Assembly (NCBI RefSeq): GCF_013423955.1
Contig: NZ_JACCKX010000001.1
Coordinates: forward strand, 2,914,001-2,978,000
DNA: 64,000 bases
Direction: 5' to 3'
From: Ottowia beijingensis
GTDB taxonomy: Bacteria; Pseudomonadota; Gammaproteobacteria; Burkholderiales; Burkholderiaceae_C
Shown here: piece after piece, positions 1 to 64,000 of the stretch
Position numbering within the stretch: position 1 is the first letter of the stretch
Layout: each line of letters begins with the position of its first letter
The notes under the pieces: model-generated
What the model was told of the DNA's origin: nothing
Database searches by the model: none
The model's input: only the letters and a program-made list of their open reading frames with translations
Made by a program: the position numbers and the translations under genes

Positions 1-628
1 CCGCCATGATGCTGAAGGGCCTGACGGCGCAATACCTGCTGCGCAAGACGCTGCCGGCGGAAGGCCTGCAGGCGGGCGACCACATCCTGTGGCACGCGGC
101 GGCCGGTGGTGTGGGCCTGATCGCCTGCCAATGGGCCAGGGCCCTGGGCTACCAACTGATCGCCACCGCGGGTTCGGATGAAAAATGCCAGTTGGCGCTC
201 GCCAATGAGCGGCGCACGCTATCAATTACAGAGTGGAAGACTTTGCCGCGCGGGTGAAGGAAATCACTGGCGGCCAGGGCGTCAAGGTGGTCTACGACTC
301 GGTCGGCAAGGACACCTGGGAAAAATCGCTGGAGTGCCTGCGCCCCTTCGGCCTGATGGCCAGCTTCGGCAACGCCAGCGGCCCCGTGCCTCCGTTCGCG
401 CCCGCCGTGCTGGCACCCAAGTGCCTGTACGTCACGCGCGCCACGCTGTTCGTGCACATCGCCACGCGCGAGCGCTGCCAGGCGATGGCCGACGAGTTGT
501 TCGACGTGGTGCGCAGTGGCAAGGTGAAGATCCACATCGACCAGCGCTTCCCTCTGGCGGAGGTGCAGGCGGCGCACCGGGCGCTGGAGGCAAGGCAGAC
601 CACGGGCAGCACGATCCTCACGCTCTGA
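1..628 (+). CDS. NADPH:quinone oxidoreductase, 5'-partial, one frameshift
   Basis: C-terminal two thirds of a medium-chain dehydrogenase/reductase of the zinc-independent quinone oxidoreductase (Qor) type, which reduces quinones with NADPH in the cytoplasm. The Rossmann motif AAAGGVGLIACQWA, the VVYDSVGKDTW segment and the closing GSTILTL are typical. The start lies before the window. The reading frame breaks near base 207: the first frame reads LANERRTLSI, whereas adding one G to the GG/G stretch restores LANGAAHAINYRVEDFA, the expected family sequence. I therefore read one gene with a missing base, not two genes. The stop is at 628. The next gene is on the opposite strand. Confidence 0.85.
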
Positions 629-651
629 TCTCGGCGCGGCCCATGGCAGCG

Positions 652-1047
652 TCAGGGCATGACCAGGTTCACCGTGGGGAAGTAGCTTTGGTATCGGCTG
701 CCGTCGCGCGTCAGGATCGGCCAGCCGGCGACAGCGGCATGAGCACCGATGAAAAAGTCGGCCAGCACATTGCCCTTGGTGCCACCACGGCGCCGGTATT
801 GGGCGAATGCCTTGCCCGCCAGGAACAGCGCGGGACGAGGCATCTCGACCACGGGCAATTGCATCCCAGCCAGCACCTCGTCCAGCGCCTCGACGGTGGA
901 GAAGGTGAGCGACAACTCGGCATAGATCACCGGGTTGATGACCAGCCGGTGCACGCGCGACTGCGTGCGCAACTGCCCGATTGACCAGTCCGCCCACTCC
1001 GGATCGTCCTCCAGCACATCGACCAGGACGTTGGTGTCGACCAGCAT
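652..1047 (-). CDS. vapC: VapC-type PIN-domain toxin ribonuclease
   Basis: 131-residue PIN-domain protein, the usual size for VapC toxins, which cleave RNA (often tRNA) when not bound by the antitoxin. The four acidic positions expected of the PIN active site are visible: D4 in LVDTNVLVD, E44 in IYAELS, D97 in ADFFIGAHA and D115 in LTRDGSRY. Its start codon shares one base with the stop of the upstream antitoxin gene, so the two are translationally coupled in the order antitoxin then toxin. The family assignment is secure; the RNA target cannot be read from sequence. Confidence 0.92.
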   Translation of the reverse strand: MLVDTNVLVDVLEDDPEWADWSIGQLRTQSRVHRLVINPVIYAELSLTFSTVEALDEVLAGMQLPVVEMPRPALFLAGKAFAQYRRRGGTKGNVLADFFIGAHAAVAGWPILTRDGSRYQSYFPTVNLVMP

Positions 1048-1283
1048 CAGTCAGCGCGCAGCAGCTTCATCAGGTCCTGCGTGCGCCACTTCACGTCGGC
1101 CTTGCCGCGGGCCGCTTCAAAGCGGTCCGTGGGCTTGCCGCGCTGGCGCTGGGCGGCGCGCAGTACCACGTCGCCTTCGTCGTTGAGCGCAAAACCGACC
1201 TGCGTGCCCGGCACCAGACCGAGCGCGTCACGGATGTGCTTGGGCACCGTGACCTGGCCCTTGACGGTGATGGTGGTGGTCAT
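1047..1283 (-). CDS. vapB: VapB-type AbrB/MazE-fold antitoxin
   Basis: 78-residue protein. The N-terminal half (TTITVKGQVTVPKHIRDALGL, then VPGTQVGF) is the swapped-hairpin AbrB DNA-binding domain. The C-terminal half (TDRFEAARGKADVKW) is the flexible toxin-binding tail seen in VapB antitoxins. It is expected to bind its own promoter and to neutralise the adjacent VapC. The module sits directly beside the left end of an IS5-family element, whose boundary is about 77 bases upstream of the antitoxin start, so the native promoter may have been separated from the operon. Confidence 0.9.
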   Translation of the reverse strand: MTTTITVKGQVTVPKHIRDALGLVPGTQVGFALNDEGDVVLRAAQRQRGKPTDRFEAARGKADVKWRTQDLMKLLRAD

Positions 1284-1360
1284 TGGCGTTCCTGGGTATT
1301 ACGTTGAAATTCATGGTAATACTTCGGTCCGCCCTTGGCAAGCCGCTGCGCCCGCGATTT

Positions 1361-2577
1361 AAGACCATTGCATAACCGCTCGGATTGAGGCGTGATGCTG
1401 GTCTACGGCGCCATCTTGGATGTTTTCGAGCGTTTGTTGCCCCGGATTTCTGTGCTTGGGGGCGTTTCAGCGCCCCGTTTCGCCTTTCAGGGCGCACCTG
1501 CCCCAGCAAGCTCCATCGCTTTGAGCTTGCGATGGGCCTTCAGCAGATTCATCCCCAATGCCGCCCAGCACATCTGCGCCTGTACCTTCGCTGTGCCGAA
1601 GTAGCGCGCCCTGCCCAAGTGGAACCTGCGCTTCATCGTGCCGAAGGCCTGCTCCACCTTGAAGCGGATGGAGCCGATCTGCTTGTTGAATTGCTTGAGT
1701 AGCGCATGCACCGGCTTGCCCGCGCTGCCCTTGTGCTGGATCAGATCACCGATGCCACGCTCGGCGAGCCACTGCCGGTTGGCCTTGCTCGCATAACCCT
1801 TGTCGGCCAGCACGGCCTCTATCCCAGGCGAGAGTGCCTCGACGATCTCAGGCAACTTGTTGATCTCGGCTTCGTTGGCTGGGTGCACCTGCACATGCCG
1901 GGCGTAGCCGTCTTCGCTGTCGACTGCCGTGTGGCCCCGGTAGCCGAAGAAGGCGTGTTTGCCTTTCTTGACCCAGCGCGCTTCACTGTCGGCGCTGTCA
2001 ACGAGTCTGGCTTGCTCGCCTTCACCTTCGACGTGCTGCCTCGGGCGTGCAGCGCTGGGGATGATGCTGGCATCAATGATGGCCCCGCGCGCGCCTTGCA
2101 CCTTCAGGCCTCGTTGCTCCAACTGGCTGTTGATGAGCGCCAGCAGCCTCGTGTCGAGTTCGGCCTTGACCAGGCGGTTGCGGAAGCGGCAAATGGTGCT
2201 GGCATCGGGCAACTCACCGGCCGAGGGTTCGAAACCAGTGAAGACCATGAAGTCCAGGCGCACGCGCAGGGCCTGCTCCAGTTGGGTATCGGACAGACCG
2301 TGCCACTGACCCAGCAGCATGAGCTTGAACATGCCCAGCGGCGAATAGGGCTGGGGACCACCGGCGCCGCTGATCTCGCGCTGGTACAGGCCCGTCAACT
2401 GCCCAGCAATGGCGCTCCAGTCAAGCAACTCGTGCAGCTTCATGCTCGGGCTGAACTCGACCAGCGGGCGCGCGCCCATCAGAAAGAAGCTGTCCATCGG
2501 TCATCACCTCCTGGGGCGATTGGAGCGCATCGGCCAAGGACGCGCATCAGGAGTGCTACCAGTTATGCAGCGGTCTT
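1361..2577 (-). mobile_element. IS5-family insertion sequence with terminal repeats
   Basis: A 1.2-kb element with one transposase gene. Imperfect 17-bp inverted ends are visible: AAGACCATTGCATAACC at 1361-1377 and the reverse complement of AAGACCGCTGCATAACT at 2561-2577 (14 of 17 match). A direct GATTT lies just outside each end (1356-1360 and 2578-2582), a plausible 5-bp target duplication. IS5 members more often duplicate 4 bp, so the exact boundary could be off by a base. The element appears intact. Confidence 0.82.
1487..2497 (-). CDS. IS5-family DDE transposase
   Basis: 336-residue transposase of the IS5 family (DUF772 N-terminal domain followed by the DDE domain). The catalytic triad is visible as D142 (GAIIDASII), D232 (VLADKGYAS) and E282 (RFKVEQAFGTMKRRF), the last in the family's characteristic Y/F-x2-E-x6-K form. 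The N-terminal region (GMFKLMLLGQWHGLSD, then ELPDASTICRFRNRL) is typical. The frame is uninterrupted and the length is normal, so the enzyme is probably functional. It is the only coding sequence inside the element. Confidence 0.95.
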   Translation of the reverse strand: MDSFFLMGARPLVEFSPSMKLHELLDWSAIAGQLTGLYQREISGAGGPQPYSPLGMFKLMLLGQWHGLSDTQLEQALRVRLDFMVFTGFEPSAGELPDASTICRFRNRLVKAELDTRLLALINSQLEQRGLKVQGARGAIIDASIIPSAARPRQHVEGEGEQARLVDSADSEARWVKKGKHAFFGYRGHTAVDSEDGYARHVQVHPANEAEINKLPEIVEALSPGIEAVLADKGYASKANRQWLAERGIGDLIQHKGSAGKPVHALLKQFNKQIGSIRFKVEQAFGTMKRRFHLGRARYFGTAKVQAQMCWAALGMNLLKAHRKLKAMELAGAGAP

Positions 2578-2667
2578 GATTTGGACAGAAATAGGGCGCT
2601 GCACCCTTTGTCAAGGCAGCTTGGCTGCACTTGGTCGCGCAGGCGGCATGCCTTGACCCGCCCCAGA

Positions 2668-2682
2668 ATCATGCCGCATGAT
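2668..2682. promoter_or_regulatory. Candidate operator palindrome before the ccd-like operon
   Basis: ATCATG-CCG-CATGAT is a perfect 6-bp-arm inverted repeat. It lies 28 bases before the antitoxin start and overlaps a plausible promoter (TTGACC at 2653-2658, with a weak -10 about 17 bases on). Antitoxins usually bind such sites to repress their own operon. Function is inferred from position only. Confidence 0.4.
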
Positions 2683-2709
2683 TGCATGGTCAGCATTCTG
2701 AGGTGCATC

Positions 2710-3024
2710 ATGTTGAAAGAAGTCGGCGCCAGCGGCCAGATATCGCTGGGCAAGCGCTTTGCCGGTCAGTTGTTCGAGATGGTGGTGCATGCCGACCAAC
2801 GGGTGGAACTGATTCCCATGAGCGTCGTGGCCGGCAAGCGCGCGTCAGCGCCCGCGCGCTCAAGCGCGGATTGGCGACCACCGGGTGGCTACCTGCAGGC
2901 CAACGACTGGGCGCTGGCGAACCGGGAGGCGCTGGAGGCGTATGCCGCCGAGGTGGATGGGCACGGAACTGCCGCCGAGCAGTTACAGCAATACCTGGAC
3001 GCAGCGGCGCGCGCCGTCGGCTGA
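2710..3024 (+). CDS. Antitoxin with AbrB-like head and CcdA-like tail
   Basis: 104-residue protein directly upstream of a CcdB-like toxin (6 bases between stop and start). The first 40 residues (GASGQISLGKRFAG, then RVELIPMSVV) read like an AbrB/MazE-type DNA-binding hairpin, not the ribbon-helix-helix of classical CcdA. Residues 67-88 (WALANREALEAYAAEVDGHG) resemble the CcdA C-terminal segment that grips CcdB, which often reads W..EN.EA...YN..VE..G. A proline/serine-rich linker joins the two. Antitoxin function is inferred from position and from this tail. The domain combination is unusual, and the N-terminal fold call is the weaker part. Confidence 0.6.
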   Translation: MLKEVGASGQISLGKRFAGQLFEMVVHADQRVELIPMSVVAGKRASAPARSSADWRPPGGYLQANDWALANREALEAYAAEVDGHGTAAEQLQQYLDAAARAVG

Positions 3025-3030
3025 GCCGCC

Positions 3031-3339
3031 ATGCCCCGCTTCGACCTCTATCGCAACCCCAACCCGCGCGCCAGTCATGCCCTGTTTCTGGACGTGCAGA
3101 GCGATCTGGTCACGACGGCCACGCGCTGGTGCGTTCCGCTGCGGCTTGCCGTGCCCGGCCAGCCAGTGATGCAGCGCGCGCAAAGCAGCGTGACGGTGGG
3201 CGGCGACCTCTATGTGCTGGACACTCCGAACGTGTTGGCCGTGCCCACGCGCCTGCTGCGTGCGCCGATACGCCGCTTGAGCGACGGCGAGCAGGCCGTG
3301 GCGGAGGCCTGCATCGAGTTCATGTTGCGCGGGTACTGA
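3031..3339 (+). CDS. ccdB: CcdB-family gyrase-poison toxin
   Basis: 102 residues, the standard CcdB length. CcdB traps DNA gyrase on cleaved DNA. The N-terminal RFDLYRNPNPRASHALFLDVQSDLV matches the CcdB pattern (two strands ending in LFVDVQSD). The C-terminal LSDGEQAVAEACIEFMLRGY corresponds to the gyrase-contacting end, which in F-plasmid CcdB finishes with a Trp-Gly-Ile; here the end is RGY, so the critical tryptophan is replaced. Many chromosomal CcdB homologues vary there, so gyrase targeting is likely but not proven. It is co-transcribed with the preceding antitoxin. Confidence 0.85.
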   Translation: MPRFDLYRNPNPRASHALFLDVQSDLVTTATRWCVPLRLAVPGQPVMQRAQSSVTVGGDLYVLDTPNVLAVPTRLLRAPIRRLSDGEQAVAEACIEFMLRGY

Positions 3340-3342
3340 GCT

Positions 3343-3858
3343 TTACCGCCCGCGCCGCACCCGCAGGATTTCGTCCAGGATCAGGCCGATGGCTCCGGCC
3401 GTGATGGCCGCGTCGGCGATGTTGAAGGCCGGGAAGTGCCCCCGGTAGAACATCGGGCTCAAGAACGACCAGTGGAAGTCGAGGAAATCCACCACGTAGC
3501 CGTGCAGCAGCCGGTCGATGACGTTGCCGACGGCGCCGCCGAGGATCATGCTCAAGCTGAAAGCGAACAGCTTCTGCCCCGGGTGCGAACGCAGCAGCCA
3601 GACGATGAACAGCGAGGCCGCCACGGCCAGCGCGACGAAGAACCAGCGCTGCCAACCGCCCGCGCCGGCCAGGAACGAGAACGCGGCGCCGGTGTTGTGG
3701 GCGCGCACGATGTTGAAGAAGCTCGTCACATACGTGCTGTCCCCGAGCTGGTAATTGCCCAGGATCAGTTGCTTGGTGAACTGATCGAGCACCACCACCA
3801 GCGCGGCCAGCGCCAGCCAGAGTGCCAGACCGGGCGCACCGGATTTTCTGCGTGACAT
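3343..3858 (-). CDS. lspA: Lipoprotein signal peptidase II
   Basis: 171-residue inner-membrane aspartyl protease that removes the signal peptide from diacylglyceryl-modified prolipoproteins. Four hydrophobic segments are visible. The catalytic pair falls in the conserved motifs [15 protein letters not shown] (D124) and FNIADAAI (D149). Its position after ribF and ileS on the same strand is the order common to Proteobacteria. The spacing to ileS is enlarged to 160 bases by an inverted repeat (3903-3998), so an internal promoter or reduced coupling is possible. The stop lies 3 bases from the stop of the convergent ccdB. Confidence 0.97.
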
Positions 3859-3902
3859 GGGGTTTGATCCGTTTCCTTGTTTTCCGTAGGGTGCTCAAGT
3901 CA

Positions 3903-3998
3903 CCGTCGTTCCGGCGCAAACCGCAATCCAGTGCTCCTTCAAGCGCGGCGGTTCGTGGACAAGCTGGTGGATTCCGGCTTGCGCCGGAATGACGATGG
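3903..3998. repeat. Inverted repeat between ileS and lspA
   Basis: Two arms of about 28 bases (3903-3931 and 3964-3998) built on TTCCGGCGCAARCCG can form a long hairpin in the ileS-lspA gap. The sequence type (TCATTCCGGCGCAAGCC) is a common dispersed palindrome in Burkholderiales chromosomes. It could attenuate read-through into lspA. Confidence 0.7.
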
Positions 3999-4019
3999 AC
4001 TATAAGCGCGAAGCGGCGA

Positions 4020-6868
4020 TCAGGCCGCCGTGCGGGTTTCGCCCGCGCCGTGCAGGTTGCTCACGCAGCGGCCGCAGATCGTCGGGTGCGCGGCGTCGGC
4101 GCCCACGTCGTCGCGGTAGTGCCAGCAGCGTTCGCATTTCACGGCTTTCGAGGCCGTAACCGCCGTGGACAGGGCGCTGCCAGCTTTCAGTTCGATAGCA
4201 GAGGTGATGAAGACGAACTTCAGGTCATCGCCCAGGCTGGCCAGCAGCGCATGGTCTTCCGGCGGCGCCGTGAGCGTGACATTGGCCTGCAGCGACGAGC
4301 CGACTTCGCCCTTCTCGCGCAGCGCCTCGATGTCCTTGTTGACCACCTCGCGGATGTCGCGGATGCGCGCCCACTTGGCCAGCAGCGCGGCGTCGGTTTC
4401 GGCGAACTGCGCATACTCCTCCAGGAAGATCGATTCGGAATCACCGAACACCTTCCACGCCTCCTCGGCGGTGAAGCTGAGGAAAGGCGCCATCCAGCGC
4501 AGCATGGCGTGCGTCAGCTGCCACAGCGCGGTCTGGGCGCTGCGGCGTGCCAGCGACTTCGGTGCCGTGGTGTACAGGCGGTCCTTCAGTACGTCGAGGT
4601 AGAAGCCGCCCAGGTCTTCGGAGCAGAACAGCTGCAGCTTGGCGACCACGGGGTGGAACTCGTACACCTCGTAGTGGGCGATCACGTCCTTCTGGAACTC
4701 GGCGGCGCGCGCGAGCATCCAGCGGTCGATCTCCAGCATCTGCTCGGGCGCCACGGCGTCCTTGGCGGGGTCGAAGTCGCTCACGTTGGCCAGCAGAAAG
4801 CGCAGCGTGTTGCGGATGCGGCGGTAGCTGTCGACCACGCGGGCCAGGATCTTGTCGTCGATGCTCGGGTCGCCCGAGTAGTCGGTCGAGGCCACCCACA
4901 GGCGGATGATCTCGGCGCCCAGCTTGCTGCTGACTTCCTGCGGCACCACGATGTTGCCCAGGCTCTTGCTCATCTTGCGGCCCTGGCCGTCGACCACGAA
5001 GCCGTGCGTGAGCAGGCTGCGGTAGGGCGCGCGGCCACGGATGGCGCTGGCCAGCAGCAGCGACGAATGGAACCAGCCGCGGTGCTGGTCGTGGCCTTCG
5101 AGGTACATGTCGGCCTCGGGGCCGCTGGCGTGGTGCTCGTCGGGTGCGTGCCGCACAGCACGTGCCAGAAGGTGGAGCCGGAGTCGAACCACACCTCCAG
5201 GATGTCGTTGCTCTTGTTGTAGTGCGGCGCGTCGTCGGGGCCGAGGATTTCCTCGGTGGTCACGCGGCTCCAGGCTTCGATGCCACCCTTTTCAACGATG
5301 TCGGCGGCCTGGTCGATGATCTCCATGGTCCGCGGGTGCAGCTGGTCCGTCTCCTTGTGCAGGAAGAACGGGATTGGTACGCCCCAGGCGCGCTGGCGGC
5401 TGATGACCCAGTCGGGGCGGTTGGCGATCATGTCGCGCAGACGCGCCTTGCCGGCGGGCGGGTAGAAGGCGGTCTGCTCGATGGCGCGCAGGGCGGTGGT
5501 GCGCAGCGTCTCGGTGGCCTTGTCCTTGGTGAACACGCCTTCGCCTTCGTCCATGCGCACGAACCATTGCGAGGCGGCGCGGTAGATCACCGGCGACTTG
5601 TGGCGCCAGCAGTGCGGGTAGCTGTGGTCCAGCGGGGCGGTGGCCAGCAGGCGGCCGGCGTCGGCCAGCGTCTGGGTGACGACCGGCGCGGCTTTCCAGA
5701 TGTCCATGCCGCCGAACAGCGGGAAGTCGGCCGCGTAGCTGCCGCCGCCCTGCACGGGGTTGAGGATCTCACTGTGCTTCATCCCGTGCGCGACGCAGGA
5801 GTTGAAGTCGTCCACACCGTAGGCAGGCGACGAGTGCACGATACCCGTGCCGTCGCTGTCGGTGGCGTAGTCGGCGAGGTACACCGGCGAGAGGCGGCGG
5901 TAGCCGTAGCTGCCGTCGGGGCTGGCCACGTCGTACAGCGGGTGCTTGAAGTTCAGGCCGCCCAGTTGGTCGCCCATCGCGGTGGCGATGACGGTGCCTT
6001 CCAGCCCGTAGCGCTTGAGCGCATCCTCCACGCGCGACTTGGCCAGCAGCAGCACGCCGCGCGAAGTGTCGACCAGCGCGTATTCGATGTGCGGGCCCAG
6101 GTTGAGCGCCTGGTTGGCCGGAATCGTCCAGGCGGTGGTGGTCCAGATGACGACGAATGCGGGCTTGTCGAAGGCCGGCACGCCGAAGGCGGCGGCCAGC
6201 TTCTCGGGCTCGGCGGATTCGAAGGCCACATCCAGCGTGTGGCTGCGCTTGTCCTGGTATTCGATCTCGGCCTCGGCCAGCGCCGAGCCGCAGTCGAAGC
6301 ACCAGTACACGGGCTTGAGGCCGCGGTAGACGAAGCCCTTTTCGATCAGCCGCTTGAACAGGCGCAGCTCGCCCGCCTCGTTCGGCTTGTTCATGGTCTT
6401 GTAGGGGTTGTCCCATTCGCCCAGCACGCCCAGGCGCTTGAAGTCCTTCATCTGCAGGCCGATCTGCTCGGTGGCGAAGGCGCGGCTCTTGGCCTGCATT
6501 TCATCGCGGCTCAGGTTGCGGCCGTACAGCTTCTCGATCTGGTTCTCGATCGGCAGGCCGTGGCAGTCCCAGCCGGGCACGTAGCGCGCGTCCAGGCCCT
6601 TCAACTGGCGCGCCTTGACGATCATGTCCTTCAGCACCTTGTTGATCGCGTGGCCGATGTGGATCTGGCCGTTGGCGTAGGGCGGGCCGTCGTGCAGGAT
6701 GAATTTCTCGCGCCCGGCGCGGGCGGCGCGCAGGCGCTTGTACAGGCCGCCCTCGTCCCACTGCTGCACCCAGCCCGGCTCGCGCTGGGGCAGGTTGCCG
6801 CGCATGGGGAAGGGCGTGTCGGGCAGGTTGAGCGTCTTGCTGTAGTCGGTCTTGTTCTCGGTGCTCAT
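4020..6868 (-). CDS. ileS: Isoleucyl-tRNA synthetase (one frameshift)
   Basis: Class I aminoacyl-tRNA synthetase charging tRNA-Ile, about 949 residues once the frame is repaired, the normal length. HIGH motif at residues 70-73 ([12 protein letters not shown]), KMSKS in [12 protein letters not shown], editing-domain sequence in the middle, and a C-terminal zinc-binding tail (CERCWHY then CGRCV). The frame breaks near 5141: adding one G to the CGGG run turns CGTHPTSTT into [21 protein letters not shown], the expected continuation. As ileS is essential, this is almost certainly a sequence error. The gene lies between ribF (upstream) and lspA (downstream) on the same strand. Confidence 0.96.
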
Positions 6869-6902
6869 GGTGTGAAACCGTGCGAAAAATATGAATCAAA
6901 TC

Positions 6903-6946
6903 GGCCGTTTGCGCAGGCGTAGCAAGCGCAAGAAGCTATGAAAACA
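6903..6946 (-). repeat. Family A hairpin repeat (ribF-ileS gap)
   Basis: On the minus strand it reads TTTTCATAGCTTCTTGCGCTT, a short loop, then GCGCAAACGGCCGATTTG, matching the family A pattern with a weak second arm. Confidence 0.6.
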
Positions 6947-6998
6947 GGAGTGGGGCGCTGGTGCGGACGGGTGAGGGCGAGGGGCGTCCGCCGCCCCT

Positions 6999-8019
6999 TC
7001 AAATTCGCGCCGGGCGGCCGGCCAGCCAGGCACGGGCATCGGCGCAGTCGCGCGCGATGCCTTCGGTCAGCGCCGCCAGGCTGTGATAGCGCAACTCGTC
7101 GTGCAGTTTGTGCAGCAGGTCCACGCGGATGATTTTACCGTAGGCCCCTCGGGGCCGAGGTGCGGCGGCCAGTCGAGCACATGCGTTTCCAGCAGCACGC
7201 GGCCGCCGTTCACGTCGTTGGGGTCCAGCGATGGGCGCACGCCCAGGTTGGCCACGCCGGCCAGGGGCGCATCACCCAGGCCGTGCACCTCGACCACGAA
7301 GATGCCGCTGGCAGCCGGCTTCCAGGCATGGGCGCGGCGCGAAAGCGCAGGTTGAGGGTGCGAAAGCCGTCCGCCTTGCCCGGCGCCGTTTCAGCCAGCG
7401 CGCGGCCCAGCTTGCGGCCGTGCACCACGTGGCCGCTGATCGAATACGGCCGGCCCAGCAGCCGTGCCGCGTCTTGCATGCGCCCTTCGTCCAGCGCCGC
7501 GCGCACCTCGGTGGACGACACGCGCAGCCCGTGCACCTCGTACGACTGCATGCGCGCCACCTCGAAGCCCTGGGCGATGCCGGCCGCGTCCAGCATGGCG
7601 TAGTCGCCCGCGCGCCTGGCGCCAAAGCGGAAGTCGTCGCCCACCAGCACGTAGCGCACGCCCAGGCCCTGCACCAGCACCTCGTCGATGAAGGCCTGCG
7701 GCGGCTGGCTGGCCAGGGCGGCGTTGAAGGGCAGCACGATGCACTGGTCGACCCCGCAGGCGGCCAGCTCGCACAGCTTGTCGCGGAAGGTGGAGACGCG
7801 CGCCGGCGCCAGGTCGGGCTTGCCGGTGACGGCGGCAAAGTAGTCGCGCGGGTGCGGCTCGAAGGTCATCACGCAGCTGGGCACGCCGCGGTGCGCGGCC
7901 TCGTTGTTCAGCAGCGCCAGCATGGCCTGGTGGCCGCGGTGTACGCCGTCGAAATTGCCGATCGTCAACGCGCAGCCGGGCGCGATGCCGGGGTGGCGCA
8001 GGCCGCGGAAGATCTTCAT
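6999..8019 (-). CDS. ribF: Bifunctional riboflavin kinase/FAD synthetase (two frameshifts)
   Basis: Converts riboflavin to FMN and FMN to FAD. The N-terminal FAD synthetase domain carries TIGNFDGVHRGHQAML and the later VSSTEVRAAL. The C-terminal kinase domain carries RPYSISGHVVHGRKLGR and GVANLGVRPS. I chose ATG 8019 (MKIFRGLRHPG). Two missing bases split the C-terminal domain: one in the GGG run at 7330-7332 (restoring HAWKPAASGIFVVEVHG) and one in the C run near 7145-7149 (restoring GPEGAYGKIIRVDLLHKLHDELRYHS). With both repaired the protein is about 340 residues and ends at 6999. It is the first gene of ribF-ileS-lspA. Confidence 0.94.
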
Positions 8020-8033
8020 GGTCGGGGTGGTAT

Positions 8034-8082
8034 TTTTTGATAGCGTGTTGCGCTTGCCAGTCAAGCGCCCGGACGCAAAAAC
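8034..8082 (+). repeat. Family A hairpin repeat (ribF/HNH divergent gap)
   Basis: TTTTTTGATAGCGTGTTGCGCTTG, loop, CAAGCGCCCGGACGCAAAAAC. The stem GCGCTTG/CAAGCGC is perfect. A GGAGTATAT box of the family B type follows at about 8091. Confidence 0.7.
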
Positions 8083-8198
8083 GTCATGAAAACGGAGTAT
8101 ATTGTCTGGCTGACATGGGCCTGCCCATGCCTAGGGGTGGCCAGCACTGGCGCCGCCGGCCACAGACGATGGTTTCTTCCAGCAAGAGGAGTCGTTTT

Positions 8199-8756
8199 GT
8201 GAAGGTGCTCAAGCTGTCGGCACAAGGGTTGCCGCAATCCTGGATATCGCTGCAGCAGGCGGTGATCCACTACGCCGCCGAGGAGGTGCGCTGGGAGGTG
8301 GGCCAGCGCGTGGCCACGTTCCGCGGCGGGCACAACGCCGTGACGGGCGAGCAGTCCATCATCACCGTCAACAGCATCATTGGCACCAAGGGCGTGCCGG
8401 GCATCAACCCGTTCGACCTGCGCCCGGGCCTGACCAACGACAAGCTGTTCGCGCGCGACCGCAATGTGTGCGCCTACTGCGGCGGCCACTTTCACGAAAC
8501 CGAGCTGACGCGCGAGCACATCATTCCCCTGGCGCAGAGGGGCCGCAACGGCTGGATGAACGTGGTCACCGCCTGCCGCGGCTGCAACCACCGCAAGCGC
8601 GACCGCACGCCCGAGCAGGCGCGCATGCCGCTGCTGTACGCGCCCTATGTGCCCAGCCTGTGGGAAGACTTCATCCTGCGCAACCGCCGCATCCTGGCGG
8701 ACCAGATGGAGTTCCTGATGGCGCACCTGCCCAAGAGTTCGCGGCTGCACGGCTGA
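8199..8756 (+). CDS. HNH endonuclease
   Basis: 185-residue HNH nuclease. The zinc/HNH core is clear: CAYCGG, then ELTREHIIPLAQRGRNGWMNVVTACRGCNHRKRDRTPEQA, i.e. C-x2-C, EH, N and C-x2-CN in the right order. The N-terminal 75 residues (PQSWISLQQAVIHYAAEEVRWEVG) are a conserved extension found on a chromosomal HNH family widespread in Betaproteobacteria. I chose GTG 8199 because AGAGGAG sits 9 bases before it; an in-frame ATG at 8169 lacks a ribosome site. Substrate unknown. It lies 31 bases before the P-loop kinase gene, suggesting co-transcription. Confidence 0.88.
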   Translation: MKVLKLSAQGLPQSWISLQQAVIHYAAEEVRWEVGQRVATFRGGHNAVTGEQSIITVNSIIGTKGVPGINPFDLRPGLTNDKLFARDRNVCAYCGGHFHETELTREHIIPLAQRGRNGWMNVVTACRGCNHRKRDRTPEQARMPLLYAPYVPSLWEDFILRNRRILADQMEFLMAHLPKSSRLHG

Positions 8757-8787
8757 GCACCGCCGCCAGCGCGGGTATGCTGCGGCC

Positions 8788-9390
8788 ATGCCCCGACTGA
8801 TCTTCTTCTGCGGCCACGCCGGCACCGGCAAGACCACGCTGGCGCGCCGCACCATCGCCGCGCTGATGGCCGAGGCGCACGTGCAGTGCACCGGCGAATC
8901 GTTCTGCCTGCTCGACAAGGACACGCTGTACGGCGACTACAGCTCGGCCGTGATGGGCGTGCTGACGGGCGACCCGAACGACCGCGACAGCCCGCCCTAC
9001 CTGCAGCACCTGCGCAACCCCGAGTACCACGGCCTGATGAAGACCGCGCGCGAGAACCTGGGCCTGGGCGTCAGCACCATCGTGGTCGGGCCGCTGTCGC
9101 GCGAGGTCAAGGCCCACCAGCTGGCCGACCGCGCATGGCTGGGCGTGGCCGACGACGTGCAGGTGCGCATCGTCTGGGTGACGCTGCAGGAGGCCGAGGC
9201 GCGCCGCCGCATCGCCGCGCGCGGCAACGCCAACGATGCGTGGAAGCTGGCGCACTGGGACGACTACCGCACGCGCCTGTTCACGCTGGATCCGGCCGAG
9301 TACCCTGAACTGCTGATGTTCGACAACACGGCCGCCGGCGCGCCCGAGTTCGATGCGCTGATGCAGGCGCTGGCCAAGGGTTCGGAATGA
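8788..9390 (+). CDS. AAA-type P-loop kinase/ATP-binding protein
   Basis: 200-residue protein opening with a Walker A loop at residues 9-16 (GHAGTGKTTLARR). The layout (P-loop, LLDKDTLYGDY, then VRIVWVTLQEAEARRRIAARG as a lid-like helix) resembles small-molecule or adenylate-type kinases of the zeta-toxin/AAA_33 group. Such proteins often phosphorylate metabolites or nucleosides; no substrate can be named. It follows the HNH gene on the same strand, and no antitoxin-like partner is adjacent. The next feature is a REP-type hairpin. Confidence 0.75.
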   Translation: MPRLIFFCGHAGTGKTTLARRTIAALMAEAHVQCTGESFCLLDKDTLYGDYSSAVMGVLTGDPNDRDSPPYLQHLRNPEYHGLMKTARENLGLGVSTIVVGPLSREVKAHQLADRAWLGVADDVQVRIVWVTLQEAEARRRIAARGNANDAWKLAHWDDYRTRLFTLDPAEYPELLMFDNTAAGAPEFDALMQALAKGSE

Positions 9391-9431
9391 AATGAGCCGG
9401 CGCCCCATGGGGGCGCGAGCAGCTGTGTCTT

Positions 9432-9506
9432 TGTAGGAGCGGCCGTGGCCGCGATAGGCGCCTCTGCCATCGACGCGCCGCCATCGCGGCCAAGGCCGCT
9501 CCCACA
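9432..9506. repeat. REP-type inverted pair
   Basis: GTAGGAGCGGCCGTGGCCGCGAT at 9432 and its near-perfect inverted copy ending CCGCTCCCAC at 9506, in the pattern of paired REP elements. It lies between the stops of convergent genes. Confidence 0.8.
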
Positions 9507-9518
9507 TCGGAATGGGCT

Positions 9519-9582
9519 GCATACTCCCCTGCATGCTGGACGCTAGCGCCCGACCTGTAAGCGCTGGAGGTGGATACTCCCT
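9519..9582 (-). repeat. Family B repeat (GGGAGTAT boxes around a hairpin)
   Basis: On the minus strand: GGGAGTATCC, then AGCGCTTACAGGTCGGGCGCTAGCG as an imperfect hairpin, then GGGGAGTATGC. It lies in the convergent gap between the P-loop kinase and mdtD genes. Confidence 0.7.
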
Positions 9583-9633
9583 TTATTTTTGCGAGGTGGC
9601 TGAGGGCGCTCGCCCGCCGCCCACCGCATGCGC

Positions 9634-11061
9634 TCAAGCCGGATCCGGCGATTCCGGCGGCACCGGCCGCCTGGGCAGCCCGCGGTCCAGCTGCCAGAAG
9701 ATGGCGGCCGACAGCATCGTCATCAGCCCGATCACCACGAAGGCGGCGCGGAACGCCGGCAGCGCGCTGAGGCCCGCGCCGGTGTCCAGCCAGTCGGCAA
9801 AGGCGTGCAGCAGCGCGGCGGCACAGGTCACGCCCAGGCTCATGCCCAGCATCTGCACCATCGAGAACAGGCTGTTGCCGCTGGCCGCTCGCGCCGGCTC
9901 CAGGTCTTTCAGCGTCACCGCGTTCATCGCGGTGAACTGCATCGAGTTGACGCCGCCGAACACCGCCATCTGCAGCACGCGCAGCCACAGCGGCTGCTCG
10001 GGCGTCATCAGCGCAAAGGCGGCGATCAGCGCGCCCAGCAGCAGCGTGTTGCCCACCAGCACCGGCCGATAGCCCCAGCGGGTGATGATGCGGGTGACCA
10101 GGCGCTTGGTGGCCATGGCGGCCAGCGCCACCGGCAGCATCAGCATGCCGGCCTGCGCCGGCGAGAAGCCCATGGCCAGCTGCATCAGCAGCGGAATCAG
10201 GTAGGGCATGGCACCCGAGCCGATGCGCGCGAAAAGGTTGCCCAGCACGCCCACGCGGTAGCTGTGCACACCGAACAGCGCCGGTGTGAACAGCGGCGCC
10301 GGGCTGCGCATGGCGTGCAGCCAGTAGGCGGCCAGCGCCGCCAGCCCCGCCACCAGCAGCAGCACCACCAGCGTGCGCGCCCAGCCCAGCCCGCTCATGC
10401 CATCCAGCGCCAGCGAGATGGCCACCATGGCCAGCACCAGCAGCGCGTAGCCGCCCAGGTCGAACCGGCCGGGGTCGGCATGGCGCAGGTTGGGCATGAA
10501 GCGCAGCGTGGCCAGCGCGCCGACGATGCCGACGGGGATATTGATGAGGAAGATCCAGTGCCACGAGGCCGCCTCCACCAGCCAGCCGCCGAGGGTGGGG
10601 CCGATCAGCGGGCCCATCAGGCCGGGGATGGCGACGAAGCTCATGGCAGCGACGAACTGGTCCTTCGGAAACTGCCGCAGCACGGTGAGCCGCCCCACCG
10701 GCAGCAACATGGCGCCGCCCACGCCCTGCAGCACGCGCGCCGCCACCAGCGCGTTATAGCTGGGCGCCGCCGCGCAGGCCGCCGAACCGGCGGTGAACAG
10801 CACGATGGCCAGCAGGAAGATGTGCCGCGTGCCGAAGCGGTCCGCCAGCCAGCCGGTGGCCGGGATGATGACCGCCATCGTCAGCGCATAGGCCACCACC
10901 ACGGCCTGCATGCGCAGCGGCGATTCGCCCAGGCTGCGCGCCATGGCGGGCAATGCGGTGTTGACGATGGTCGAATCCAGCGTCTGCATGAAGAAGCCGA
11001 TGGCCACCAGCCACAGCAGGATGCGTGGGTTGGCGGTGGGCGTGGGGGCGGCGGCGGGCAC
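9634..11061 (-). CDS. mdtD: MdtD-like MFS multidrug exporter (DHA2/EmrB type)
   Basis: Inner-membrane major facilitator with about 14 hydrophobic segments. The N-terminus WLVAIGFFMQTLDSTIVNTALP, motif GWLADRFGTRHIF, RVLQGVGGAMLLPVGRLTVL and the motif-C region FVAIPGLMGPLIGPTLGGWLVE closely match MdtD of the mdtABCD locus. The GTG at 11061 gives 475 residues with a short Pro/Ala-rich tail before the first membrane segment; no in-frame ATG is closer. There is no mdtABC here, so it stands alone. Substrate unknown. It is downstream of, and on the same strand as, the acyl-CoA dehydrogenase pair (77 bases apart). Confidence 0.88.
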   Translation of the reverse strand: MPAAAPTPTANPRILLWLVAIGFFMQTLDSTIVNTALPAMARSLGESPLRMQAVVVAYALTMAVIIPATGWLADRFGTRHIFLLAIVLFTAGSAACAAAPSYNALVAARVLQGVGGAMLLPVGRLTVLRQFPKDQFVAAMSFVAIPGLMGPLIGPTLGGWLVEAASWHWIFLINIPVGIVGALATLRFMPNLRHADPGRFDLGGYALLVLAMVAISLALDGMSGLGWARTLVVLLLVAGLAALAAYWLHAMRSPAPLFTPALFGVHSYRVGVLGNLFARIGSGAMPYLIPLLMQLAMGFSPAQAGMLMLPVALAAMATKRLVTRIITRWGYRPVLVGNTLLLGALIAAFALMTPEQPLWLRVLQMAVFGGVNSMQFTAMNAVTLKDLEPARAASGNSLFSMVQMLGMSLGVTCAAALLHAFADWLDTGAGLSALPAFRAAFVVIGLMTMLSAAIFWQLDRGLPRRPVPPESPDPA

Positions 11062-11138
11062 GGCGCGGGGCAGAAAAAGCGTGGCGCCTTGCGGGGCACC
11101 ACGCTCGGGATGATAGGCGGCGCCGGTGCGCCGCGCTG

Positions 11139-12254
11139 TCAGGCAAAGACGCCAGCGGTCTCCGTCATGCGCTCGCTCACCTCGCCCAGGTGGTGCAGCG
11201 TGTCGCCGTAGGTCATCTCCATCTGCGTCAGCTTCTTGAAGTAGTGGCTGCCGGCGTACTCGTCCGTCACGCCGATGCCGCCGTGCAGCTGCACCGACTG
11301 CTGGCCGACGAAGCGCATCGACTGGCCCAGCTGCACCTTGGCGCGCGACAGCGCCTGGCGGCGCTCGGCCTCGGGCGCGTTCAGCTTCAGCGTGCCGTAG
11401 TAGCTCATGCTGCGCGCCAGCTCCAGCTGCATCTTCATGTCGGCCACGCGGTGGCGCAGCGCCTGGAAGGTGGAGATGGTGACGCCGAACTGCTTGCGCT
11501 GGTTCATGTATTCGGTTGTCAGCTTCAGCGTCTGCTCCATCGCGCCCACGCCTTCGGCGCACAGGCAGGCGATGCCGATGTCGACCGCGTGCGTCAGCGC
11601 CGTCAGGCCGTCGGTGGTGATCAGTGTGGCGGGGGCGTTGTCGAGCTTGACGTCGGCGGCGCGCGCCTCGTCCTGCGTCAGGTAGCCGCGCGTGCTTACG
11701 CCGCTGGCCGAGCGTGCGACCAGGAACAGGGACAGCTTGCCGCCCAGCTGCGCGGGCACCACGAAGGCGTCGGCCTGGTCGCCCGCGGGCACGATGTTCT
11801 TCAGGCCGGTGACGGTGTAGCCATCGCCGCTCTTGGCTGCAGTGGCCTCGCACACGTCGAGCTTGTAGCGCGCCTTGCGCTCCTGATGCGCCAGCACCAC
11901 CAGCGCCTCGCCGCTGGCGATCTTGGGCAGCCAGGCGGATTTCACGTCATCACCGCCGTAGGCATGGATCACCGCGCTGGTGATGAAGGCCTGCGTCAGC
12001 GGCTCGGTGACGATGCCGCGGCCCAATTCTTCCATCACCACCATGGCCTCCACGGGCCCCATGCCCATGCCGCCGTGGTCTTCGTCCACGTAGATGCCGG
12101 TCAGGCCGAGCTCGGCCAGTTCGTTGTAGATGCCGCGGTCGAAGCCGCCGGCCTTGACGGTGGCTTGACGACGCTCGAAGTCGTAGCTTTTCTCGACCCA
12201 TTTGGCGACGGCGTCGCGCAGGGCCTGCTGGTCGTCTGAGAAATCGAAGTCCAT
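11139..12254 (-). CDS. Acyl-CoA dehydrogenase, small-subunit type (PimD-like)
   Basis: 371-residue flavoprotein of the acyl-CoA dehydrogenase superfamily. It starts MDFDFSDDQQALRDAVAKWVEK, carries VDEDHGGMGMGPVEAMVVMEELGRG near residues 50-75 and ends in the usual helical FAD-binding part (QLHGGIGVTDEY). The sequence resembles the small subunit of pimeloyl-CoA dehydrogenases (PimD), which pair with a larger PimC-like partner; that partner is immediately upstream. Likely role: alpha,beta-desaturation of a medium-chain or dicarboxylic acyl-CoA. I chose ATG 12254 over upstream in-frame codons that lie in the repeat-filled spacer. Confidence 0.87.
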   Translation of the reverse strand: MDFDFSDDQQALRDAVAKWVEKSYDFERRQATVKAGGFDRGIYNELAELGLTGIYVDEDHGGMGMGPVEAMVVMEELGRGIVTEPLTQAFITSAVIHAYGGDDVKSAWLPKIASGEALVVLAHQERKARYKLDVCEATAAKSGDGYTVTGLKNIVPAGDQADAFVVPAQLGGKLSLFLVARSASGVSTRGYLTQDEARAADVKLDNAPATLITTDGLTALTHAVDIGIACLCAEGVGAMEQTLKLTTEYMNQRKQFGVTISTFQALRHRVADMKMQLELARSMSYYGTLKLNAPEAERRQALSRAKVQLGQSMRFVGQQSVQLHGGIGVTDEYAGSHYFKKLTQMEMTYGDTLHHLGEVSERMTETAGVFA

Positions 12255-12279
12255 GTTTGTCTTCCTTTGTCTGTCCTGG

Positions 12280-12386
12280 CTCCCTCGCCCACTTGTGGGA
12301 GAGGGCAGGGGCGAGGGTGCGGCGTGTCCTGTCGATGCGCGATCCGCCCTCACCCCAACCCTCTCCCCGAGGGGAGAGGGAGAAAT
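12280..12386. repeat. GC-rich palindromic repeat pair between dehydrogenase genes
   Basis: Two hairpins in opposite orientation: CTCGCCCACTTGTGGGAGAGGG and CCAACCCTCTCCCCGAGGGG. Same family D motif (CCCTCACCCC and its CTCTCCC palindrome) as at 17829, 41200, 52328 and 55888. It splits an otherwise tight two-gene operon. Confidence 0.75.
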
Positions 12387-12392
12387 GCATGC

Positions 12393-13601
12393 TCAGCCGA
12401 GAACGGTTTGCGCGACGATGTTGCGCTGCACTTCGTTCGAGCCGCCGTAGATGGTGGTCTTGCGGTAGTTGAAGTAGCTCGGCGCCAGCGTGGCGTTGGC
12501 CACGTCGCCGCCCGGAAAGCCCTGCAGCCCGGCAGCCGCGGCTTGGTCGCCCTGCCAGCCGGCTTCCATGGCCTCGAAGATGTAGGGCATGGCGTAGGGG
12601 CCGGCGGCCAGCATCATCAGCTCGGTGTAGCGCTGCTGGATCTCGCTGCCCTTGATCTTCAGCAGGCCCGCGATGTCGAGCGCGTTGCGGCCGGACTTCT
12701 CGGCAGACAGCACGCGCAGCACCAGCATCTCGAGTGCCACGATGTCGACTTCGAGCAGCGCGATCTGGTCGCGGAAGCGCAGGTCGTCGTACACGCCTTC
12801 GGCCTTGGCGATGCGCTTCAAGCGCTCCAGCTCGCGCTTGGCACGGTTCACGTCGGCGATGTTGGTCCGCTCGTGGCTCAGCAGGTGCTTGGCGTAGGTC
12901 CAGCCCTTGTTTTCCTCGCCGATCAGGTTCTCGGCCGGCACCTCGACGTTGTCGAAGAACACGTCGTTGACCTCGCACTCGCCGTCCAGCAGCTTGATCG
13001 GCCGCACGCTCACGCCGGGCGACTTCATGTCGATCAGCAGGAAGGAGATGCCGGTCTGCGGCTTGCCCTCGTTGCTGGTGCGCACCAGGTTGAACATCCA
13101 CTCGCCGTGCTGGCCCAGCGTGGTCCAGGTCTTCTGGCCGTTGACGATGTACTTGTCGCCCTGACGCTCGGCCTTGGTGCGCACCGAGGCCAGGTCGGAC
13201 CCCGAGCCCGGCTCGCTGTAGCCCTGGCTCCACCACACGTCGCCGCTGGCGATGCCGGGCAAGAAGCGCTCCTGCTGCTCCTTGTTGCCGTAGGCCATGA
13301 TCACCGGCGCCACCATGACGGGGCCGAAGGGCACGATGCGCGGCGCGCCGGCCATGGCCAGTTCTTCCTCGAACAGGTGCTTCTGCACCGCCGTCCAGCC
13401 CGGGCCGCCGAACTGCTGGGGCCAGCCGTAGCCGTGCCAGCCTTTCTTGCCCAGGATGCGCGCCCAGCGCTGCATGTCGTCGCGGCTCAGGCGTTGTGCC
13501 TTGTGCACTTTCTCCGAGATTTCCTTGGGCAGGGCGCCCTTGACCCACTCGCGGATCTCGTCGCGGAATTTCAGTTCTTCGGGGGTGAATGCCAGATCCA
13601 T
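12393..13601 (-). CDS. Acyl-CoA dehydrogenase, large-subunit type (PimC-like)
   Basis: 402-residue acyl-CoA dehydrogenase. Starts [20 protein letters not shown]; contains WSQGYSEPGSGSDLAS (flavin and substrate loop), GQKTWTTLGQHGEWMFNLVRT, and the C-terminal ATIYGGSNEVQRNIVAQ-like end (TTIYGGSNEVQRNIVAQTVLG) that is diagnostic of the family. It resembles PimC, the large subunit of pimeloyl-CoA dehydrogenase. It is probably expressed with the downstream small subunit to form a heteromer. Its start overlaps the stop of the upstream YceH-family gene by one base, so the three are likely one transcript. Confidence 0.88.
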   Translation of the reverse strand: MDLAFTPEELKFRDEIREWVKGALPKEISEKVHKAQRLSRDDMQRWARILGKKGWHGYGWPQQFGGPGWTAVQKHLFEEELAMAGAPRIVPFGPVMVAPVIMAYGNKEQQERFLPGIASGDVWWSQGYSEPGSGSDLASVRTKAERQGDKYIVNGQKTWTTLGQHGEWMFNLVRTSNEGKPQTGISFLLIDMKSPGVSVRPIKLLDGECEVNDVFFDNVEVPAENLIGEENKGWTYAKHLLSHERTNIADVNRAKRELERLKRIAKAEGVYDDLRFRDQIALLEVDIVALEMLVLRVLSAEKSGRNALDIAGLLKIKGSEIQQRYTELMMLAAGPYAMPYIFEAMEAGWQGDQAAAAGLQGFPGGDVANATLAPSYFNYRKTTIYGGSNEVQRNIVAQTVLG

Positions 13602-14287
13602 CAGATCGTCTCCTTGTCAGCTGGCTGATTTTTATCACGCTCGTCGCCGTTGTCGCGTCCGCCCGGCGACACGATGCCCAGCTCGGCGCACAGGCGTTGC
13701 ACCGTGGCGCGCAGCGCGGCCACTTCGGCTTCCAGCGCGGATATGCGGTCATTTTGGCCTGCAGCGCCCGTTGGTAGGGCGCGAGCAGCTATCGAATCGG
13801 AAGTGGCTGCGATCTCGACCGGCCCGCACAGCAGCTGCGCCCATCGCGCCTCGCGTTCGCCTGGCGCACGCGGCAGGTGCACCACCAGCGGGCCGCCCTT
13901 GTCGTCGGGGCGCTCGGCCAGCTCGTGCAGAAAGCCTTCCACCGACGAGATGTCGGCAAAGCGGTGCCAGCGCTCGGCGTTGATGCGGAGCTCGCCCGCC
14001 GTCTGCGGGCCGCGCAGCATCAGCAGGCCCAGCAGTGCGGCGGACTGGTCGGGCACGCCATAGACGCGCTGGAAGTTGTGCTCGTACTTCGCCACCCGGC
14101 TGCCGTGCGATTCGACCACCAGGCTGAGCGCCTTCAAATCATCCAGCGCCTCCTGCGCCTGCGCGTCGGTCACGGTCATCACCGGCTCGCGGCTGGTCTT
14201 CTGGTTGCAGCCGGTGACGACGAGGTTGAGCGACAGCGGATAGGTGTCGGGCACCGTGCGCGCTTTTTCCATCAGCGTGGCCAGCAC
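13601..14287 (-). CDS. YceH/DUF480 (UPF0502) family protein
   Basis: UPF0502 protein with two winged-helix domains (first: [26 protein letters not shown]; second: [23 protein letters not shown]) and a C-terminal coiled coil ([23 protein letters not shown]). The function of the family is unknown. The GTG at 14287 gives 228 residues, but the conserved family start [15 protein letters not shown] extends in frame upstream of it with no ATG, GTG or TTG, so either a CTG near 14314 is used or a base is missing. Bases 13750-13797 are a family A repeat encoding the linker between the winged helices and the coiled coil. Confidence 0.85.
13750..13797 (-). repeat. Family A hairpin repeat inside the YceH-family gene
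   Basis: Minus strand: GATTCGATAGCTGCTCGCGCCC, loop, GGGCGCTGCAGGCCAAAATG. It encodes part of the linker before the coiled coil ([17 protein letters not shown]). Confidence 0.85.
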
Positions 14288-14349
14288 GCGGGCTTCTAGC
14301 GGGGTCAGGGGCGGATCGGGTTCAAGCGGGCAAGGATAATCCGCGCGCC

Positions 14350-14931
14350 ATGAAGCACATCGTCATCCTCATCTCCGGCACCGGTTCCAACATGGCCGCC
14401 ATCGTGCGCGCGGCGGAGCGCGAGCGCTGGGGCGTGCGCCTGGGGGCGCGCGTGGCGGCAGTCATCAGCAACCGTCCGGGCGCCAAGGGGCTCGACTTTG
14501 CGCGCGAGCAGGGCATTGCCACCGGCGTGGTGGATCACAAGGCTTTCGACAGCCGTGAAACCTTCGACGCCGCGCTGCAGGCCGAGATCGACCGCCACCA
14601 GCCCGCGCTGGTGGTGCTGGCGGGCTTCATGCGCATCCTCACGCCGGGGTTCGTGGCCCATTACGCGGGGCGGCTGGTCAACATCCACCCCAGCCTGCTG
14701 CCAGCCTTTCCGGGCCTGCACACGCACCAGCGCGCCATCGACGAAGGCTGCAAGCTGGCGGGGGCCACGGTGCACCAGGTGACGGCCGAGCTGGACCATG
14801 GCCACATCCTGGCGCAGGCGGCGGTGCCGGTGCTGCCGGGCGACACGGCCGATGCGCTGGCCGCGCGGGTGCTGACGCAGGAGCACATCATCTACCCGCG
14901 TGCCGTGGCTGGTTTGCTTCAAACAATGTAG
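14350..14931 (+). CDS. purN: Phosphoribosylglycinamide formyltransferase
   Basis: 193-residue PurN, which transfers a formyl group from 10-formyl-THF to GAR in purine synthesis. The N-terminal [11 protein letters not shown] is the phosphate-binding loop. The catalytic residues fall at N111 and H113 ([13 protein letters not shown]) and D149 (TAELDHGHI). Length and start ([14 protein letters not shown]) are standard. The last codons run into a family A repeat, so the C-terminal LLQTM is probably repeat-derived. It is divergent from the YceH-family gene, with 62 bases between the coding starts. Confidence 0.97.
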
Positions 14932-14970
14932 CTGCTGGCGCTTGCTGCACAAGCGCTGAAGCCAGTTTTC
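14927..14970 (+). repeat. Family A hairpin repeat at the purN stop
   Basis: ATGTAGCTGCTGGCGCTTG, loop, CAAGCGCTGAAGCCAGTTTTC. The TAG of the repeat supplies the purN stop codon. Confidence 0.85.
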
Positions 14971-15007
14971 ATTCGAAACGCACCGCCCAAGGTGCGACAA
15001 TGCCGCC

Positions 15008-16285
15008 ATGCACCCCAAAGCCCTGCTCGACGCCGCCACCGAACTGGTGCGGCGTGTTCTGTTGCTGGACCACCCGGCCGATACCGTGGTGTCGCGTTTC
15101 TTCCGCGAACACCGCGCGCTGGGCCCGCGCGAGCGCGCCACGCTGGCCGAGACGGCCTACGCCGTGCTGCGCCGCAAGCCGCTGTACGAGCACCTGGCGC
15201 GCGCAGGCTCGGGGTCGCGCGAGCGGCGGCTGGCCATCCTGGGCTTTCATGCGCCGCGCGACTTTCTCAAGCAGGCGCTGAGCGAGCCCGAGAAAGCCTG
15301 GCTCGACGCCTGCGATGCCGTGCCGCCGGCCGAGCTGGCGCCCGAGTACCGCCACAACCTGCCAAGCTGGCTGGTGGCGCCGCTGCGCGCGCAGGTGGGC
15401 GACGAGTTCGACACCCTGGCTGCGGCGCTGCTGGAGCCCGCGCCGCTCGACCTGCGTGTCAATACCTTGAAGGAAAAACGTGCCGCAGCGCAGGCAGAGC
15501 TTGCGCAGGCAGCTATCAAAGCCATAGAGACGCCGTATTCGCCCTGGGGCCTGCGCATCGACGGCAAGCCGGCGCTGCAGAAGCTCGACGCCTTCACGCG
15601 CGGCGCCGTCGAGGTGCAGGACGAAGGCTCGCAACTGCTGGCGCTGCTGCTGGATGCGCGGCGCGGCGAGATGGTGGCCGACTTCTGCGCTGGCGCCGGC
15701 GGCAAGACGCTGGCCATTGGCGCCACCATGCGCAACACCGGCCGGCTTTATGCGTTCGACGTGTCGGCGCACCGGCTGGATGCGCTGAAACCCCGGCTGG
15801 CGCGCAGCGGGCTGAGCAACGTGCACCCCGTCGCCATCGCGCACGAGCGCGACGAGCGCGTGAAGCGCCTGAAGGGCAAGATGGACCGCGTGCTGGTCGA
15901 TGCGCCGTGCTCGGGCCTGGGCACGCTGCGCCGCAACCCCGACCTGAAGTGGCGCCAACAGCCGAAGGACGTGGCCGAGTTGCAGGCCAGGCAGCTCGCC
16001 ATCCTGACCAGTGCGGCGCGCCTGGTGAAGCCCGGTGGCCGGCTGGTGTACGCCACCTGCAGCGTGCTGCCCGACGAGAACGAGGCCATCGCCGCCGCCT
16101 TCGGCGCCGAGCACGCGGACTTCGAGCCGCTGAACGTGGCCGAACTGCTGCAGGCGCTGAAGCTGCCCGACGCCGCGGCGCTGTGCACCACCGATGCGGC
16201 GCAGCCCGGCCAGTACCTGCGCCTGTGGCCGCACCGGCACGGCACCGACGGCTTCTTTGCCGCCGCGTGGCAGCGCAAGGGCTGA
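15008..16285 (+). CDS. RsmB/NOP-family RNA m5C methyltransferase
   Basis: 425-residue SAM-dependent RNA cytosine-5 methyltransferase. Motif I is DFCAGAGGKTLAIGA; the two cysteines used by this family sit at C301 (DAPCSGLGTLRRNPD) and C351 (YATCSVLPDENE). The N-terminal part (LVRRVLLLDHPADTVVSRFFRE) is the NusB-like region found in RsmB relatives. Which RNA it modifies cannot be told; RsmB acts on C967 of 16S rRNA, but there may be a second paralogue. Bases 15478-15521 carry a family A-like segment coding for AAAQAELAQAAIKAI without an obvious change in length. Confidence 0.9.
   Translation: MHPKALLDAATELVRRVLLLDHPADTVVSRFFREHRALGPRERATLAETAYAVLRRKPLYEHLARAGSGSRERRLAILGFHAPRDFLKQALSEPEKAWLDACDAVPPAELAPEYRHNLPSWLVAPLRAQVGDEFDTLAAALLEPAPLDLRVNTLKEKRAAAQAELAQAAIKAIETPYSPWGLRIDGKPALQKLDAFTRGAVEVQDEGSQLLALLLDARRGEMVADFCAGAGGKTLAIGATMRNTGRLYAFDVSAHRLDALKPRLARSGLSNVHPVAIAHERDERVKRLKGKMDRVLVDAPCSGLGTLRRNPDLKWRQQPKDVAELQARQLAILTSAARLVKPGGRLVYATCSVLPDENEAIAAAFGAEHADFEPLNVAELLQALKLPDAAALCTTDAAQPGQYLRLWPHRHGTDGFFAAAWQRKG
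15478..15521 (-). repeat. Family A-like segment inside the RNA methyltransferase gene
   Basis: Minus strand: TTTGATAGCTGCCTGCGC, loop, GCGCTGCGGCACGTTTTTC. The match covers both flanks and the stem; the loop is longer than usual. Confidence 0.6.
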
Positions 16286-16490
16286 ACGCGATCCGGGCAA
16301 ACCGCACGAAAGCCGGGGTCGATCCCCTTGATCGGGGGCGCAGCGCCCCTTTGCGCGGGGCCATCCCTAGAATCGGATGAGGGTGCCAGGGTTGCGGTGC
16401 CCCGGTCGGCGTTATGGGCGCCGCAACCGTTGTATTCCTTGAGCCGCCGGCCTTTGCCGCGCGCTCCATCCGCGAAAGACTCCCCGCTTC

Positions 16491-17696
16491 ATGACGCTGC
16501 TTTTCGATTCCCCGGCCCTGAGCGCAGCCGCCGGCTGGCTGGCCCATGGCCTGCTGGGCCTGGCCTGGTGGCAGGTGGTGCTGATCGGCCTGGTACTGAC
16601 GCACATCACCATCGTCAGCGTCACCCTGTACCTGCACCGCCATTCGGCGCACCGCGCGCTCGATCTGCACCCGGCCGTGCAGCACTTCTTCCGCTTCTGG
16701 CTGTGGATGACCACGGGCATGACGACCAAGCAGTGGACTGCCATCCACCGCAAGCACCACGCCAAGTGCGAGCAGGCCGAAGACCCGCACAGCCCGCAGG
16801 TGTACGGCCTGCGCAAGGTGCTGTGGCAGGGCGCCGAGCTGTACCGCGCCGAAGCCGCGAACGAGGAAACCCTGCGCCGCTACGGCCACGGCACGCCCGA
16901 CGACTGGATCGAGCGCAAGCTGTACAGCCGCTGGTCCATGCTCGGCATCAGCCTGATGCTGGTGATCGACCTGCTGCTGTTCGGCGCCCTGGGCGCGGCG
17001 CTGTGGGCCCTGCAGATGGCGTGGATTCCGTTCTGGGCCGCGGGCGTGGTCAACGGCGTGGGCCACTTCTGGGGCTACCGCAACTTCGAGGCCCACGACG
17101 CCAGCACCAACCTGATCCCCTGGGGCATCGTGATCGGCGGTGAGGAGCTGCACAACAACCACCACACCTATCCCACGTCGGCCAAGTTCTCGGTCAAGCC
17201 GTACGAGTTCGACATCGGCTGGGTCTACATCAGCATTCTTGCCAAACTGGGACTGGCCAGCCCCAAGAAGACCCCGCCGCGCCTGGCCTATGGCGCCGTG
17301 CGCCCGGTGGCCGACGACCAGACACTGGAGGCGCTGATCGCCCACCGCTACGAGGTCATGGCCAGCTACGCGCGCCAGATGCGTGCCGTGTTCCGCCAGC
17401 AGACCGCCAGCGCCGGCCAGCCCACGGGCGCGCTGCGTTCGGCCCGCCGCTGGCTGCACCGCGATGCCGAGAAAGTGCCCGCCGCCGCCGTGCCGCAACT
17501 GGCCGAGGCGCGCGCCGCCTACCCGGTGCTCGACCAGATGGTGACCATGCGCGAAGAGCTGCGCCAGCTGTGGCTGAACACCGGCCGCACGCGCGAGCAG
17601 CTGGTGGCCGACCTGCAGGCCTGGTGCAGGCGTGCCGAAGACAGCGGCATCGCGGCGCTGCGCGACTTTTCGCTGAAGCTGCGCGCGGCACGGTAA
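16491..17696 (+). CDS. Membrane acyl-CoA/acyl-lipid desaturase
   Basis: 401-residue di-iron fatty-acid desaturase of the DesA/stearoyl-CoA-9-desaturase group, an inner-membrane enzyme that introduces a cis double bond into acyl chains. All three histidine boxes are present: H49-x4-H54 (LHRHSAHR), HRKHH at 86-90 and HNNHH at 221-225. Paired hydrophobic segments lie before box 1 and between boxes 2 and 3. The 140-residue tail after box 3 is soluble and helical. Transcribed alone; the 205 bases before it and the 235 after hold no gene. Confidence 0.93.
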   Translation: MTLLFDSPALSAAAGWLAHGLLGLAWWQVVLIGLVLTHITIVSVTLYLHRHSAHRALDLHPAVQHFFRFWLWMTTGMTTKQWTAIHRKHHAKCEQAEDPHSPQVYGLRKVLWQGAELYRAEAANEETLRRYGHGTPDDWIERKLYSRWSMLGISLMLVIDLLLFGALGAALWALQMAWIPFWAAGVVNGVGHFWGYRNFEAHDASTNLIPWGIVIGGEELHNNHHTYPTSAKFSVKPYEFDIGWVYISILAKLGLASPKKTPPRLAYGAVRPVADDQTLEALIAHRYEVMASYARQMRAVFRQQTASAGQPTGALRSARRWLHRDAEKVPAAAVPQLAEARAAYPVLDQMVTMREELRQLWLNTGRTREQLVADLQAWCRRAEDSGIAALRDFSLKLRAAR

Positions 17697-17698
17697 CC

Positions 17699-17826
17699 TC
17701 CCTGAGGCGCTGGCGCGCCTTCGCCCCTGAGGGGGACGACGCTGGTGGCCGGGGGACACCGGCCACGGCGTCCGCGCGTGGCCTGCTCCGCGGCCTTTGC
17801 GGGCTTGCTGCGCAGCCTGCTGGCGC
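17699..17826. repeat. Family C repeat (CCCCTGAGGGGGAC / GCTCCGCGGCC type)
   Basis: GC-rich dispersed repeat with a CCCCTGAGGGG palindrome followed by GGTGGCCGG and CTGCTCCGCGGCCTTTGCG. A second diverged copy is at 33536-33668. It fills the gap after the desaturase gene. Confidence 0.7.
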
Positions 17827-17828
17827 TT

Positions 17829-17872
17829 TCTCCCTCTCCCTGCAGGGAGAGGGTTGGGGTGAGGGCGGCGTG
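17829..17872. repeat. Family D GC palindrome
   Basis: CTCTCCCTGCAGGGAGAG palindrome followed by GGTTGGGGTGAGGGC, the same family as at 12280-12386. Confidence 0.75.
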
Positions 17873-17931
17873 CCTTGAATGGCGGGTTCCCCGAGTGTGA
17901 GCGGCGTGTCTCCGCGTGAAAGAATGCCCCC

Positions 17932-19062
17932 ATGCAGACCTGTGACGTGCTCATCATCGGCGCCGGCATCGCCGGCGCTTCGCTGGCCTGGCGGCTGTCG
18001 CGCGCGGGCCGTTCGGTGCTGCTGCTGGAGCGCGAGGCGCAGCCCGGCACGCACAGCACCGGCCGTTCGGCGGCGATGTTCATGGAGAGCTACGGCCCGC
18101 CCGGCGTGCGCGCGCTCACCCGGGCCAGCCGCGCCTTCTACCTGAACCCGCCCGCCGGCTTTGCCGAGCAGCCGCTGCTGCACCCGCGCCACGCGCTGTT
18201 CGTGGCCACGCCCGCGCAGCGCAGCGCACTGGCCGCGCTGCGCGACGAGCTGGCCGCCACCGGCACCGCGCTGAAGCTATTGAATGCAGAGCAGCTGGCG
18301 CAGGCGGCACCTGCGCTGAAGCCCGATTTGTTTGAACAAGCTATGCTCGACGTGGATGGCTACGACATCGAGGTCGACGCGCTGCTGCAGGGCTTTCTGC
18401 GCGGCGCACGGCAGGCCGGCACGCGCGTGCTGACGAGCGCTGTGCCCACGCAGGCCGGGCGCATGGGCGATGCCTGGCGCGTGGCGTTGTCGAGCGGCGA
18501 GACGGTGCAGGCGCGCACCGTGGTCAACGCCGCCGGCGCCTGGGCCGACGAGGTGGCGGCGCTGTTCGGCGCCGCGCCGCTGGGCATCGAGCCGCGCCGC
18601 CGCAGCGCCTTCACCTTCCGCCCGCCCGAAGGCGTGGACGTGTCCAACTGGCCGATGGTGGCCGATGTCGACGAGACCTGGTACTTCAAGCCCGACGCCG
18701 GCCAGCTGCTCGGCTCGCCCGCCAACGCCGACCCGGTGGCGCCGCACGACGTGCAGCCGGAAGAGTTCGACATCGCGCTGGGCATCCACCAGATCCAGGA
18801 AGCCACCACGCTGGAAATCCGCCGCCCCACCGCCACCTGGGCCGGCCTGCGCAGCTTCGTGCGCGACGGCGAAATCGTCATCGGCTTCGACGGCGCACTG
18901 CCCGGCTTCTTCTGGCTGTGCGCACAGGGCGGCTATGGCATCCAGAGCGCCGCCGGCGCCAGCCTGCTGGCGGCCAGCCTGATCGCCGGCGATGCGCTGC
19001 CCGATGAACTCACGCGACATGGCGTCAACCCCGCTGTGGTGTCGCCATCCCGCCTGCGTTGA
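17932..19062 (+). CDS. FAD-dependent amino-acid oxidase-like protein (DadA/DAO family)
   Basis: 376-residue DAO-family flavoenzyme. The N-terminal dinucleotide fold reads CDVLIIGAGIAGASLAWRLSRAGRSVLLLERE, with GxGxxG and the terminal Glu. C-terminal FAD contacts lie in FFWLCAQGGYGIQSAAGASLLA. The family oxidises glycine, sarcosine or D-amino acids; the substrate is not evident. Only 13 bases separate it from the PLP aminotransferase gene, so the pair may act in one amine-catabolic route. A family A-like segment (18275-18330) codes for LKLLNAEQLAQAAPALKPDLF. Confidence 0.88.
   Translation: MQTCDVLIIGAGIAGASLAWRLSRAGRSVLLLEREAQPGTHSTGRSAAMFMESYGPPGVRALTRASRAFYLNPPAGFAEQPLLHPRHALFVATPAQRSALAALRDELAATGTALKLLNAEQLAQAAPALKPDLFEQAMLDVDGYDIEVDALLQGFLRGARQAGTRVLTSAVPTQAGRMGDAWRVALSSGETVQARTVVNAAGAWADEVAALFGAAPLGIEPRRRSAFTFRPPEGVDVSNWPMVADVDETWYFKPDAGQLLGSPANADPVAPHDVQPEEFDIALGIHQIQEATTLEIRRPTATWAGLRSFVRDGEIVIGFDGALPGFFWLCAQGGYGIQSAAGASLLAASLIAGDALPDELTRHGVNPAVVSPSRLR
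18275..18330 (+). repeat. Family A-like segment inside the FAD oxidase gene
   Basis: AAGCTATTGAATG, then AGCAGCTGGCGCAGG, loop, CCTGCGCTGAAGCCCGATTTG. The stem GCGCAGG/CCTGCGC is perfect. Confidence 0.6.
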
Positions 19063-19075
19063 CAGCCATCAAATC

Positions 19076-20374
19076 ATGAGCAATCTCGACCAAGCCCTGG
19101 GCCAGGCCATCGACCGCTACCGCCACGCTCGCCCGGCCAGCGAGCGCATCTTCAACGACGCCACGCTGGTGCTGCCCGGCGGCAACACGCGCAGCGTGCT
19201 GTTCTTCGCGCCGTTTCCGCCCGCCATGGTGCGCGGCGAAGGCTGCTGGCTGTGGGACGCCGACGGCCACCGCTACCTCGACGCGCTGGGCGAGTTCACC
19301 GCGGGGCTGTACGGCCATTCCGAGCCCGCCATCCGCGCCGCCATCGCCGAGGCGCTGGAAGACGGCCTCAGCCTGTCGTCGCACACCGCGCGCGAAGGTG
19401 CGCTGGCGCGCGAGGTGCAGCGGCGCTTTCCGGCCATGGAGCTGCTGCGCTTCACCAACTCGGGCACCGAGGCCAACCTGATGGCGCTGGCCTCGGCCTG
19501 CGCACACACCGGGCGGCGCAAGGTGCTGGTGTTCAAGGGCGGCTACCACGGCGGCGTGCTGGCCTTTGCCGGCGGCGGCTCGCCGGTCAACGTGCCACAC
19601 GAGTGGATCGTGGCGCGCTACAACGACCTGGCCGACGTGCTCCAGCGCGTGGCGCCGCACCGGGGCGAGCTGGCCGCCATCCTGGTCGAGCCCATGCTGG
19701 GCTCGGGCGGCTGCATCCCCGGCGAAGTCGATTTTCTGCACGGCCTGCGCATGCTGGCCGACGAGTGCGGCGCGCTGCTGGTCTTCGACGAGGTGATGAC
19801 CTCGCGACTGTCCTTCGGCGGCCGCCAGGCGCTGCTCGGCATCCGGCCCGACATGACCACGCTGGGCAAGTACTTCGGCGGCGGCCTGTCCTTCGGCGCC
19901 TTCGGCGGGGGCGCCGACGTGATGCAGCGCTACGACCCGCGCCACAGCGGCGCGCTGCAGCACGCCGGCACCTTCAACAACAACGTGCTCACCATGGCCG
20001 CCGGCCTGGCCGGGCTGACGCAGGTGCTGACGGCCGAGGCGCTGGATGCGCTGAACGCCCGCGGCGAGGCGCTGCGCGCGCGGCTCAACGCGCTGCTGGC
20101 CGAACGCGGCGTGGCCATGCAGTTCACCGGCCTGGGGTCGCTGATGCAGATGCAGTCGCTGGCCGGCCCGCTGCGCAGCGCCGACGACCTGGCCGCGGGC
20201 GACGACCGCGCGCGGGCGCTGGTGTTCTTCGAGCTGCTGGCGCGCGGCGTGTTCATGGCGCGGCGCGGCTTCATGGCGCTGTCGCTGCCGTTCGACGAGG
20301 CGGCATGCGACCGCTTTGCGCAGGCGCTGGAGGAAGTCGTCAGCGCGCAGCAGGCGGTGCTGCCAAGGCGGTGA
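19076..20374 (+). CDS. Class III PLP aminotransferase (GSA-aminomutase-like)
   Basis: 432-residue fold-type I PLP enzyme of aminotransferase class III. Diagnostic parts: ERIFNDATLVLPGGNTRSVLFF start, cofactor contact LLRFTNSGTEANLMAL, LLVFDEVMTSRLSFGG, and Schiff-base lysine K265 in MTTLGKYFGGGLSFGAFGG. It resembles glutamate-1-semialdehyde aminomutase and related aspartate-aminotransferase-family proteins that lack a defined role. Operonic with the FAD oxidase upstream, so transamination or isomerisation of an amino acid used by that enzyme is a reasonable guess. I chose ATG 19076; a longer reading frame overlaps the upstream gene. Confidence 0.88.
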   Translation: MSNLDQALGQAIDRYRHARPASERIFNDATLVLPGGNTRSVLFFAPFPPAMVRGEGCWLWDADGHRYLDALGEFTAGLYGHSEPAIRAAIAEALEDGLSLSSHTAREGALAREVQRRFPAMELLRFTNSGTEANLMALASACAHTGRRKVLVFKGGYHGGVLAFAGGGSPVNVPHEWIVARYNDLADVLQRVAPHRGELAAILVEPMLGSGGCIPGEVDFLHGLRMLADECGALLVFDEVMTSRLSFGGRQALLGIRPDMTTLGKYFGGGLSFGAFGGGADVMQRYDPRHSGALQHAGTFNNNVLTMAAGLAGLTQVLTAEALDALNARGEALRARLNALLAERGVAMQFTGLGSLMQMQSLAGPLRSADDLAAGDDRARALVFFELLARGVFMARRGFMALSLPFDEAACDRFAQALEEVVSAQQAVLPRR

Positions 20375-20418
20375 ACGATGCGCCGCTGCCGGCTTGATGG
20401 TTCATCAATGGTCTAAAA

Positions 20419-20484
20419 AGGGGGAGTATGTGTCTCCAGCGCCCGTCTGCCGGGCGCTGGCGGCCTGTATGGTGGGGAGTATAT
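20419..20484 (+). repeat. Family B repeat
   Basis: GGGGGAGTATG, then AGCGCCCGTCTGCCGGGCGCT as a near-perfect hairpin, then GGGGAGTATATG. It lies between the convergent aminotransferase and Crp-type genes. Confidence 0.85.
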
Positions 20485-20534
20485 GCTGGTGATGCGCGGC
20501 ATCACCGGTTCGCGCGGCAGCGCGCCGGACCAGC

Positions 20535-21164
20535 TCAGGCGCCGGCCAGCGCCCGCAGCCCGTTCAGATCCAGCAGGTTCAGCACGCGGCCCGAGCCGCT
20601 GATCAGGCTGCGTTCGCGCAGGTGGCGCAGCACGCGCGACAGGGTTTCGGGCGCGATGCCCAGTTGCGCGGCGATCATGCGCTTGCGCTGGCGCAGCATC
20701 ACGGCCAGCGTGCCCGGCGCGTCCTGAGCCGGCTCGGCGTGGCGCAGCAGCCATTCGGCGCAGCGCGCCTCGGCGTCCTTGGCCAGGCGGCTGACGGCCA
20801 GCTCGGTCTGCTGGCGGTGCGCGCGGGCCACGTCGCGCAGCACGCTGCGGGCGGCCTCGGGCAGGGCGCGCACACCGGCTTCGAAGTCGGCCAGCGGCAT
20901 GCGGCGCAGCTTCACCTCGGAATCGGCGATGGCGTCGACCAGCGGCGCCAGACCCAGCACGGCGCAGGTGGCGTCGAGCCAGCAGGGGCCTTCGATCATG
21001 CCCAGCTGGTGCGTCAGCGCGCCGTTCTCGGCAATCCCCAGGGCCACGCGGCCGCGCTCGATGTGGATCACGTGCGCGGCAGGCTCAGCGCGGCGCATCA
21101 GCGCGGTGCCGGGCTGCAGGATGCACGGCTCACCCGGCCAGTCGATGGAGGTGGGAGTCAGCAT
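20535..21164 (-). CDS. Crp/Fnr-family transcriptional regulator
   Basis: 209-residue regulator with an N-terminal cyclic-nucleotide-binding-like beta domain (ILQPGTALMRRAEPAAHVIHIERGRVAL), a long dimer helix and a C-terminal winged helix (RQRKRMIAAQLGIAPETLSRVLRHLRERSLI). It has only one N-terminal cysteine, so it should not carry the FNR 4Fe-4S cluster, and I see no clear cAMP-binding signature. The effector and target promoters are unknown. ATG 21164 gives the usual length. Its neighbour on the same strand is glycerate kinase. Confidence 0.88.
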   Translation of the reverse strand: MLTPTSIDWPGEPCILQPGTALMRRAEPAAHVIHIERGRVALGIAENGALTHQLGMIEGPCWLDATCAVLGLAPLVDAIADSEVKLRRMPLADFEAGVRALPEAARSVLRDVARAHRQQTELAVSRLAKDAEARCAEWLLRHAEPAQDAPGTLAVMLRQRKRMIAAQLGIAPETLSRVLRHLRERSLISGSGRVLNLLDLNGLRALAGA

Positions 21165-21260
21165 GCGGCCACTTTGCCCGGCGGCCGTGCCCCGGGCATT
21201 GACCCATGTCAACCGGCGGGCAATCGGCCCGGCGCGGCTGGTTGGGGCACGTTTCCAGGG

Positions 21261-22575
21261 TTACAGCACCAGCAGGGCGCGAAAGTCGTTGACGTTGGTG
21301 TGCGTCGGCCCGGTGACGACCAGGTCGCCCAGCGCCTGGAAGAAGCCGTAGGCGTCGTGCCGGGCGATGTGTTCGGGCAGGCTGATGCCGGCGGCCTGCG
21401 CGCGCGCCAGCGTGTCGGGCGCCACCAGCGCGCCGGCGTTGTCTTCCACGCCGTCGATGCCGTCGGTGTCGGCGGCCAGGCCCCACACGCGCGGCTGCGC
21501 CTGCAGCGCGGCGGCCAGGCCCAGGCAGAACTCGCCCGCGCGCCCGCCGCGGCCGGGGCGGCGCCTTCGGGCCGGGGCCCCAGCGTGACGGTGGTTTCGC
21601 CGCCGCTCAGGATCACGCAGGGCGGGCTGAAGGCGCCATGCCCCTGCGCCACGGCGCGGGCCAGCGCGCCGTGCATGCCGCCGATGTCGCGCGATTCGCC
21701 TTCGATCTCGTCGCTGAGGATGTGCGCCGCCAGACCCATGGCACGCGCTGCTTCGGCTGCCGCCGCCAGCGATTGCCGCGGCGTGGCGATGAGCCGGGTT
21801 TCGTGGCGGGCGAACACCGGATCGCCGGGCTTGGGTGTTTCCAGCGCGCCGCGCTCCAGCGCCTGCAGCACGGCGGGCGGCAGGGCGATGCGGTGGCGCC
21901 GCGCCACGGCCAGCGCATCGGCGCAGGTGCTCTCGTCGGGCAACGTGGGGCCGCTGGCGATGACGGACAAGTCGTCGCCGGGCACGTCGCTGATGGCCAG
22001 CGTGAGCACGCGCGCCGGCCCGCAGGCCGCTGCCAGCCGCCCGCCCTTGATGCGCGACAGGTGCTTGCGCAGCACGTTCATGTCGTGGATGCCGGCGCCG
22101 CTGGCCAGCAGTTCGCGGTTGATGCGCTGCTTGTCGGCCAGCGTCAGCCCCTCGGCCGGCAGTGTCAGCAGGGCCGAGCCGCCGCCGGAGATCAGGCACA
22201 GCACCAGGTCGTCGGCGGTCAGGCCCTCGGCGAGCGCCAGCAGGCGCGCGGCGGCTTGCGTGCCGGCGGCGTCGGGCACCGGGTGCGCGGCCTCGGCGAT
22301 CTCGACGCGCTGCGGCACCCCGCCGGGCGCGGCGGCACGTGGCCGTAGCGCGTGATGACCAGTCCGCCCAGCGGCGCATCGGCCGGCCAGGCGGCCTCCA
22401 GTGCGTGGGCCATGGCGCCGGCCGCCTTGCCGGCGCCCAGCACCACGGTGCGGCCGCGTGGCGGGGGCGGCAGAAAGCCGGCCAGCACCTGCGCCGGCTG
22501 TGCGCGCGCCACGGCGGCCTGGAACAGGTGCAGCAGGAAGTCGCGCGGTTGCGTGGCCGGGTCGGGGGCGAGCAT
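21261..22575 (-). CDS. Glycerate 2-kinase, MOFRL family (two frameshifts)
   Basis: Kinase phosphorylating D-glycerate to 2-phosphoglycerate, linking glyoxylate/tartrate breakdown to glycolysis. The N-terminal DUF4147 domain starts MLAPDPATQPRDFLLHLF and contains VVLGAGKAAGAMA and CLISGGGSALL. The C-terminal MOFRL part carries WGLAADTDGIDG and TGPTHTNVNDF. Two missing bases break the frame: near 22322 (repair gives RPGGVPQRVEIAEAAHP) and near 21550 (repair gives GRAGEFCLGLAAAL). Repaired length is about 438 residues, normal for the family. The gene starts 24 bases after the stop of the LOG-family gene on the same strand. Confidence 0.9.
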
Positions 22576-22598
22576 GGGCGGTGCGGATCGGGTGGCGC

Positions 22599-23474
22599 CT
22601 ACAGTTTGTAGAACGCGCGGATAACTTCCCAGGCCTCCTCGGGCGTGTCCACCACCTCGTACAGCGCCAGGTCTTCCGGCGCGATGGCGCCTTCTTCCAC
22701 CAGCATGTCCAGGTTCAGCAGGCGGCTCCAGTAGTCGCGGCCGAACAGCACGATGGGCACGGGGCGCGCCTTGCGCGTCTGCACCAGGGTCAGCACCTCG
22801 AACAGCTCGTCCAGCGTGCCGAAGCCGCCGGGGAAGGCCACCAGCGCCCGCGCGCGCATCAGGAAGTGCATCTTGCGCAGCGCGAAGTAGTGGAACTTGA
22901 AGGTCAGCTCGGGCGTGACGTAGGGGTTGGCCGACTGCTCGTGCGGCAGGGCGATGTTCAGGCCCACCGAGGGCACGTCGACGTCGGCTGCGCCGCGGTT
23001 GGCCGCCTCCATCACGCCGGGGCCGCCGCCGGTGCAGATGAACAGCTTTTCCTCCTGCGGCTGGCGCAGGCTGTAGGTGGCCACGATGCGGGCGAAGTCG
23101 CGCGAGGCCTGGTAGTAGCGCGACGTGCGCACGGCGCGCTCGGCCAGCGCCAGGGCCTGGGTGTCGCCGCTGGCCTGGGCGGCGGCCAGTTGCTCCTGCG
23201 CGATCTCGGGCGCGACGAAGCGGGCGCCGCCGTACACCACCACGGTGCTGTGCACGCCGGCGGCCGTCAGCGCCAGTTCGGGCTTGAGCAGTTCGAGCTG
23301 GAAGCGGATGCCGCGCGTTTCGGGGCGCAGCAGGAACTCGGGGTCGGCAAAGGCCAGGCGGTACGAATCGGGTTGCAGCGGCTCGCCGCGGTCGGCATGC
23401 GCCTGCAGTTCGGCCCAGGCATCGGCCAGGGGCGAGCGGGTGGAATCCTTGATGTCTTGGGTGCTGTCCATCAT
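22599..23474 (-). CDS. LOG-family protein (Rossmann-fold phosphoribohydrolase type)
   Basis: 291-residue protein with the two signature motifs of the LOG/TIGR00730 superfamily: CTGGGPGVMEAANRGA (PGGxGTxxE-related nucleotide pocket) and VAFPGGFGTLDELFEVLTLVQ. Family members hydrolyse nucleoside 5'-monophosphates, releasing the base; older databases call them lysine decarboxylases. The long N-terminal extension (about 110 residues before the core) places it with the larger type II group. The actual substrate is unknown. A truncated family A repeat begins at its start codon. Confidence 0.88.
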   Translation of the reverse strand: MMDSTQDIKDSTRSPLADAWAELQAHADRGEPLQPDSYRLAFADPEFLLRPETRGIRFQLELLKPELALTAAGVHSTVVVYGGARFVAPEIAQEQLAAAQASGDTQALALAERAVRTSRYYQASRDFARIVATYSLRQPQEEKLFICTGGGPGVMEAANRGAADVDVPSVGLNIALPHEQSANPYVTPELTFKFHYFALRKMHFLMRARALVAFPGGFGTLDELFEVLTLVQTRKARPVPIVLFGRDYWSRLLNLDMLVEEGAIAPEDLALYEVVDTPEEAWEVIRAFYKL

Positions 23475-23505
23475 TTGCTATTGTTATTGAAGCTGCTGGC
23501 GCAAT
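23475..23505 (+). repeat. Half copy of a family A repeat
   Basis: TTGCTATTGTTATTGAAGCTGCTGGCGC, then the second arm is missing. It lies just upstream of the LOG-family start. Confidence 0.5.
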
Positions 23506-23524
23506 ATACACGCCCGCCCATATG

Positions 23525-23547
23525 AAAAAGCCCCGAAACGGGGCTTG
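23525..23547 (-). terminator. Rho-independent terminator of efp
   Basis: Minus-strand hairpin AAGCCCCG-TTT-CGGGGCTT followed by a T-tract, 30 bases after the efp stop. Confidence 0.85.
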
Positions 23548-23576
23548 GGCGTGCGTTGGCGGATGGGCCGCGCGCG

Positions 23577-24131
23577 TCAGACGCGCTTGCGGTATTCGCC
23601 GGTGCGGGTGTCGATCTCGATCTTGTCGCCCTGGCTGACGAACAGCGGCACGGCCACTTCGAAGCCGGTGGCTATTTTTGCCGGCTTCAGCACCTTGCCC
23701 GAGGTGTCGCCCTTGACGGCTGGCTCGGTCCAGGTGATCTCGCGCTCGACGGCGGTGGGCAGCTCGACCGAGATGGCCTTGCCGTCGTAGAACACCACCT
23801 CCACGGCCATGCCGTCTTCCAGGTAGTTCAGGGCGTCGCCCATGTTCTCGGCCTCGACCTCGTACTGGTTGTACTCGGTGTCCATGAACACGTACATCGG
23901 GTCGGCGAAGTAGGAGTAGGTGCACTCCTTGTGGTCCAGGATGACCTGGTCCATCTTGTCGTCGGCCTTGAACACGACCTCGGTGCCCATGTTGCTGAGC
24001 AGGGCCTTGAGCTTCATGCGCACGGTGGCGGCGCCGCGGCCGCCGCGGGCGTATTCGGTCTTCAGGACGATCATCGGGTCCTTGCCGTGCATGATGACGT
24101 TGCCGGCGCGGATTTCCTGGGCGATTTTCAT
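23577..24131 (-). CDS. efp: Translation elongation factor P, arginine type
   Basis: 184-residue EF-P, which relieves ribosome stalling at polyproline. Three beta domains are present (KOW-like start [16 protein letters not shown], middle [15 protein letters not shown], end [17 protein letters not shown]). The tip of domain I reads YARGGRGAA, placing an arginine exactly at residue 32. This is the form rhamnosylated by EarP, and earP is the adjacent gene upstream. The ATG at 24131 matches the family start. A terminator hairpin follows the gene. Confidence 0.96.
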
Positions 24132-24287
24132 GGTGGTTCCAGTGTGAGAGGTGAGCGGGTGCCGCTCGTGCACCGGACTGAAGCCGCCGTGTGCGCTGCG
24201 GCGTGAGAGCGAAGGTGTCGGCGCGTGTGGCGGGGCTTGCGTGCCCGCTTTTCGCCCGCGCCGGGCGTGTTTCGCGAAGCCTTGATT

Positions 24288-25439
24288 CTAACCCTTCCGG
24301 GCGACGAAGCGGAGCAGTTGGGTGGCCAGGTCGTCCTGTGCCTGCGGCCGCTCGCGCGCGGCCTGCACGCAGGCGCGCCAGGCGGACAGGTCAGGCAAGG
24401 GCAGGGCGCCGGGGGTGACGCCGTTCCACACGTGGTGAAACCGGCGCAGCGACGCGGGCGCCTGCAGCCAGTCGAGGAAGGCGTCGAGCTTGGCGTGGTG
24501 CGCGTTGTCCTCGGGCTGCGGGTAGATGTGCCAGACAAAGGGCGCGCCGGCCCACAGGGCCCGCACCAGCGAATCCTCGCCGCGTACGAAGTTCACATCG
24601 CTCGCCCACAGCAGCTCGTCGTAGGCCGTTTGCGGCAAGTGCGGAAGGTATGAAATTGATAGCTGCTTGCGCTCGTCAATCCAGCGCTGCAGGCCATTTT
24701 CATGCTGAATCACCTGCTGCACTGCATCGGTGGCACGGCCTGCGGCGACCAGCAGGCGGGTGGGCTCGTCGCCCTCCGCCCAGGCACGCAGCAACTGGCC
24801 CAGCGCGGGCGGTTCGTAGCAGAACAGCGAGACCAGACGCTCGCCGCGCCAGTCGACGCCGTGGGTGCGCAGCCAGTCGGCACGGTTGAATGCGGCCTGC
24901 CGCGCGGGCAGATTGGCTTCGCGCAACAGGCCGCCGGTGGCGGGCGTGAAGCCTGGGTAGAAGAACCATTTGGTCCAGCCCGCCGCCGGCCCGTGCAGCA
25001 CGGGCGAGGGCAGGGTGTGCATGCGCTCCACATAGGATTCGGCGCTCAGGTATTCGAGGTTGATCCACACCGGCGGTTTCCAGCCATTTTGGCCTTCAGC
25101 GCCTGTCTGGACTGCGCCGGCAGCTACGAATTCAGGAGGAATCTCGCAACCAAAGGCTTCGACCCACACGTCGGCGCGCGGCAGGTTCAACAGGCCGGGG
25201 GCGATGGGCTGCGTCCACGGCAGCACGCGCACGCTGGGCACGGCGCCTTCTGTGGCACCGGGTGCCATCCAGGCCAGGGCGCGGGCGTCGTCCACCCACA
25301 GCCGCACCTGTTGCCCGCGCGTCGCCAGCTCGCGCGACAGGCGCCAGCACACGCCGAGGTCACCGTGGTTGTCCACGACCTGGCAGAAGATGTCCCACAG
25401 GGGCGGCGAAGCAGGCACGCGGCGATTGTGCCTTTGCAT
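24288..25439 (-). CDS. earP: EF-P arginine rhamnosyltransferase
   Basis: 383-residue EarP, which attaches rhamnose from dTDP-rhamnose to Arg32 of EF-P. Family hallmarks: DIFCQVVDNHGDLGVCWRLSR at the N-terminus, VWINLEYLSAE, and ASDVNFVRGEDSLVRALWAG, the GT-B donor site. ATG 25439 begins MQRHNRRVPASPP. Two family A repeats lie inside the gene: 25084-25129 encodes the AVQTGAEGQNGW loop and 24655-24701 encodes HENGLQRWIDERKQLSIS. Neither breaks the frame. It is transcribed towards efp, with a 156-base spacer; the partner genes leave little doubt on function. Confidence 0.95.
   Translation of the reverse strand: MQRHNRRVPASPPLWDIFCQVVDNHGDLGVCWRLSRELATRGQQVRLWVDDARALAWMAPGATEGAVPSVRVLPWTQPIAPGLLNLPRADVWVEAFGCEIPPEFVAAGAVQTGAEGQNGWKPPVWINLEYLSAESYVERMHTLPSPVLHGPAAGWTKWFFYPGFTPATGGLLREANLPARQAAFNRADWLRTHGVDWRGERLVSLFCYEPPALGQLLRAWAEGDEPTRLLVAAGRATDAVQQVIQHENGLQRWIDERKQLSISYLPHLPQTAYDELLWASDVNFVRGEDSLVRALWAGAPFVWHIYPQPEDNAHHAKLDAFLDWLQAPASLRRFHHVWNGVTPGALPLPDLSAWRACVQAARERPQAQDDLATQLLRFVARKG
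24655..24701 (+). repeat. Family A hairpin repeat inside earP (distal copy)
   Basis: AATTGATAGCTGCTTGCGCT, loop, AGCGCTGCAGGCCATTTTC. In frame within earP on the opposite strand. Confidence 0.9.
25084..25129 (-). repeat. Family A hairpin repeat inside earP (proximal copy)
   Basis: Minus strand: TTCGTAGCTGCCGGCGC, loop, GCGCTGAAGGCCAAAATGG. In frame within earP. Confidence 0.85.
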
Positions 25440-25483
25440 AGGCGAGCCAAGGGCGTGCGGCGCCCCTCCGTACACTCGCACGC

Positions 25484-27471
25484 ATGAGCGAACCCGCACC
25501 GCCCACCGGCGATCTGCCTGCCGCCAACACGCCCCCGCGCCACAGCCCCGAGCTGCTGGCGCAGGTGGCCGCGCTGCCTGGCCTGCCGGGCGTGTACCGC
25601 TATTACGACGCGGGCGGCAACGTGTTGTACGTGGGCAAGGCGCGGCACCTGAAGAAGCGCGTGTCGAGCTACTTCGCGCGCGACCACGGCGGCACGCGCA
25701 TCGGCCACATGGTGAGCAAGATCGCGCGGCTGGACACCACGGTGGTGCGCTCCGAGGCCGAGGCGCTGATACTTGAAAACAACCTCATCAAGCAGCTCGG
25801 GCCCAAGTACAACATCCTGTTCAGGGACGACAAGAGCTACCCCTACTTGAAGATCACGGGCACCGGCCACGCCCACGATTCGGCCGACGGCGCGCCGCGC
25901 CCCGAGGCCTATGCCCGCATGGCCTATTACCGCGGCGCCACCGACAAGCGCCACCGCTACTTCGGCCCCTACCCCGGCGCCTGGGCGGTGAAGGAAACCA
26001 TCCAGCTGATGCAGAAGGTGTTCCGCCTGCGCACGTGCGAGGACACGGTGTTCGCCAACCGCACGCGGCCCTGCCTGCTGTACCAGATCAAGCGCTGCAC
26101 GGCACCATGCGTGCGCTACATCAGCCAGGAGGACTACGCTGCCGACGTGGCGCATGCCGAGCAGTTTCTGCGCGGCGAAACACAGGACCTGCTGCACCGG
26201 CTGGAGCAGCGCATGATGGCGCACGCTTCAGACTTGGAGTTCGAGCAGGCGGCCGACATCCGCAACCAGATCGCGGCGCTGTCGCGCGTGCTGCACCAGC
26301 AGGCGGTGGAGGTGGGGGCGATGCCGATGTCGACATCCTGGCCGTCAAGGTGCAGGGCGGGCGCGCCTGCGTCAACCTGGCCATGGTGCGTGGCGGGCGG
26401 CACCTGGGCGATCGGGCCTACTTCCCGTCGCACGTCGAGGACGCGCATGCCATTGCCACCGAGCGCGACGACGACGAACTGCCCACGGTGGAGGCGCAGG
26501 TGCTCGACGCCTTCATCGCCCAGCACTACCTGGGCGTACCAGCGCCGGCGCAGCTGATCACCAGCGAGCCGGTGTCGAAGTCGCTGCTGCAGGCGCTGTG
26601 CGACAAGGAAGAGTTGAAGATCACCGCCACCCACGCGCCGCGCGGCCAGCGCCGCGTGTGGCTGGAGATGGCGCAGCAGAACGCCGCGCTGCAACTGGCG
26701 CGTCTGCTGGCCGAGGAGGGCTCGCAGCAAGCCCGCACCCGCGCGCTGGCCGAGGCACTGGATCTGCCGGTGGAGAACCTCGACGACCTGCGCATCGAAT
26801 GCTTCGACATCAGCCACACGGCGGGCGAGGCCACGCAGGCCAGCTGCGTCGTCTTTCAGGGCCACCGCATGGTGAGCGGCGAATACCGCCGGTACAAGAT
26901 CGAGGGCATCACCGGCGGCGACGACTACGCCGCCATGCGCCAGGTGCTGGAGCGCCGCTACGGCAAGATCGCCGAGGCATTGCACGAGCAGGGCGACGCC
27001 GAGGCGCTGACGCGCGCCGCGCGCATGCCCGACTTGGTGCTGGTCGACGGCGGCAAGGGCCAGGTGGCGATGGCGCGCGAGGTGTTCGAAAAGCTGGGAT
27101 TGAACCTGTCGCTGATCGTCGGCGTCGAGAAGGGCGAGGGCCGCAAGGTGGGGCTGGAAGAGCTGGTGTTCGCCGACGGGCGCGAGAAGGTGTACCTGGG
27201 CCACGATTCGGCGGCGCTGATGCTGGTGGCGCAGATCCGCGACGAGGCGCACCGCTTTGCCATCACCGGCATGCGCGCGCAGCGCGCCAAGGTGCGCGTG
27301 GGCGGCAGCCGCATCGAGGAGATTCCAGGCGTCGGGCCGAAGAAGCGCGCGCGCCTGCTGCAGCGCTTCGGCGGCGTGCGCGGGGTGGAGGCGGCCAGCG
27401 TGGACGACCTGATGACGGTGGACGGCATCTCGCGCGCCCTGGCGGAAGAGATTTACCGGGCGCTGCATTGA
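25484..27471 (+). CDS. uvrC: Excinuclease ABC subunit C (one frameshift)
   Basis: UvrC makes both incisions in nucleotide excision repair. The N-terminal GIY-YIG nuclease reads [29 protein letters not shown] UvrB-binding helix pair follows ([19 protein letters not shown]). The second nuclease (RNase H-like) carries [13 protein letters not shown] and [10 protein letters not shown]. Tandem HhH motifs close the protein ([21 protein letters not shown]). A base is missing in the G run at 26314-26318; repair gives [22 protein letters not shown] and a normal 662-residue protein. In many Proteobacteria pgsA follows directly; here a type III R-M system lies between. Confidence 0.96.
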
Positions 27472-27525
27472 CGCGGTAGCGCCGCTGCCACGGCACACCG
27501 GCGCACCGGCGCGCGCGTCAAGCCG

Positions 27526-30512
27526 TCATGCGCTCTTGTCCGTCATATCCGCCAGCAGCGCGCTCATGGATTCGGCGTTGATCTTGGTCTTGAACGCCAC
27601 CGGCACGCCCTGCGCCTGTAGCGCGCTGAAAAATGTCGTGCGCTGGCAATCTTCCACTGCTCGCGCTGCGGAATCTCGCCGCGTTGCGCGTAGCCCTTGG
27701 TCTCCACCACCAGATACAGCGCCTGCGCCTTGCCGCCCCGATGCAGCACGTAGCCGAAGTCGGGGTTGTATGCGCCCAGCGGGGTTGGAATGTCGATGCG
27801 CGGCAGCTTGGCGAACACGGTCACCGCCGGCTGCGCCGATTCGTCCACTGTGTCGCGCTCGATCTGGCTGTCCACCGGCATCAGCGACTCGGCGTAAAGC
27901 GAGCGCTCATGCACCGCCGGATTGGCGATGGCGTGCGTCTCCGCCCCGCACAGTGCCAGTGGAATCGTCTTCAGCAGATGACCGCTGTTGTCGGTCAGCG
28001 CGGTTTTCACCCGCACCTCGCGCAACTCGTAGCTGATCTTGTTGATCACCAGCTCATGAATGCAGCGCGTGAACAGCTCGCGCAGCGTCACCAGCGCGCG
28101 GTTCTCGTTCAGGCGAATCTGCGCGAACTTGTCCGCTGGCATGCGCGCCAGGATCGTGCTCACCGTCTGCACCGACAGTCGCGTGCTGTTGGCCAGCTCG
28201 CGGACAAAACCCGCCAGCGTCATGACCGAGTGCGTCAGCACCTGGTAGTCGGCCACTTCGCTGCGCACGCCGTCCAGCCGCTGCACGCCCGCCGTGCGTG
28301 TGGTCGAAACGGCCAGCGGCTTTACCTCGAAATGCGCAGCGATGGCGGCCAGCGCGTGCTCGATCAGCTCTGGCGTGTCCACCTCGTAGCGCAGCACCGC
28401 ATCGCGGTTCAGGCTCTCCCACAGCGCCTTGAAATGCGCGTACTGGTCGGCGCGCGGCGTCAACACGGCCGGCGTGCGGTCTTGCTTGTGCCTCACCTGG
28501 CCGCTGCCTTCGTAATACAAGTCCAGGTAGCGCAGCATGGCCTGCGCGCTCTCGGGCGGCAGGTTCGGCACCGTGGCCAGCGCCGCCACGATGCGCTCGC
28601 GCTGCGCCTGGTACTGCGCGCGCGGCCACAGCAGCGTGGCCTGGCCGCTGTCGTCGTCCAGCTCGATCAGCCCGATGGCGGCCAGCGCGTCCAGCACTTT
28701 GTTGGCCTGGCGCGTGCTGGTGGCCACGCCGTATTCGGCCAGCACCGCGTCGTCGAACACCGCCGACACCCGCCGCACGCTGGCCGCGCTGATCTCGCCC
28801 TGGATCGCGCGCACGAAATCGCCTTCGCTGGCCGGCACCACCACCGCCAGGTCGTTGATGGTGTCGAACTGCGGGTCGTCCGCCGGCAGGCGCTGCAACC
28901 GCTGGTCCACCGCCAGCCGCAGCCCGCGCCCAATCTGTTGCAGCCGTGTGATGCGCGAATGGCCCGGCGCCAGCTTGCACAGCGTGAACACGTTCGGGTT
29001 GTCCCAGCCCTCTTGCAGCGCCCACATGCTGAAGATGAAGCGCAGGTCGGTATCGAACGACAGCAGCCGCTCCTTGTCCTGCAAGATGAGCTTGATCGCC
29101 TCCTCCTCGCCCTTTTCGCTGTGCGACCGGGCAAAGTAGCCCCGGTGCACGCGCGCCACATCATGCGCGCTGCGCGCCAGATAGGCGCGGTAGTCGGGCG
29201 TCAGATCCTCGCGCGCCAGCATGGCGGCCAGTTGCGCGCTGTAGTGCCGCTCGAACAGCTCGCGCAACACCGGCGCGCGCTGGCCGTCGGGCAGGTACTT
29301 GCCCACCGAATCAATGAAGAACAGGCTGATCGCCTTGATGCCGCGTGCGAACAGCATCGCCTCGCGCTCGAAATGGTTGGCAATGGCGCGCGCGATCAAC
29401 TGTGACTGCACCTCGTCGGCCAGCATGCCGTAACCCACCGGCACCTCCAGCGGCAGCGCCAGCCCATTGGTGAACAGCAGCTCGCCCTTGGTGATCTTCT
29501 CCACCACGTGCCCGTCCAGATACGGCAGCCCCGTGCGCTCGCCCAGGTTGTCGCGCGCCTGCAAGGTCACCGTGGCGTTCTGCCCGCCCGCCCGCTGGTA
29601 GCGCACCTGCGCCGCGCGCTCCTTGGCCGTGCCGCTCACCTGCGTCAGCGTCAGCGCCTCGGCCATGTCGGCGCCCGTGCCCACCGTGTCCACCGTGATG
29701 CCTTTCACCAGCCGCTGGCGAAACGCCTCCAGGCTGTCCAGCGTGTAGATCAGGTTGATGAACTCGTCGCGGCGAAACGTGGCGCCAAAGCGCAGCGTCA
29801 GCAGCGGGCGAAAGCGCGTCAGATACTCCTGCGTCTGCTTGCCCTCGAAGCGGTGCGGCTCGTCGATGATCAGCACCGGGCGCATCGCCGCCAGCGCCTC
29901 CATGTAGCTCTTGGCATGGCCGAACAGATTGGCCTCCACCCCGCGCCGGTTGATCAGCTTGCTATCGCCTGCGAACGACTGGTAGGTGGCCACCAGCACC
30001 GAAATGCCCCGGTTCGGCGCGTGAATGAAACCCGCCACCGCCTTGTCCGAATAATTGGTCACGCGAATGTGCTGATTGCCGTATTCACGCGCGAAAAACG
30101 CCGCCGTCGTTTGCAGGCTGCGCAGCGTGCCCTGGCGAATGGCGTTGCTGGGCACCAGCACGATGAACTTGGCCAGACCGTGTTTCTGGTACAGCCGGTG
30201 CATCGTCTCGATGAAAGTAAACGTCTTGCCCGTGCCGGTTTCCATCAGCACGTCCAGTTGCAACGCGGGCGTGGGCAGCGCGGGCGTGGCCGTGCTGGCC
30301 ACCTGCACCGTGCCCGCGTCAATCTGGTTGTCGGCGCGAATGCGCTCGATATTGGCGCGCAGCGTGGCCGCTGCCTCGTGCGGCGCAAACGTGGGGTTGG
30401 CGTGTACATCGGCCGGCGCGATAAAGCGCACGTCGGCAAACACCTGCTCCACGCTGTCCACCGCGCGCGCCTGGTAAGCCAGGCGGGTGTATTGAAATTG
30501 GGGCTGAATCAT
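27526..30512 (-). CDS. res: Type III restriction enzyme Res subunit (one frameshift at 3' end)
   Basis: About 995-residue Res subunit: superfamily 2 helicase/translocase plus nuclease, active with Mod. Walker A at residues 91-97 (LMETGTGKTFTF), Walker B IIDEPHRFEG, and a helicase motif VI-like QIGRGLRLAVDQR. A PD-(D/E)xK nuclease core lies at the C-terminus (YNPDFGYVL then LYLVVETKG). A base missing from the A run at 27629-27633 cuts the last residues; repair gives RHFFSALQAQGVPVAFKTKIN and a stop at 27526. The 18-base gap to mod and the same strand indicate one operon. Confidence 0.94.
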
Positions 30513-30530
30513 CGTGCGCTCCGGTCTGCC

Positions 30531-32509
30531 TCAGCCGCGCAGGCGCAGCTTGTCCTCGGACAGGTGCAGCACCTCCAGCAGCGTTTTCAGCCCCAGCAGG
30601 AAGTTGTCGTCATGCACCCAGGGCGCGTACACGCTCAGCGCGCGAATGGGCGCGCCCGCCGCCTGCGCGTCCTCCACCAGGGCGCGCAGCGCCTCGGTGT
30701 CCACCGCCCGCAGAATGAACAGCACGTCGTCCGCGCGCCACGCCGCGCCGTCCAGCAGCGGCGCCAGCCGTGCCGTCAGCGGCAGCCCTTCGGCCAACAG
30801 CAGGTTGTAAAGAACTTTGGCCTCCAGCCCTTGTGTGGCGGGCGCAAGCAGCTCCTGAAAGCGCAGCAAATCGGCCTGCGCCGCATCTGCCAGCGGCTGG
30901 TGCAGCACCAGCGCGTCGGGGTCATCCACCAGCTCGAACACGCGAAAACCCGTGTCCACGGCGGTCGCGTGGGCGTTGGTGGTATCGGCCTTGATCTTCG
31001 CGCCCGCGCGGCGCAGCCGCTCGGCGGTGATCTCGAAAATCGTCGCCTCGGGCTTGCCCAGCGTCTGGGTCACGAAGTGGTGTGCGTCTTTCTGCTTCTT
31101 GGCTTCGATGGGCTGCGGAATCTGCACCAGGATGAAGCGGCGCTGGCCGCCGTCCTCGGCATTCAGCCGCATCACCGCCTCGCCGGTGGTGCCGGAGCCG
31201 GCGAAGAAGTCGAGGATGAGGTCGTCGTCGCCCGTGCTCGTTTGCGCAAGTGTCTTGATCAGGAAGGGTGACTTCGGGGAGGGGAAGATTTTCGATTTCG
31301 TGCCGAATAGCTGGTTCAATTCCCTCTGTCCCTTTTCCGTATAGAACAGCTTGTCTTGCAGAATCGTTTTCAGCATCTTGCTGGAGCCGCTCGCATAACT
31401 CTTTCGGAAAATCTTCCAACGACCTTTCACTTCCTTGCCGAGCAACAGGTCGATTTCCTTGGCTGCTTTCGTTCGATCCCAAGTCCAGCACCCTCGAATC
31501 CGTCATCCCAGTCAGGGACAACTTCCACATCGCCATTCGTGCGATACAGCGAGACATCACCATCCGGGTTGACGAAAAGCGGGTAGTGCAAATTCCTGCG
31601 GTTGTGCTTGCCGAACTCTCGGTGCGTGTTCCGGAGCTCGAGCAACCGGTAGCGTTCGCCTTCGTCATCCACCAAGTCGTAGTCGGCCTCGATTTCTTCC
31701 GCGTCCTTCTCGATGGCAAGGGCACCCTTTTCGAGTGTCGTCCGACTGTAGGCAAGAATGAAATCGTGGTTTGAGGCGAAGAACTTGTCCTGTGAGCGCC
31801 CTTTTGGATTGGAGAGCAGGGTCAACTGCCCGACAAAATTCTCCTGGCCGAACACCTCATCGCACAGCAGCTTCAACTGCGCCTGCTCGTGGTCGTCGAT
31901 GCTGATGAAGATGACACCATCCTCGCGCAGCAGATCCTTCGCCAGCAGCAGCCGCGGGTACATGAAACTGAGCCAGCCGCTATGGGTGCGCGCACCGTAG
32001 ATGTTCTGGATGTATTCGAGCGCATCGGCCTTGTAGCCAAGCGTCTTGAGGATTTCCGTCTGGCGCGCGCTGAAGTCGTCGCGGTAGATGAAGGCGTCGC
32101 TCTGCGTGTTGTAGGGCGGGTCGATGTAGATGAGCTTGACGGCGCCAAAGTAGCTTTGCCGCAGCAGGCGCAGCGCGTCGAGGTTGTCGCCCTTGATGAG
32201 CAGGTTGCCGGTGTCGTCCCATCTCTCGCTGTCTTCAGGCCGGGGCTGCACGATTTTGGACGTGGGCACGAAGGCGCTGTGGTAGGCCTCGCGCTTGCCG
32301 GCCCAGCGCAGTTCGTAGCCGTCTTCTTCCACACGCACGCCGGCGGGGTTGGCCGGGTCCAGCGCCTGCTGGATGGCGGCCGCGCTGACGCTGACGTGGC
32401 CGTGCTCGTCGGTCTGCACGGCGGCGGGAAACAGCTCGCGCAGCAGCTCCAGTTTTTGCGCGGCGGGGCTGGGGGCGGTGAAGAAGGGGCGGGGTTGGGG
32501 CTGGGTCAT
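30531..32509 (-). CDS. mod: Type III DNA methyltransferase Mod subunit (one frameshift)
   Basis: About 659-residue adenine-N6 methyltransferase that also provides target recognition for Res. Motif IV DPPYNT lies at residues 130-135, ahead of motif I DFFAGSGTTGEAV near residue 434, the order of the beta class used by type III Mods. The variable region between them should hold the recognition domain. One C is missing at 31491-31493; repair gives FEGCWTWDRTKAAKEIDLLLGKEVKG. A family A copy (30813-30855) lies within the C-terminal part. I see no simple-sequence tract of the kind used for phase variation. Confidence 0.93.
30813..30855 (-). repeat. Family A-like segment inside mod
   Basis: Minus strand: AGGAGCTGCTTGCGCCCG, loop, AAGGGCTGGAGGCCAAAGTTC. 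It encodes ELLAPATQGLEAKVL. Confidence 0.65.
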
Positions 32510-32967
32510 GGCGCGCGAGGGGAGTGGGGCCGGGCAGGGCGGGCAATGTTAGCCCGGCTGGCCCAGCGCCCTCACCGATGGCAACGAGGGGCGTGCTGCG
32601 CGACGAGGCGGCTTTGGCCTTGTCGTGGCGCATGTGCTTCTGCGCCAGGCGCCGCCTGGTGCGGCGCGCTGTTATCGGCTTGCAAAGAGTTTGCCGCGTG
32701 CGGCATCGATCACGCGCGCTGCCTGCGATAAGGTGTTCGGGTTGGTATATGGGGGTATATGTATGAAATCATTTATTGATAGGCGCTAAAAGACATATAG
32801 TTAGGGAGTATATGGTTTGCTAGCAGGCTATTACCAAGGTCCGCGGTCATGGGCGGGTGCGGGCGTTCGGGCGCGAGGCGCCGCGCTTGCACAGGGCCGC
32901 GCAGCAGGCGGGCGGGGCGGCAGGCACTGGGGTGGGCGCGGCGTTGGGGCGTGACACAATCGCCGCC
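32510..32967. other. 458-base divergent gap between mod and pgsA
   Basis: No convincing gene. The section 32520-32720 is GC-rich with short spurious frames only. A locally AT-rich stretch at 32730-32830 carries a degenerate family B repeat and may contain the promoters of mod and pgsA. Confidence 0.6.
32750..32815 (+). repeat. Degenerate family B repeat
   Basis: GGGGGTATATG, a weakened core (GATAGGCGCTAAAAGAC) and a full GGGAGTATATGG box at the far side. The hairpin has decayed. Confidence 0.6.
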
Positions 32968-33534
32968 ATGTTCTTCACCGTGCCCACGCTGCTGACCTGG
33001 ACGCGCATCGTCGCCATCCCGCTCATCGTCGGCGTGTTCTACCTGCAGTGGCAGCCGGCCACGGCCAACCTGGTGGCCACGGTGATGTTCATCGTCTTCG
33101 CCTGGACCGACTGGCTCGACGGCTACCTGGCACGAAAGCTCAACCAGACCTCGTCGTTCGGCGCCTTCCTCGATCCGGTGGCCGATAAGTTCCTCGTCTG
33201 TGCCAGCCTGCTGGTGCTGGTGCACCTGCAGCGCACCGACGTGTTCGTGGCGCTCATCATCATCGGGCGCGAGATCGCCATCTCGGCCCTGCGCGAGTGG
33301 ATGGCCAAGATCGGCGCCAGCAAGAGCGTGGCCGTGCACATGCTGGGCAAGCTCAAGACCACGGTGCAGATGGTGGCCATCCCGTTCCTGCTGTACGACG
33401 GCACGGTGCTGGGTAGCATCGACACGCGCTGGTGGGGCAATGTGCTGATCTGGGTGGCGGCGGTGCTGACGGTGTGGTCGATGGTGTACTACCTGCAGAA
33501 AGCCCTGCCCGAGATCCGTGCGCGGGTGAAATGA
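32968..33534 (+). CDS. pgsA: Phosphatidylglycerophosphate synthase
   Basis: 188-residue inner-membrane CDP-alcohol phosphatidyltransferase that makes phosphatidylglycerol phosphate from CDP-diacylglycerol and glycerol-3-phosphate. The signature D-G-x2-A-R-x8-G-x3-D-x3-D is complete in DWLDGYLARKLNQTSSFGAF followed by LDPVADK. Four to six hydrophobic segments are visible. ATG 32968 gives MFFTVPTLLTWTRI, the standard start. It is normally the immediate neighbour of uvrC, from which it is here separated by mod-res. Confidence 0.96.
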   Translation: MFFTVPTLLTWTRIVAIPLIVGVFYLQWQPATANLVATVMFIVFAWTDWLDGYLARKLNQTSSFGAFLDPVADKFLVCASLLVLVHLQRTDVFVALIIIGREIAISALREWMAKIGASKSVAVHMLGKLKTTVQMVAIPFLLYDGTVLGSIDTRWWGNVLIWVAAVLTVWSMVYYLQKALPEIRARVK

Positions 33535-33535
33535 G

Positions 33536-33668
33536 TTCCCCCTGAGTCGCCTTCGGCGCCATCCCCCGGAGGGGGACAACGCCAGCGGCCGGGCCAAGCC
33601 CACTCCGCGGCGTTCGCTGGCCTGGCTTGCTCCGCGGCCTTTGACGTGGTCTGCTGCGCGGCCACTGG
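33536..33668. repeat. Family C repeat, second copy
   Basis: CCCCCTGAGTCGCCTTCGGCG, CCCCCGGAGGGGGAC, AGCGGCCGGGCC and TTGCTCCGCGGCCTTTGACG: the same ordered blocks as at 17699-17826, diverged. It separates pgsA from the DMT transporter gene. Confidence 0.7.
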
Positions 33669-33711
33669 TGGGGCGCCCGATGGGCGCACGGCTTCCGGGC
33701 GCTGCCTCGTG

Positions 33712-34626
33712 ATGACGGATCGGGACACGTCCGCGCTGATCCGCTGGATGCCGGCGGTGTTCGTGCTGATCTGGGCCACCGGCTTCATCGTGGCGCGCTA
33801 CGGCATGCCGCATGCGCCGCCGTTCACCTTTCTGCTGATCCGCTACCTGCTGTCGATCGTCTGCTTCGGCGTCTGGATCGCCATCGCCCGCGTGCGCTGG
33901 CCGCAGACCGGCATGGAATGGATTCACCTGGGCGTGACCGGCGCGCTGATGCACGGCGGCTACCTGGGCGGCGTGTGGGCGGCGGTGAAGGGCGGCATGG
34001 GCTCGGGCCTGTCGGCGCTCATCGTCGGCATCCAGCCCGTGTTGACGGCCATCTGGCTGTCGGCCACCGGCACGGCGATGAGCCGCGTCAGCGCGCGCCA
34101 GTGGCTGGGCCTGCTGCTGGGCTTTGCCGGCCTGGTGCTGGTGGTGTGGCGCAAGCTCACGCAGGGGCAGGCGGGCGACCATGTGACGCTGGTCAACTTC
34201 TCGTGGGCGGTGTTCGCGCTGCTGTGCATCACCGCCGGCACGCTGTACCAGAAGCGCTTCGTCAAGCCTTGCGACGTGCGCACCGCCAACACCGTGCAGC
34301 TGCTGGCGGCGGCGCTGGTCACCGCGCCGCTGGCGCTGCTGGAACCGGAGGCCTTCCGCTGGAACGCGCAGTCGGCCGGCGCCATGGCCTGGTCGGTGCT
34401 GGGGCTCACGCTGGGCGGCAGCTCGCTGCTGTATTTGCTGATCCAGCGCGGCGCGGCAGCGTCGGTCACCAGCCTGATGTACCTGGTGCCACCCACCACG
34501 GCGGTGATGGCCTGGCTGCTGTTCGGCGAGCCGATCACGCTGACCACCGTCATCGGCATCGCCGTCACCGCCTTCGGCGTCGCTTTGGTGGTGCGACCGG
34601 CGGCCGTGTCAAGCCTCGGCAGGTGA
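33712..34626 (+). CDS. EamA/DMT-family exporter
   Basis: 304-residue inner-membrane protein with ten hydrophobic segments in two EamA repeats (first: MPAVFVLIWATGFIVARYGMPHAPPFTFLLIRY; second starts near FSWAVFALLCITAGTLYQKRF). The C-terminal repeat ends with the usual YLVPPTTAVMAWLLFGEPIT. The family exports amino acids or other metabolites; the substrate is unknown. ATG 33712 is preceded by an in-frame GTG at 33709; either may be used. It stands alone between pgsA and the HU gene. Confidence 0.88.
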   Translation: MTDRDTSALIRWMPAVFVLIWATGFIVARYGMPHAPPFTFLLIRYLLSIVCFGVWIAIARVRWPQTGMEWIHLGVTGALMHGGYLGGVWAAVKGGMGSGLSALIVGIQPVLTAIWLSATGTAMSRVSARQWLGLLLGFAGLVLVVWRKLTQGQAGDHVTLVNFSWAVFALLCITAGTLYQKRFVKPCDVRTANTVQLLAAALVTAPLALLEPEAFRWNAQSAGAMAWSVLGLTLGGSSLLYLLIQRGAAASVTSLMYLVPPTTAVMAWLLFGEPITLTTVIGIAVTAFGVALVVRPAAVSSLGR

Positions 34627-34726
34627 ACAAGCGCTTTTGCAGGCCGCCGGAATTAATGTGTCACAAGTTGGCGCGGCAAAACGCGGGCGGTTGTTGCGCT
34701 GGCGCACATGCAGGGTAGATACCGCC

Positions 34727-34753
34727 TTGGCAGTAGACAACTACGTCTAGAAT
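34727..34753 (+). promoter_or_regulatory. Candidate sigma-70 promoter of the HU gene
   Basis: TTGGCA at 34727-34732 and TAGAAT at 34748-34753 with a 15-base spacer (short), about 170 bases before the HU start. The only promoter-like pair I could make out in this 295-base gap. Confidence 0.35.
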
Positions 34754-34921
34754 GCATCGCTCGCTGACCGGGGTTATCGAGGGTGGCCGGGCGTTCAAAG
34801 CGCCGATCCATTCACCATCCGCCCTGTCGCGGGTATGCTGGCAAGGCAGGTTGGTTACACCGCCAACCCCGACTGAAGTCACAATCCGAATTCTTGAATC
34901 TTCTTGAGAGAGGGCACTTAC

Positions 34922-35193
34922 GTGAACAAGACCGAGCTGATCGAGCACATCGCCAAGAACGCTGATATTTCCAAGGCTGCGGCCACCCGTGCCCTCGAGG
35001 CCACCATCGGCGCCGTGAAGACCACGCTGCGCAAGGGCGGCACCGTGTCGCTGGTGGGTTTCGGCACCTTCGCCGTCGGCAAGCGTGCCGCTCGCTCGGG
35101 CCGCAACCCCGCACCGGCGCAACGATTAAAATCAAGGCCGCCAAGGTGCCCAAGTTCCGTCCCGGCAAGGCGCTGAAGGACGCGTTGAACTGA
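34922..35193 (+). CDS. hup: DNA-binding protein HU (one frameshift)
   Basis: 90-residue histone-like HU, which bends and compacts DNA. It begins [26 protein letters not shown] at a GTG start (34922) preceded by GAGAGAGGG. The beta arm carries [26 protein letters not shown] base is missing in the C run at 35107-35110: as written the frame turns to PAPAQRLK, while adding one C gives [30 protein letters not shown] and a stop at 35193, the canonical HU ending. The tRNA-Val gene follows after 22 bases and is probably on the same transcript. Confidence 0.95.
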
Positions 35194-35215
35194 TCTGCTC
35201 AGGCCAGTTCAGGTG

Positions 35216-35291
35216 GGGTGCTTAGCTCAGTTGGTAGAGCGGCGCCCTTACAAGGCGTAGGTCGGCGGTTCGACCCCGTCAGCACCCACCA
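35216..35291 (+). tRNA. tRNA-Val (anticodon UAC)
   Basis: 76-nt cloverleaf: acceptor GGGTGCT/AGCACCC, D arm GCTCAGTTGGTAGAGC, anticodon stem GCGCC-CTTACAA-GGCGT (anticodon TAC), T arm GGCGGTTCGACCCCGTC, and an encoded CCA end. All stems pair apart from an ordinary wobble in the anticodon stem. Confidence 0.97.
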
Positions 35292-35310
35292 GATCTCTAC
35301 CGATCACGGC

Positions 35311-35337
35311 AAAGGCGAACCCCGGTTCGCCTTTTTC
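35311..35337 (+). terminator. Terminator after hup/tRNA-Val
   Basis: Hairpin AAAGGCGAACC-CC-GGTTCGCCTTT followed by TTC; the stem is perfect over 11 bp. Confidence 0.85.
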
Positions 35338-35370
35338 ATTTCTCGACCGACTACACGAAGAGTCTCGCGC

Positions 35371-37321
35371 ATGTTCGAATTCATCCGCCGGCACACCAAG
35401 CTCATCATGGGGGTGTTGTTCCTTCTGATCATCCCGTCCTTCGTGCTGTTCGGTGTGGGTGATTACACGCGCTTCAACGAAGGCGCGAGCAAGGTCGCCA
35501 CGGTGGACGGCCACGCCATCACGCAGATGGAGTGGGACAACGCGCACCGCATGGAAACCGATCGCCTGCGCGCCAGCAACCCGTCGCTGGACGGCAGCCT
35601 GCTGGATTCGCCGGCGCTCAAGTACGCCACGCTGGAGCGTCTGGTGCGCGATCGCGTGCTGATCGCCGCGGCCAACCACGGCCACCTGATCGCCACCGAC
35701 GCGCGCCTGGCCGCCGAATTGCAGCAGGACCCGACCATCAGCGCCCTGCGCCGCGCCGACGGCACGCTGGACATGGACCGCTACCGCCAGCTGCTGGCCC
35801 AGCAGGGCTCACGCCCGAGGGCTTCGAGGCCAACGTGCGGCACGACCTGTCTTCGCGGCAGGTGCTGGGCGGCGTGGTGGAAACCGGCTTTGCCAGCCAG
35901 GCGCAGGCGGATGTGGCCATGAACGCCTTCCTTGAGCGGCGCGAAGCCCGCGTGGTGCGCTTCGCCCCGGCCGAATTCGCCGCCAAGCTGAACCCGACGG
36001 ACGCCGAGCTGGAGGCCTTCTACAAGACCCATGCGGCGCGTTACCAGGCGCCGGAATCGGCCAGGATCGAATACGTGGTGCTCGATCTCGACGGCGTCAA
36101 GAAAGCCGTCAACGTGAGCGAGCAGGACCTGCGCACCTACTACGAACAGAACGCCGCCACCTTCGGCACGCCCGAAGAGCGCCGCGCCAGCCACATCCTG
36201 ATCGTGGCACCCAAGGACGCACCAGCCGCCGAGCGCGAAAAGGCCAGGGCGACGGCCACCGAACTGCTGGCCCAGCTGCGGCAGGCGCCCGGCAGCTTCG
36301 CCGACGTGGCGCGCAAGTCCTCGCAGGACGACACCAGCGCCGCCAGCGGCGGCGATCTGGGCAGCTTCCAGCGCGACAAGGGCATCGACCCCGTGATCTC
36401 GCAGGCCACCTACGCGTTGGGCCAAGCAGGGCGACATCAGCGATGTGGTCGAAAGCGACTTCGGCTACCACATCGTCCAGCTGACCGGCGTCAAGGCCGC
36501 CGCCGTGCCGCCGTTCGAGACCATGCGCGCGCAACTCGAGGAGCAACTGCGCACGCAGGAGGCGCAGAAGCACTTCAGCGAACTGGCCGAAGAATTCCGC
36601 AACGCCGTCTACGAACAGTCCGACAGCCTGCAGCCCGTGGCCGACAAGCTGAAGCTGCAGATCCACACGGCCGACAACGTCACCCGCACACCGCCGCGGG
36701 CGCGACGGGTGTGCTGGCCAACCAGCGCTTCCTGGACGCGCTGTTCAGCGCCGACGCGCTCGACAAGAAACGCAACACCGAGGCGCTGGACGCCGGCGGC
36801 AACCAGCTCGTGTCCGGCCGCATCGTGTCGCACAGCGCAGCGCACGCCCGTCCGTTCACCGAGGTGCGCGACGAAGTGCGTGCGGCCTTCCTCTCCCAGC
36901 GCGGCGCCGAGCAGGCCCGCCAGGAGGGCCAGGCCCGCCTGAAGGCGTGGACGGAGCAGCCGGCGACGGCCACCTCGCTGCCCGCGCCGGTGGCGCTGTC
37001 GCGCGACGAGGCCCAGGGCCAGCCGGCTGCGCTCGTCGAGGCCGTGTTGCGCGCCGACCCCGCCAAGCTGCCCACCTTTGTCGGCGTCGATCTGGGGGCC
37101 GATGGCTATGCCGTGGCGCGTGTCGACAAGGTGCTGCCGCACGCCGAGCAGACCGCGGAGCTCGCATCGCAGAGCCGCCTGCGCTACGAGCAGCTGTGGG
37201 GCATGGCCGAGGCGCTCAGCTACTACGAATCGCTCAAGGCACGCTACAAGGCGCAAATCCTGGTGCCCAGGCCCGAAGCGCCGTCGGCCCTGACGATGGG
37301 GCTGCGCCGGCTTCCCGTTGA
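35371..37321 (+). CDS. ppiD: PpiD-like periplasmic chaperone/peptidyl-prolyl isomerase (several frameshifts)
   Basis: Membrane-anchored SurA-N/parvulin protein that helps fold exported proteins. MFEFIRRHTKLIMGVLFLLIIPSFVLFGVG is the cytoplasmic tip and single membrane anchor; a SurA-like N domain follows, then a parvulin domain (RASHILIVAPKDAP to VVESDFGYHIVQL). Three clear indels: a missing G at 35805-35807 (repair: QQGLTPEGFEANVRHDL), an extra C near 36424 (repair: YALGKQGDISDVVESD) and a missing base near 36693 (repair: TRTPAAGATGVLANQRFL). A fourth near 37290 would end the protein at 37321, just before a terminator; without it the frame runs to 37454. Length about 650, normal. Confidence 0.9.
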
Positions 37322-37337
37322 GCGGTGCGATCCAGCA

Positions 37338-37362
37338 ACAAAGGCGCCTTGGGCGCCTTTGT
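37338..37362 (+). terminator. Terminator after ppiD
   Basis: ACAAAGGCGCC-TTG-GGCGCCTTTGT: a perfect 11-bp stem with a short T stretch. Its position supports the earlier stop for ppiD. Confidence 0.75.
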
Positions 37363-37558
37363 CATGGATGGTGGGGCGCTGTGGCAGCGGACAGCCCGCC
37401 GGGCACACCACGCGGGCGGCCAGCGTGGTGCAGACGTTGTGGCGCGCCAGTTAATAAGCATACATATCGTATTGACAATCGATAGTAAGCGTAGATAGCA
37501 TTCGCCGGCGCGCCGGCAGGGTGCCTGCGGCGCTTTTCAATCCGAGGAGACGACAGGA

Positions 37559-39467
37559 ATGCAGTTCTACAAAGATGGCTTCCGGGGTGGCAATCCCGAC
37601 ATCAAGCAGGCCGCGCCCAACCGCCGCAACCGGGGTACCAACGAGCCGCTGCCGGAGAAGGTGGACGTGCTGATCGCCGGCACCGGCCCGGCCGGCCTGT
37701 GCCTGGCGGCGCAGCTGGCACGCTTCCCGAGATCGACACCATGATCGTCGAGCGCATGCCCAGCAACATCATCAAGGGCAAGGCCGACGGCATCAACACG
37801 CGCACCATGGAGATGTTCCAGGCCTTCGGCTTCGCCGACAAGGTCAAGCGCGAGACCTACTGGGTCAACCAGACCGCGTTCTGGATGCCCGACCCGGCCA
37901 ACCCCGCGCACATCAAGCGCGTCGGCCGCGTGCAGGACGTGGCCGACGACAGCTCGGAGATGCCGCACATCCTCATCAACCAGGCGCGGCTGCACGAGCT
38001 GTTCCTGGAGGTGATGCAGAACTCGCCCTCGCGCCTGGCGCCCGACTACGGCTGGGAACTGGTCAGCGTGGCCGTGGACGAAACCACCGACGACCACCCC
38101 GTGACGGTGACGCTGAAGGACGCCAGTGGCATCAACTGGTGGGCCACCCGCACCGTGCGCGCCAACTACGTGGTGGGCTGCGACGGCGCGCACTCGGCGG
38201 TGCGCAAGTCCATCGGCGGCGTGCTGCACGGCGACGCCGCCAACCAGGCCTGGGGCGTGATGGACATCCTGGCCAACACCGACTTCCCCGACGTGCGGCA
38301 AAAGTGCCTGATCTCCTCGGCCAACGAGGGCAACGTGCTGATCCTGCCGCGCGAGGGCGGCTACGTGTTCCGCATGTATGTCGAGCTGGACAAGCTGAAA
38401 GACGGCGAGAAGGCTGCCAGCCGCAAGTTCACGCAGGACGACATGATCGCGGCGGCCAACCGCATCATCGCGCCCTATTCGCTGGACGTGAAGGAGGTGG
38501 TGTGGTGGTCCATCTACGACATCGGCCACAGCATCACCGACAAGTTCGACGACGTGGCCGAGGGCTCCAGCCGCAACCCGCGCGTGTTCACCGCCGGCGA
38601 CGCCTGCCACACCCATTCGCCCAAGGCCGGGCAGGGCATGAATGTGTCGATGCAGGACACCTTCAACCTGGGCTGGAAGCTGGTGCACGTGCTGCAGGGC
38701 CGCGCCGACGCCAGCCTGCTGCGCAGTTACTCGAAGGAGCGTCTGACCGAGGCCAAGCGCCTGGTCGAGACCGACCACGAGTGGGCGCGCATCATGTCGG
38801 CCCCCACCACTCAGGCCGAGCGCGACGGCAGCGAGGAGCCGCGCATCATCCGCCAGTTCAAGGCCAACCTGGAATTCACCGGCGGCACCGCGGTGAAGTA
38901 CGACCCTCCACGCTGTTCGCCACCGGCACGCACCAGGCGCTGGCCAAGGGGCTGGAGATCGGGCGGCGCTTCCATTCGGCGCCGGTGGTGCGCCTGTCCG
39001 ACGCCAAGCAGATGCAGCTGGGCCACGTGGCCGAGGCCGATGCGCGCTGGCGCCTCTACGCCTTTGCGGGCAAGGCCGACAGCTCCAAGCCGGGCTCGGC
39101 CATCCACAAGCTGGCCGACTGGCTGCAGAACGACCCGAAATCGCCTGTAGTCAAGCACACCCGCCCCGGCGAGGACGTGGACGCGGTGATCGACTTCCGC
39201 GCCGTGTTCCAGCAGACCTTCGACCAGCTCGCCTACGAGGACATGCCGTCGCTGCTCAAGCCCAGAACGGGCAAGCTGGGCCTGCAGGACCACGAGAAAG
39301 TCTTCTGCGTCGACCACAAGGGTCTGGGCGACATCTTCGACATGCGCGGCATCGACCGCGAGCGCGGCTGCATGGTGGTGGTGCGCCCCGACCAGTACAC
39401 GGCCCATGTGCTGCCGCTGGACGCGTTCGACGAGCTGTCGGCGTTCTTTGCCGGCATCCTGCGCTGA
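37559..39467 (+). CDS. Flavin-dependent aromatic hydroxylase (phenol 2-monooxygenase/MobA type; two frameshifts)
   Basis: About 636-residue class A flavin monooxygenase. FAD fold VDVLIAGTGPAGLCLAAQLARFPEIDTMIVERM, DG motif VGCDGAHSAVRKSIGG, GD motif VFTAGDACHTHSPKAGQGMN, and a C-terminal thioredoxin-like domain (phenol hydroxylase dimerisation). Closest to phenol 2-monooxygenase and 3-hydroxybenzoate 4-monooxygenase. Two missing Cs, at 37726-37728 (repair: ARFPEIDTMIVE) and 38904-38906 (repair: KYDPSTLFATGTHQ), split the gene in this sequence. No ring-cleavage genes are adjacent, so the substrate stays open. The 240 bases before it include an AT-rich stretch (37454-37495) that may be its promoter. 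Confidence 0.88.
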
Positions 39468-39554
39468 GCCGAGGAGGCTGGTAGCGCGGGTGGGCAGGCC
39501 ACAGGCCCGGCCATGGCGCGAAAGGCTTTCGCGCCGTCGTCGGGGATTGATCAA

Positions 39555-39588
39555 CAAAAAGCCTGCTGCCGTGGTCGGCAGCAGGCTT
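39555..39588 (-). terminator. Terminator of tRNA-His
   Basis: Minus-strand hairpin AAGCCTGCTGCC-GACCAC-GGCAGCAGGCTT followed by TTT; perfect 12-bp stem, 11 bases beyond the tRNA end. Confidence 0.85.
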
Positions 39589-39598
39589 TGCGCAATTT

Positions 39599-39675
39599 TG
39601 GGGTGGCTGATGGGACTCGAACCCACGACGACCAGAATCACAATCTGGGACTCTACCAACTGAGCTACAGCCACC
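39599..39675 (-). tRNA. tRNA-His (anticodon GUG)
   Basis: Acceptor GTGGCTG/CAGCCAC, D arm GCTCAGTTGGTAGAG, anticodon stem CCAGA-TTGTGAT-TCTGG (anticodon GTG), T arm CGTGGGTTCGAGTCCCATC and an encoded CCA. The base before the acceptor is G and the discriminator is C, the extra G-1:C73 pair typical of tRNA-His. Confidence 0.97.
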
Positions 39676-39746
39676 GTCGGAAACCGCAGATTATAGCGCG
39701 CATCCGTGCGTTGATGCCGGGCACGCCGACGGCGGCGTTGCGGGCA

Positions 39747-39778
39747 GAAAAACAAGGGGCCTTGTTCAGGCCCCTTGT
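39747..39778 (-). terminator. Terminator of the Bax-inhibitor-1 gene
   Basis: Minus strand: ACAAGGGGCC-TGAACAA-GGCCCCTTGT followed by TTTTC; perfect 10-bp stem. Confidence 0.88.
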
Positions 39779-39822
39779 GCTTGGGTTTCACGGGGCGGGC
39801 TGCGCCGCCGTGAGGTGGCGCG

Positions 39823-40512
39823 TCAGTCGCTGCTGCCGCCCAGGCCCAGCAGGGCGAGCAGGCCCTGGAACACGTTGAAGATGTCCAGGTACAGGGCCAG
39901 CGTGGCGCTGATGTAGTTGGTTTCGCCGCCGTCGATGATGCGCTTCAGGTCGTACAGCATGTACAGGCTGAACACGCCGATGACCAGGGTGCTGATGACC
40001 AGCATGCCGACGGTGGAGCCGACGAACACGTTGACGATGGCGCCCACGAACACCACCATGGCGCCGACGAACAGCCATTTGCCCATGCCCGAGATGTCGC
40101 GCTTGATGACGCTGGCCAGGCTGGCCATGACGAAGAACACGCCGGCGGTGCCGCCCATGGCGGTCATGACCAGTTCCGAGCCGTTCTTGAAGCCCAGCAC
40201 CATGCCGATGATGCGCGACAGCATCAGGCCCATGAAGAAGGTGAAGGCCAGCAGCACGGGCACGCCGGCGGCGGAGTTCTTGGTCTTCTCGATGGCGTAC
40301 ATGAAGCCGAACGCGCCGCCCAGGAACACGATCAGGCCCAGGCCGCCGCTCAGGCCGCGGGTGATGCCGGTGGACACGCCCAACCAGGCGCCGGCCACGG
40401 TGGGCAGCAGGCTCAGGGCCAGCAGCCAGTAGGTGTTGCGCAATACCTTGTTGCGCTGCTCCTGGGAGACGATGGCGCCGGCGTCGGCGTAGTTCAGTGT
40501 GCGGTCATTCAT
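39823..40512 (-). CDS. Bax inhibitor-1 family membrane protein (YccA/YbhL-like)
   Basis: 229-residue inner-membrane protein with seven hydrophobic segments, starting MNDRTLNYADAGAIVSQEQRNKVLRNTYWLLALSL. The family signature is visible in FGFMYAIEKTKNSAAGVPVLLAFTFFMGLMLS and in the last part, FSLYMLYDLKRIIDGGETNYISATLALYLDIFNVF, containing the two aspartates of the proposed calcium sensor. E. coli YccA modulates FtsH; the role here is inferred from family only. Followed by a strong terminator, and transcribed alone. Confidence 0.93.
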   Translation of the reverse strand: MNDRTLNYADAGAIVSQEQRNKVLRNTYWLLALSLLPTVAGAWLGVSTGITRGLSGGLGLIVFLGGAFGFMYAIEKTKNSAAGVPVLLAFTFFMGLMLSRIIGMVLGFKNGSELVMTAMGGTAGVFFVMASLASVIKRDISGMGKWLFVGAMVVFVGAIVNVFVGSTVGMLVISTLVIGVFSLYMLYDLKRIIDGGETNYISATLALYLDIFNVFQGLLALLGLGGSSD

Positions 40513-40751
40513 GCGAGAGGATCTCCTTGTGAATCAATGGTTGGGCGACCTTGCGGCCGCCACCACGGCGACCATGCGGAACATTTTACGTAGAGTGTGT
40601 GACGCGGCGAAAAATTCCCTTCAAAATCAAATGGATGCGCGATGGGCGCACAGTGCGACTGGCGCAGCCGGATGGGATGGCCGCCACGGCCGGTGCCGGC
40701 GCCGTTCAGGCCGCCCTGTTTTCTTCAGCATGTTCAGTTGAGGACCCGCAC

Positions 40752-41168
40752 ATGAAAACCAAGTCCTTTCTTGAAGCCGCCGACGCCCGCGCCATCGTGG
40801 CCGCCGCCGAAGCCGCGGCGCTGAAGCAGCACTGGGCGGTGACGATCGCGGTGACGGACGACGGCGGCCACCTGCTGCACCTGCACCGCATGGACGGGGC
40901 GCCGCCGGTCAGCGCCCACATCGCGCCGGGCAAGGCGCGCACGGCGGCGCTGGGGCGGCGCGAGAGCAAGGTGTACGAGGACATGGTCAACGGCGGGCGC
41001 ACGGCGTTCCTGTCGGCGCCGGGGCTCGACGGCCTGCTGGAGGGCGGCGTGCCGATCATGAAGGACGGCCAGTGCATCGGCGCCGTGGGGGTGAGCGGCG
41101 TGAAGTCGGCCGAGGATTCGCAGGTGGCGCGCGCCGGCATCGCGGCGCTGGGCGACGGGTTCTATTGA
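40752..41168 (+). CDS. GlcG/HbpS-family heme-binding-like protein
   Basis: 138-residue Haem_degrading (DUF336) protein: KSFLEAADARAIVAAAEAAALKQHWAVTIAVTDDGGHLL, then GVPIMKDGQCIGAVGVSGVKSAEDSQVARAG, both highly conserved. Relatives include HbpS, which binds heme, and GlcG of glycolate operons; the biochemical role is generally unsettled. No signal peptide is seen, so cytoplasmic. ATG 40752 is used. The first base of a perfect 107-bp inverted repeat (41170) lies two bases after its stop. Confidence 0.88.
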   Translation: MKTKSFLEAADARAIVAAAEAAALKQHWAVTIAVTDDGGHLLHLHRMDGAPPVSAHIAPGKARTAALGRRESKVYEDMVNGGRTAFLSAPGLDGLLEGGVPIMKDGQCIGAVGVSGVKSAEDSQVARAGIAALGDGFY

Positions 41169-41169
41169 G

Positions 41170-41276
41170 AATTCCGTAATACATGACACGCTGCCGGCCC
41201 TCACCCCAGCCCTCTCCCAGAGGGAGAGGGAGCTTTCTTTGGCGCGGCACGCGCTGTCATGCTTTTAGAAAACGTC
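41170..41276 (+). repeat. 107-bp inverted repeat, copy 1
   Basis: Identical in reverse complement to 55849-55955. It contains the family D motif CCCTCACCCC/CTCTCCCAGAGGGAGAG and ends with GCTTTTAGAAAACGTC. Confidence 0.95.
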
Positions 41277-41307
41277 AATAAGTTGGCCGCTGCGCGGTCG
41301 CTATCAA

Positions 41308-41396
41308 TAATCATAGCTGCTTGCGCTGGATACAAAAGGATTTCAGGTATAAAAGTATCTGAAATCCTTGTATATTAAGCGCAAGAAGCTATGAAA
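41308..41396. repeat. Long family A hairpin with 38-base arms
   Basis: CATAGCTGCTTGCGCTGGAT plus ACAAAAGGATTTCAGGTA, then, across a 5-base loop, an inverted near-copy ending GCGCAAGAAGCTATG. A longer, AT-richer version of the family A hairpin between the GlcG/HbpS and ppsR genes, which converge here. Confidence 0.8.
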
Positions 41397-41441
41397 ATGA
41401 TGTAGTCGTGGCGCTGTGGCGCGTTTGAGCCCCTCGGTAGT

Positions 41442-42263
41442 TCAGTAACTCAACCGCTCCGGCCGCACTTCCTGCAGGATGGTGGTGGCGATTTCCTCAA
41501 TGCTCTTGGTGGTCGTCGACAGCCAGCGGATGCCCGAGCGGCGCATCATGGCCTCGGCCTCGCTGATCTCCATGCGGCAGTTCTCGATGCTGGCGTAGCG
41601 CGAGCCGGGCCGCCGCTCGGAGCGGATCTCCGACAGCCGCTCGGGCGCGATGGTCAGGCCGAAGATCTTCTTCTTGTGCGGTACCAGCGCGGGCGGCAGC
41701 TGCCGGCGCTCGAAATCCTCGGGGATCAGCGGGTAGTTGGCCGCCTTCAGGCCGTGCTGCATGGCCAGGTACAGGCTGGTGGGCGTCTTGCCGCTGCGGC
41801 TGACGCCGATCAGGATCACGTCCGCCCCTTCCAGGTCGCGGTTGCTTTGCCCGTCGTCGTGCGCCAGGCTGAAGTTGATGGCCTCGATGCGGTCGTGGTA
41901 GGCCTGGCTCTTGCTCACGTCCGAAAAGCGCCCCACGCGGTGGTGGCTGGTGATGCCGACCTCCTGCTCGATCGGCGCCACGAAGGTGCCGAACATGTCC
42001 AGCATCATGGCCTTGCAGCCACCCTGGATGATGCCCAGCACCTCGCGGTCGACCAGCGTGGTGAAGACGATGGGGCGCTTGCCCTCCAGCTCGCCCGTGT
42101 GGTTGACCTGGCGCACCGCCTGGTGCGCCTTGTCGGGCGTGTCGACGAAGGGCAGGCGCACGCGGCGCGGGGCAAAGTCGAACTGCGCCAGGATGGCGTT
42201 GCCAAAGGTCTCGGCGGTGATGCCGGTGCCGTCGGAGATGAAGAACACGGTGCGGTCGGGCAT
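41442..42263 (-). CDS. ppsR: PEP synthase regulatory protein (kinase/pyrophosphorylase)
   Basis: 273-residue DUF299 protein. It inactivates PEP synthase by ADP-dependent threonine phosphorylation and reactivates it by Pi-dependent dephosphorylation. Starts [21 protein letters not shown]; the nucleotide loop is [16 protein letters not shown]; the family end [35 protein letters not shown] is intact. It is divergent from ppsA with 125 bases between starts, the standard arrangement, so both are probably regulated from that gap. Confidence 0.96.
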
Positions 42264-42388
42264 GGCGGGGCTCGCTCCTTACAATCGGTGCCCATTATGC
42301 GAACGTGCTTCGCGCCGGCCACGAACAAGCACCACAAAGGCCCGTTCGACCCGCGTTCGCCCCGGTTTTCAAACTTAGGAGCTTTCCC

Positions 42389-44779
42389 ATGTCTGCACTG
42401 TTCGAGCCGACCGCCCTGGTCGTGCCTTTCGAGAAACTGAGGATGACCGACGTCGAGGCCGTTGGCGGCAAGAACGCCAGCCTCGGCGAGATGATCAGCC
42501 AGCTGCCGCAGGGCGTGCGCGTGCCCACCGGCTTCGCCACCACGGCGCATGCGTTCCGCCAGTTCCTGGCGCACGACGGCCTGGCCGAGCGCATCAGCCA
42601 GCGCCTGGCCACGCTCGACATCGACGACGTGCGCGCCCTGGCCGAAGCCGGCGCCGAAATCCGCGGCTGGATGGAGGCGCAGCCCTTCCCGGCCGATCTG
42701 GAGCAGGCCATCCGCGATGCCTTCGCCACGCTGCAGGGCGGCAACGCCGAGGCCAGCTTCGCCGTACGCTCGTCCGCCACGGCCGAGGACCTGCCCGACG
42801 CCTCCTTCGCCGGCCAGCAGGAGACCTTTCTCAACGTCGTCGGCATCGAGCAGGTGCTGCACAAGATGAAAGAGGTGTTCGCCAGCCTGTACAACGACCG
42901 CGCCATCAGCTACCGCGTGCACAAGGGCTTCGCGCACGACGTGGTGGCCCTGTCGGCGGGCGTGCAGCGCATGGTGCGCTCCGACCTGGGCGCGGCCGGC
43001 GTCATGTTCACCATCGACACCGAGAGCGGGTTCGACCAGGTGGTCTTCATCACCAGCAGCTACGGCCTGGGCGAGACGGTGGTGCAGGGCGCCGTGAACC
43101 CCGACGAGTTCTACGTGCACAAGCCCATGCTGCAGGCCGGCAAGAAGGCGCTGATCCGCCGCAACCTCGGCAGCAAGCTGATTCAGATGGTGTTCGCTAC
43201 GCCCGAGGAGAAAGCCGCCGATGGCAAGCTGGTCAAGACCATCGACGTGCCCACCGAGCAGCGCAACCGCTATTCGCTGACCGACGACGACGTGCTGGAG
43301 CTGGCGCGCTACGCCCTGGTGATCGAGCAGCACTACGGCCGCCCCATGGACATCGAATGGGGCAAGGACGGCGGCGACGGCCAGCTCTACATCCTGCAGG
43401 CGCGCCCCGAGACGGTGAAGAGCCAGCAGCAGGGCAAGACCGAGCACCGCTACAAGCTCAAGAGCAGCGGTGCCGTGCTGGCCGAGGGTCGGGCCATCGG
43501 CCAGAAGATCGGCACCGGCCCGGTGCGGCTGGTCAACGACATCAGCCAGATGGACAGCGTGCAGCCCGGCGACGTGCTGGTCACCGACATGACCGACCCC
43601 AACTGGGAGCCGGTGATGAAGCGCGCCAGCGCCATCGTCACCAACCGCGGCGGGCGCACCTGCCACGCCGCCATCATCGCGCGCGAGCTGGGTATCCCCG
43701 CCGTGGTGGGCTGCGGCGATGCCACCCACAAGCTGAAGGACGGCACCCTGGTCACCGTCAGCTGCGCCGAGGGCGACACCGGCCACATCTACGACGGCCT
43801 GCTGGAAACCGAAGTCACCGAGGTGCAGCGCGGCGCCATGCCGCCCATCGGCGTGAAGATCATGATGAACGTGGGCAACCCGCAACTGGCCTTCGACTTC
43901 GCCCAGCTGCCCAACGAGGGCGTGGGCCTGGCGCGGCTGGAGTTCATCATCAACAACAACATCGGCGTGCACCCCAAGGCCATCCTCGACTACCCGAATG
44001 TGGATGCCGACCTGAAGAAAGCGGTGGAGAGCGTGGCCCGTGGCCACGCCAGTCCCCGCGCCTTCTATGTCGACAAGGTGGCCGAGGGCGTGGCCACCAT
44101 TGCCGCCGCCTTCTGGCCCAAGCCGGTCATCGTGCGCCTGTCCGACTTCAAGAGCAACGAATACCGCAAGCTGATCGGTGGCAGCCGCTACGAGCCGGAA
44201 GAAGAAAACCCCATGCTGGGCTTTCGCGGTGCCGCGCGCTACATCAGCGACGACTTCCGCGAAGCCTTCGCCATGGAATGCGAGGCCCTCAAGCGCGTGC
44301 GCGACGAGATGGGCCTGACCAATGTGCAGGTCATGGTGCCCTTCGTGCGCACCCTGGGCCAGGCCGAGCGCGTCACGCAGCTGCTGGCCGACCAGGGCCT
44401 GGCGCGCGGCCAGAACGACCTCAAGGTGGTGATGATGTGCGAGGTGCCCAGCAACGCCATCCTGGCCGACGAGTTCCTGCAGTTCTTCGACGGCTTCTCC
44501 ATCGGCTCCAACGACCTGACCCAGCTCACCCTGGGCCTCGACCGCGACAGCGGCATGGAGCTGCTGGCCGCCGACTTCGACGAGCGCGACCCCGCCGTCA
44601 AGGCCATGCTGAAGCGCGCCATCTCGGCCTGCAAGGCGCAGGGCAAGTACGTCGGCATCTGCGGCCAGGGCCCCAGCGACCACCCCGACTTCGCGCGCTG
44701 GCTGGCCGACGAGGGCATCGCCTCGATCTCGCTCAACCCCGACAGCGTGATCGAGACCTGGACCCTGCTCGCGCAGTGA
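42389..44779 (+). CDS. ppsA: Phosphoenolpyruvate synthase
   Basis: 796-residue enzyme making PEP from pyruvate and ATP for gluconeogenesis. ATP-grasp N-terminal domain ([36 protein letters not shown]), phosphohistidine domain with H426 in [23 protein letters not shown], and a C-terminal TIM barrel ([17 protein letters not shown]). The threonine in GGRTCH is the residue PpsR phosphorylates in characterised systems. TTAGGAGC precedes ATG 42389. It is followed after 16 bases by DUF4212 and the symporter, suggesting a pyruvate/acetate-use operon. Confidence 0.97.
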
Positions 44780-44795
44780 ACGCCCGCCGCTGACC

Positions 44796-45062
44796 ATGCC
44801 CGAGCCGCCGGTTGCCATCGAGAAGGAAGCCGGCGGCGCGTGGCGCATGCGTGCCGCGCTGCTGGTGGTGTGGGCGCTGGCGTCGTTCGGCGTGGCGTTC
44901 TTCGCCCGCGACCTGGACCAGGTGCTGGCCGGCTGGCCGCTCAACTACTGGCTGGCGGCGCAGGGCGCGGTGCTGGTGTTCATGGGCATCGTGGTGCTCT
45001 ACGCCTGGTGGATGAACCGCGTCGAGGCCCGGCAAGCCGCGGCCGAGCGAAAGGACGGCTGA
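44796..45062 (+). CDS. DUF4212 small subunit of a sodium/solute symporter
   Basis: 88-residue protein with two membrane segments (RAALLVVWALASFGVAFFA and NYWLAAQGAVLVFMGIVVLYAWW), matching DUF4212. It always accompanies the VC_2705-type symporter encoded next. The pair is thought to form a two-part carrier, possibly for acetate or short monocarboxylates. The gap to the large subunit is one base, so translation is coupled. Starts at ATG 44796, 16 bases after ppsA. Confidence 0.92.
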   Translation: MPEPPVAIEKEAGGAWRMRAALLVVWALASFGVAFFARDLDQVLAGWPLNYWLAAQGAVLVFMGIVVLYAWWMNRVEARQAAAERKDG

Positions 45063-45063
45063 A

Positions 45064-47154
45064 TTGGCCGACCCGACGCGCGCCTACGAGTGGCGGCTGC
45101 ACCGCCACCTGGGGCTGTTCGTGGTCGGCTTCGTCGCCTTCCTGCTGCTGATGGCCTGGGCCGAGCGTGCCGGCCTGTCGCGCGGCTGGATCGGGCCGAT
45201 CTTCCTATTCCTGTCGGTCATGGTGTATGCCGTCATCGGCATCTACGCGCGCACCACCGACCCGGAGGACTTCTACGTCGCCGGCCGCCGCGTGCCCGCC
45301 ATGTACAACGGCATGGCCACCGCGGCCGACTGGATGAGCGCCGCCTCCTTCATCAGCCTGGCCGGCGCGCTGTACCTGCAGGGCTTCGGCGGCACCGCGG
45401 CGCAGCCGGGCGGGCTGGCCTACGTGCTGGGGTGGACGGGCGGCTTCTGCCTCGTCGGCCTGCTGATCGCGCCGCGCCTGCGCGCCATGCAGCTCTACAC
45501 CGTGCCCGATTTCTTCGCCGTGCGCTTCGGCGGCCGCTGGCCGCGCCTGCTGGCGGCGCTGGGCGCCGTGGCGTGCTCGTTCATGTACGTGGTGGCGCAG
45601 ATCTACGGCGTCGGCCTCATCGCCTCGCGCCTGACCGGCGTGCAGTTCGAGATCGGCATCCTGCTCGGCCTGGGCGGCATTCTGCTGTGCAGCTTTCTGG
45701 GCGGCATGCGCGCCATCACCTGGACGCAGGTGGTGCAGTACATCGTGCTGCTGCTGGCCTTCCTGATCCCGGTGTCGTGGCTGGCCTACAAGCAGCTCGG
45801 CACGCCGATGGCGCCGCTGGCCTTCGGCGAGCAGCTGCTCAAGATCGAGCGGCTGGAGACCCAGCTCATCGCCTCGCCGGCCGAGCAGCAGGTGCGCGCC
45901 ATCCACCTGCAGCGCGCCAGCGAGTTCGCCGCGCGCCTGCAGAACCCCGCCGAATCGCTGGCGCGCGAGCGCGACCTGCTGGAAGAACGCATCCGCCTGC
46001 TGCGCGCGCAGGGGGCCGACTTCACCCTGGTGATGCAGGCGCGGCGCGAACTGGCGCACCTGCCGCGCGACGAAGCCAGCGCGCGCGAGCAGTGGACCCG
46101 AGCCATGCACGAGTCGCTGGAGCGCACCGAGCCGCTGGGCGGCCTGCCACGGCACACCCAGGCCTTCGCGGGAGACCCGCGCGGCACGTCGGAAGAGCGG
46201 GCCGAGTTCCAGCAGTCGCGGCTCAACTTCCTGGCGCTGATGTTCTGCCTGATGGTCGGCACCGCCAGCCTGCCGCACCTGCTCACGCGCTTCTACACCA
46301 CGCCCAGCGTGGCCGACACGCGGCGCTCGGTGGCGTGGTCGCTGGGCTTCATCTCGCTGCTGTACCTCACCACGCCGGCGCTGGCCGCGCTGGTGAAGTA
46401 CGAGGTCATGCAAGGCCTGGTCGGCAGCAGCTTCGACCAGCTGCCGCACTGGATCGCGCAGTGGGCGCGCGTCGACCCCGGCCTGATCTCGGTGCAGGAC
46501 ATCAATGGCGACGGCGTGCTGCAGTTCGGCGAAATCCGCCTGGCCGCCGACATGATCATGCTGGCCACGCCCGAACTGGGCGGGTTGCCCTACGTGGTGT
46601 CGGGCCTGGTGGCGGCCGGCGGGCTGGCGGCGGCGCTGTCCACCGCCGATGGCCTGCTGCTCACCATCAGCAACGCGCTGGTGCACGACACGGCGCCCAT
46701 CCGCAACGGCGTGGTGCGCGTGTCCGACAACCGCGTCATCCTGACCAAGTTCGCCCTGCTGGCCGTGGCCATGCTGGCGGCGGCGGTGGCGGCGCTCAAG
46801 CCGGCCGAGATCATCTGGCTGGTCACCGCCTCGTTCTCGCTGGCCGCGGCCACCTTCTTCCCGGCGCTGGTCATGGGCCTGTTCTGGTGCGGCACCACGC
46901 GGCGCGGCGTGGTGGCCGGCATGCTGGCGGGCGCCGGGCTCACCCTGGGCTACATGCTGCTGGCCAGCCCCGCCTGGCGCGCCTGGTGGGGCCTGCCACC
47001 GGGCGGGCTGTGGTGGGGCATCCACCCGGTGTCGGCCGGCTTCTTCGGCGTGCCGGCGGGCTTCGCGGCGATTGCGCTGGTGTCGTGGTTCGACCGTGGG
47101 GCGCGGGTAAGGGGCGAGCGGGGCGATGCCGGCGTGGCGGGTGGCTCGCTTTAA
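45064..47154 (+). CDS. Sodium/solute symporter, VC_2705 family, large subunit
   Basis: 696-residue SSS-family permease related to the acetate permease ActP, with about 13 membrane segments; YVAGRRVPAMYNGMATAADWMSAASFISLAG is the family signature. It starts with TTG at 45064, immediately after the DUF4212 stop. Two insertions stand out: a 110-residue hydrophilic, coiled-coil-like stretch (about residues 260-380, rich in ER/RE) and a canonical EF-hand loop, DINGDGVLQFGE, at residue 479, next to LAADMIMLATPELGGLP. A calcium-responsive or structural role is possible but unproven. Position after ppsA suggests uptake of a gluconeogenic substrate. Confidence 0.9.
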   Translation: MADPTRAYEWRLHRHLGLFVVGFVAFLLLMAWAERAGLSRGWIGPIFLFLSVMVYAVIGIYARTTDPEDFYVAGRRVPAMYNGMATAADWMSAASFISLAGALYLQGFGGTAAQPGGLAYVLGWTGGFCLVGLLIAPRLRAMQLYTVPDFFAVRFGGRWPRLLAALGAVACSFMYVVAQIYGVGLIASRLTGVQFEIGILLGLGGILLCSFLGGMRAITWTQVVQYIVLLLAFLIPVSWLAYKQLGTPMAPLAFGEQLLKIERLETQLIASPAEQQVRAIHLQRASEFAARLQNPAESLARERDLLEERIRLLRAQGADFTLVMQARRELAHLPRDEASAREQWTRAMHESLERTEPLGGLPRHTQAFAGDPRGTSEERAEFQQSRLNFLALMFCLMVGTASLPHLLTRFYTTPSVADTRRSVAWSLGFISLLYLTTPALAALVKYEVMQGLVGSSFDQLPHWIAQWARVDPGLISVQDINGDGVLQFGEIRLAADMIMLATPELGGLPYVVSGLVAAGGLAAALSTADGLLLTISNALVHDTAPIRNGVVRVSDNRVILTKFALLAVAMLAAAVAALKPAEIIWLVTASFSLAAATFFPALVMGLFWCGTTRRGVVAGMLAGAGLTLGYMLLASPAWRAWWGLPPGGLWWGIHPVSAGFFGVPAGFAAIALVSWFDRGARVRGERGDAGVAGGSL

Positions 47155-47156
47155 CT

Positions 47157-47220
47157 GGGAGTATCGGTTGTTAGCGCTTGTTTGACGGGCGCTAGCGGGT
47201 ATCTATAAGGGAGTATATGG
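47157..47220 (+). repeat. Family B repeat
   Basis: GGGAGTATCGG, hairpin TAGCGCTTGTTTGACGGGCGCTA, then AGGGAGTATATGG. It starts three bases after the symporter stop. Confidence 0.85.
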
Positions 47221-47260
47221 CGGCGCCGTGGCTGCCGGGGCGCCGCGCTGCTCCATCCCT

Positions 47261-48250
47261 GTGGGAGCGGGCTTGCCCGCGATGGCGGCGTTCCTGCTTC
47301 CGGCCAGCGCGCTATCGCGGGCAAGCCCGCTCCCACAAAGAGAGGGGAGCCGGGTCGGGCAATGACCGATGCGGCCGAGGTGTCTGCCGCGCGTGCATCC
47401 GTCGCTTGGTCTTGACTCCCTCCCCGCTGGGGGAGGGCTGGGGTGGGGGCGCGGCGGTGGTTTGCAGGCTGCGGTGCGCTGGCCCCCATCCCAACCTTCC
47501 CCCAGCGGGGAAGGGGCTTTCACGCGCCATCTGTCAGATCGTTCTCTCCATGCGGGCTTTTGTGGGAGCGGGCTTGCCCGCGATGGCGGCGTTCCTGCCC
47601 CCAGCCATCGCCCTATCGCGGGCAAGCCCGCTACTACAAAGAGAGGGAGCCGGGCCGCGGGATGGCCGATGCGGCCGAGGTGGCGTCCGCGCCAGCATCC
47701 GTCGCAGGGTTTGACTCCCTCCCCGCTGGGGGAGGGCAGGGGTGGGGGCGCGGCGGTGGTTTGCAGGCTGCGGTGCGCTGGCCCCCATCCCAACCTTCCC
47801 CCAGCGGGGAAGGGGCTTTCACGCGCCATCTGTCAGATCGTTCTCTCCATGCGGGCTTGTGTGGGAGCGGGCTTGCCCGCGATGACGGCGTTCCTGCCCC
47901 CAGCCATCGCCCTATCGCGGGCAAGCCCGCTACTACAAAGAGAGGGGAGCCGGGCCGCGGGATGGCCGATGCGGCCGAGGTGGCGTCCGCGCCAGCATCC
48001 GTCGCAGGGTTTGACTCCCTCCCCGCTGGGGAGGGCAGGGGTGGGGGCGCGGCGGTGGTTTGCAGGCTGCGGTGCGCTGGCCCCCATCCCAACCTTCCCC
48101 CAGCGGGGAAGGGGCTTTCACGCGCCATCTGTCAGATCGTTCTCTCCATGCGGGCTTGTGTGGGAGCGGGCTTGCCCGCGATGACGGCGTTCCTGCCCCC
48201 AGCCATCGCCCTATCGCGGGCAAGCCCGCTCCTACAAAGAGAGGGAACAG
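47261..48250. repeat. Tandem array of 300-bp units made of two palindrome types
   Basis: Three full units (starting 47261, 47562, 47861; 301, 299 and 299 bp) plus a partial fourth (48160-48250). Each unit holds a REP pair (GTGGGAGCGGGCTTGCCCGC and its inverse) and a second inverted pair (CTCCCCGCTGGGGGAGGG and CCCCCAGCGGGGAAGGGG). Units 2 and 3 are almost identical. All six frames are open for long stretches, but codon content is that of the repeat, so I call no gene in this 1.1-kb space. Confidence 0.93.
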
Positions 48251-48297
48251 CGCCGCGCAATGACCGATGCGGCCAAGGTGCCGCCCGCGCCCAGCGC

Positions 48298-50147
48298 TCA
48301 CCCCGGCACCGCGTCGTCCACCTGTTCGCCCAGAAAGCCGCCGCTTTGCCGCGCCCACAGCCCGGCGTACAGGCCGCCGCGCGCCAGCAGTTCGGCGTGC
48401 GTGCCCTGCTCCACGATGCGGCCGCGGTCCAGCACGATCAGCCGGTCGAGCGCGGCGATGGTCGACAGCCGGTGCGCGATGGCGATCACCGTCTTGCCCT
48501 TCATCAGCTCGTACAGGCTGGCCTGGATGGCCGCCTCCACCTCGCTGTCGAGCGCGCTGGTGGCCTCGTCCAGCAGCAGGATGGGCGCGTCCTTCAGCAT
48601 CACGCGGGCAATCGCCACGCGCTGGCGCTGGCCGCCGCTCAGCTTCACGCCGCGCTCACCCACATGGGCGTCGTAGCCGGTGCGGCCCTGCAGGTCGGTC
48701 AGGTGCTGGATGAAATCGTGCGCCTCGGCGCGCGTGGCGGCGGCCACCAGTTCGGCCTCGCTCGCATCGGGGCGGCCGTACAGGATGTTGTCGCGCATCG
48801 CCCGGTGCAGCAGTGAGGTGTCCTGCGTCACCATGCCGATGTGCTGGCGCAGGCTGTCCTGCGTGACCCGCGCGATGTCCTGCCCGTCGATCAAGATGCG
48901 CCCGCCCTGCACGTCGTGAAAGCGCAGCAGCAGGTTCACCAGCGTGGATTTGCCCGCGCCGCTGCGGCCAATCAGGCCGATCTTCTCGCCAGGGCGAATC
49001 GTCAGGTTCAGCTTGTCGATCACCGCCTGGCTGCCGTCGCGGTACAGAAAGGTCACGTCCTCGAACCGCACCTCGCCGCGCGTCACCACCAGCGGCTTCG
49101 CATCGGGCGCGTCCACCACCGCGCGCGGGCGCGCCAGCGTGTTGATGCCGTCCTGGATGGTGCCCACGCTCTCGAACAGGCTGGTCATCTCCCACATCAC
49201 CCAGTGGCTCATGCCCGACAGGCGCAGCGCCATCGCCGTCACCGCCGCCACCGCGCCCGTGCCCACCTGGCCGATGGACCACAGCCACAGCGCCGTGCCG
49301 CAGGCGCCCATGATCAGCGCCACGATCAGCGCGTGGTTCAGCGTCTCGAACAGGCTCACCAGCCGCATCTGCGCGTAGCCCGTGGCGCGAAAGTCCTCCA
49401 TCGCCGCGCGGGCAAAGTGCGCCTCGCGCCGCGTGTGCGAGAACAGCTTCACGGTGGCGATGTTGGTGTAGGCGTCGGTGATGCGCCCCGTCATCACGCT
49501 GCGCGCATCGGCCTGCGCGCGGCTCACCGCGCCCAGGCGCGGCACGAACCACCAGCACGCCAGCCCGTAGGCAATGGCCCACAGCCCGAACGGCAGCATC
49601 AGCCAGCCGTCGAAACCCGCCGCCAGCACCAGGATGGTGAGCATGTACACGCCCATGCCGATCACCACGTCGGTGGTGGTGAAGATCATGTCGCGCACCG
49701 CCAGCGCCGTCTGCATGATCTTGGTGGTGATGCGGCCGGCAAACTCGTCGGCGTAGAAGGCCATGCTCTGGCCCAGCATCAGGCGGTGAAAGTTCCAGCG
49801 CAGCCGCAGCGGAAAGTTGATCGCCAGCACCTGGTGCTTGACGATGGTTTGCAGCGCCACCAGCCCGATCGACGCCACCAGCACCCCCGCCAGCAGCCAC
49901 AGCGTGCCGCCGCGCGCCGCCCACAGCTGGCCCGGCGCCACGCTGCCCAGCCAGTCCACCACGTGGCCCAGCAGGGCGAACAGCAGCGCGTCGTAAACCG
50001 ACGTGCCCGCCGACAGCAGCGCCATCAGCGCCACATGGCCGCGCAGGCCCGTGGTAGCGCTCCACACGAAAGCCAGGAAGCCCTTGGGGGCAGTCCTGGC
50101 TCCGGGTCGGGGTAGGGCGGAAGAAGTTTTTCGAAATAGCCGAGCAA
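48298..50147 (-). CDS. ABC exporter, fused permease-ATPase (one frameshift at 5' end)
   Basis: About 616-residue homodimeric ABC transporter of the MsbA/multidrug type. Six membrane segments lie in the first 330 residues; the ATPase has Walker A GLIGRSGAGKSTLVNLLL, signature LSGGQRQRVAIARV and Walker B ILLLDEATSALD. One G is missing in the run at 50086-50090: the upstream frame reads LGYFEKLLPPYPDPEPGLPPKG and joins KGFLAFVWSATTGL, the normal N-terminus. The start is probably TTG 50147 (or TTG 50162); no ATG is in frame. Substrate unknown. The tandem repeat array lies just beyond its stop. Confidence 0.88.
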
Positions 50148-50210
50148 GGCCGCTGCGCGCAATCAAAGGACGCCGGCGCGCGCGCCGTGCGGGCTGCGCG
50201 CGTGGGTTCC

Positions 50211-50492
50211 TTATTTCTGGATGACGATCTTGCCCGTCTTCAGGTACTCGTCGAACTCCACCACCGGAATGGCGGCGTTCATTGGCTGGCCGTCCTCCTG
50301 CCAGCTCATCACCAGGCTTTGCGGCGCGCGCTCCAGCGTCAGCTGGTAATCGGGCTCGATGGTGATCAGCGGGCCGTCGCCGGCGCGAAACTCCAGCCGC
50401 CCCGGCGCCTTGGCGCGCGCCGTCTGGCCCGGCTGCAGGCCGTCCTGGCCGGGCACGTAGTCCAGCTTGTCGGGGTTGGTCACTGTGGTCAT
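50211..50492 (-). CDS. Small conserved hypothetical protein
   Basis: 93-residue acidic, soluble protein beginning MTTVTNPDKLDYVPGQDGLQPGQTARAKAPG and ending EYLKTGKIVIQK. I do not recognise a named family. There is no signal peptide and no membrane segment; predicted strands are separated by charged turns. It lies just upstream of the ABC exporter on the same strand, so it may share a transcript. GC-biased third positions suggest a real gene. Confidence 0.6.
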   Translation of the reverse strand: MTTVTNPDKLDYVPGQDGLQPGQTARAKAPGRLEFRAGDGPLITIEPDYQLTLERAPQSLVMSWQEDGQPMNAAIPVVEFDEYLKTGKIVIQK

Positions 50493-50639
50493 GCGTGTGC
50501 TCCAGAGGTTGCGGCCCCGCAAAGGGCGATCCCGCCCATTGTGCCTGCGCGCGTGGCGCCGCCGTGTAGGACGGTGCTGCGGCCGCCCGCGGGCGCTGCC
50601 CAGTCACGTCAAGCGCAGGGCATCGGGCGCAGATGATGG

Positions 50640-50704
50640 TGGAGTATGCATGCTCAGCGCCCGACGGACGGGCGCTAGCGGCCAGGTAGTTGGGGAGTAT
50701 ATGG
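50640..50704 (+). repeat. Family B repeat
   Basis: GGAGTATGC, hairpin AGCGCCCGACGGACGGGCGCT (8-bp stem), then TGGGGAGTATATGG. It lies between the MmeI-like gene stop and the small hypothetical gene. Confidence 0.88.
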
Positions 50705-50719
50705 TCTTGCCAACCCCGC

Positions 50720-53700
50720 TCAAGCCCCGCTGCCAGCCCGCGCCAGGTTCAGCGCCAGCAGGCGGCGCAGGATTTCGTCGTCGGGCATCTGCGGCGTGTA
50801 GTCGGCCCAGCCGTAGGCGGCGGCCACGGCGGCGTCGAGCTGCTCGTGCGCCTGCGCCAGCCAGGCGGGGCGCTGGTTGTAGAGGTTGGTCAGGGTGCGT
50901 TTTGCAGCGCCTTGGCGTCGGCCTCGGGCAGGCCGGGGCGCGGCTCGATGCGGTCGGGGTAGGGCGAAGCGGCCAGGCCCAGCGGCACCACCTCGGGCAC
51001 CTTCACCGTCCACTCGGGCGGGTTCAGCCAGTTCTGGCGCAGCGCATCCAGCCGGTGCGCGGCCTCGGCAATGGCGCTGGCGTGGGCCTTGCTTGCTTTG
51101 GTTTCGATAGCCGCCGGCGCTTGCCCTGCCGGGGCTGGCGCCGTTTTTGGCTTGAATCCGCAGCCGCCGCCGGCGCCCCAGCCCGGCCGGAATGCGGGCG
51201 CCGCTGGGCAGCGCCTCGGTCTGCTGGTGCGCCGTGTCGGCGGGCGTCAGGCCGGCGGGGAAGGGGAAGGTTTCGAAGCAGGTGGTGGGGGTGTAGCGCG
51301 GGTCGTTGCCCACGCCCAGCCAGGTGCACATGCGCAGCGACCAGAGTTCGTGGAAGCGGCTGTGCAGGATGCCGAAGGTGGTGTCGTCGGCGCGGGCGAC
51401 TATGCACGTCGCATGACTCGGCAGAACATTGCAACTGAACCATACCCACACGCGATGCTTTGCGACGATCGATGTTGCGAAGAAGCGCGAGACAGATGTC
51501 AGGGCCGTACGCATATCTGGCGCTGCGCGCGCGTGAAGCCACCAGCGCCGACGTTCGGCCTCATTGCGTACTGCCGCCTTTTCAGGCTTAACTATCCGCA
51601 AGATGTGTTCGTAAGGCAGTTCAAACAGTGCAGCGTCACTCTCTTTCGTGTCGACACCAAAATCAACGATCCAAGTATCTGACGGCCGTCGCACGATGTC
51701 GGCGCCGTTGATCCATTGTTTGACGACTTCAGCGTTGCTTCGGCCGTTTGGATTGGGTTTCCCGAGCCACGATCTCGCAAGTTCACCCGGAACGTCGAAC
51801 GAAGCTTTCTTGGACGTGCCGACGAAGCAGGCGTTCAAGTTGGGCAGTAGCGTCTTTGCAGATGTCAAATCCACTGCGGATTTGGCCGACTGATAACCAG
51901 TCAAGTCCGAGTGAATGGCTTCAGATGGTTGGCCGTTCAGTTGGACCGGTTGCCCAGCCTCCCCAAACGCCACCAACGACACCCGCACCGCCGCGCCGTC
52001 GTTCACCCACGGCTCGTCGCTCCACGCATCGAAGATGCGGCTGCTCTTGACGATGGCGTCGAGCACGGCGCGGTTCTTGCCGCCTCGGATGGAGTTGGTT
52101 GCTACAAATCCCGCAGCAGTCAGCGCTTGACTGACAAGCGCTGCACGCGCTTTTTCGAACCAGTAGCAGACGAAGTCGGCGCCGCCGGGCACGCGGCCGG
52201 CGTAGGTCTTGCGCAGCGTTTCGGTATAGGCATCGCCCAGCTCGCCGCGCATCTTCTTGTCGCCAATGAAGGGCGGGTTGCCGATGACGACGCTGGCGGC
52301 GGGCCAGGGGCTTCGGTGGCGGGCTGGCTCCCTCGCCCCTCTGGGGAGAGGGTGGGGGTGAGGGGCGGGGCGGTGGCTGGCTGGGCGGGCGTGCCCCACC
52401 CGGCCCTCCCCAGCGGGGAGGGAGGAATTGCAGCAGCGCATCGCGGCATTCGATCTGCTCCAGCGGCTCGAGCACGGGGTTGGTCTTGGGCGGGTAGCCG
52501 TGGGCGATGCGCCATTGAATCTCGCCGATCCAGATGCTGACGCGGGCCAGTTCGGCGGCGTATTCGTTCAGCTCGATGCCGAGCACGTTGTGCGGGCCGG
52601 TGACCAGATCCTGCTCGCGGTCGAGGCCCAGGTCGGCGGCCTGGGTGATGGTGAGCAGTTCGACGTCTTTCAGCGCCTTCAGGCCCAGGAACAGGAAGTT
52701 GCCGCTGCCGCAGGCGGGGTCGAGGATGCGGAAGGCGCGCAGTTCTTCGAGCCACAGCACGAAGCGGGCGTGGGCCTTGCGGTGGGCGGCGTCGCCGTGT
52801 TTCTTGATTTTGGCCGTTTGCGCCCGCAGCTCCTGCGCGGTCAGCTCCCATTTTTGCAGCAAGGGGCGGGTGACGACGGGCTCGACGATGCGGGCGATGG
52901 TGGCCGGGTCGGTGTAGTGGGCGCCCAGCTGGCTGCGCTTGGCGGGGTCGAGCCCGCGCTCGAACAGGGTGCCGAAGATGGAGACGTCGATGGCGGACCA
53001 GTTGAGGGCGGCGGCGTTGCGCAGCTCGGTGATGTCGACGATTTCGAGCCGGGGCACGTCGATGCGCTGGAACAGGCCGCCGTTGAACCAGGGGATGTCG
53101 TCCGGCCCGTACAGGCCGCCGCCCTGCATGGTGGCGAACAGGCTTTGCAGGCCGGTGGTGAGGCGGCCTGAGGTGAGCTGGCGGTTGCCGACGAGGCGCT
53201 CGAACATGCGGCCGGGCAGCAGGCCCACGTCTTCGGCGAAGAAGCAGAACAGGCACTGGGTGAGGAAGTGGGCCACGGTTTCGGCATCGTTGCCGCGGCT
53301 GCGCAGTTGCTCGGCCAGGGTGGCAAAGCTGCGGGCGGCGGCTTCGGTGATGTCGCGCGTGGTTTTCTGCGGGCGAAAGCTTTCGGGGTCGAGCCAGACG
53401 CGGCGCAGCAGGCTTTGGGTGGCGGGCTGGTCGAGCTGGTCGATGCGGACGGTGTGCTGCTCGCTGGGGTGGCCGTTGAACTGGGTGTGGATGCGGATGA
53501 CGAGGCGGTCGCACACCACCAGCAGGGGCGGGTTGCTGAGGGCCAGGCTGTATTGCTGCAGCTGGCGCAGGGCGGCGTCGAGGTTCTTGGCCGGCGCCTT
53601 GTTCTCCCACGCGAAGCGGTTGCGCCAGTACACGTCGGCGTAGCCGCGCGCTTCGCCCAGCAGCAGGGTGTGCTGTTCGAACACGTAGTCTTCGCCGGGC

Positions 53701-53831
53701 ACGGCGCCGGGCTCGGGCACGCCGAGCAGGCGACACAGGTCGATGAAGTGGGGCTGGGCGCCGGCGCGTTCGCTTAAGGAGTGGGCGGGGCCGCCGGGGC
53801 CCCATTTGGCGATGAAGTCGGCGGGGGTCAT
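50720..53831 (-). CDS. MmeI-like fused restriction-methylation protein (three frameshifts, repeat insertion)
   Basis: About 1,037-residue class I SAM DNA methyltransferase of the MmeI/type IIL kind. N-terminal nuclease-like part (DVYWRNRFAWENKAPAKNLDAALRQL, with ExK in WENKAP), helical spacer, motif I FRILDPACGSGNFLFLGLKAL, motif IV VVIGNPPFIGDKKMRGELGDAY, then a target-recognition region and a C-terminal helical end. Frame breaks lie near 52300, 51170 and 50900. Between motifs I and IV a family D palindrome (52328-52432) adds a proline/arginine-rich stretch of roughly 35 residues. Two family A segments also lie inside. Start ATG 53831 (MTPADFIAKWGPGGPAHSL). If the indels are errors the protein may be active; activity is uncertain. 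Confidence 0.82.
51101..51155 (+). repeat. Family A hairpin repeat inside the MmeI-like gene (3' copy)
   Basis: GTTTCGATAGCCGCCGGCGC, loop, GGCGCCGTTTTTGGCTTGAA. On the coding strand it encodes part of the linker GFKPKTAPAPAGQAPAAIET. Confidence 0.8.
52100..52156 (-). repeat. Family A-like hairpin inside the MmeI-like gene (5' copy)
   Basis: Minus strand: CAGCGCTTG-TCAGT-CAAGCGCTG is a perfect 9-bp stem, followed by GCTGCGGGATTTGTAGC. It encodes ARAALVSQALTAAGFVA between FVCYWFEK and TNSIRGG. Confidence 0.7.
52328..52432. repeat. Family D palindrome pair inserted in the MmeI-like gene
   Basis: CTCGCCCCTCTGGGGAGAGGG with GGTGTGAGG-like flank (GGTGGGGGTGAGG), then CCTCCCCAGCGGGGAGGG: the same inverted-pair architecture as the intergenic copy at 12280-12386. 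Confidence 0.8.
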
Positions 53832-53901
53832 GCGGGGCCTTGCTGCATGGCGGGGCATGGTAGCAAAGGGGCGGCGCGGGGCGCTCGCCGTGCAACAGGC
53901 C

Positions 53902-54423
53902 TCAGAACCGGCGGCTGAGGTAGCGCGAACCGGCCAGGCCGAAGCGCCAGGGCGTGTCGACGGCCTTGCTGATGCCGATGCGCGGGCCGGTGAGCACGTC
54001 GACCGGGGTGCCGGGCGGGGCGCCGAGCACGCTGAAGGGCGGCGCATCGAGCGGCAGGCCGTAGTGCGCCAGCGTGATGCCCAGCGCCTGGCCCACGCGG
54101 CCGGGGCCGGCGCACAGCAGGCGCTCGTCGTGCAGCCCGCGGCGCGCGCGCATGGCGGGCAGTCCGTGGGTGGGCTGCAGGGCGCGGATCAGCACGCCGG
54201 CGCCGTGGCCGGCCTCGCGGCAGACGAAGTTGAGGCACCAGTGGATGCCATAGCTGCGGTACACGTAGGCGTGGCCGGGCGGGCCGAACATGGCGCGGTT
54301 GCGCGCGGTGGGGCCGCCGAAGGTGTGCGAGGCGGCGTCGGCCATGTCGTAGGCCTCGGTCTCGACGATGGTGCCGCCCACGCCGTCGACCAGCAGCGTG
54401 GCGCCGATGAGCGCGTGCGCCAC
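53902..54423 (-). CDS. DNA-3-methyladenine glycosylase (AAG/Mpg family)
   Basis: Alkyladenine glycosylase that starts base-excision repair. Diagnostic stretches: [52 protein letters not shown], with the catalytic-region Glu and the intercalating Tyr, and [16 protein letters not shown]. From the GTG at 54423 the protein is 173 residues. The family usually has about 15 more N-terminal residues, and [14 protein letters not shown] is readable in frame upstream without a start codon; an ATG at about 54471 lies in another frame, so a base may be missing there. Divergent from the acrylyl-CoA reductase gene. Confidence 0.9.
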
Positions 54424-54548
54424 GGCGGGGGCGTCGGCGGCGAAATCGGCAGGGCGCAGGGGCGGGGCATGACGCCTTGGAGTCTAGGCCCGTCGGGTGC
54501 GCGGCTTATAGTCGTTCGCAATTCACCGCACTGACGAGGAGACCACTG

Positions 54549-55535
<987 letters not shown>

Positions 55536-55606
55536 TGCTGCTGCGCGTGCAAAAGAGGGCTTGATCCTCGAGCCGTCCCGGATGCCGCGCGGACCGCATC
55601 CGCGGT

Positions 55607-55682
55607 GTGGGAGCGGGCTTGCCCGCGATGGCGGCGTCCGCGCTCCCGGTCATCGCCCTATCGCGGGCAAGCCCGCTCCCAC
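55607..55682. repeat. REP-type inverted pair
   Basis: GTGGGAGCGGGCTTGCCCGC at 55607 and its inverse ending at 55682, with GCGATGGCGGCGT between; same sequence as the REP pairs in the 47-48 kb array. Confidence 0.9.
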
Positions 55683-55736
55683 AACGCTGGCTGAGAGGGG
55701 CGGCCAGTCACGAAAGACAGCAGCTTGCGCGATGCG

Positions 55737-55843
55737 ATGACGAAACGACCTCGCTGCGCTTTGATGACGGGGCTGCGCCGCCATGACGCCAGTCGCGTGC
55801 GAGGCATTCCGCCATTACTGCTGTCGTTTGGTCGTTTCGTCAT
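55737..55843. repeat. Inverted repeat ATGACGAAACGACC
   Basis: ATGACGAAACGACC at 55737-55750 and its exact inverse at 55830-55843, 79 bases apart. Related fragments (TTTCGTCAT) recur near 55970. Confidence 0.75.
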
Positions 55844-55848
55844 TTATC

Positions 55849-55955
55849 GACGTTTTCTAAAAGCATGACAGCGCGTGCCGCGCCAAAGAAAGCTCCCTCT
55901 CCCTCTGGGAGAGGGCTGGGGTGAGGGCCGGCAGCGTGTCATGTATTACGGAATT
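55849..55955 (-). repeat. 107-bp inverted repeat, copy 2
   Basis: Exact reverse complement of 41170-41276. Confidence 0.95.
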
Positions 55956-56103
55956 TTCGATAGTCATTTCGTCATCACCCGCGCAGCGGCAAAGTCATGG
56001 CGTCATCCGTCTAAAGCCAACGTTTGGACCGCGAAACGGCATGAGTGCGGCGCACGACTCGCCGTGTGGGCGCGCATGATCGGCGCTCGATTCGCTATCG
56101 TAT

Positions 56104-56155
56104 AAATAGCTATTGGCGCTTGGCTGGCAAGCGCTGGGGGCTGATTTGGCCTGAA
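56104..56155 (+). repeat. Family A hairpin repeat
   Basis: AAATAGCTATTGGCGCTTG, loop, CAAGCGCTGGGGGCTGATTTGG. Stem GGCGCTTG/CAAGCGCT. Confidence 0.8.
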
Positions 56156-56283
56156 AATCTCTCAGGCGGGGTACCGTGCGGCTCGGTATTGAAGTCGCGC
56201 GTTGCGTGACGGAATGCGCGCGCCGCACTGGCTGCCGGGCGCCTGACACGCGCCCGTCACGGCCGGCTTCTAGAAACCGGGCC

Positions 56284-56481
56284 ATGCCCACCATTCGACT
56301 CATCGCCGTCCTCAACCACCTTGGCCCGCAGGCCCGCTTCGCGCTAGCCGAGGCGCTGGACCAGGTGGCGCCCGGCCACGACATCGACAGCGAGGCGCTG
56401 TTCGAGCAGTTCGTGCGCGAACTGGACAACATCTCGCCGCTCTGGCAGCGCGTGCCGGAGAACATGGTGATGCCGGATTGA
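56284..56481 (+). CDS. Small hypothetical protein at the ICE boundary
   Basis: 65-residue protein, MPTIRLIAVLNHLGPQARFALAEALDQVAPG to the end LWQRVPENMVMPD. Not recognised. It looks soluble and helical, with an acidic middle (DIDSEALFEQFVRELD). Its stop is directly followed, in the same frame, by sequence resembling the end of a TraG-type protein, so it may abut a deletion junction. Codon use is GC-rich like its neighbours. Confidence 0.5.
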   Translation: MPTIRLIAVLNHLGPQARFALAEALDQVAPGHDIDSEALFEQFVRELDNISPLWQRVPENMVMPD

Positions 56482-56694
56482 CGGGGGAGGGAATGGACCA
56501 CAGCAGACATGCTCCTTAACTTCGTCATGGCGATGATGTTCATCGTGCTACCGGGTTTCTGGGTAGCTGCGCTCGCGTGGGTTGGTGTCCGCGTAGGCAA
56601 CATTTCGCAGATGCTCTCAGCAGCCACCGATGGCGCCAAATCTGCGGGAGGCAAAGGCGCTGACCTTGCAATCAAAGCAGCGAAGGCGAAGTAG
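56482..56694 (+). pseudogene. C-terminal fragment of a TraG-like ICE conjugation protein
   Basis: The frame reads RGREWTTADMLLNFVMAMMFIVLPGFWVAALAWVGVRVG and ends in a Gly/Ala/Lys tail (GGKGADLAIKAAKAK). One membrane segment followed by such a tail resembles the C-terminus of the large TraG N-type mating-pair protein of ICEclc/PAGI-like elements. In those, a DUF3742 gene lies convergent just downstream, exactly as here. Only about 70 residues remain and the upstream part is absent, so I call it a remnant; a free-standing 61-residue protein from ATG 56509 cannot be excluded. Confidence 0.5.
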
Positions 56695-56710
56695 CGCCGA
56701 GAGTGGCGAG

Positions 56711-57078
56711 CTACTCGTCGTCCGCGCTGCCGCCGTCGATGCGTACCTCGCCCCGGTAGAGACCGTATCCGTCCAGGCCGTTTCGCCATTGAGGCTCGTC
56801 ATCATCACTGCTTTCGTCGGCATCAGCGTTGCGTACCATCCAGGCAGCGATCGCTGCAAAGGCCAGCAGCAGCGCCAGCCAGAACGCGGAGTAGAGCAGC
56901 GCACCGAGCACGGCCAGCTTGACGACCCAGAGCACCGCCGTCGCCGCGCCCGCTGGCACCCCGCGCGTCACCAGCCGGCCGGCGACACGCTGCTCGCGGC
57001 GCTGGTATCCACGCCAGGCACGGCCAGCCCCCGGCCCAGCCGGTGGCTCCAGCTCCCGTTGTGCGTGTTGGTGGTCAT
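56711..57078 (-). CDS. DUF3742 family ICE protein (one frameshift)
   Basis: About 122 residues. MTTNTHNGSWSHRLGRGL starts the protein; a base missing from the run at 57022-57026 hides the middle, which on repair reads GRAWRGYQRREQRVAGRLVTRGVPAG. Two membrane segments follow (TAVLWVVKLAVLGALLYSAFWLALLLAFAAIAAW) and an acidic tail ending WRNGLDGYGLYRGEVRIDGG. This is the DUF3742 family, found in integrative conjugative elements next to TraG. Function unknown. It is the best family-level evidence, with the relaxase, that this end of the window is ICE-derived. Confidence 0.85.
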
Positions 57079-57203
57079 GCTCATGTGCCTCGGCTTCAGT
57101 GGTACCTCACCTCATGGAGCGGCCGGTCGGGGCCTGCCCTCCAGCATAGACCGCGATCAGGAGGGCGGGTTGCGGCTGGCAGAGCCGGTCGGCCTGGGTC
57201 GCA

Positions 57204-57290
57204 GGTCGATTAGATTCTGCGATGGAAATCAAACCTTATGCTACTTTCCCTGCGCGTTCCTGCAATGGCTCTAGGGTCGATTGGATTCTG
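57204..57290. promoter_or_regulatory. Direct repeats before abiEi
   Basis: GGTCGATTAGATTCTG (57204-57219) and GGTCGATTGGATTCTG (57275-57290), 15 of 16 identical, 71 bases apart start to start. The second ends 15 bases before the abiEi start. AbiEi-type antitoxins repress their own promoter, so these are candidate binding sites. Confidence 0.45.
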
Positions 57291-57305
57291 TGTTATTTTT
57301 ATAAC

Positions 57306-58063
57306 ATGGATGGAAATTCTAGGCACCAGGTAATCAAGCGGCTGCAGGCGGGACTTCCCCGCGGGGCGCCGTTCGACCTTGCCACCCTGAGCCAGTTCGG
57401 GGTGTCGCCCCAGCTCGCCGCCCACTATGCCGACGGCGGGTGGCTCGTGCGCCTGGCCCATGGCGTCTATGCCTTCCCGAACGATGAATTCGGGGTCTAC
57501 GGTGCGCTGAAGTTCCTGCAACAGCGCGTGCCCGGCCTGCACGTCGGCGGCAAGAGCGCCCTGGCCCTGCAGGGTGTGCGGCACAACCTGGGCAGCCGGG
57601 AGGCGCTGGTGCTGTGGGGCGACGGTCGTTTCGTGTTGCCAGCCTGGTTCACCTCGCGCTTTCCGGCCCGCTACGTCCACGCCCGCCTGTTCGACTGGCC
57701 GGACACGGCGCTGGCCGGCAAGACCCTGACCACGCCGCCTGGCCTGCCCGAGGATCTGCGGGTGGCTGCCTCCGAGCGTGCCGTTCTGGAGCTGCTGTAC
57801 GAAGCCGGCGTCAAGCAGAGCCTCGAAGAGGCCCGCAACATCTTCGATGGACTGCGTTCCCCCGCAAGGACTTGCTCGGACAACTGCTGTCCTGCTGCGC
57901 CAGCGTGAAGGCCGTGCGCCTGTTCCTCACCTGGGCACGCGAGACCAGCCTCGTGGATGTGGATGCCCTGCTGGAGCAGTACCCGGTTCGCACCGGCAGC
58001 AACACGCGCTGGATGAGCCGGCTCGATGACGGCACCTTGCTGAGCCTGAGACCTCATGGATAA
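57306..58063 (+). CDS. abiEi: AbiEi-type antitoxin (one frameshift)
   Basis: About 252-residue type IV antitoxin and transcriptional repressor. N-terminal winged helix (RGAPFDLATLSQFGVSPQLAAHYADGGWLVRLAHGVYAF) followed by the AbiEi core (HVGGKSALALQGVRHNLGSREALVLWGD). One C is missing in the run at 57859-57863; repair gives LRSPRKDLLGQLLSCCASVKAVRLFLTWARE and a stop at 58063. Its last 8 bases overlap the toxin start, the usual coupling. AbiE systems stop phage by inducing stasis when the antitoxin is lost. Confidence 0.9.
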
Positions 58064-58974
58064 GACCTACGCGGACACCGTTCGCCTGCTGCTGGCCGTC
58101 GCGCCCGACGTGTTCGCCAACGACATCTTCGCCATGAAGGGCGGCACGGCCATCAACCTCTTCGTGCGGGACATGCCGCGCCTGTCGGTGGACATCGACG
58201 TGGTATACCTCCCGTGGCAGACGCCGCGCGACGAAGCGCTGCAAGCCATCAACCAGGAGCTGGCCGCCATCGCCGCGCGCCTTGCACCGCTGGGCGTGCA
58301 GACACGCCTGGTTCGCGCCAAGGACCTGGGGACACCAAGCTGATCGTCGAGAACGATGCCAGCCAGGTGAAGATCGAGGTCAACGTCGTGTTCCGAGGCA
58401 GCGTGCTGCCCGTCGAGCGGCGGCCGCTGAGTGCCAAGACCAGCGATTTGTTCGGCGTCGAGTTCGAGCTGCCGGTTCTGGCACCGGACGAGCTGTACGC
58501 CAGCAAGCTGGTGGCCGCGCTGGATCGGCAGCACCCCGCGACCTGTTCGACGTGTGGCAGCTCTACGAATCGGGCGACATCAGCGACGGCATGGTCGAGT
58601 GCTTCGTGATCTATCTGGCGGGCCACAACCGGCCGCCCCACGAAGTGCTGTTCGGCAACGACAAGGACATCGCCGGCGAGTACGAGCGGGCCTTTGTCGG
58701 CATGACCGAAGTGGACTGCTCCCTGGAGACACTGCTCGATGCTCGCGCCAGGATGCGGCGCGAGCTGCCACAGCGACTGAGCACCGCGCACAAGCAGTTT
58801 CTGAGCGGGCTGGCGCGCGCAGAACCGGACTGGTCGCTGGTGCAGTGCCAGCACGCCGCGCAACTGCCGGCACTGCGCTGGAAGCTCGCCAATCTGGAGA
58901 CCTTCCGCAAGCGCCGTCCCGACGACTTCGCAGCGCAATCCGCCGCCCTCGACACCGGCTTGGGCCAGAGCTGA
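58056..58974 (+). CDS. abiEii: AbiEii-type nucleotidyltransferase toxin (two frameshifts)
   Basis: About 306-residue DUF1814 nucleotidyltransferase. The family motif is visible as G29-G30-T31 (MKGGTAINLF) with D46 and D48 (LSVDIDVVY). Characterised relatives transfer nucleotides to tRNA acceptor stems. A G is missing at 58328-58331 (repair: KDLGDTKLIVENDASQVKIEVN) and a C at 58534-58537 (repair: QHPRDLFDVWQLYESGDIS). The C-terminal helical part is complete. It pairs with abiEi and sits inside the ICE segment between DUF3742 and the relaxase, a typical cargo position. Confidence 0.9.
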
Positions 58975-59177
58975 CGAGCGTCCCGCAGCGCCCCACTTGC
59001 CGGGATTGCCCCATGCCGCATTCATCGTGGCGCCCCGCGCAGCAGCGGCCCTATACCCAAAGGCTTCCGATAAAGGCCAAAGGGCTGGGAAGGGGCAAAG
59101 GAAGGGCGCCAAGGGGAAAGGCCCTATCCTGAAAAGGCCAAAAGGCGCCCCGAGCAGCCCGTCATCCGGGGTTCGCC

Positions 59178-60902
59178 ATGCTCTCGCTGTTCCAGCGCAA
59201 AAGGGTGCCACCCACCGCCGGCACGCCGCCCACCTCCGCCATCGAAACTCCGAAAGGGTCGATGCGGCCGGAGTCGGCCGCATCGCTGCTGGCCACGCCG
59301 CGCCGGCAGAAACTGCTGGAACACATCTGGCAGCGCACATCGCTCTCGCGCCGGCAGTTCGCCACGCTCTACCTCGCCCCACTGGAGCGCTACGCCGAGT
59401 TGGTCCAGCAGTTCCCGGCCTCCGAGAACCACCACCACGCCTATCCGGGCGGCATGCTGGACCACGGCCTGGAGATCGTCGCCTATGCGCTGAAGCTGCG
59501 GCAGTCATACCTGCTGCCTGCGGGCGTCACGCCGGAAGCACAGGCGGCCCAGGCCGAAGCCTGGACCGCAGGCACGGCCTACGCGGCCCTGCTGCACGAC
59601 ATCGGCAAGATTGCCGTCGATCTGCACGTCGAACATGCCGACGGCAGCGTCTGGCATCCCTGGCACGGCCCGCTGCGAAAGCCCTACCGCTTCCGTTACC
59701 GAAAGGAGCGTGAGTACCGCCTGCACAGCGCCGCCACCGGGCTGCTCTACGCGCGCCTTCTCGATCGGGACATCTTCGACTGGCTCTGCGGCTATCCCGA
59801 CCTCTGGGCAGCGCTGCTGTACGTGTTGGCCGGCCAGTACGAGCACGCCGGCACGCTCGGCGAGTTGGTCGTGCAGGCCGACCAGGCATCGGTCGCCCAG
59901 GAACTCGGCGGCGATCCCAGCAAGGCGCTGGCGGCGCCCAAGCATGCGCTGCAACGCAAATTGCTCGACGGCTTGCGCTACCTGCTCAAGGAAGAATTCA
60001 AATTGAACCAGGCCGGTCCGGCGGACGGTTGGCTGACCCAGGACGCCTTGTGGCTGGTGAGCAAGACCGTCTCCGACAAGCTGCGCGCACATCTGCTATC
60101 GCAAGGCATCGACGGCATTCCGGCGAGCAATACGGCGGTGTTCAACGTACTGCAGGATCACGGCATCGTGCAACCGACGCCGGATGGCAAGGCGATCTGG
60201 AAGGCTTCTGTCACCAGCGACGCCGGCTGGTCGCACGCCTTCACCTTCCTGAAACTCTCGCCGGCGATGATCTGGGATGCCGCCGACCGGCCGGCGCCGT
60301 TCGCAGGCCGTGTGCAGGTCGAAGAGGAACAGGCGGAGCCGACGCCGCAGGCGACAACGGTGGCCGATGGGCCGCGCGCCGAAGGCATCGAAGCTGCATC
60401 CGCGAGCACGGCGCCGATCGCATCCGCAGCCATGGACACCGGCGTGGCCGCGCTGCTCGACCTGCTGGGCGACGCCGCTCCACCCACGGCACCGGAGATC
60501 CCGAGTTCCCCTGTTGCCGAGCCCGAGCCGGCCCCTTCGACCGTGCCCCCGCCGCAGATGAGCCTCGCGCCTTCCCAGGATCGCGCGGAGCCCTCCGGGG
60601 CGCACTTCATGGCCTGGCTGCGTCAGAGCATCCAGACGCGCAAGCTCATCATCAACGACGCCAAGGCCCTGGTGCATACCGTCGCCGGTACGAGCTACCT
60701 CGTCAGCCCCGGTGTGTTCCAGCGCTACGCGCAGGAGTACCTTCAAGTCGCCGCGCTGGCCAAGCAGGAGAAGCTGGAGGGGTGGCAGTGGGTACAGAAA
60801 CGCTTCGAGAAGCTGGGACAGCACCGCAAGCAGCCGAGCGGGCTGAACATCTGGACCTGCGAAGTCACGGGGCCGCGCAAGTCGCGCCGGCTGCACGGCT
60901 AG
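59178..60902 (+). CDS. traI: MobH-family relaxase (TraI of ICEs)
   Basis: 574-residue relaxase. The N-terminal TraI_2 domain carries two metal-binding stretches: ENHHHAYPGGMLDHGLEIVAYALKL near residue 80 and the HD motif LLHDIGKIAVDLHVEHADG at H140-D141. A Pro/Ala/Glu-rich linker (about residues 375-470) precedes a C-terminal DUF1528-type domain (SGAHFMAWLRQSIQTRKLIINDAKALVHTVAG). It nicks the ICE origin for transfer. ATG 59178 fits family starts. The frame is intact. The gene is about 200 bases after abiEii, with a purine-rich stretch between. Confidence 0.93.
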   Translation: MLSLFQRKRVPPTAGTPPTSAIETPKGSMRPESAASLLATPRRQKLLEHIWQRTSLSRRQFATLYLAPLERYAELVQQFPASENHHHAYPGGMLDHGLEIVAYALKLRQSYLLPAGVTPEAQAAQAEAWTAGTAYAALLHDIGKIAVDLHVEHADGSVWHPWHGPLRKPYRFRYRKEREYRLHSAATGLLYARLLDRDIFDWLCGYPDLWAALLYVLAGQYEHAGTLGELVVQADQASVAQELGGDPSKALAAPKHALQRKLLDGLRYLLKEEFKLNQAGPADGWLTQDALWLVSKTVSDKLRAHLLSQGIDGIPASNTAVFNVLQDHGIVQPTPDGKAIWKASVTSDAGWSHAFTFLKLSPAMIWDAADRPAPFAGRVQVEEEQAEPTPQATTVADGPRAEGIEAASASTAPIASAAMDTGVAALLDLLGDAAPPTAPEIPSSPVAEPEPAPSTVPPPQMSLAPSQDRAEPSGAHFMAWLRQSIQTRKLIINDAKALVHTVAGTSYLVSPGVFQRYAQEYLQVAALAKQEKLEGWQWVQKRFEKLGQHRKQPSGLNIWTCEVTGPRKSRRLHG

Positions 60903-60991
60903 GCCTGGCTTGATGCAAACACGCCGCCCATGAGAGCAATGGTCAAAATGCTCAGGCGATGTACCCGGGGGCCGCACGAGATCGCACGCAT
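60899..60991 (-). pseudogene. Truncated signal-peptide-like N-terminus
   Basis: 30 codons, MRAISCGPRVHRLSILTIALMGGVFASSQA, then a stop overlapping the end of traI. The basic start, hydrophobic core and ASSQA cleavage-like end look like a Sec signal peptide whose mature part is gone. In related copper islands an outer-membrane or periplasmic copper protein often follows the next gene upstream on this strand, so this may be what is left of one. Weak evidence. Confidence 0.35.
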
Positions 60992-61126
60992 TGCGCCATG
61001 ACTAGGCGCGGGGCGGCGCTCGCCGGGAGCACCGGAGGAAGAGATAAGCATGATGGTCCTCGAAATTGATATCCACGAAGTCACGTGTTCTGCCGCGTCA
61101 ATACACGGCGGGCGCGACTTGGTGTT

Positions 61127-61581
61127 TCAATTCCGCAGAACCTGGAGCGCGAGATAGATCGGAGGAAACCCGCTCGAGGGTCGGGCTGAACGTAGCCAGC
61201 CATAGGGCCGGCCGTTGGCTGCGTTTCGAATATTTCCGGAAGCAGATAAGTGATGCAGACCGCATGGGCTGCAATGGATTGGGTATCCAGTCCCTGCAGC
61301 GAAGACACGAGTTGCCCGTCGCTGTCGCAATGGGCACGGCACAACTGTGGCGCCTCATCATCCATCGTACCTGACATGGCATGGCAGTCGGGCAGGGATG
61401 GCATGTCTACCGGATCCTCCATAGCCATGCCTGCAGCCTGCATGGAGGCGATATGTCCCGCAGAGTCCGGTTTGGGGCAGGCATACATCGCCAGCGCCAT
61501 CTGCGAGAACAGCAAGGCCAAGATGAGGCCGCCGGCAATCCGGCGGCCCCATTGCGTGACGATGCGTCGGATGGAAGCCAT
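61127..61581 (-). CDS. Small copper-resistance-associated exported protein (one frameshift)
   Basis: About 151 residues. N-terminal signal or membrane segment RRIAGGLILALLFSQMALAMYACPKP, then a Met/His/Cys-bearing middle (MQAAGMAMEDPVDMPSLPDCHAM, CRAHCDSDGQ) that looks suited to copper. A G missing at 61178-61180 displaces the end; repair gives DPSSGFPPIYLALQVLRN and a stop at 61127, an ending I associate with copper-island proteins of this kind. ATG 61581 (MASIRRIVTQWGRR). Function inferred from composition and from the adjacent copper ATPase. Confidence 0.65.
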
Positions 61582-61696
61582 GGTGGGATGTTCTTTGCGC
61601 TGGATGTGTGACGAATTGACGTGGATCAAAATCCAGTCACGGGGTGGAAGCGTCAAAGGATCCACCCGTGACTACCTGATCGCTGTGCATGAAAGA

Positions 61697-61957
61697 TCAC
61701 CGAGGGCTCAGCTTCGTTTCTCCAGGATCCAGCTTGTCGGCGCGCCTCGAACTCGGCCAGTCTGAAAACGCGAGCACATACAGCACGATCAGGTTAATCA
61801 TGGGGATGATCATCAATAGACCGAGCCAGCCCGAAAAGCCCGCCTTGACAAAGATCTTCCAGAATGGAAACACGATTACCACCGCACCCAGCAGCATCGT
61901 CAGCCAGTGGGCGCCAAACCACCAGGCCATGTCGTTCATATACATTCCGTTCATCAT
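61697..61957 (-). CDS. Small two-segment membrane protein of the copper cluster
   Basis: 86 residues: a Met-rich start (MMNGMYMNDMAWWFGAHW) and two hydrophobic segments (LTMLLGAVVIVFPFWKIFV and WLGLLMIIPMINLIVLYVLAF), then a polar tail. Small Met-rich membrane proteins commonly accompany copper P-type ATPases; I do not recognise a named family. It lies 35 bases after the ATPase stop on the same strand. Confidence 0.7.
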   Translation of the reverse strand: MMNGMYMNDMAWWFGAHWLTMLLGAVVIVFPFWKIFVKAGFSGWLGLLMIIPMINLIVLYVLAFSDWPSSRRADKLDPGETKLSPR

Positions 61958-61992
61958 GATCGATATCCTTTCTTTGATTGTCTCGATGCGGG

Positions 61993-64000
61993 TTAGCCTC
62001 GTGCGCGCCGCAGCCGCAGCGCGTTGAAGATGACAGAGGCCGAGCTCAGGCTCATGGCCAGCGCTGCAATCAATGGAGACAGCAACCAGCCCGTGATGGG
62101 ATAAAGCACGCCGGCGGCGATGGGCACGCCGATACCGTTGTAGATGAAGGCGAACAACAGGTTCTGGCGCATGTTGCGCACGGTGTCGATGGAGATGTCG
62201 CGCGCGGCGGCGATGCCGCGCAGATCGCCCTTGACCAGGGTGATCTGTCCGCTGTTCATCGCCACGTCGGTGCCGGTGCCCATGGCAATGCCCACGTCGG
62301 CCTTGGCCAGTGCCGGCGCATCATTGATGCCGTCGCCGGCCATGGCGACGACGTGCCCCTCCTTCTGCAGCCGCTCCACCAAGGCCAGTTTGTCGGCCGG
62401 CTTGACTTCGCCATGCACTTCGTCGATGCGGAGCTTGGCGCCCACCGCCCGGGCCGTGGTCAGGCCGTCGCCCGTCGCCATGACGATGCGCAGGCCACTG
62501 TCGTGCAGCGTCTTGATGGCGTCGGCCGTGGTTGCCTTGATCGGGTCGGTGACGGCCAGGATGCCGGCCAACCGGCCATCCACGGCCAGGTGCATCACAC
62601 TACCGCCCTCGCCGCGCAAGCGCTCGGCGTCCGTCTTGAGCGCATCGGTCGCGACGTTCTCCTGCTGCATCAAGGCGGTGTTGCCCAGCACCAGATGCTT
62701 GCCTTCGACCGTGCCGCGCACGCCGATGCCGCTGCCCGATTCGAAGTCGTCGGCCTTGGTCAGGCTCAGCCCTTTGTCCCGCGCGGCGCGGACGATGGCA
62801 TCCGCCAGCGGGTGCTCGCTGCCCTGATCCAGACTGGCCGCCAGGCGCAGCACCTCATCCGGCGTGTAGCCCGAGTCGGCGACGGCGGTGTCGAAGGCCG
62901 GCTTGCCTTCGGTCAGGGTGCCGGTCTTGTCCACGATCAGCGTATCCACTTCGCGCATTTTTCGATGGCGCCGGCATCGCGGAATAGAATCCCCTGCGTG
63001 GCCGCGCGGCCGGTGGCGACCATCACGGACATCGGGGTCGCCAGGCCCAGCGCACACGGGCACGCAATGATCAGCACCGCCACGGCGTTGATCAGGCCGA
63101 ACACCCAGCTCGGCTCGGGGCCGAAGAATCCCCAGACGAAGAAAGTCGCGATTGCGATCAACACCACCACGACCACGAACTTGCCGGCCACCACGTCGGC
63201 CATGCGCTGCATCGGCGCCTTGGAGCGCTGGGCATTGGCCACCATCTGCACGATCTGCGACAGCATGGTGGCGGCGCCGACCTTCTCCGAGCGCATCACC
63301 AGTGCGCCGCTGGTGTTCATCGTGGCGCCGATCAGGCCATCGCCGGCGCGCTTGGTCACCGGCACGGGCTCGCCGGTGAGCATGGATTCATCGACGGCAC
63401 TGCTGCCCTCGGTCACCACGCCATCGACGGGCACTTTCTCGCCGGGCCGCACGCGCAGCAGGTCGCCGACGTGAACATGGTTCAAAGGCACGTCCTCCTC
63501 GCTGCCGTCGGTATTGATGCGGCGCGCCGTCTTGGGGGCCAGGCCGAGCAGAGCCTTGATGGCCGCCGAAGTCTGCGAGCGCGCCTTCAATTCGATGATC
63601 TGACCCAGCATGGTCAGCGAGATGATGACGACCGCCGCCTCGAAATAGACGGCGACGCGGCCGTGGGCGATGAACGAGTCGGGAAACACGCCGGGCGCGA
63701 GGGTGGCGACCACGCTGTAAACAAAGGCGGCGCCGGTGCCTAGGCCGATCAGCGTCCACATATTGGGGCTGCGGTTGACGATGGACTGCCAGCAGCGGAC
63801 AAAGAATGGCCATCCCGTCCACAACACTACCGGCAGCGACAGCACCAGCTCGACCCAGGTCTGGGTCTTCATGTCGAACCAGCCGAGGCGGTGGCCGAAC
63901 ATGGCCAGGATGGTGACCACCACGGTCAGCGGCAGCGTCCACCAGAAGCGGTGCTGGAAATCGATTAGTTCGCTGTTGTCCTCCTCATCCAGCGGAATCA
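61993..64000 (-). CDS. copA: Copper-translocating P1B-type ATPase, 5'-partial (one frameshift)
   Basis: Cu+ export ATPase of the inner membrane; the N-terminus lies beyond the window. Visible: metal site CPC in [18 protein letters not shown], phosphorylation motif [14 protein letters not shown] in [10 protein letters not shown], hinge [26 protein letters not shown], and the C-terminal Cu+-type signatures [11 protein letters not shown] and [15 protein letters not shown]. One T is missing at 62958-62962 (plus strand); repair gives [18 protein letters not shown]. It leads the copper cargo of the ICE segment, with two small exported or membrane proteins downstream. Confidence 0.95.

What the first reader, a model, noticed from the sequence alone, without database searches (positions are those of the whole stretch)
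6903..56155. Family A: a 45-60 bp hairpin with conserved flanks, about a dozen copies, many inside genes
Consensus TTTGATAGCTGCTGGCGC, short loop, GCGCTGAAGGCCATTTT. Copies: 6903, 8034, 13750, 14927, 15478, 18275, 23475 (half), 24655, 25084, 30813, 41308, 51101, 52100, 56104. Stems covary (GCGCTTG/CAAGCGC, GCGCCC/GGGCGC, GCGCAGG/CCTGCGC), so the hairpin, not only the bases, is kept. Copies occur in both orientations. I recognise similar sequences from Comamonadaceae but know no name, mobilising protein or function. Candidates: a REP-like element moved by a RAYT-type transposase encoded elsewhere, a nucleoid or terminator site, or an uptake-sequence-like motif.
Basis: partly seen in the sequence, partly recalled or inferred. 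Interest (0 to 1): 0.8.

Follow-up and report, generated by a model that had tools for sequence, protein, structure and literature searches.

The report
Candidate DNA-uptake signal in Comamonadaceae
A 66-base DNA signal with a hairpin is scattered hundreds of times, also inside genes, through some genomes of one bacterial family; it looks like a self-recognition tag for taking up DNA rather than a jumping element, but this has not been tested at the bench.

Summary
The unit is about 66 bp, nearly free of gaps: a palindromic head GCTAT-N7-ATAGC, a hairpin, and an AGGCC...ATTT...TTGAAA tail. The head is the family-wide part: abundant in 44 of 150 genomes of this family, under 50 matches in 102, and never 50 or more in 387 genomes of other families of the order. 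Named carriers are Comamonadaceae. The short form has no clear replication- or transcription-strand preference, and one copy used as a query hits 2 plasmids and no phage. At the RarA site 30 of 30 orthologues have equal length, yet the head is there in 16 of 18 motif-rich genomes and 1 of 11 motif-poor ones; EarP gives 18 of 18 and 1 of 11. So at RarA it comes and goes by substitution, with the state of the genome. RAYT genes are not enriched for neighbouring copies. Best reading: an uptake-sequence-like signal, in a family where selective transformation is published but no signal named. Uptake is untested; in four other genes the copy brings extra residues. Probable fragments were printed in 2017, unexplained.

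The parts
6887..6953 (-). element, intergenic (between two minus-strand predicted genes)
   Evidence: 38.2 bits
8026..8092 (+). element, degenerate, intergenic by my gene calls
   Evidence: 16.2 bits
13740..13806 (-). element inside the DUF480 (YceH-like) gene 13601-14287 (-), in frame
   Evidence: 45.2 bits; Pfam PF04337
14914..14980 (+). element overlapping the 3' end of the predicted gene 14350-14931; its TAG is that frame's stop codon
   Evidence: 41.0 bits; sequence; ORF
15464..15530 (-). element inside the RsmB/F-type methyltransferase gene 15008-16285 (+), no length change against homologues
   Evidence: 32.6 bits
18274..18340 (+). weaker element inside a DAO-family oxidoreductase gene 17932-19062 (+)
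   Evidence: 28.4 bits
23488..23516 (+). half copy beside a separate terminator-like hairpin
   Evidence: 8.1 bits, under threshold; sequence
24645..24711 (+). element inside earP (24288-25499, -); same place in many genera, no insertion against Pseudomonas EarP
   Evidence: 49.4 bits
25075..25141 (-). second element inside earP; 8 residues longer than Pseudomonas EarP here
   Evidence: 36.6 bits
30803..30869 (-). element inside a DNA-methylase-like gene 30531-31445 (-)
   Evidence: 25.7 bits
41312..41393 (.). long form: 82-bp imperfect palindrome with a head at each end
51093..51159 (+). element in the MmeI-like region, inside ORF 50720-52441 (-) beyond its matched domains
   Evidence: 31.7 bits
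52099..52165 (+). degenerate element inside the MmeI-like methylase frame
   Evidence: 14.8 bits
56092..56158 (+). element, no predicted gene, both hairpins intact
   Evidence: 43.5 bits; folds at -12.9 kcal/mol, z -3.42
   Evidence: 12.1 bits
47150..47216 (.). GGAGTAT-flanked relative (family B) where two relatives have, by eye, a family-A element at the same place

Best explanation
The element is a chromosome-wide DNA signal of Comamonadaceae that works like a DNA uptake sequence. Shown: the dialect of this genome is abundant and strand-neutral; the head is abundant in part of one family only; the element comes in dialects, sits in gaps and in weakly constrained parts of genes, and in RarA and EarP is present or absent according to whether the whole genome carries the motif; at RarA there is no length change. 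Inferred: a surface receptor, most likely a type IV minor pilin, binds the head GCTAT-N7-ATAGC (perhaps with hairpin and tail); tagged kin DNA is taken up and recombined preferentially; this biased recombination keeps spreading and repairing the motif by substitution. Genomes that lose the preference lose the motif. The 82-bp form and the GGAGTAT form are offshoots, seen only in this species among four genomes sampled.
For: Head in 150 genomes of the family: 44 with 100 or more matches, 4 with 50-99, 102 below (my tally of the table), against 0-8 per strand for the reversed pattern. None of 387 genomes of other families of the order has 50 or more. The non-palindromic dialect is 213/213 on the strands; leading/lagging 85/94. 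RarA: 30 of 30 orthologues the same length at the site; head with 2 mismatches or fewer in 16 of 18 motif-rich, 1 of 11 motif-poor, reversed control 0 and 0; with 3 mismatches 17 of 18 and 1 of 11 at the site. EarP, head anywhere in the gene: 18 of 18 and 1 of 11, reversed control 0 and 0. EarP keeps codons CTA, TCA, ATT, TCA in 14, 10, 16, 14 of 29 genomes, whose usage in this genome is 0.3%, 2.6%, 7.9%, 2.6%. No insertion against distant homologues at EarP site 2, RsmB, RarA (about 6 residues shorter than 3pvs) and KsgA (a weak copy of 17.1 bits). One copy as query: 2 of 72,556 plasmid records, 0 of 50,697 phage records. Density rises with GC: Spearman 0.55, p 0.0003, 40 stretches. ComEC in 44 of 44 motif-rich genomes; ComP_DUS family in 143 of 150. 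PMC4212676 (passages): Acidovorax temperans, A. facilis and Verminephrobacter eiseniae are naturally transformable; in V. eiseniae type IV pili are needed, and the authors infer selective binding without naming a sequence.
Against: Known uptake sequences are short and not palindromic (PMC1939737, passages); this head is palindromic and the element long, structured and degenerate. Strand equality of the head counts is partly built in by the palindrome. ComEC and ComP_DUS are also in most motif-poor genomes (ComEC in 100 of 106 genomes with fewer than 100 matches), so neither explains the split. G042 (100% complete, 83 matches) gave no ComEC hit. Four in-gene copies come with extra residues against outside homologues: EarP site 1 +8, DapF +11, ProA +13, MoeA about +24. 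Between this genome and G473, in-gene elements are less conserved than their flanks (head 0.85, hairpin 0.70, tail 0.76, flank 0.90; 11 pairs). Well-supported branches force only 2 (EarP) and 1 (RarA) changes of the rich/poor label, although the best trees need 9 and 7; the independent-pair sign tests have too few supported pairs (4 and 1). RAYT presence is associated with motif-rich genomes.
Confidence: 0.5

Rival explanations
1. An old non-autonomous mobile element (REP-, ERIC- or MITE-like) moved by an unidentified enzyme; in-gene copies are tolerated in-frame insertions, later trimmed.
For: Nearly constant length; hairpin kept between genera; 143 of 179 short copies outside predicted genes and 1 at a stretch edge; lineage-specific 82-bp and GGAGTAT forms; four genes with 8 to about 24 extra residues at the copy; relatives have, by eye, copies in different orientation at one gap.
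Against: RarA: 30 of 30 same length with and without the head; EarP site 2, RsmB and the weak KsgA copy without insertion; the in-gene head is missing from motif-poor genomes without a length scar in RarA; near absence from plasmids and phages.
Confidence: 0.22
2. Binding site of a nucleoid or chromosome-organising protein that recognises the palindrome; sites are kept by selection.
For: Palindromic head fits a dimeric protein; strand-neutral; sparser in low-GC stretches; few between divergent genes (7 of 179 against 30 convergent, while random positions give 0.033 and 0.032).
Against: Hundreds of single sites, some inside genes with rare codons, would each need selection; the hairpin and tail are unexplained; no candidate protein was looked for or found.
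Confidence: 0.16
3. An RNA-level element such as a terminator, mRNA stabiliser or processing site.
For: Hairpin often close to gene ends and enriched between convergent genes.
Against: No clear orientation preference in tandem gaps (55 same, 41 opposite, derived) or in genes (15 same, 20 opposite); a separate terminator-like hairpin is seen beside the half copy (window about 23520).
Confidence: 0.06
4. A RAYT-REP system: the element is the REP of the RAYT genes of these genomes.
For: RAYT family in 40 of 44 motif-rich genomes against 72 of 106 others, p 0.003.
Against: Head in 4 of 22 RAYT loci against 29% (G518) and 20% (G000) of random windows of that size under the same criterion; the RAYT at L002 is flanked by another, GTAG-tagged repeat; no PF01797 in G020 (510 matches) and G557 (501).
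Confidence: 0.04

Closest known systems
DNA uptake sequences: DUS of Neisseriaceae, USS of Pasteurellaceae
   Same: Many copies, no strand or replication bias, in genes and gaps with an excess in gaps, family-restricted, dialects, evolution by substitution at RarA.
   Different: Palindromic 17-bp head plus hairpin and tail over 66 bp, more degenerate; uptake effect and receptor not shown; scarce in about two thirds of the family genomes sampled (102 of 150 under 50 matches).
Spaced motifs ATAGCT(N)22CAAAAG (Polaromonas naphthalenivorans, 125 copies) and GCTTAT(N)5AAGCG (Acidovorax ebreus, 114 copies), PMC5217627
   Same: Probably fragments of the same element: carrier genera, similar letters, similar placement (34 and 44 between convergent genes, 4 divergent in A. 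ebreus).
   Different: Reported as separate, unexplained motifs; not recognised there as one element, and no function given. The first has a spacer that I could not match letter for letter to my element.
REP elements with RAYT transposases
   Same: Short palindromic repeats in hundreds of copies, mostly intergenic.
   Different: No enrichment beside RAYT genes, another tag, copies in genes, present without any PF01797 hit in two nearly complete genomes.
BRE of Bordetella and Comamonadaceae (PMC3110155, section 14 read)
   Same: Betaproteobacterial repeat, partly inside genes.
   Different: About 90 bp, tandem arrays, at most 29 copies; its sequence is not in the text that I read, so identity was not tested.
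Rickettsia palindromic elements (recalled)
   Same: Hairpin repeats inside coding genes in frame.
   Different: Those are insertions; at RarA and EarP site 2 there is none.

Membership tests
DNA uptake sequence (DUS/USS) | hundreds to thousands of copies on both strands without replication-strand bias | tested here: met
   the head is palindromic, so only the dialect pattern and the oriented short form test the strands
DNA uptake sequence (DUS/USS) | found in coding and non-coding DNA with an excess in non-coding | tested here: met
   35 of 179 short copies in genes against 66% of random positions (own gene caller)
DNA uptake sequence (DUS/USS) | arises by substitution in existing sequence, not by insertion | tested here: inconclusive
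   met at RarA (30 of 30 equal length), EarP site 2, RsmB and the weak KsgA copy; extra residues at EarP site 1, DapF, ProA, MoeA
DNA uptake sequence (DUS/USS) | short non-palindromic core (as in the known cases) | tested here: not met
   head GCTAT-N7-ATAGC; PMC1939737 passages
DNA uptake sequence (DUS/USS) | taxon-restricted dialects | tested here: met
DNA uptake sequence (DUS/USS) | raises DNA uptake or transformation of the host | not testable with these tools
   needs an experiment; published selectivity in the family without a named sequence (PMC4212676, passages)
RAYT-REP | RAYT gene flanked by its cognate repeats | tested here: not met
   head in 4 of 22 loci against 29% and 20% of random windows
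RAYT-REP | RAYT present wherever the repeat is abundant | tested here: not met
   40 of 44; no hit in G020, G557, G040, G491; G040 is 74% complete
Intrinsic terminator | one orientation relative to the upstream gene | tested here: not met
   55 against 41 in tandem gaps, derived
BRE | shared sequence with the published element | not tested
   sequence not in the text read

The most novel reading that the evidence does not exclude
Comamonadaceae have their own DNA uptake sequence: a palindromic head with a hairpin, in dialects, gained or lost repeatedly between genera (7 to 9 changes on the best trees of about 30 genomes, of which well-supported branches force 1 or 2). It would be an origin outside the two families treated in the uptake papers that I looked into, and a structured one.
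Probability: 0.45. Interest if true: 0.9.

Novelty: new variant of a known kind. Interest (0 to 1): 0.75.

Why it matters
If it is an uptake signal, it names the missing sequence behind the selective natural transformation reported for Acidovorax and Verminephrobacter, and gives a family in which the preference seems to come and go between genera, so that the cause (drive, mate recognition or something else) and the receptor become testable. If instead it binds a nucleoid protein, it is a very large, unexplained set of sites in a common group of environmental bacteria. Either way, hundreds of hairpins in these genomes, also inside housekeeping genes, need an annotation.

Tried and rejected
Rejected: RAYT-moved REP. 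Rejected as a general rule: in-frame insertion of a 66-bp unit into genes; this was my own first idea (note), and the RarA and EarP alignments went against it, although four genes keep it open. Rejected: terminator, for lack of orientation preference. Rejected: Chi-, KOPS- or AIMS-like polar signal (names recalled), for lack of leading/lagging bias. No gain: Rfam found only two tRNAs; ComEC and ComP_DUS are nearly universal in the family and do not separate rich from poor genomes; a full-text search for the core letters listed 20 of 142 papers, by their titles unrelated. The place lists are cut off and were not used for strand counts. The covariance-model search of the genome scored only 150 of 10,137 candidates, all accepted, so it is a lower bound.

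Limits: gene contexts rest on a gene caller of my own, with 71% of the sample called coding. EarP and RarA loci are the 30 best of 57 and 59 genomes with a hit, which favours near relatives. One EarP row (L073, counted as motif-poor) is only an 84-base fragment; without it the count is 1 of 10. G042 (83 matches) was left out of both Fisher tests; it carries the head in both genes, and it counts as rich in the trees, where the cut is 50. The head is palindromic, so forward plus reverse counts some sites twice. In one search I had picked 29 of 36 G518 rows and 30 of 75 own rows by eye; one search repeats the count with all rows and agrees. The 36 G518 rows were themselves chosen for a tail-like 3' block. 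The random-window control was stricter than the count it served (0.33); one search redoes it under the same criterion (0.29, and 0.20 in the window's genome). Two rows are identical in all counts; I looked at both alignments again and they are different places. The genome sequence shows signs of indel errors (ComEC in three pieces).
Full report
What is there. The repeat is real and dense. GATAGCTGCTNGCGC with at most one mismatch occurs 213 times on each strand of the window's own genome, against 0 and 4 for the reversed pattern. I took 40 stretches of that genome plus the window, 857 kb in all. A profile of the short form finds 246 matches of 10 bits or more there, 1 in a third-order shuffle and none in the reversed sample. 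After merging, 221 places remain at 9 bits or more, which extrapolates to roughly 1,100 in the genome.

Anatomy. The logo of 224 matches shows one unit of about 66 bases: tTGCTayNaAwTTGATAGC (head), TGCTNGCGCTTG-loop-CAAGCGC (hairpin), TGNAGGCC and gATTTgaCTTGAAAA (tail); 57 of 58 short copies align without a gap. A second form is an 82-bp imperfect palindrome with a head at each end: 27 of 31 long-form candidates measure 81-82 bp. By a strict pattern it was found only in this species among samples of four genomes. In the single-chromosome relative G518 the same architecture and spacing hold, but the stem reads GCCCA...TGGGC instead of GCGCTTG...CAAGCGC. Across the two dialects the stem is kept through changes on both sides. 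With hand-picked rows 80.2% of cells pair against 74.1% in shuffles; with all 36 and 75 rows 76.1% against 70.8%, and 118 double-change cells against 59.4, none of 500 shuffles as high. Within this genome the whole structure does not exceed shuffles; the 7-bp stem alone does modestly (82.9% against 81.1%, 5 of 500; double changes 30 against 13.2, 1 of 500).

Where it sits. With my own gene caller, 35 of 179 short copies lie in genes (66% of random positions do), 96 in tandem gaps, 30 between convergent and 7 between divergent genes, 10 in long gaps and 1 at a stretch edge. Orientation is roughly neutral: 55 against 41 in tandem gaps (derived), 15 against 20 relative to the host gene, 85 against 94 for leading and lagging strand. 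Copies are sparser in low-GC stretches: Spearman 0.55, p 0.0003, over 40 stretches, and four of the 40 have none at 12 bits. One copy compared with 72,556 plasmid records hits 2 and with 50,697 phage records hits none.

Who has it. The head as GCTNYNNAWTTNATAGC (one mismatch allowed) splits 150 genomes of the family: 44 have 100 or more matches (up to 1,066), 4 have 50-99 and 102 fewer than 50, by my tally of the table. Sums overcount because the head is palindromic. None of 387 genomes of other families of the order reaches 50, the most being 45. Named carriers among the 80 rows shown of 120 are Rhodoferax, Polaromonas, Acidovorax, Simplicispira, Xenophilus, Curvibacter, Variovorax and Giesbergeria, besides unresolved bins and one record labelled Clostridia that I take to be mis-binned.

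Copies inside genes. In the window EarP carries two copies and the DUF480 gene one, in frame. Both EarP sites recur at the same place in many genera. The site near 24655 keeps the codons CTA, TCA, ATT, TCA in 14, 10, 16 and 14 of 29 genomes, codons that this genome uses for 0.3%, 2.6%, 7.9% and 2.6% of their residues. Against solved homologues there is no insertion at EarP site 2, RsmB, KsgA (a weak copy, 17.1 bits) or RarA, which is about 6 residues shorter than 3pvs. There are extra residues at EarP site 1 (+8), DapF (+11 at the copy), ProA (+13) and MoeA (about +24). Against the close relative G473 (663 kb fetched) 25 of the 221 copies had both flanks found, and most in-gene ones sit at the same place with nearly the same spacing. 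In 11 such pairs the head is better kept (0.85) than hairpin (0.70) and tail (0.76), but all less than the flanks (0.90).

The strongest result. EarP carries at least one head (two mismatches or fewer, anywhere in the gene) in 18 of 18 motif-rich genomes (100 or more matches) and 1 of 11 motif-poor ones (fewer than 50); one of the 11 is only a fragment. RarA was then tested as a second gene: 30 of 30 orthologues have the same 114 bases of length at the site, and the head is there in 16 of 18 motif-rich and 1 of 11 motif-poor genomes, with 0 and 0 in the reversed control. With three mismatches it is 17 of 18 and 1 of 11 at the site; over the whole gene three mismatches no longer discriminate well (17 and 5, reversed control 6 and 0). 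The motif-poor exception in RarA, G025, has 42 matches. The rich/poor label needs 9 changes on the EarP tree and 7 on the RarA tree, but well-supported branches force only 2 and 1, and the paired sign tests have too few supported pairs. A fossil insertion would leave its sequence or a length scar; at RarA the head differs by substitution only, together with the genome-wide state.

Mechanism. A process acting on the whole genome would explain this. Biased uptake and recombination of tagged DNA has this signature: PMC1939737 (passages) describes uptake sequences as having no orientation bias, as lying in genes and preferentially in non-coding DNA, and as evolving by point mutation under molecular drive; the abstract of PMC3630211 describes DUS dialects. 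The family has the parts: ComEC in 144 of 150 genomes and the ComP_DUS pilin family in 143 of 150; neither separates rich from poor. PMC4212676 (passages) reports natural transformation in Acidovorax temperans, A. facilis and Verminephrobacter eiseniae, dependent on type IV pili in V. eiseniae. A. temperans was transformed only by its own species' DNA, and transformation of V. eiseniae fell only about 10-fold under excess foreign DNA; the authors discuss an uptake sequence and name none. An A. temperans record carries the motif (L174). The step from motif to uptake is inference; no uptake was measured.

Rivals. A RAYT-moved REP is unlikely: the head is in 4 of 22 RAYT loci against 29% and 20% of random windows of two motif-rich genomes, and G020 and G557, both nearly complete with about 500 matches, have no PF01797 hit. 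Against this, RAYT is commoner in motif-rich genomes (40 of 44 against 72 of 106). An old mobile element with an unknown enzyme remains possible for the intergenic copies and for the 82-bp and GGAGTAT offshoots. At one convergent gap, read by eye, four relatives have copies in both orientations, one has none, and the window has the 82-bp form. A nucleoid-protein site is not excluded.

Known before. PMC5217627 (section 13 read) lists ATAGCT(N)22CAAAAG in Polaromonas naphthalenivorans (125 copies; 101 intergenic, 18 in genes) and GCTTAT(N)5AAGCG in Acidovorax ebreus (114 copies) as potential novel motifs, and a passage says that Rhodoferax ferrireducens has the most motif pairs of the genomes with any. 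These are probably pieces of the element; that is my reading. My ten searches (open-licence PubMed Central papers only) listed no paper that I could see naming this element or an uptake sequence of the family, but I saw listings and passages, and required the word Comamonadaceae and so missed PMC4212676; the literature check is incomplete.

Noticed in passing
window 9522-9588, 20423-20485, 47150-47216, 50641-50703: Family B: the same kind of central hairpin flanked by GGAGTAT; GGGAGTAT occurs 51 times in the 857-kb sample (control 5) but 5, 1 and 1 times (controls 5, 0, 2) in the G473, G015 and G518 samples. At window 47150 two relatives, and at L018:1053 the relative G473, have by eye a family-A element at the same place.
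   Followed up: partly
window 41312-41393: 82-bp palindromic form with a head at each end, not found by a strict pattern in G473, G015 or G518 samples; looks like a recent, lineage-specific offshoot.
   Followed up: partly
window 47260-48309 and 55606-55756; also 9476-9509: Units repeated at 299-301 bases and rich in a TGTGGGAGCGGGCTTGCCCGCGAT palindrome, which I recall as Pseudomonas-like REP.
   Followed up: no
window 41162-41281 and 55844-55963: A 120-bp inverted duplicate, 98% complementary, with CCCTCACCCC...CTCTCCC palindromes.
   Followed up: no
L002 (G000 C1:3608567-3611854): A RAYT-like gene with one stop, flanked by another, GTAG-tagged repeat (GTAGGAGCGGCGGAAGCCGCGAA): looks like an ordinary RAYT-REP pair beside the family studied here.
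   Followed up: no
G000 C1:3619011-3619842: ComEC matches in three overlapping pieces; with low coding density this suggests indel errors in the assembly or a broken gene.
   Followed up: no
G000 C2, C3, C4: Several copies with identical scores recur on C2, C3 and C4 (some also on C1), so these contigs seem to duplicate each other.
   Followed up: no
window 50720-54047: MmeI-like restriction-modification gene split over two overlapping frames.
   Followed up: no
G014 and G561 (same genus): Two species of one genus differ strongly in head count (310 against 26): a good pair for finding what sets the state.
   Followed up: no
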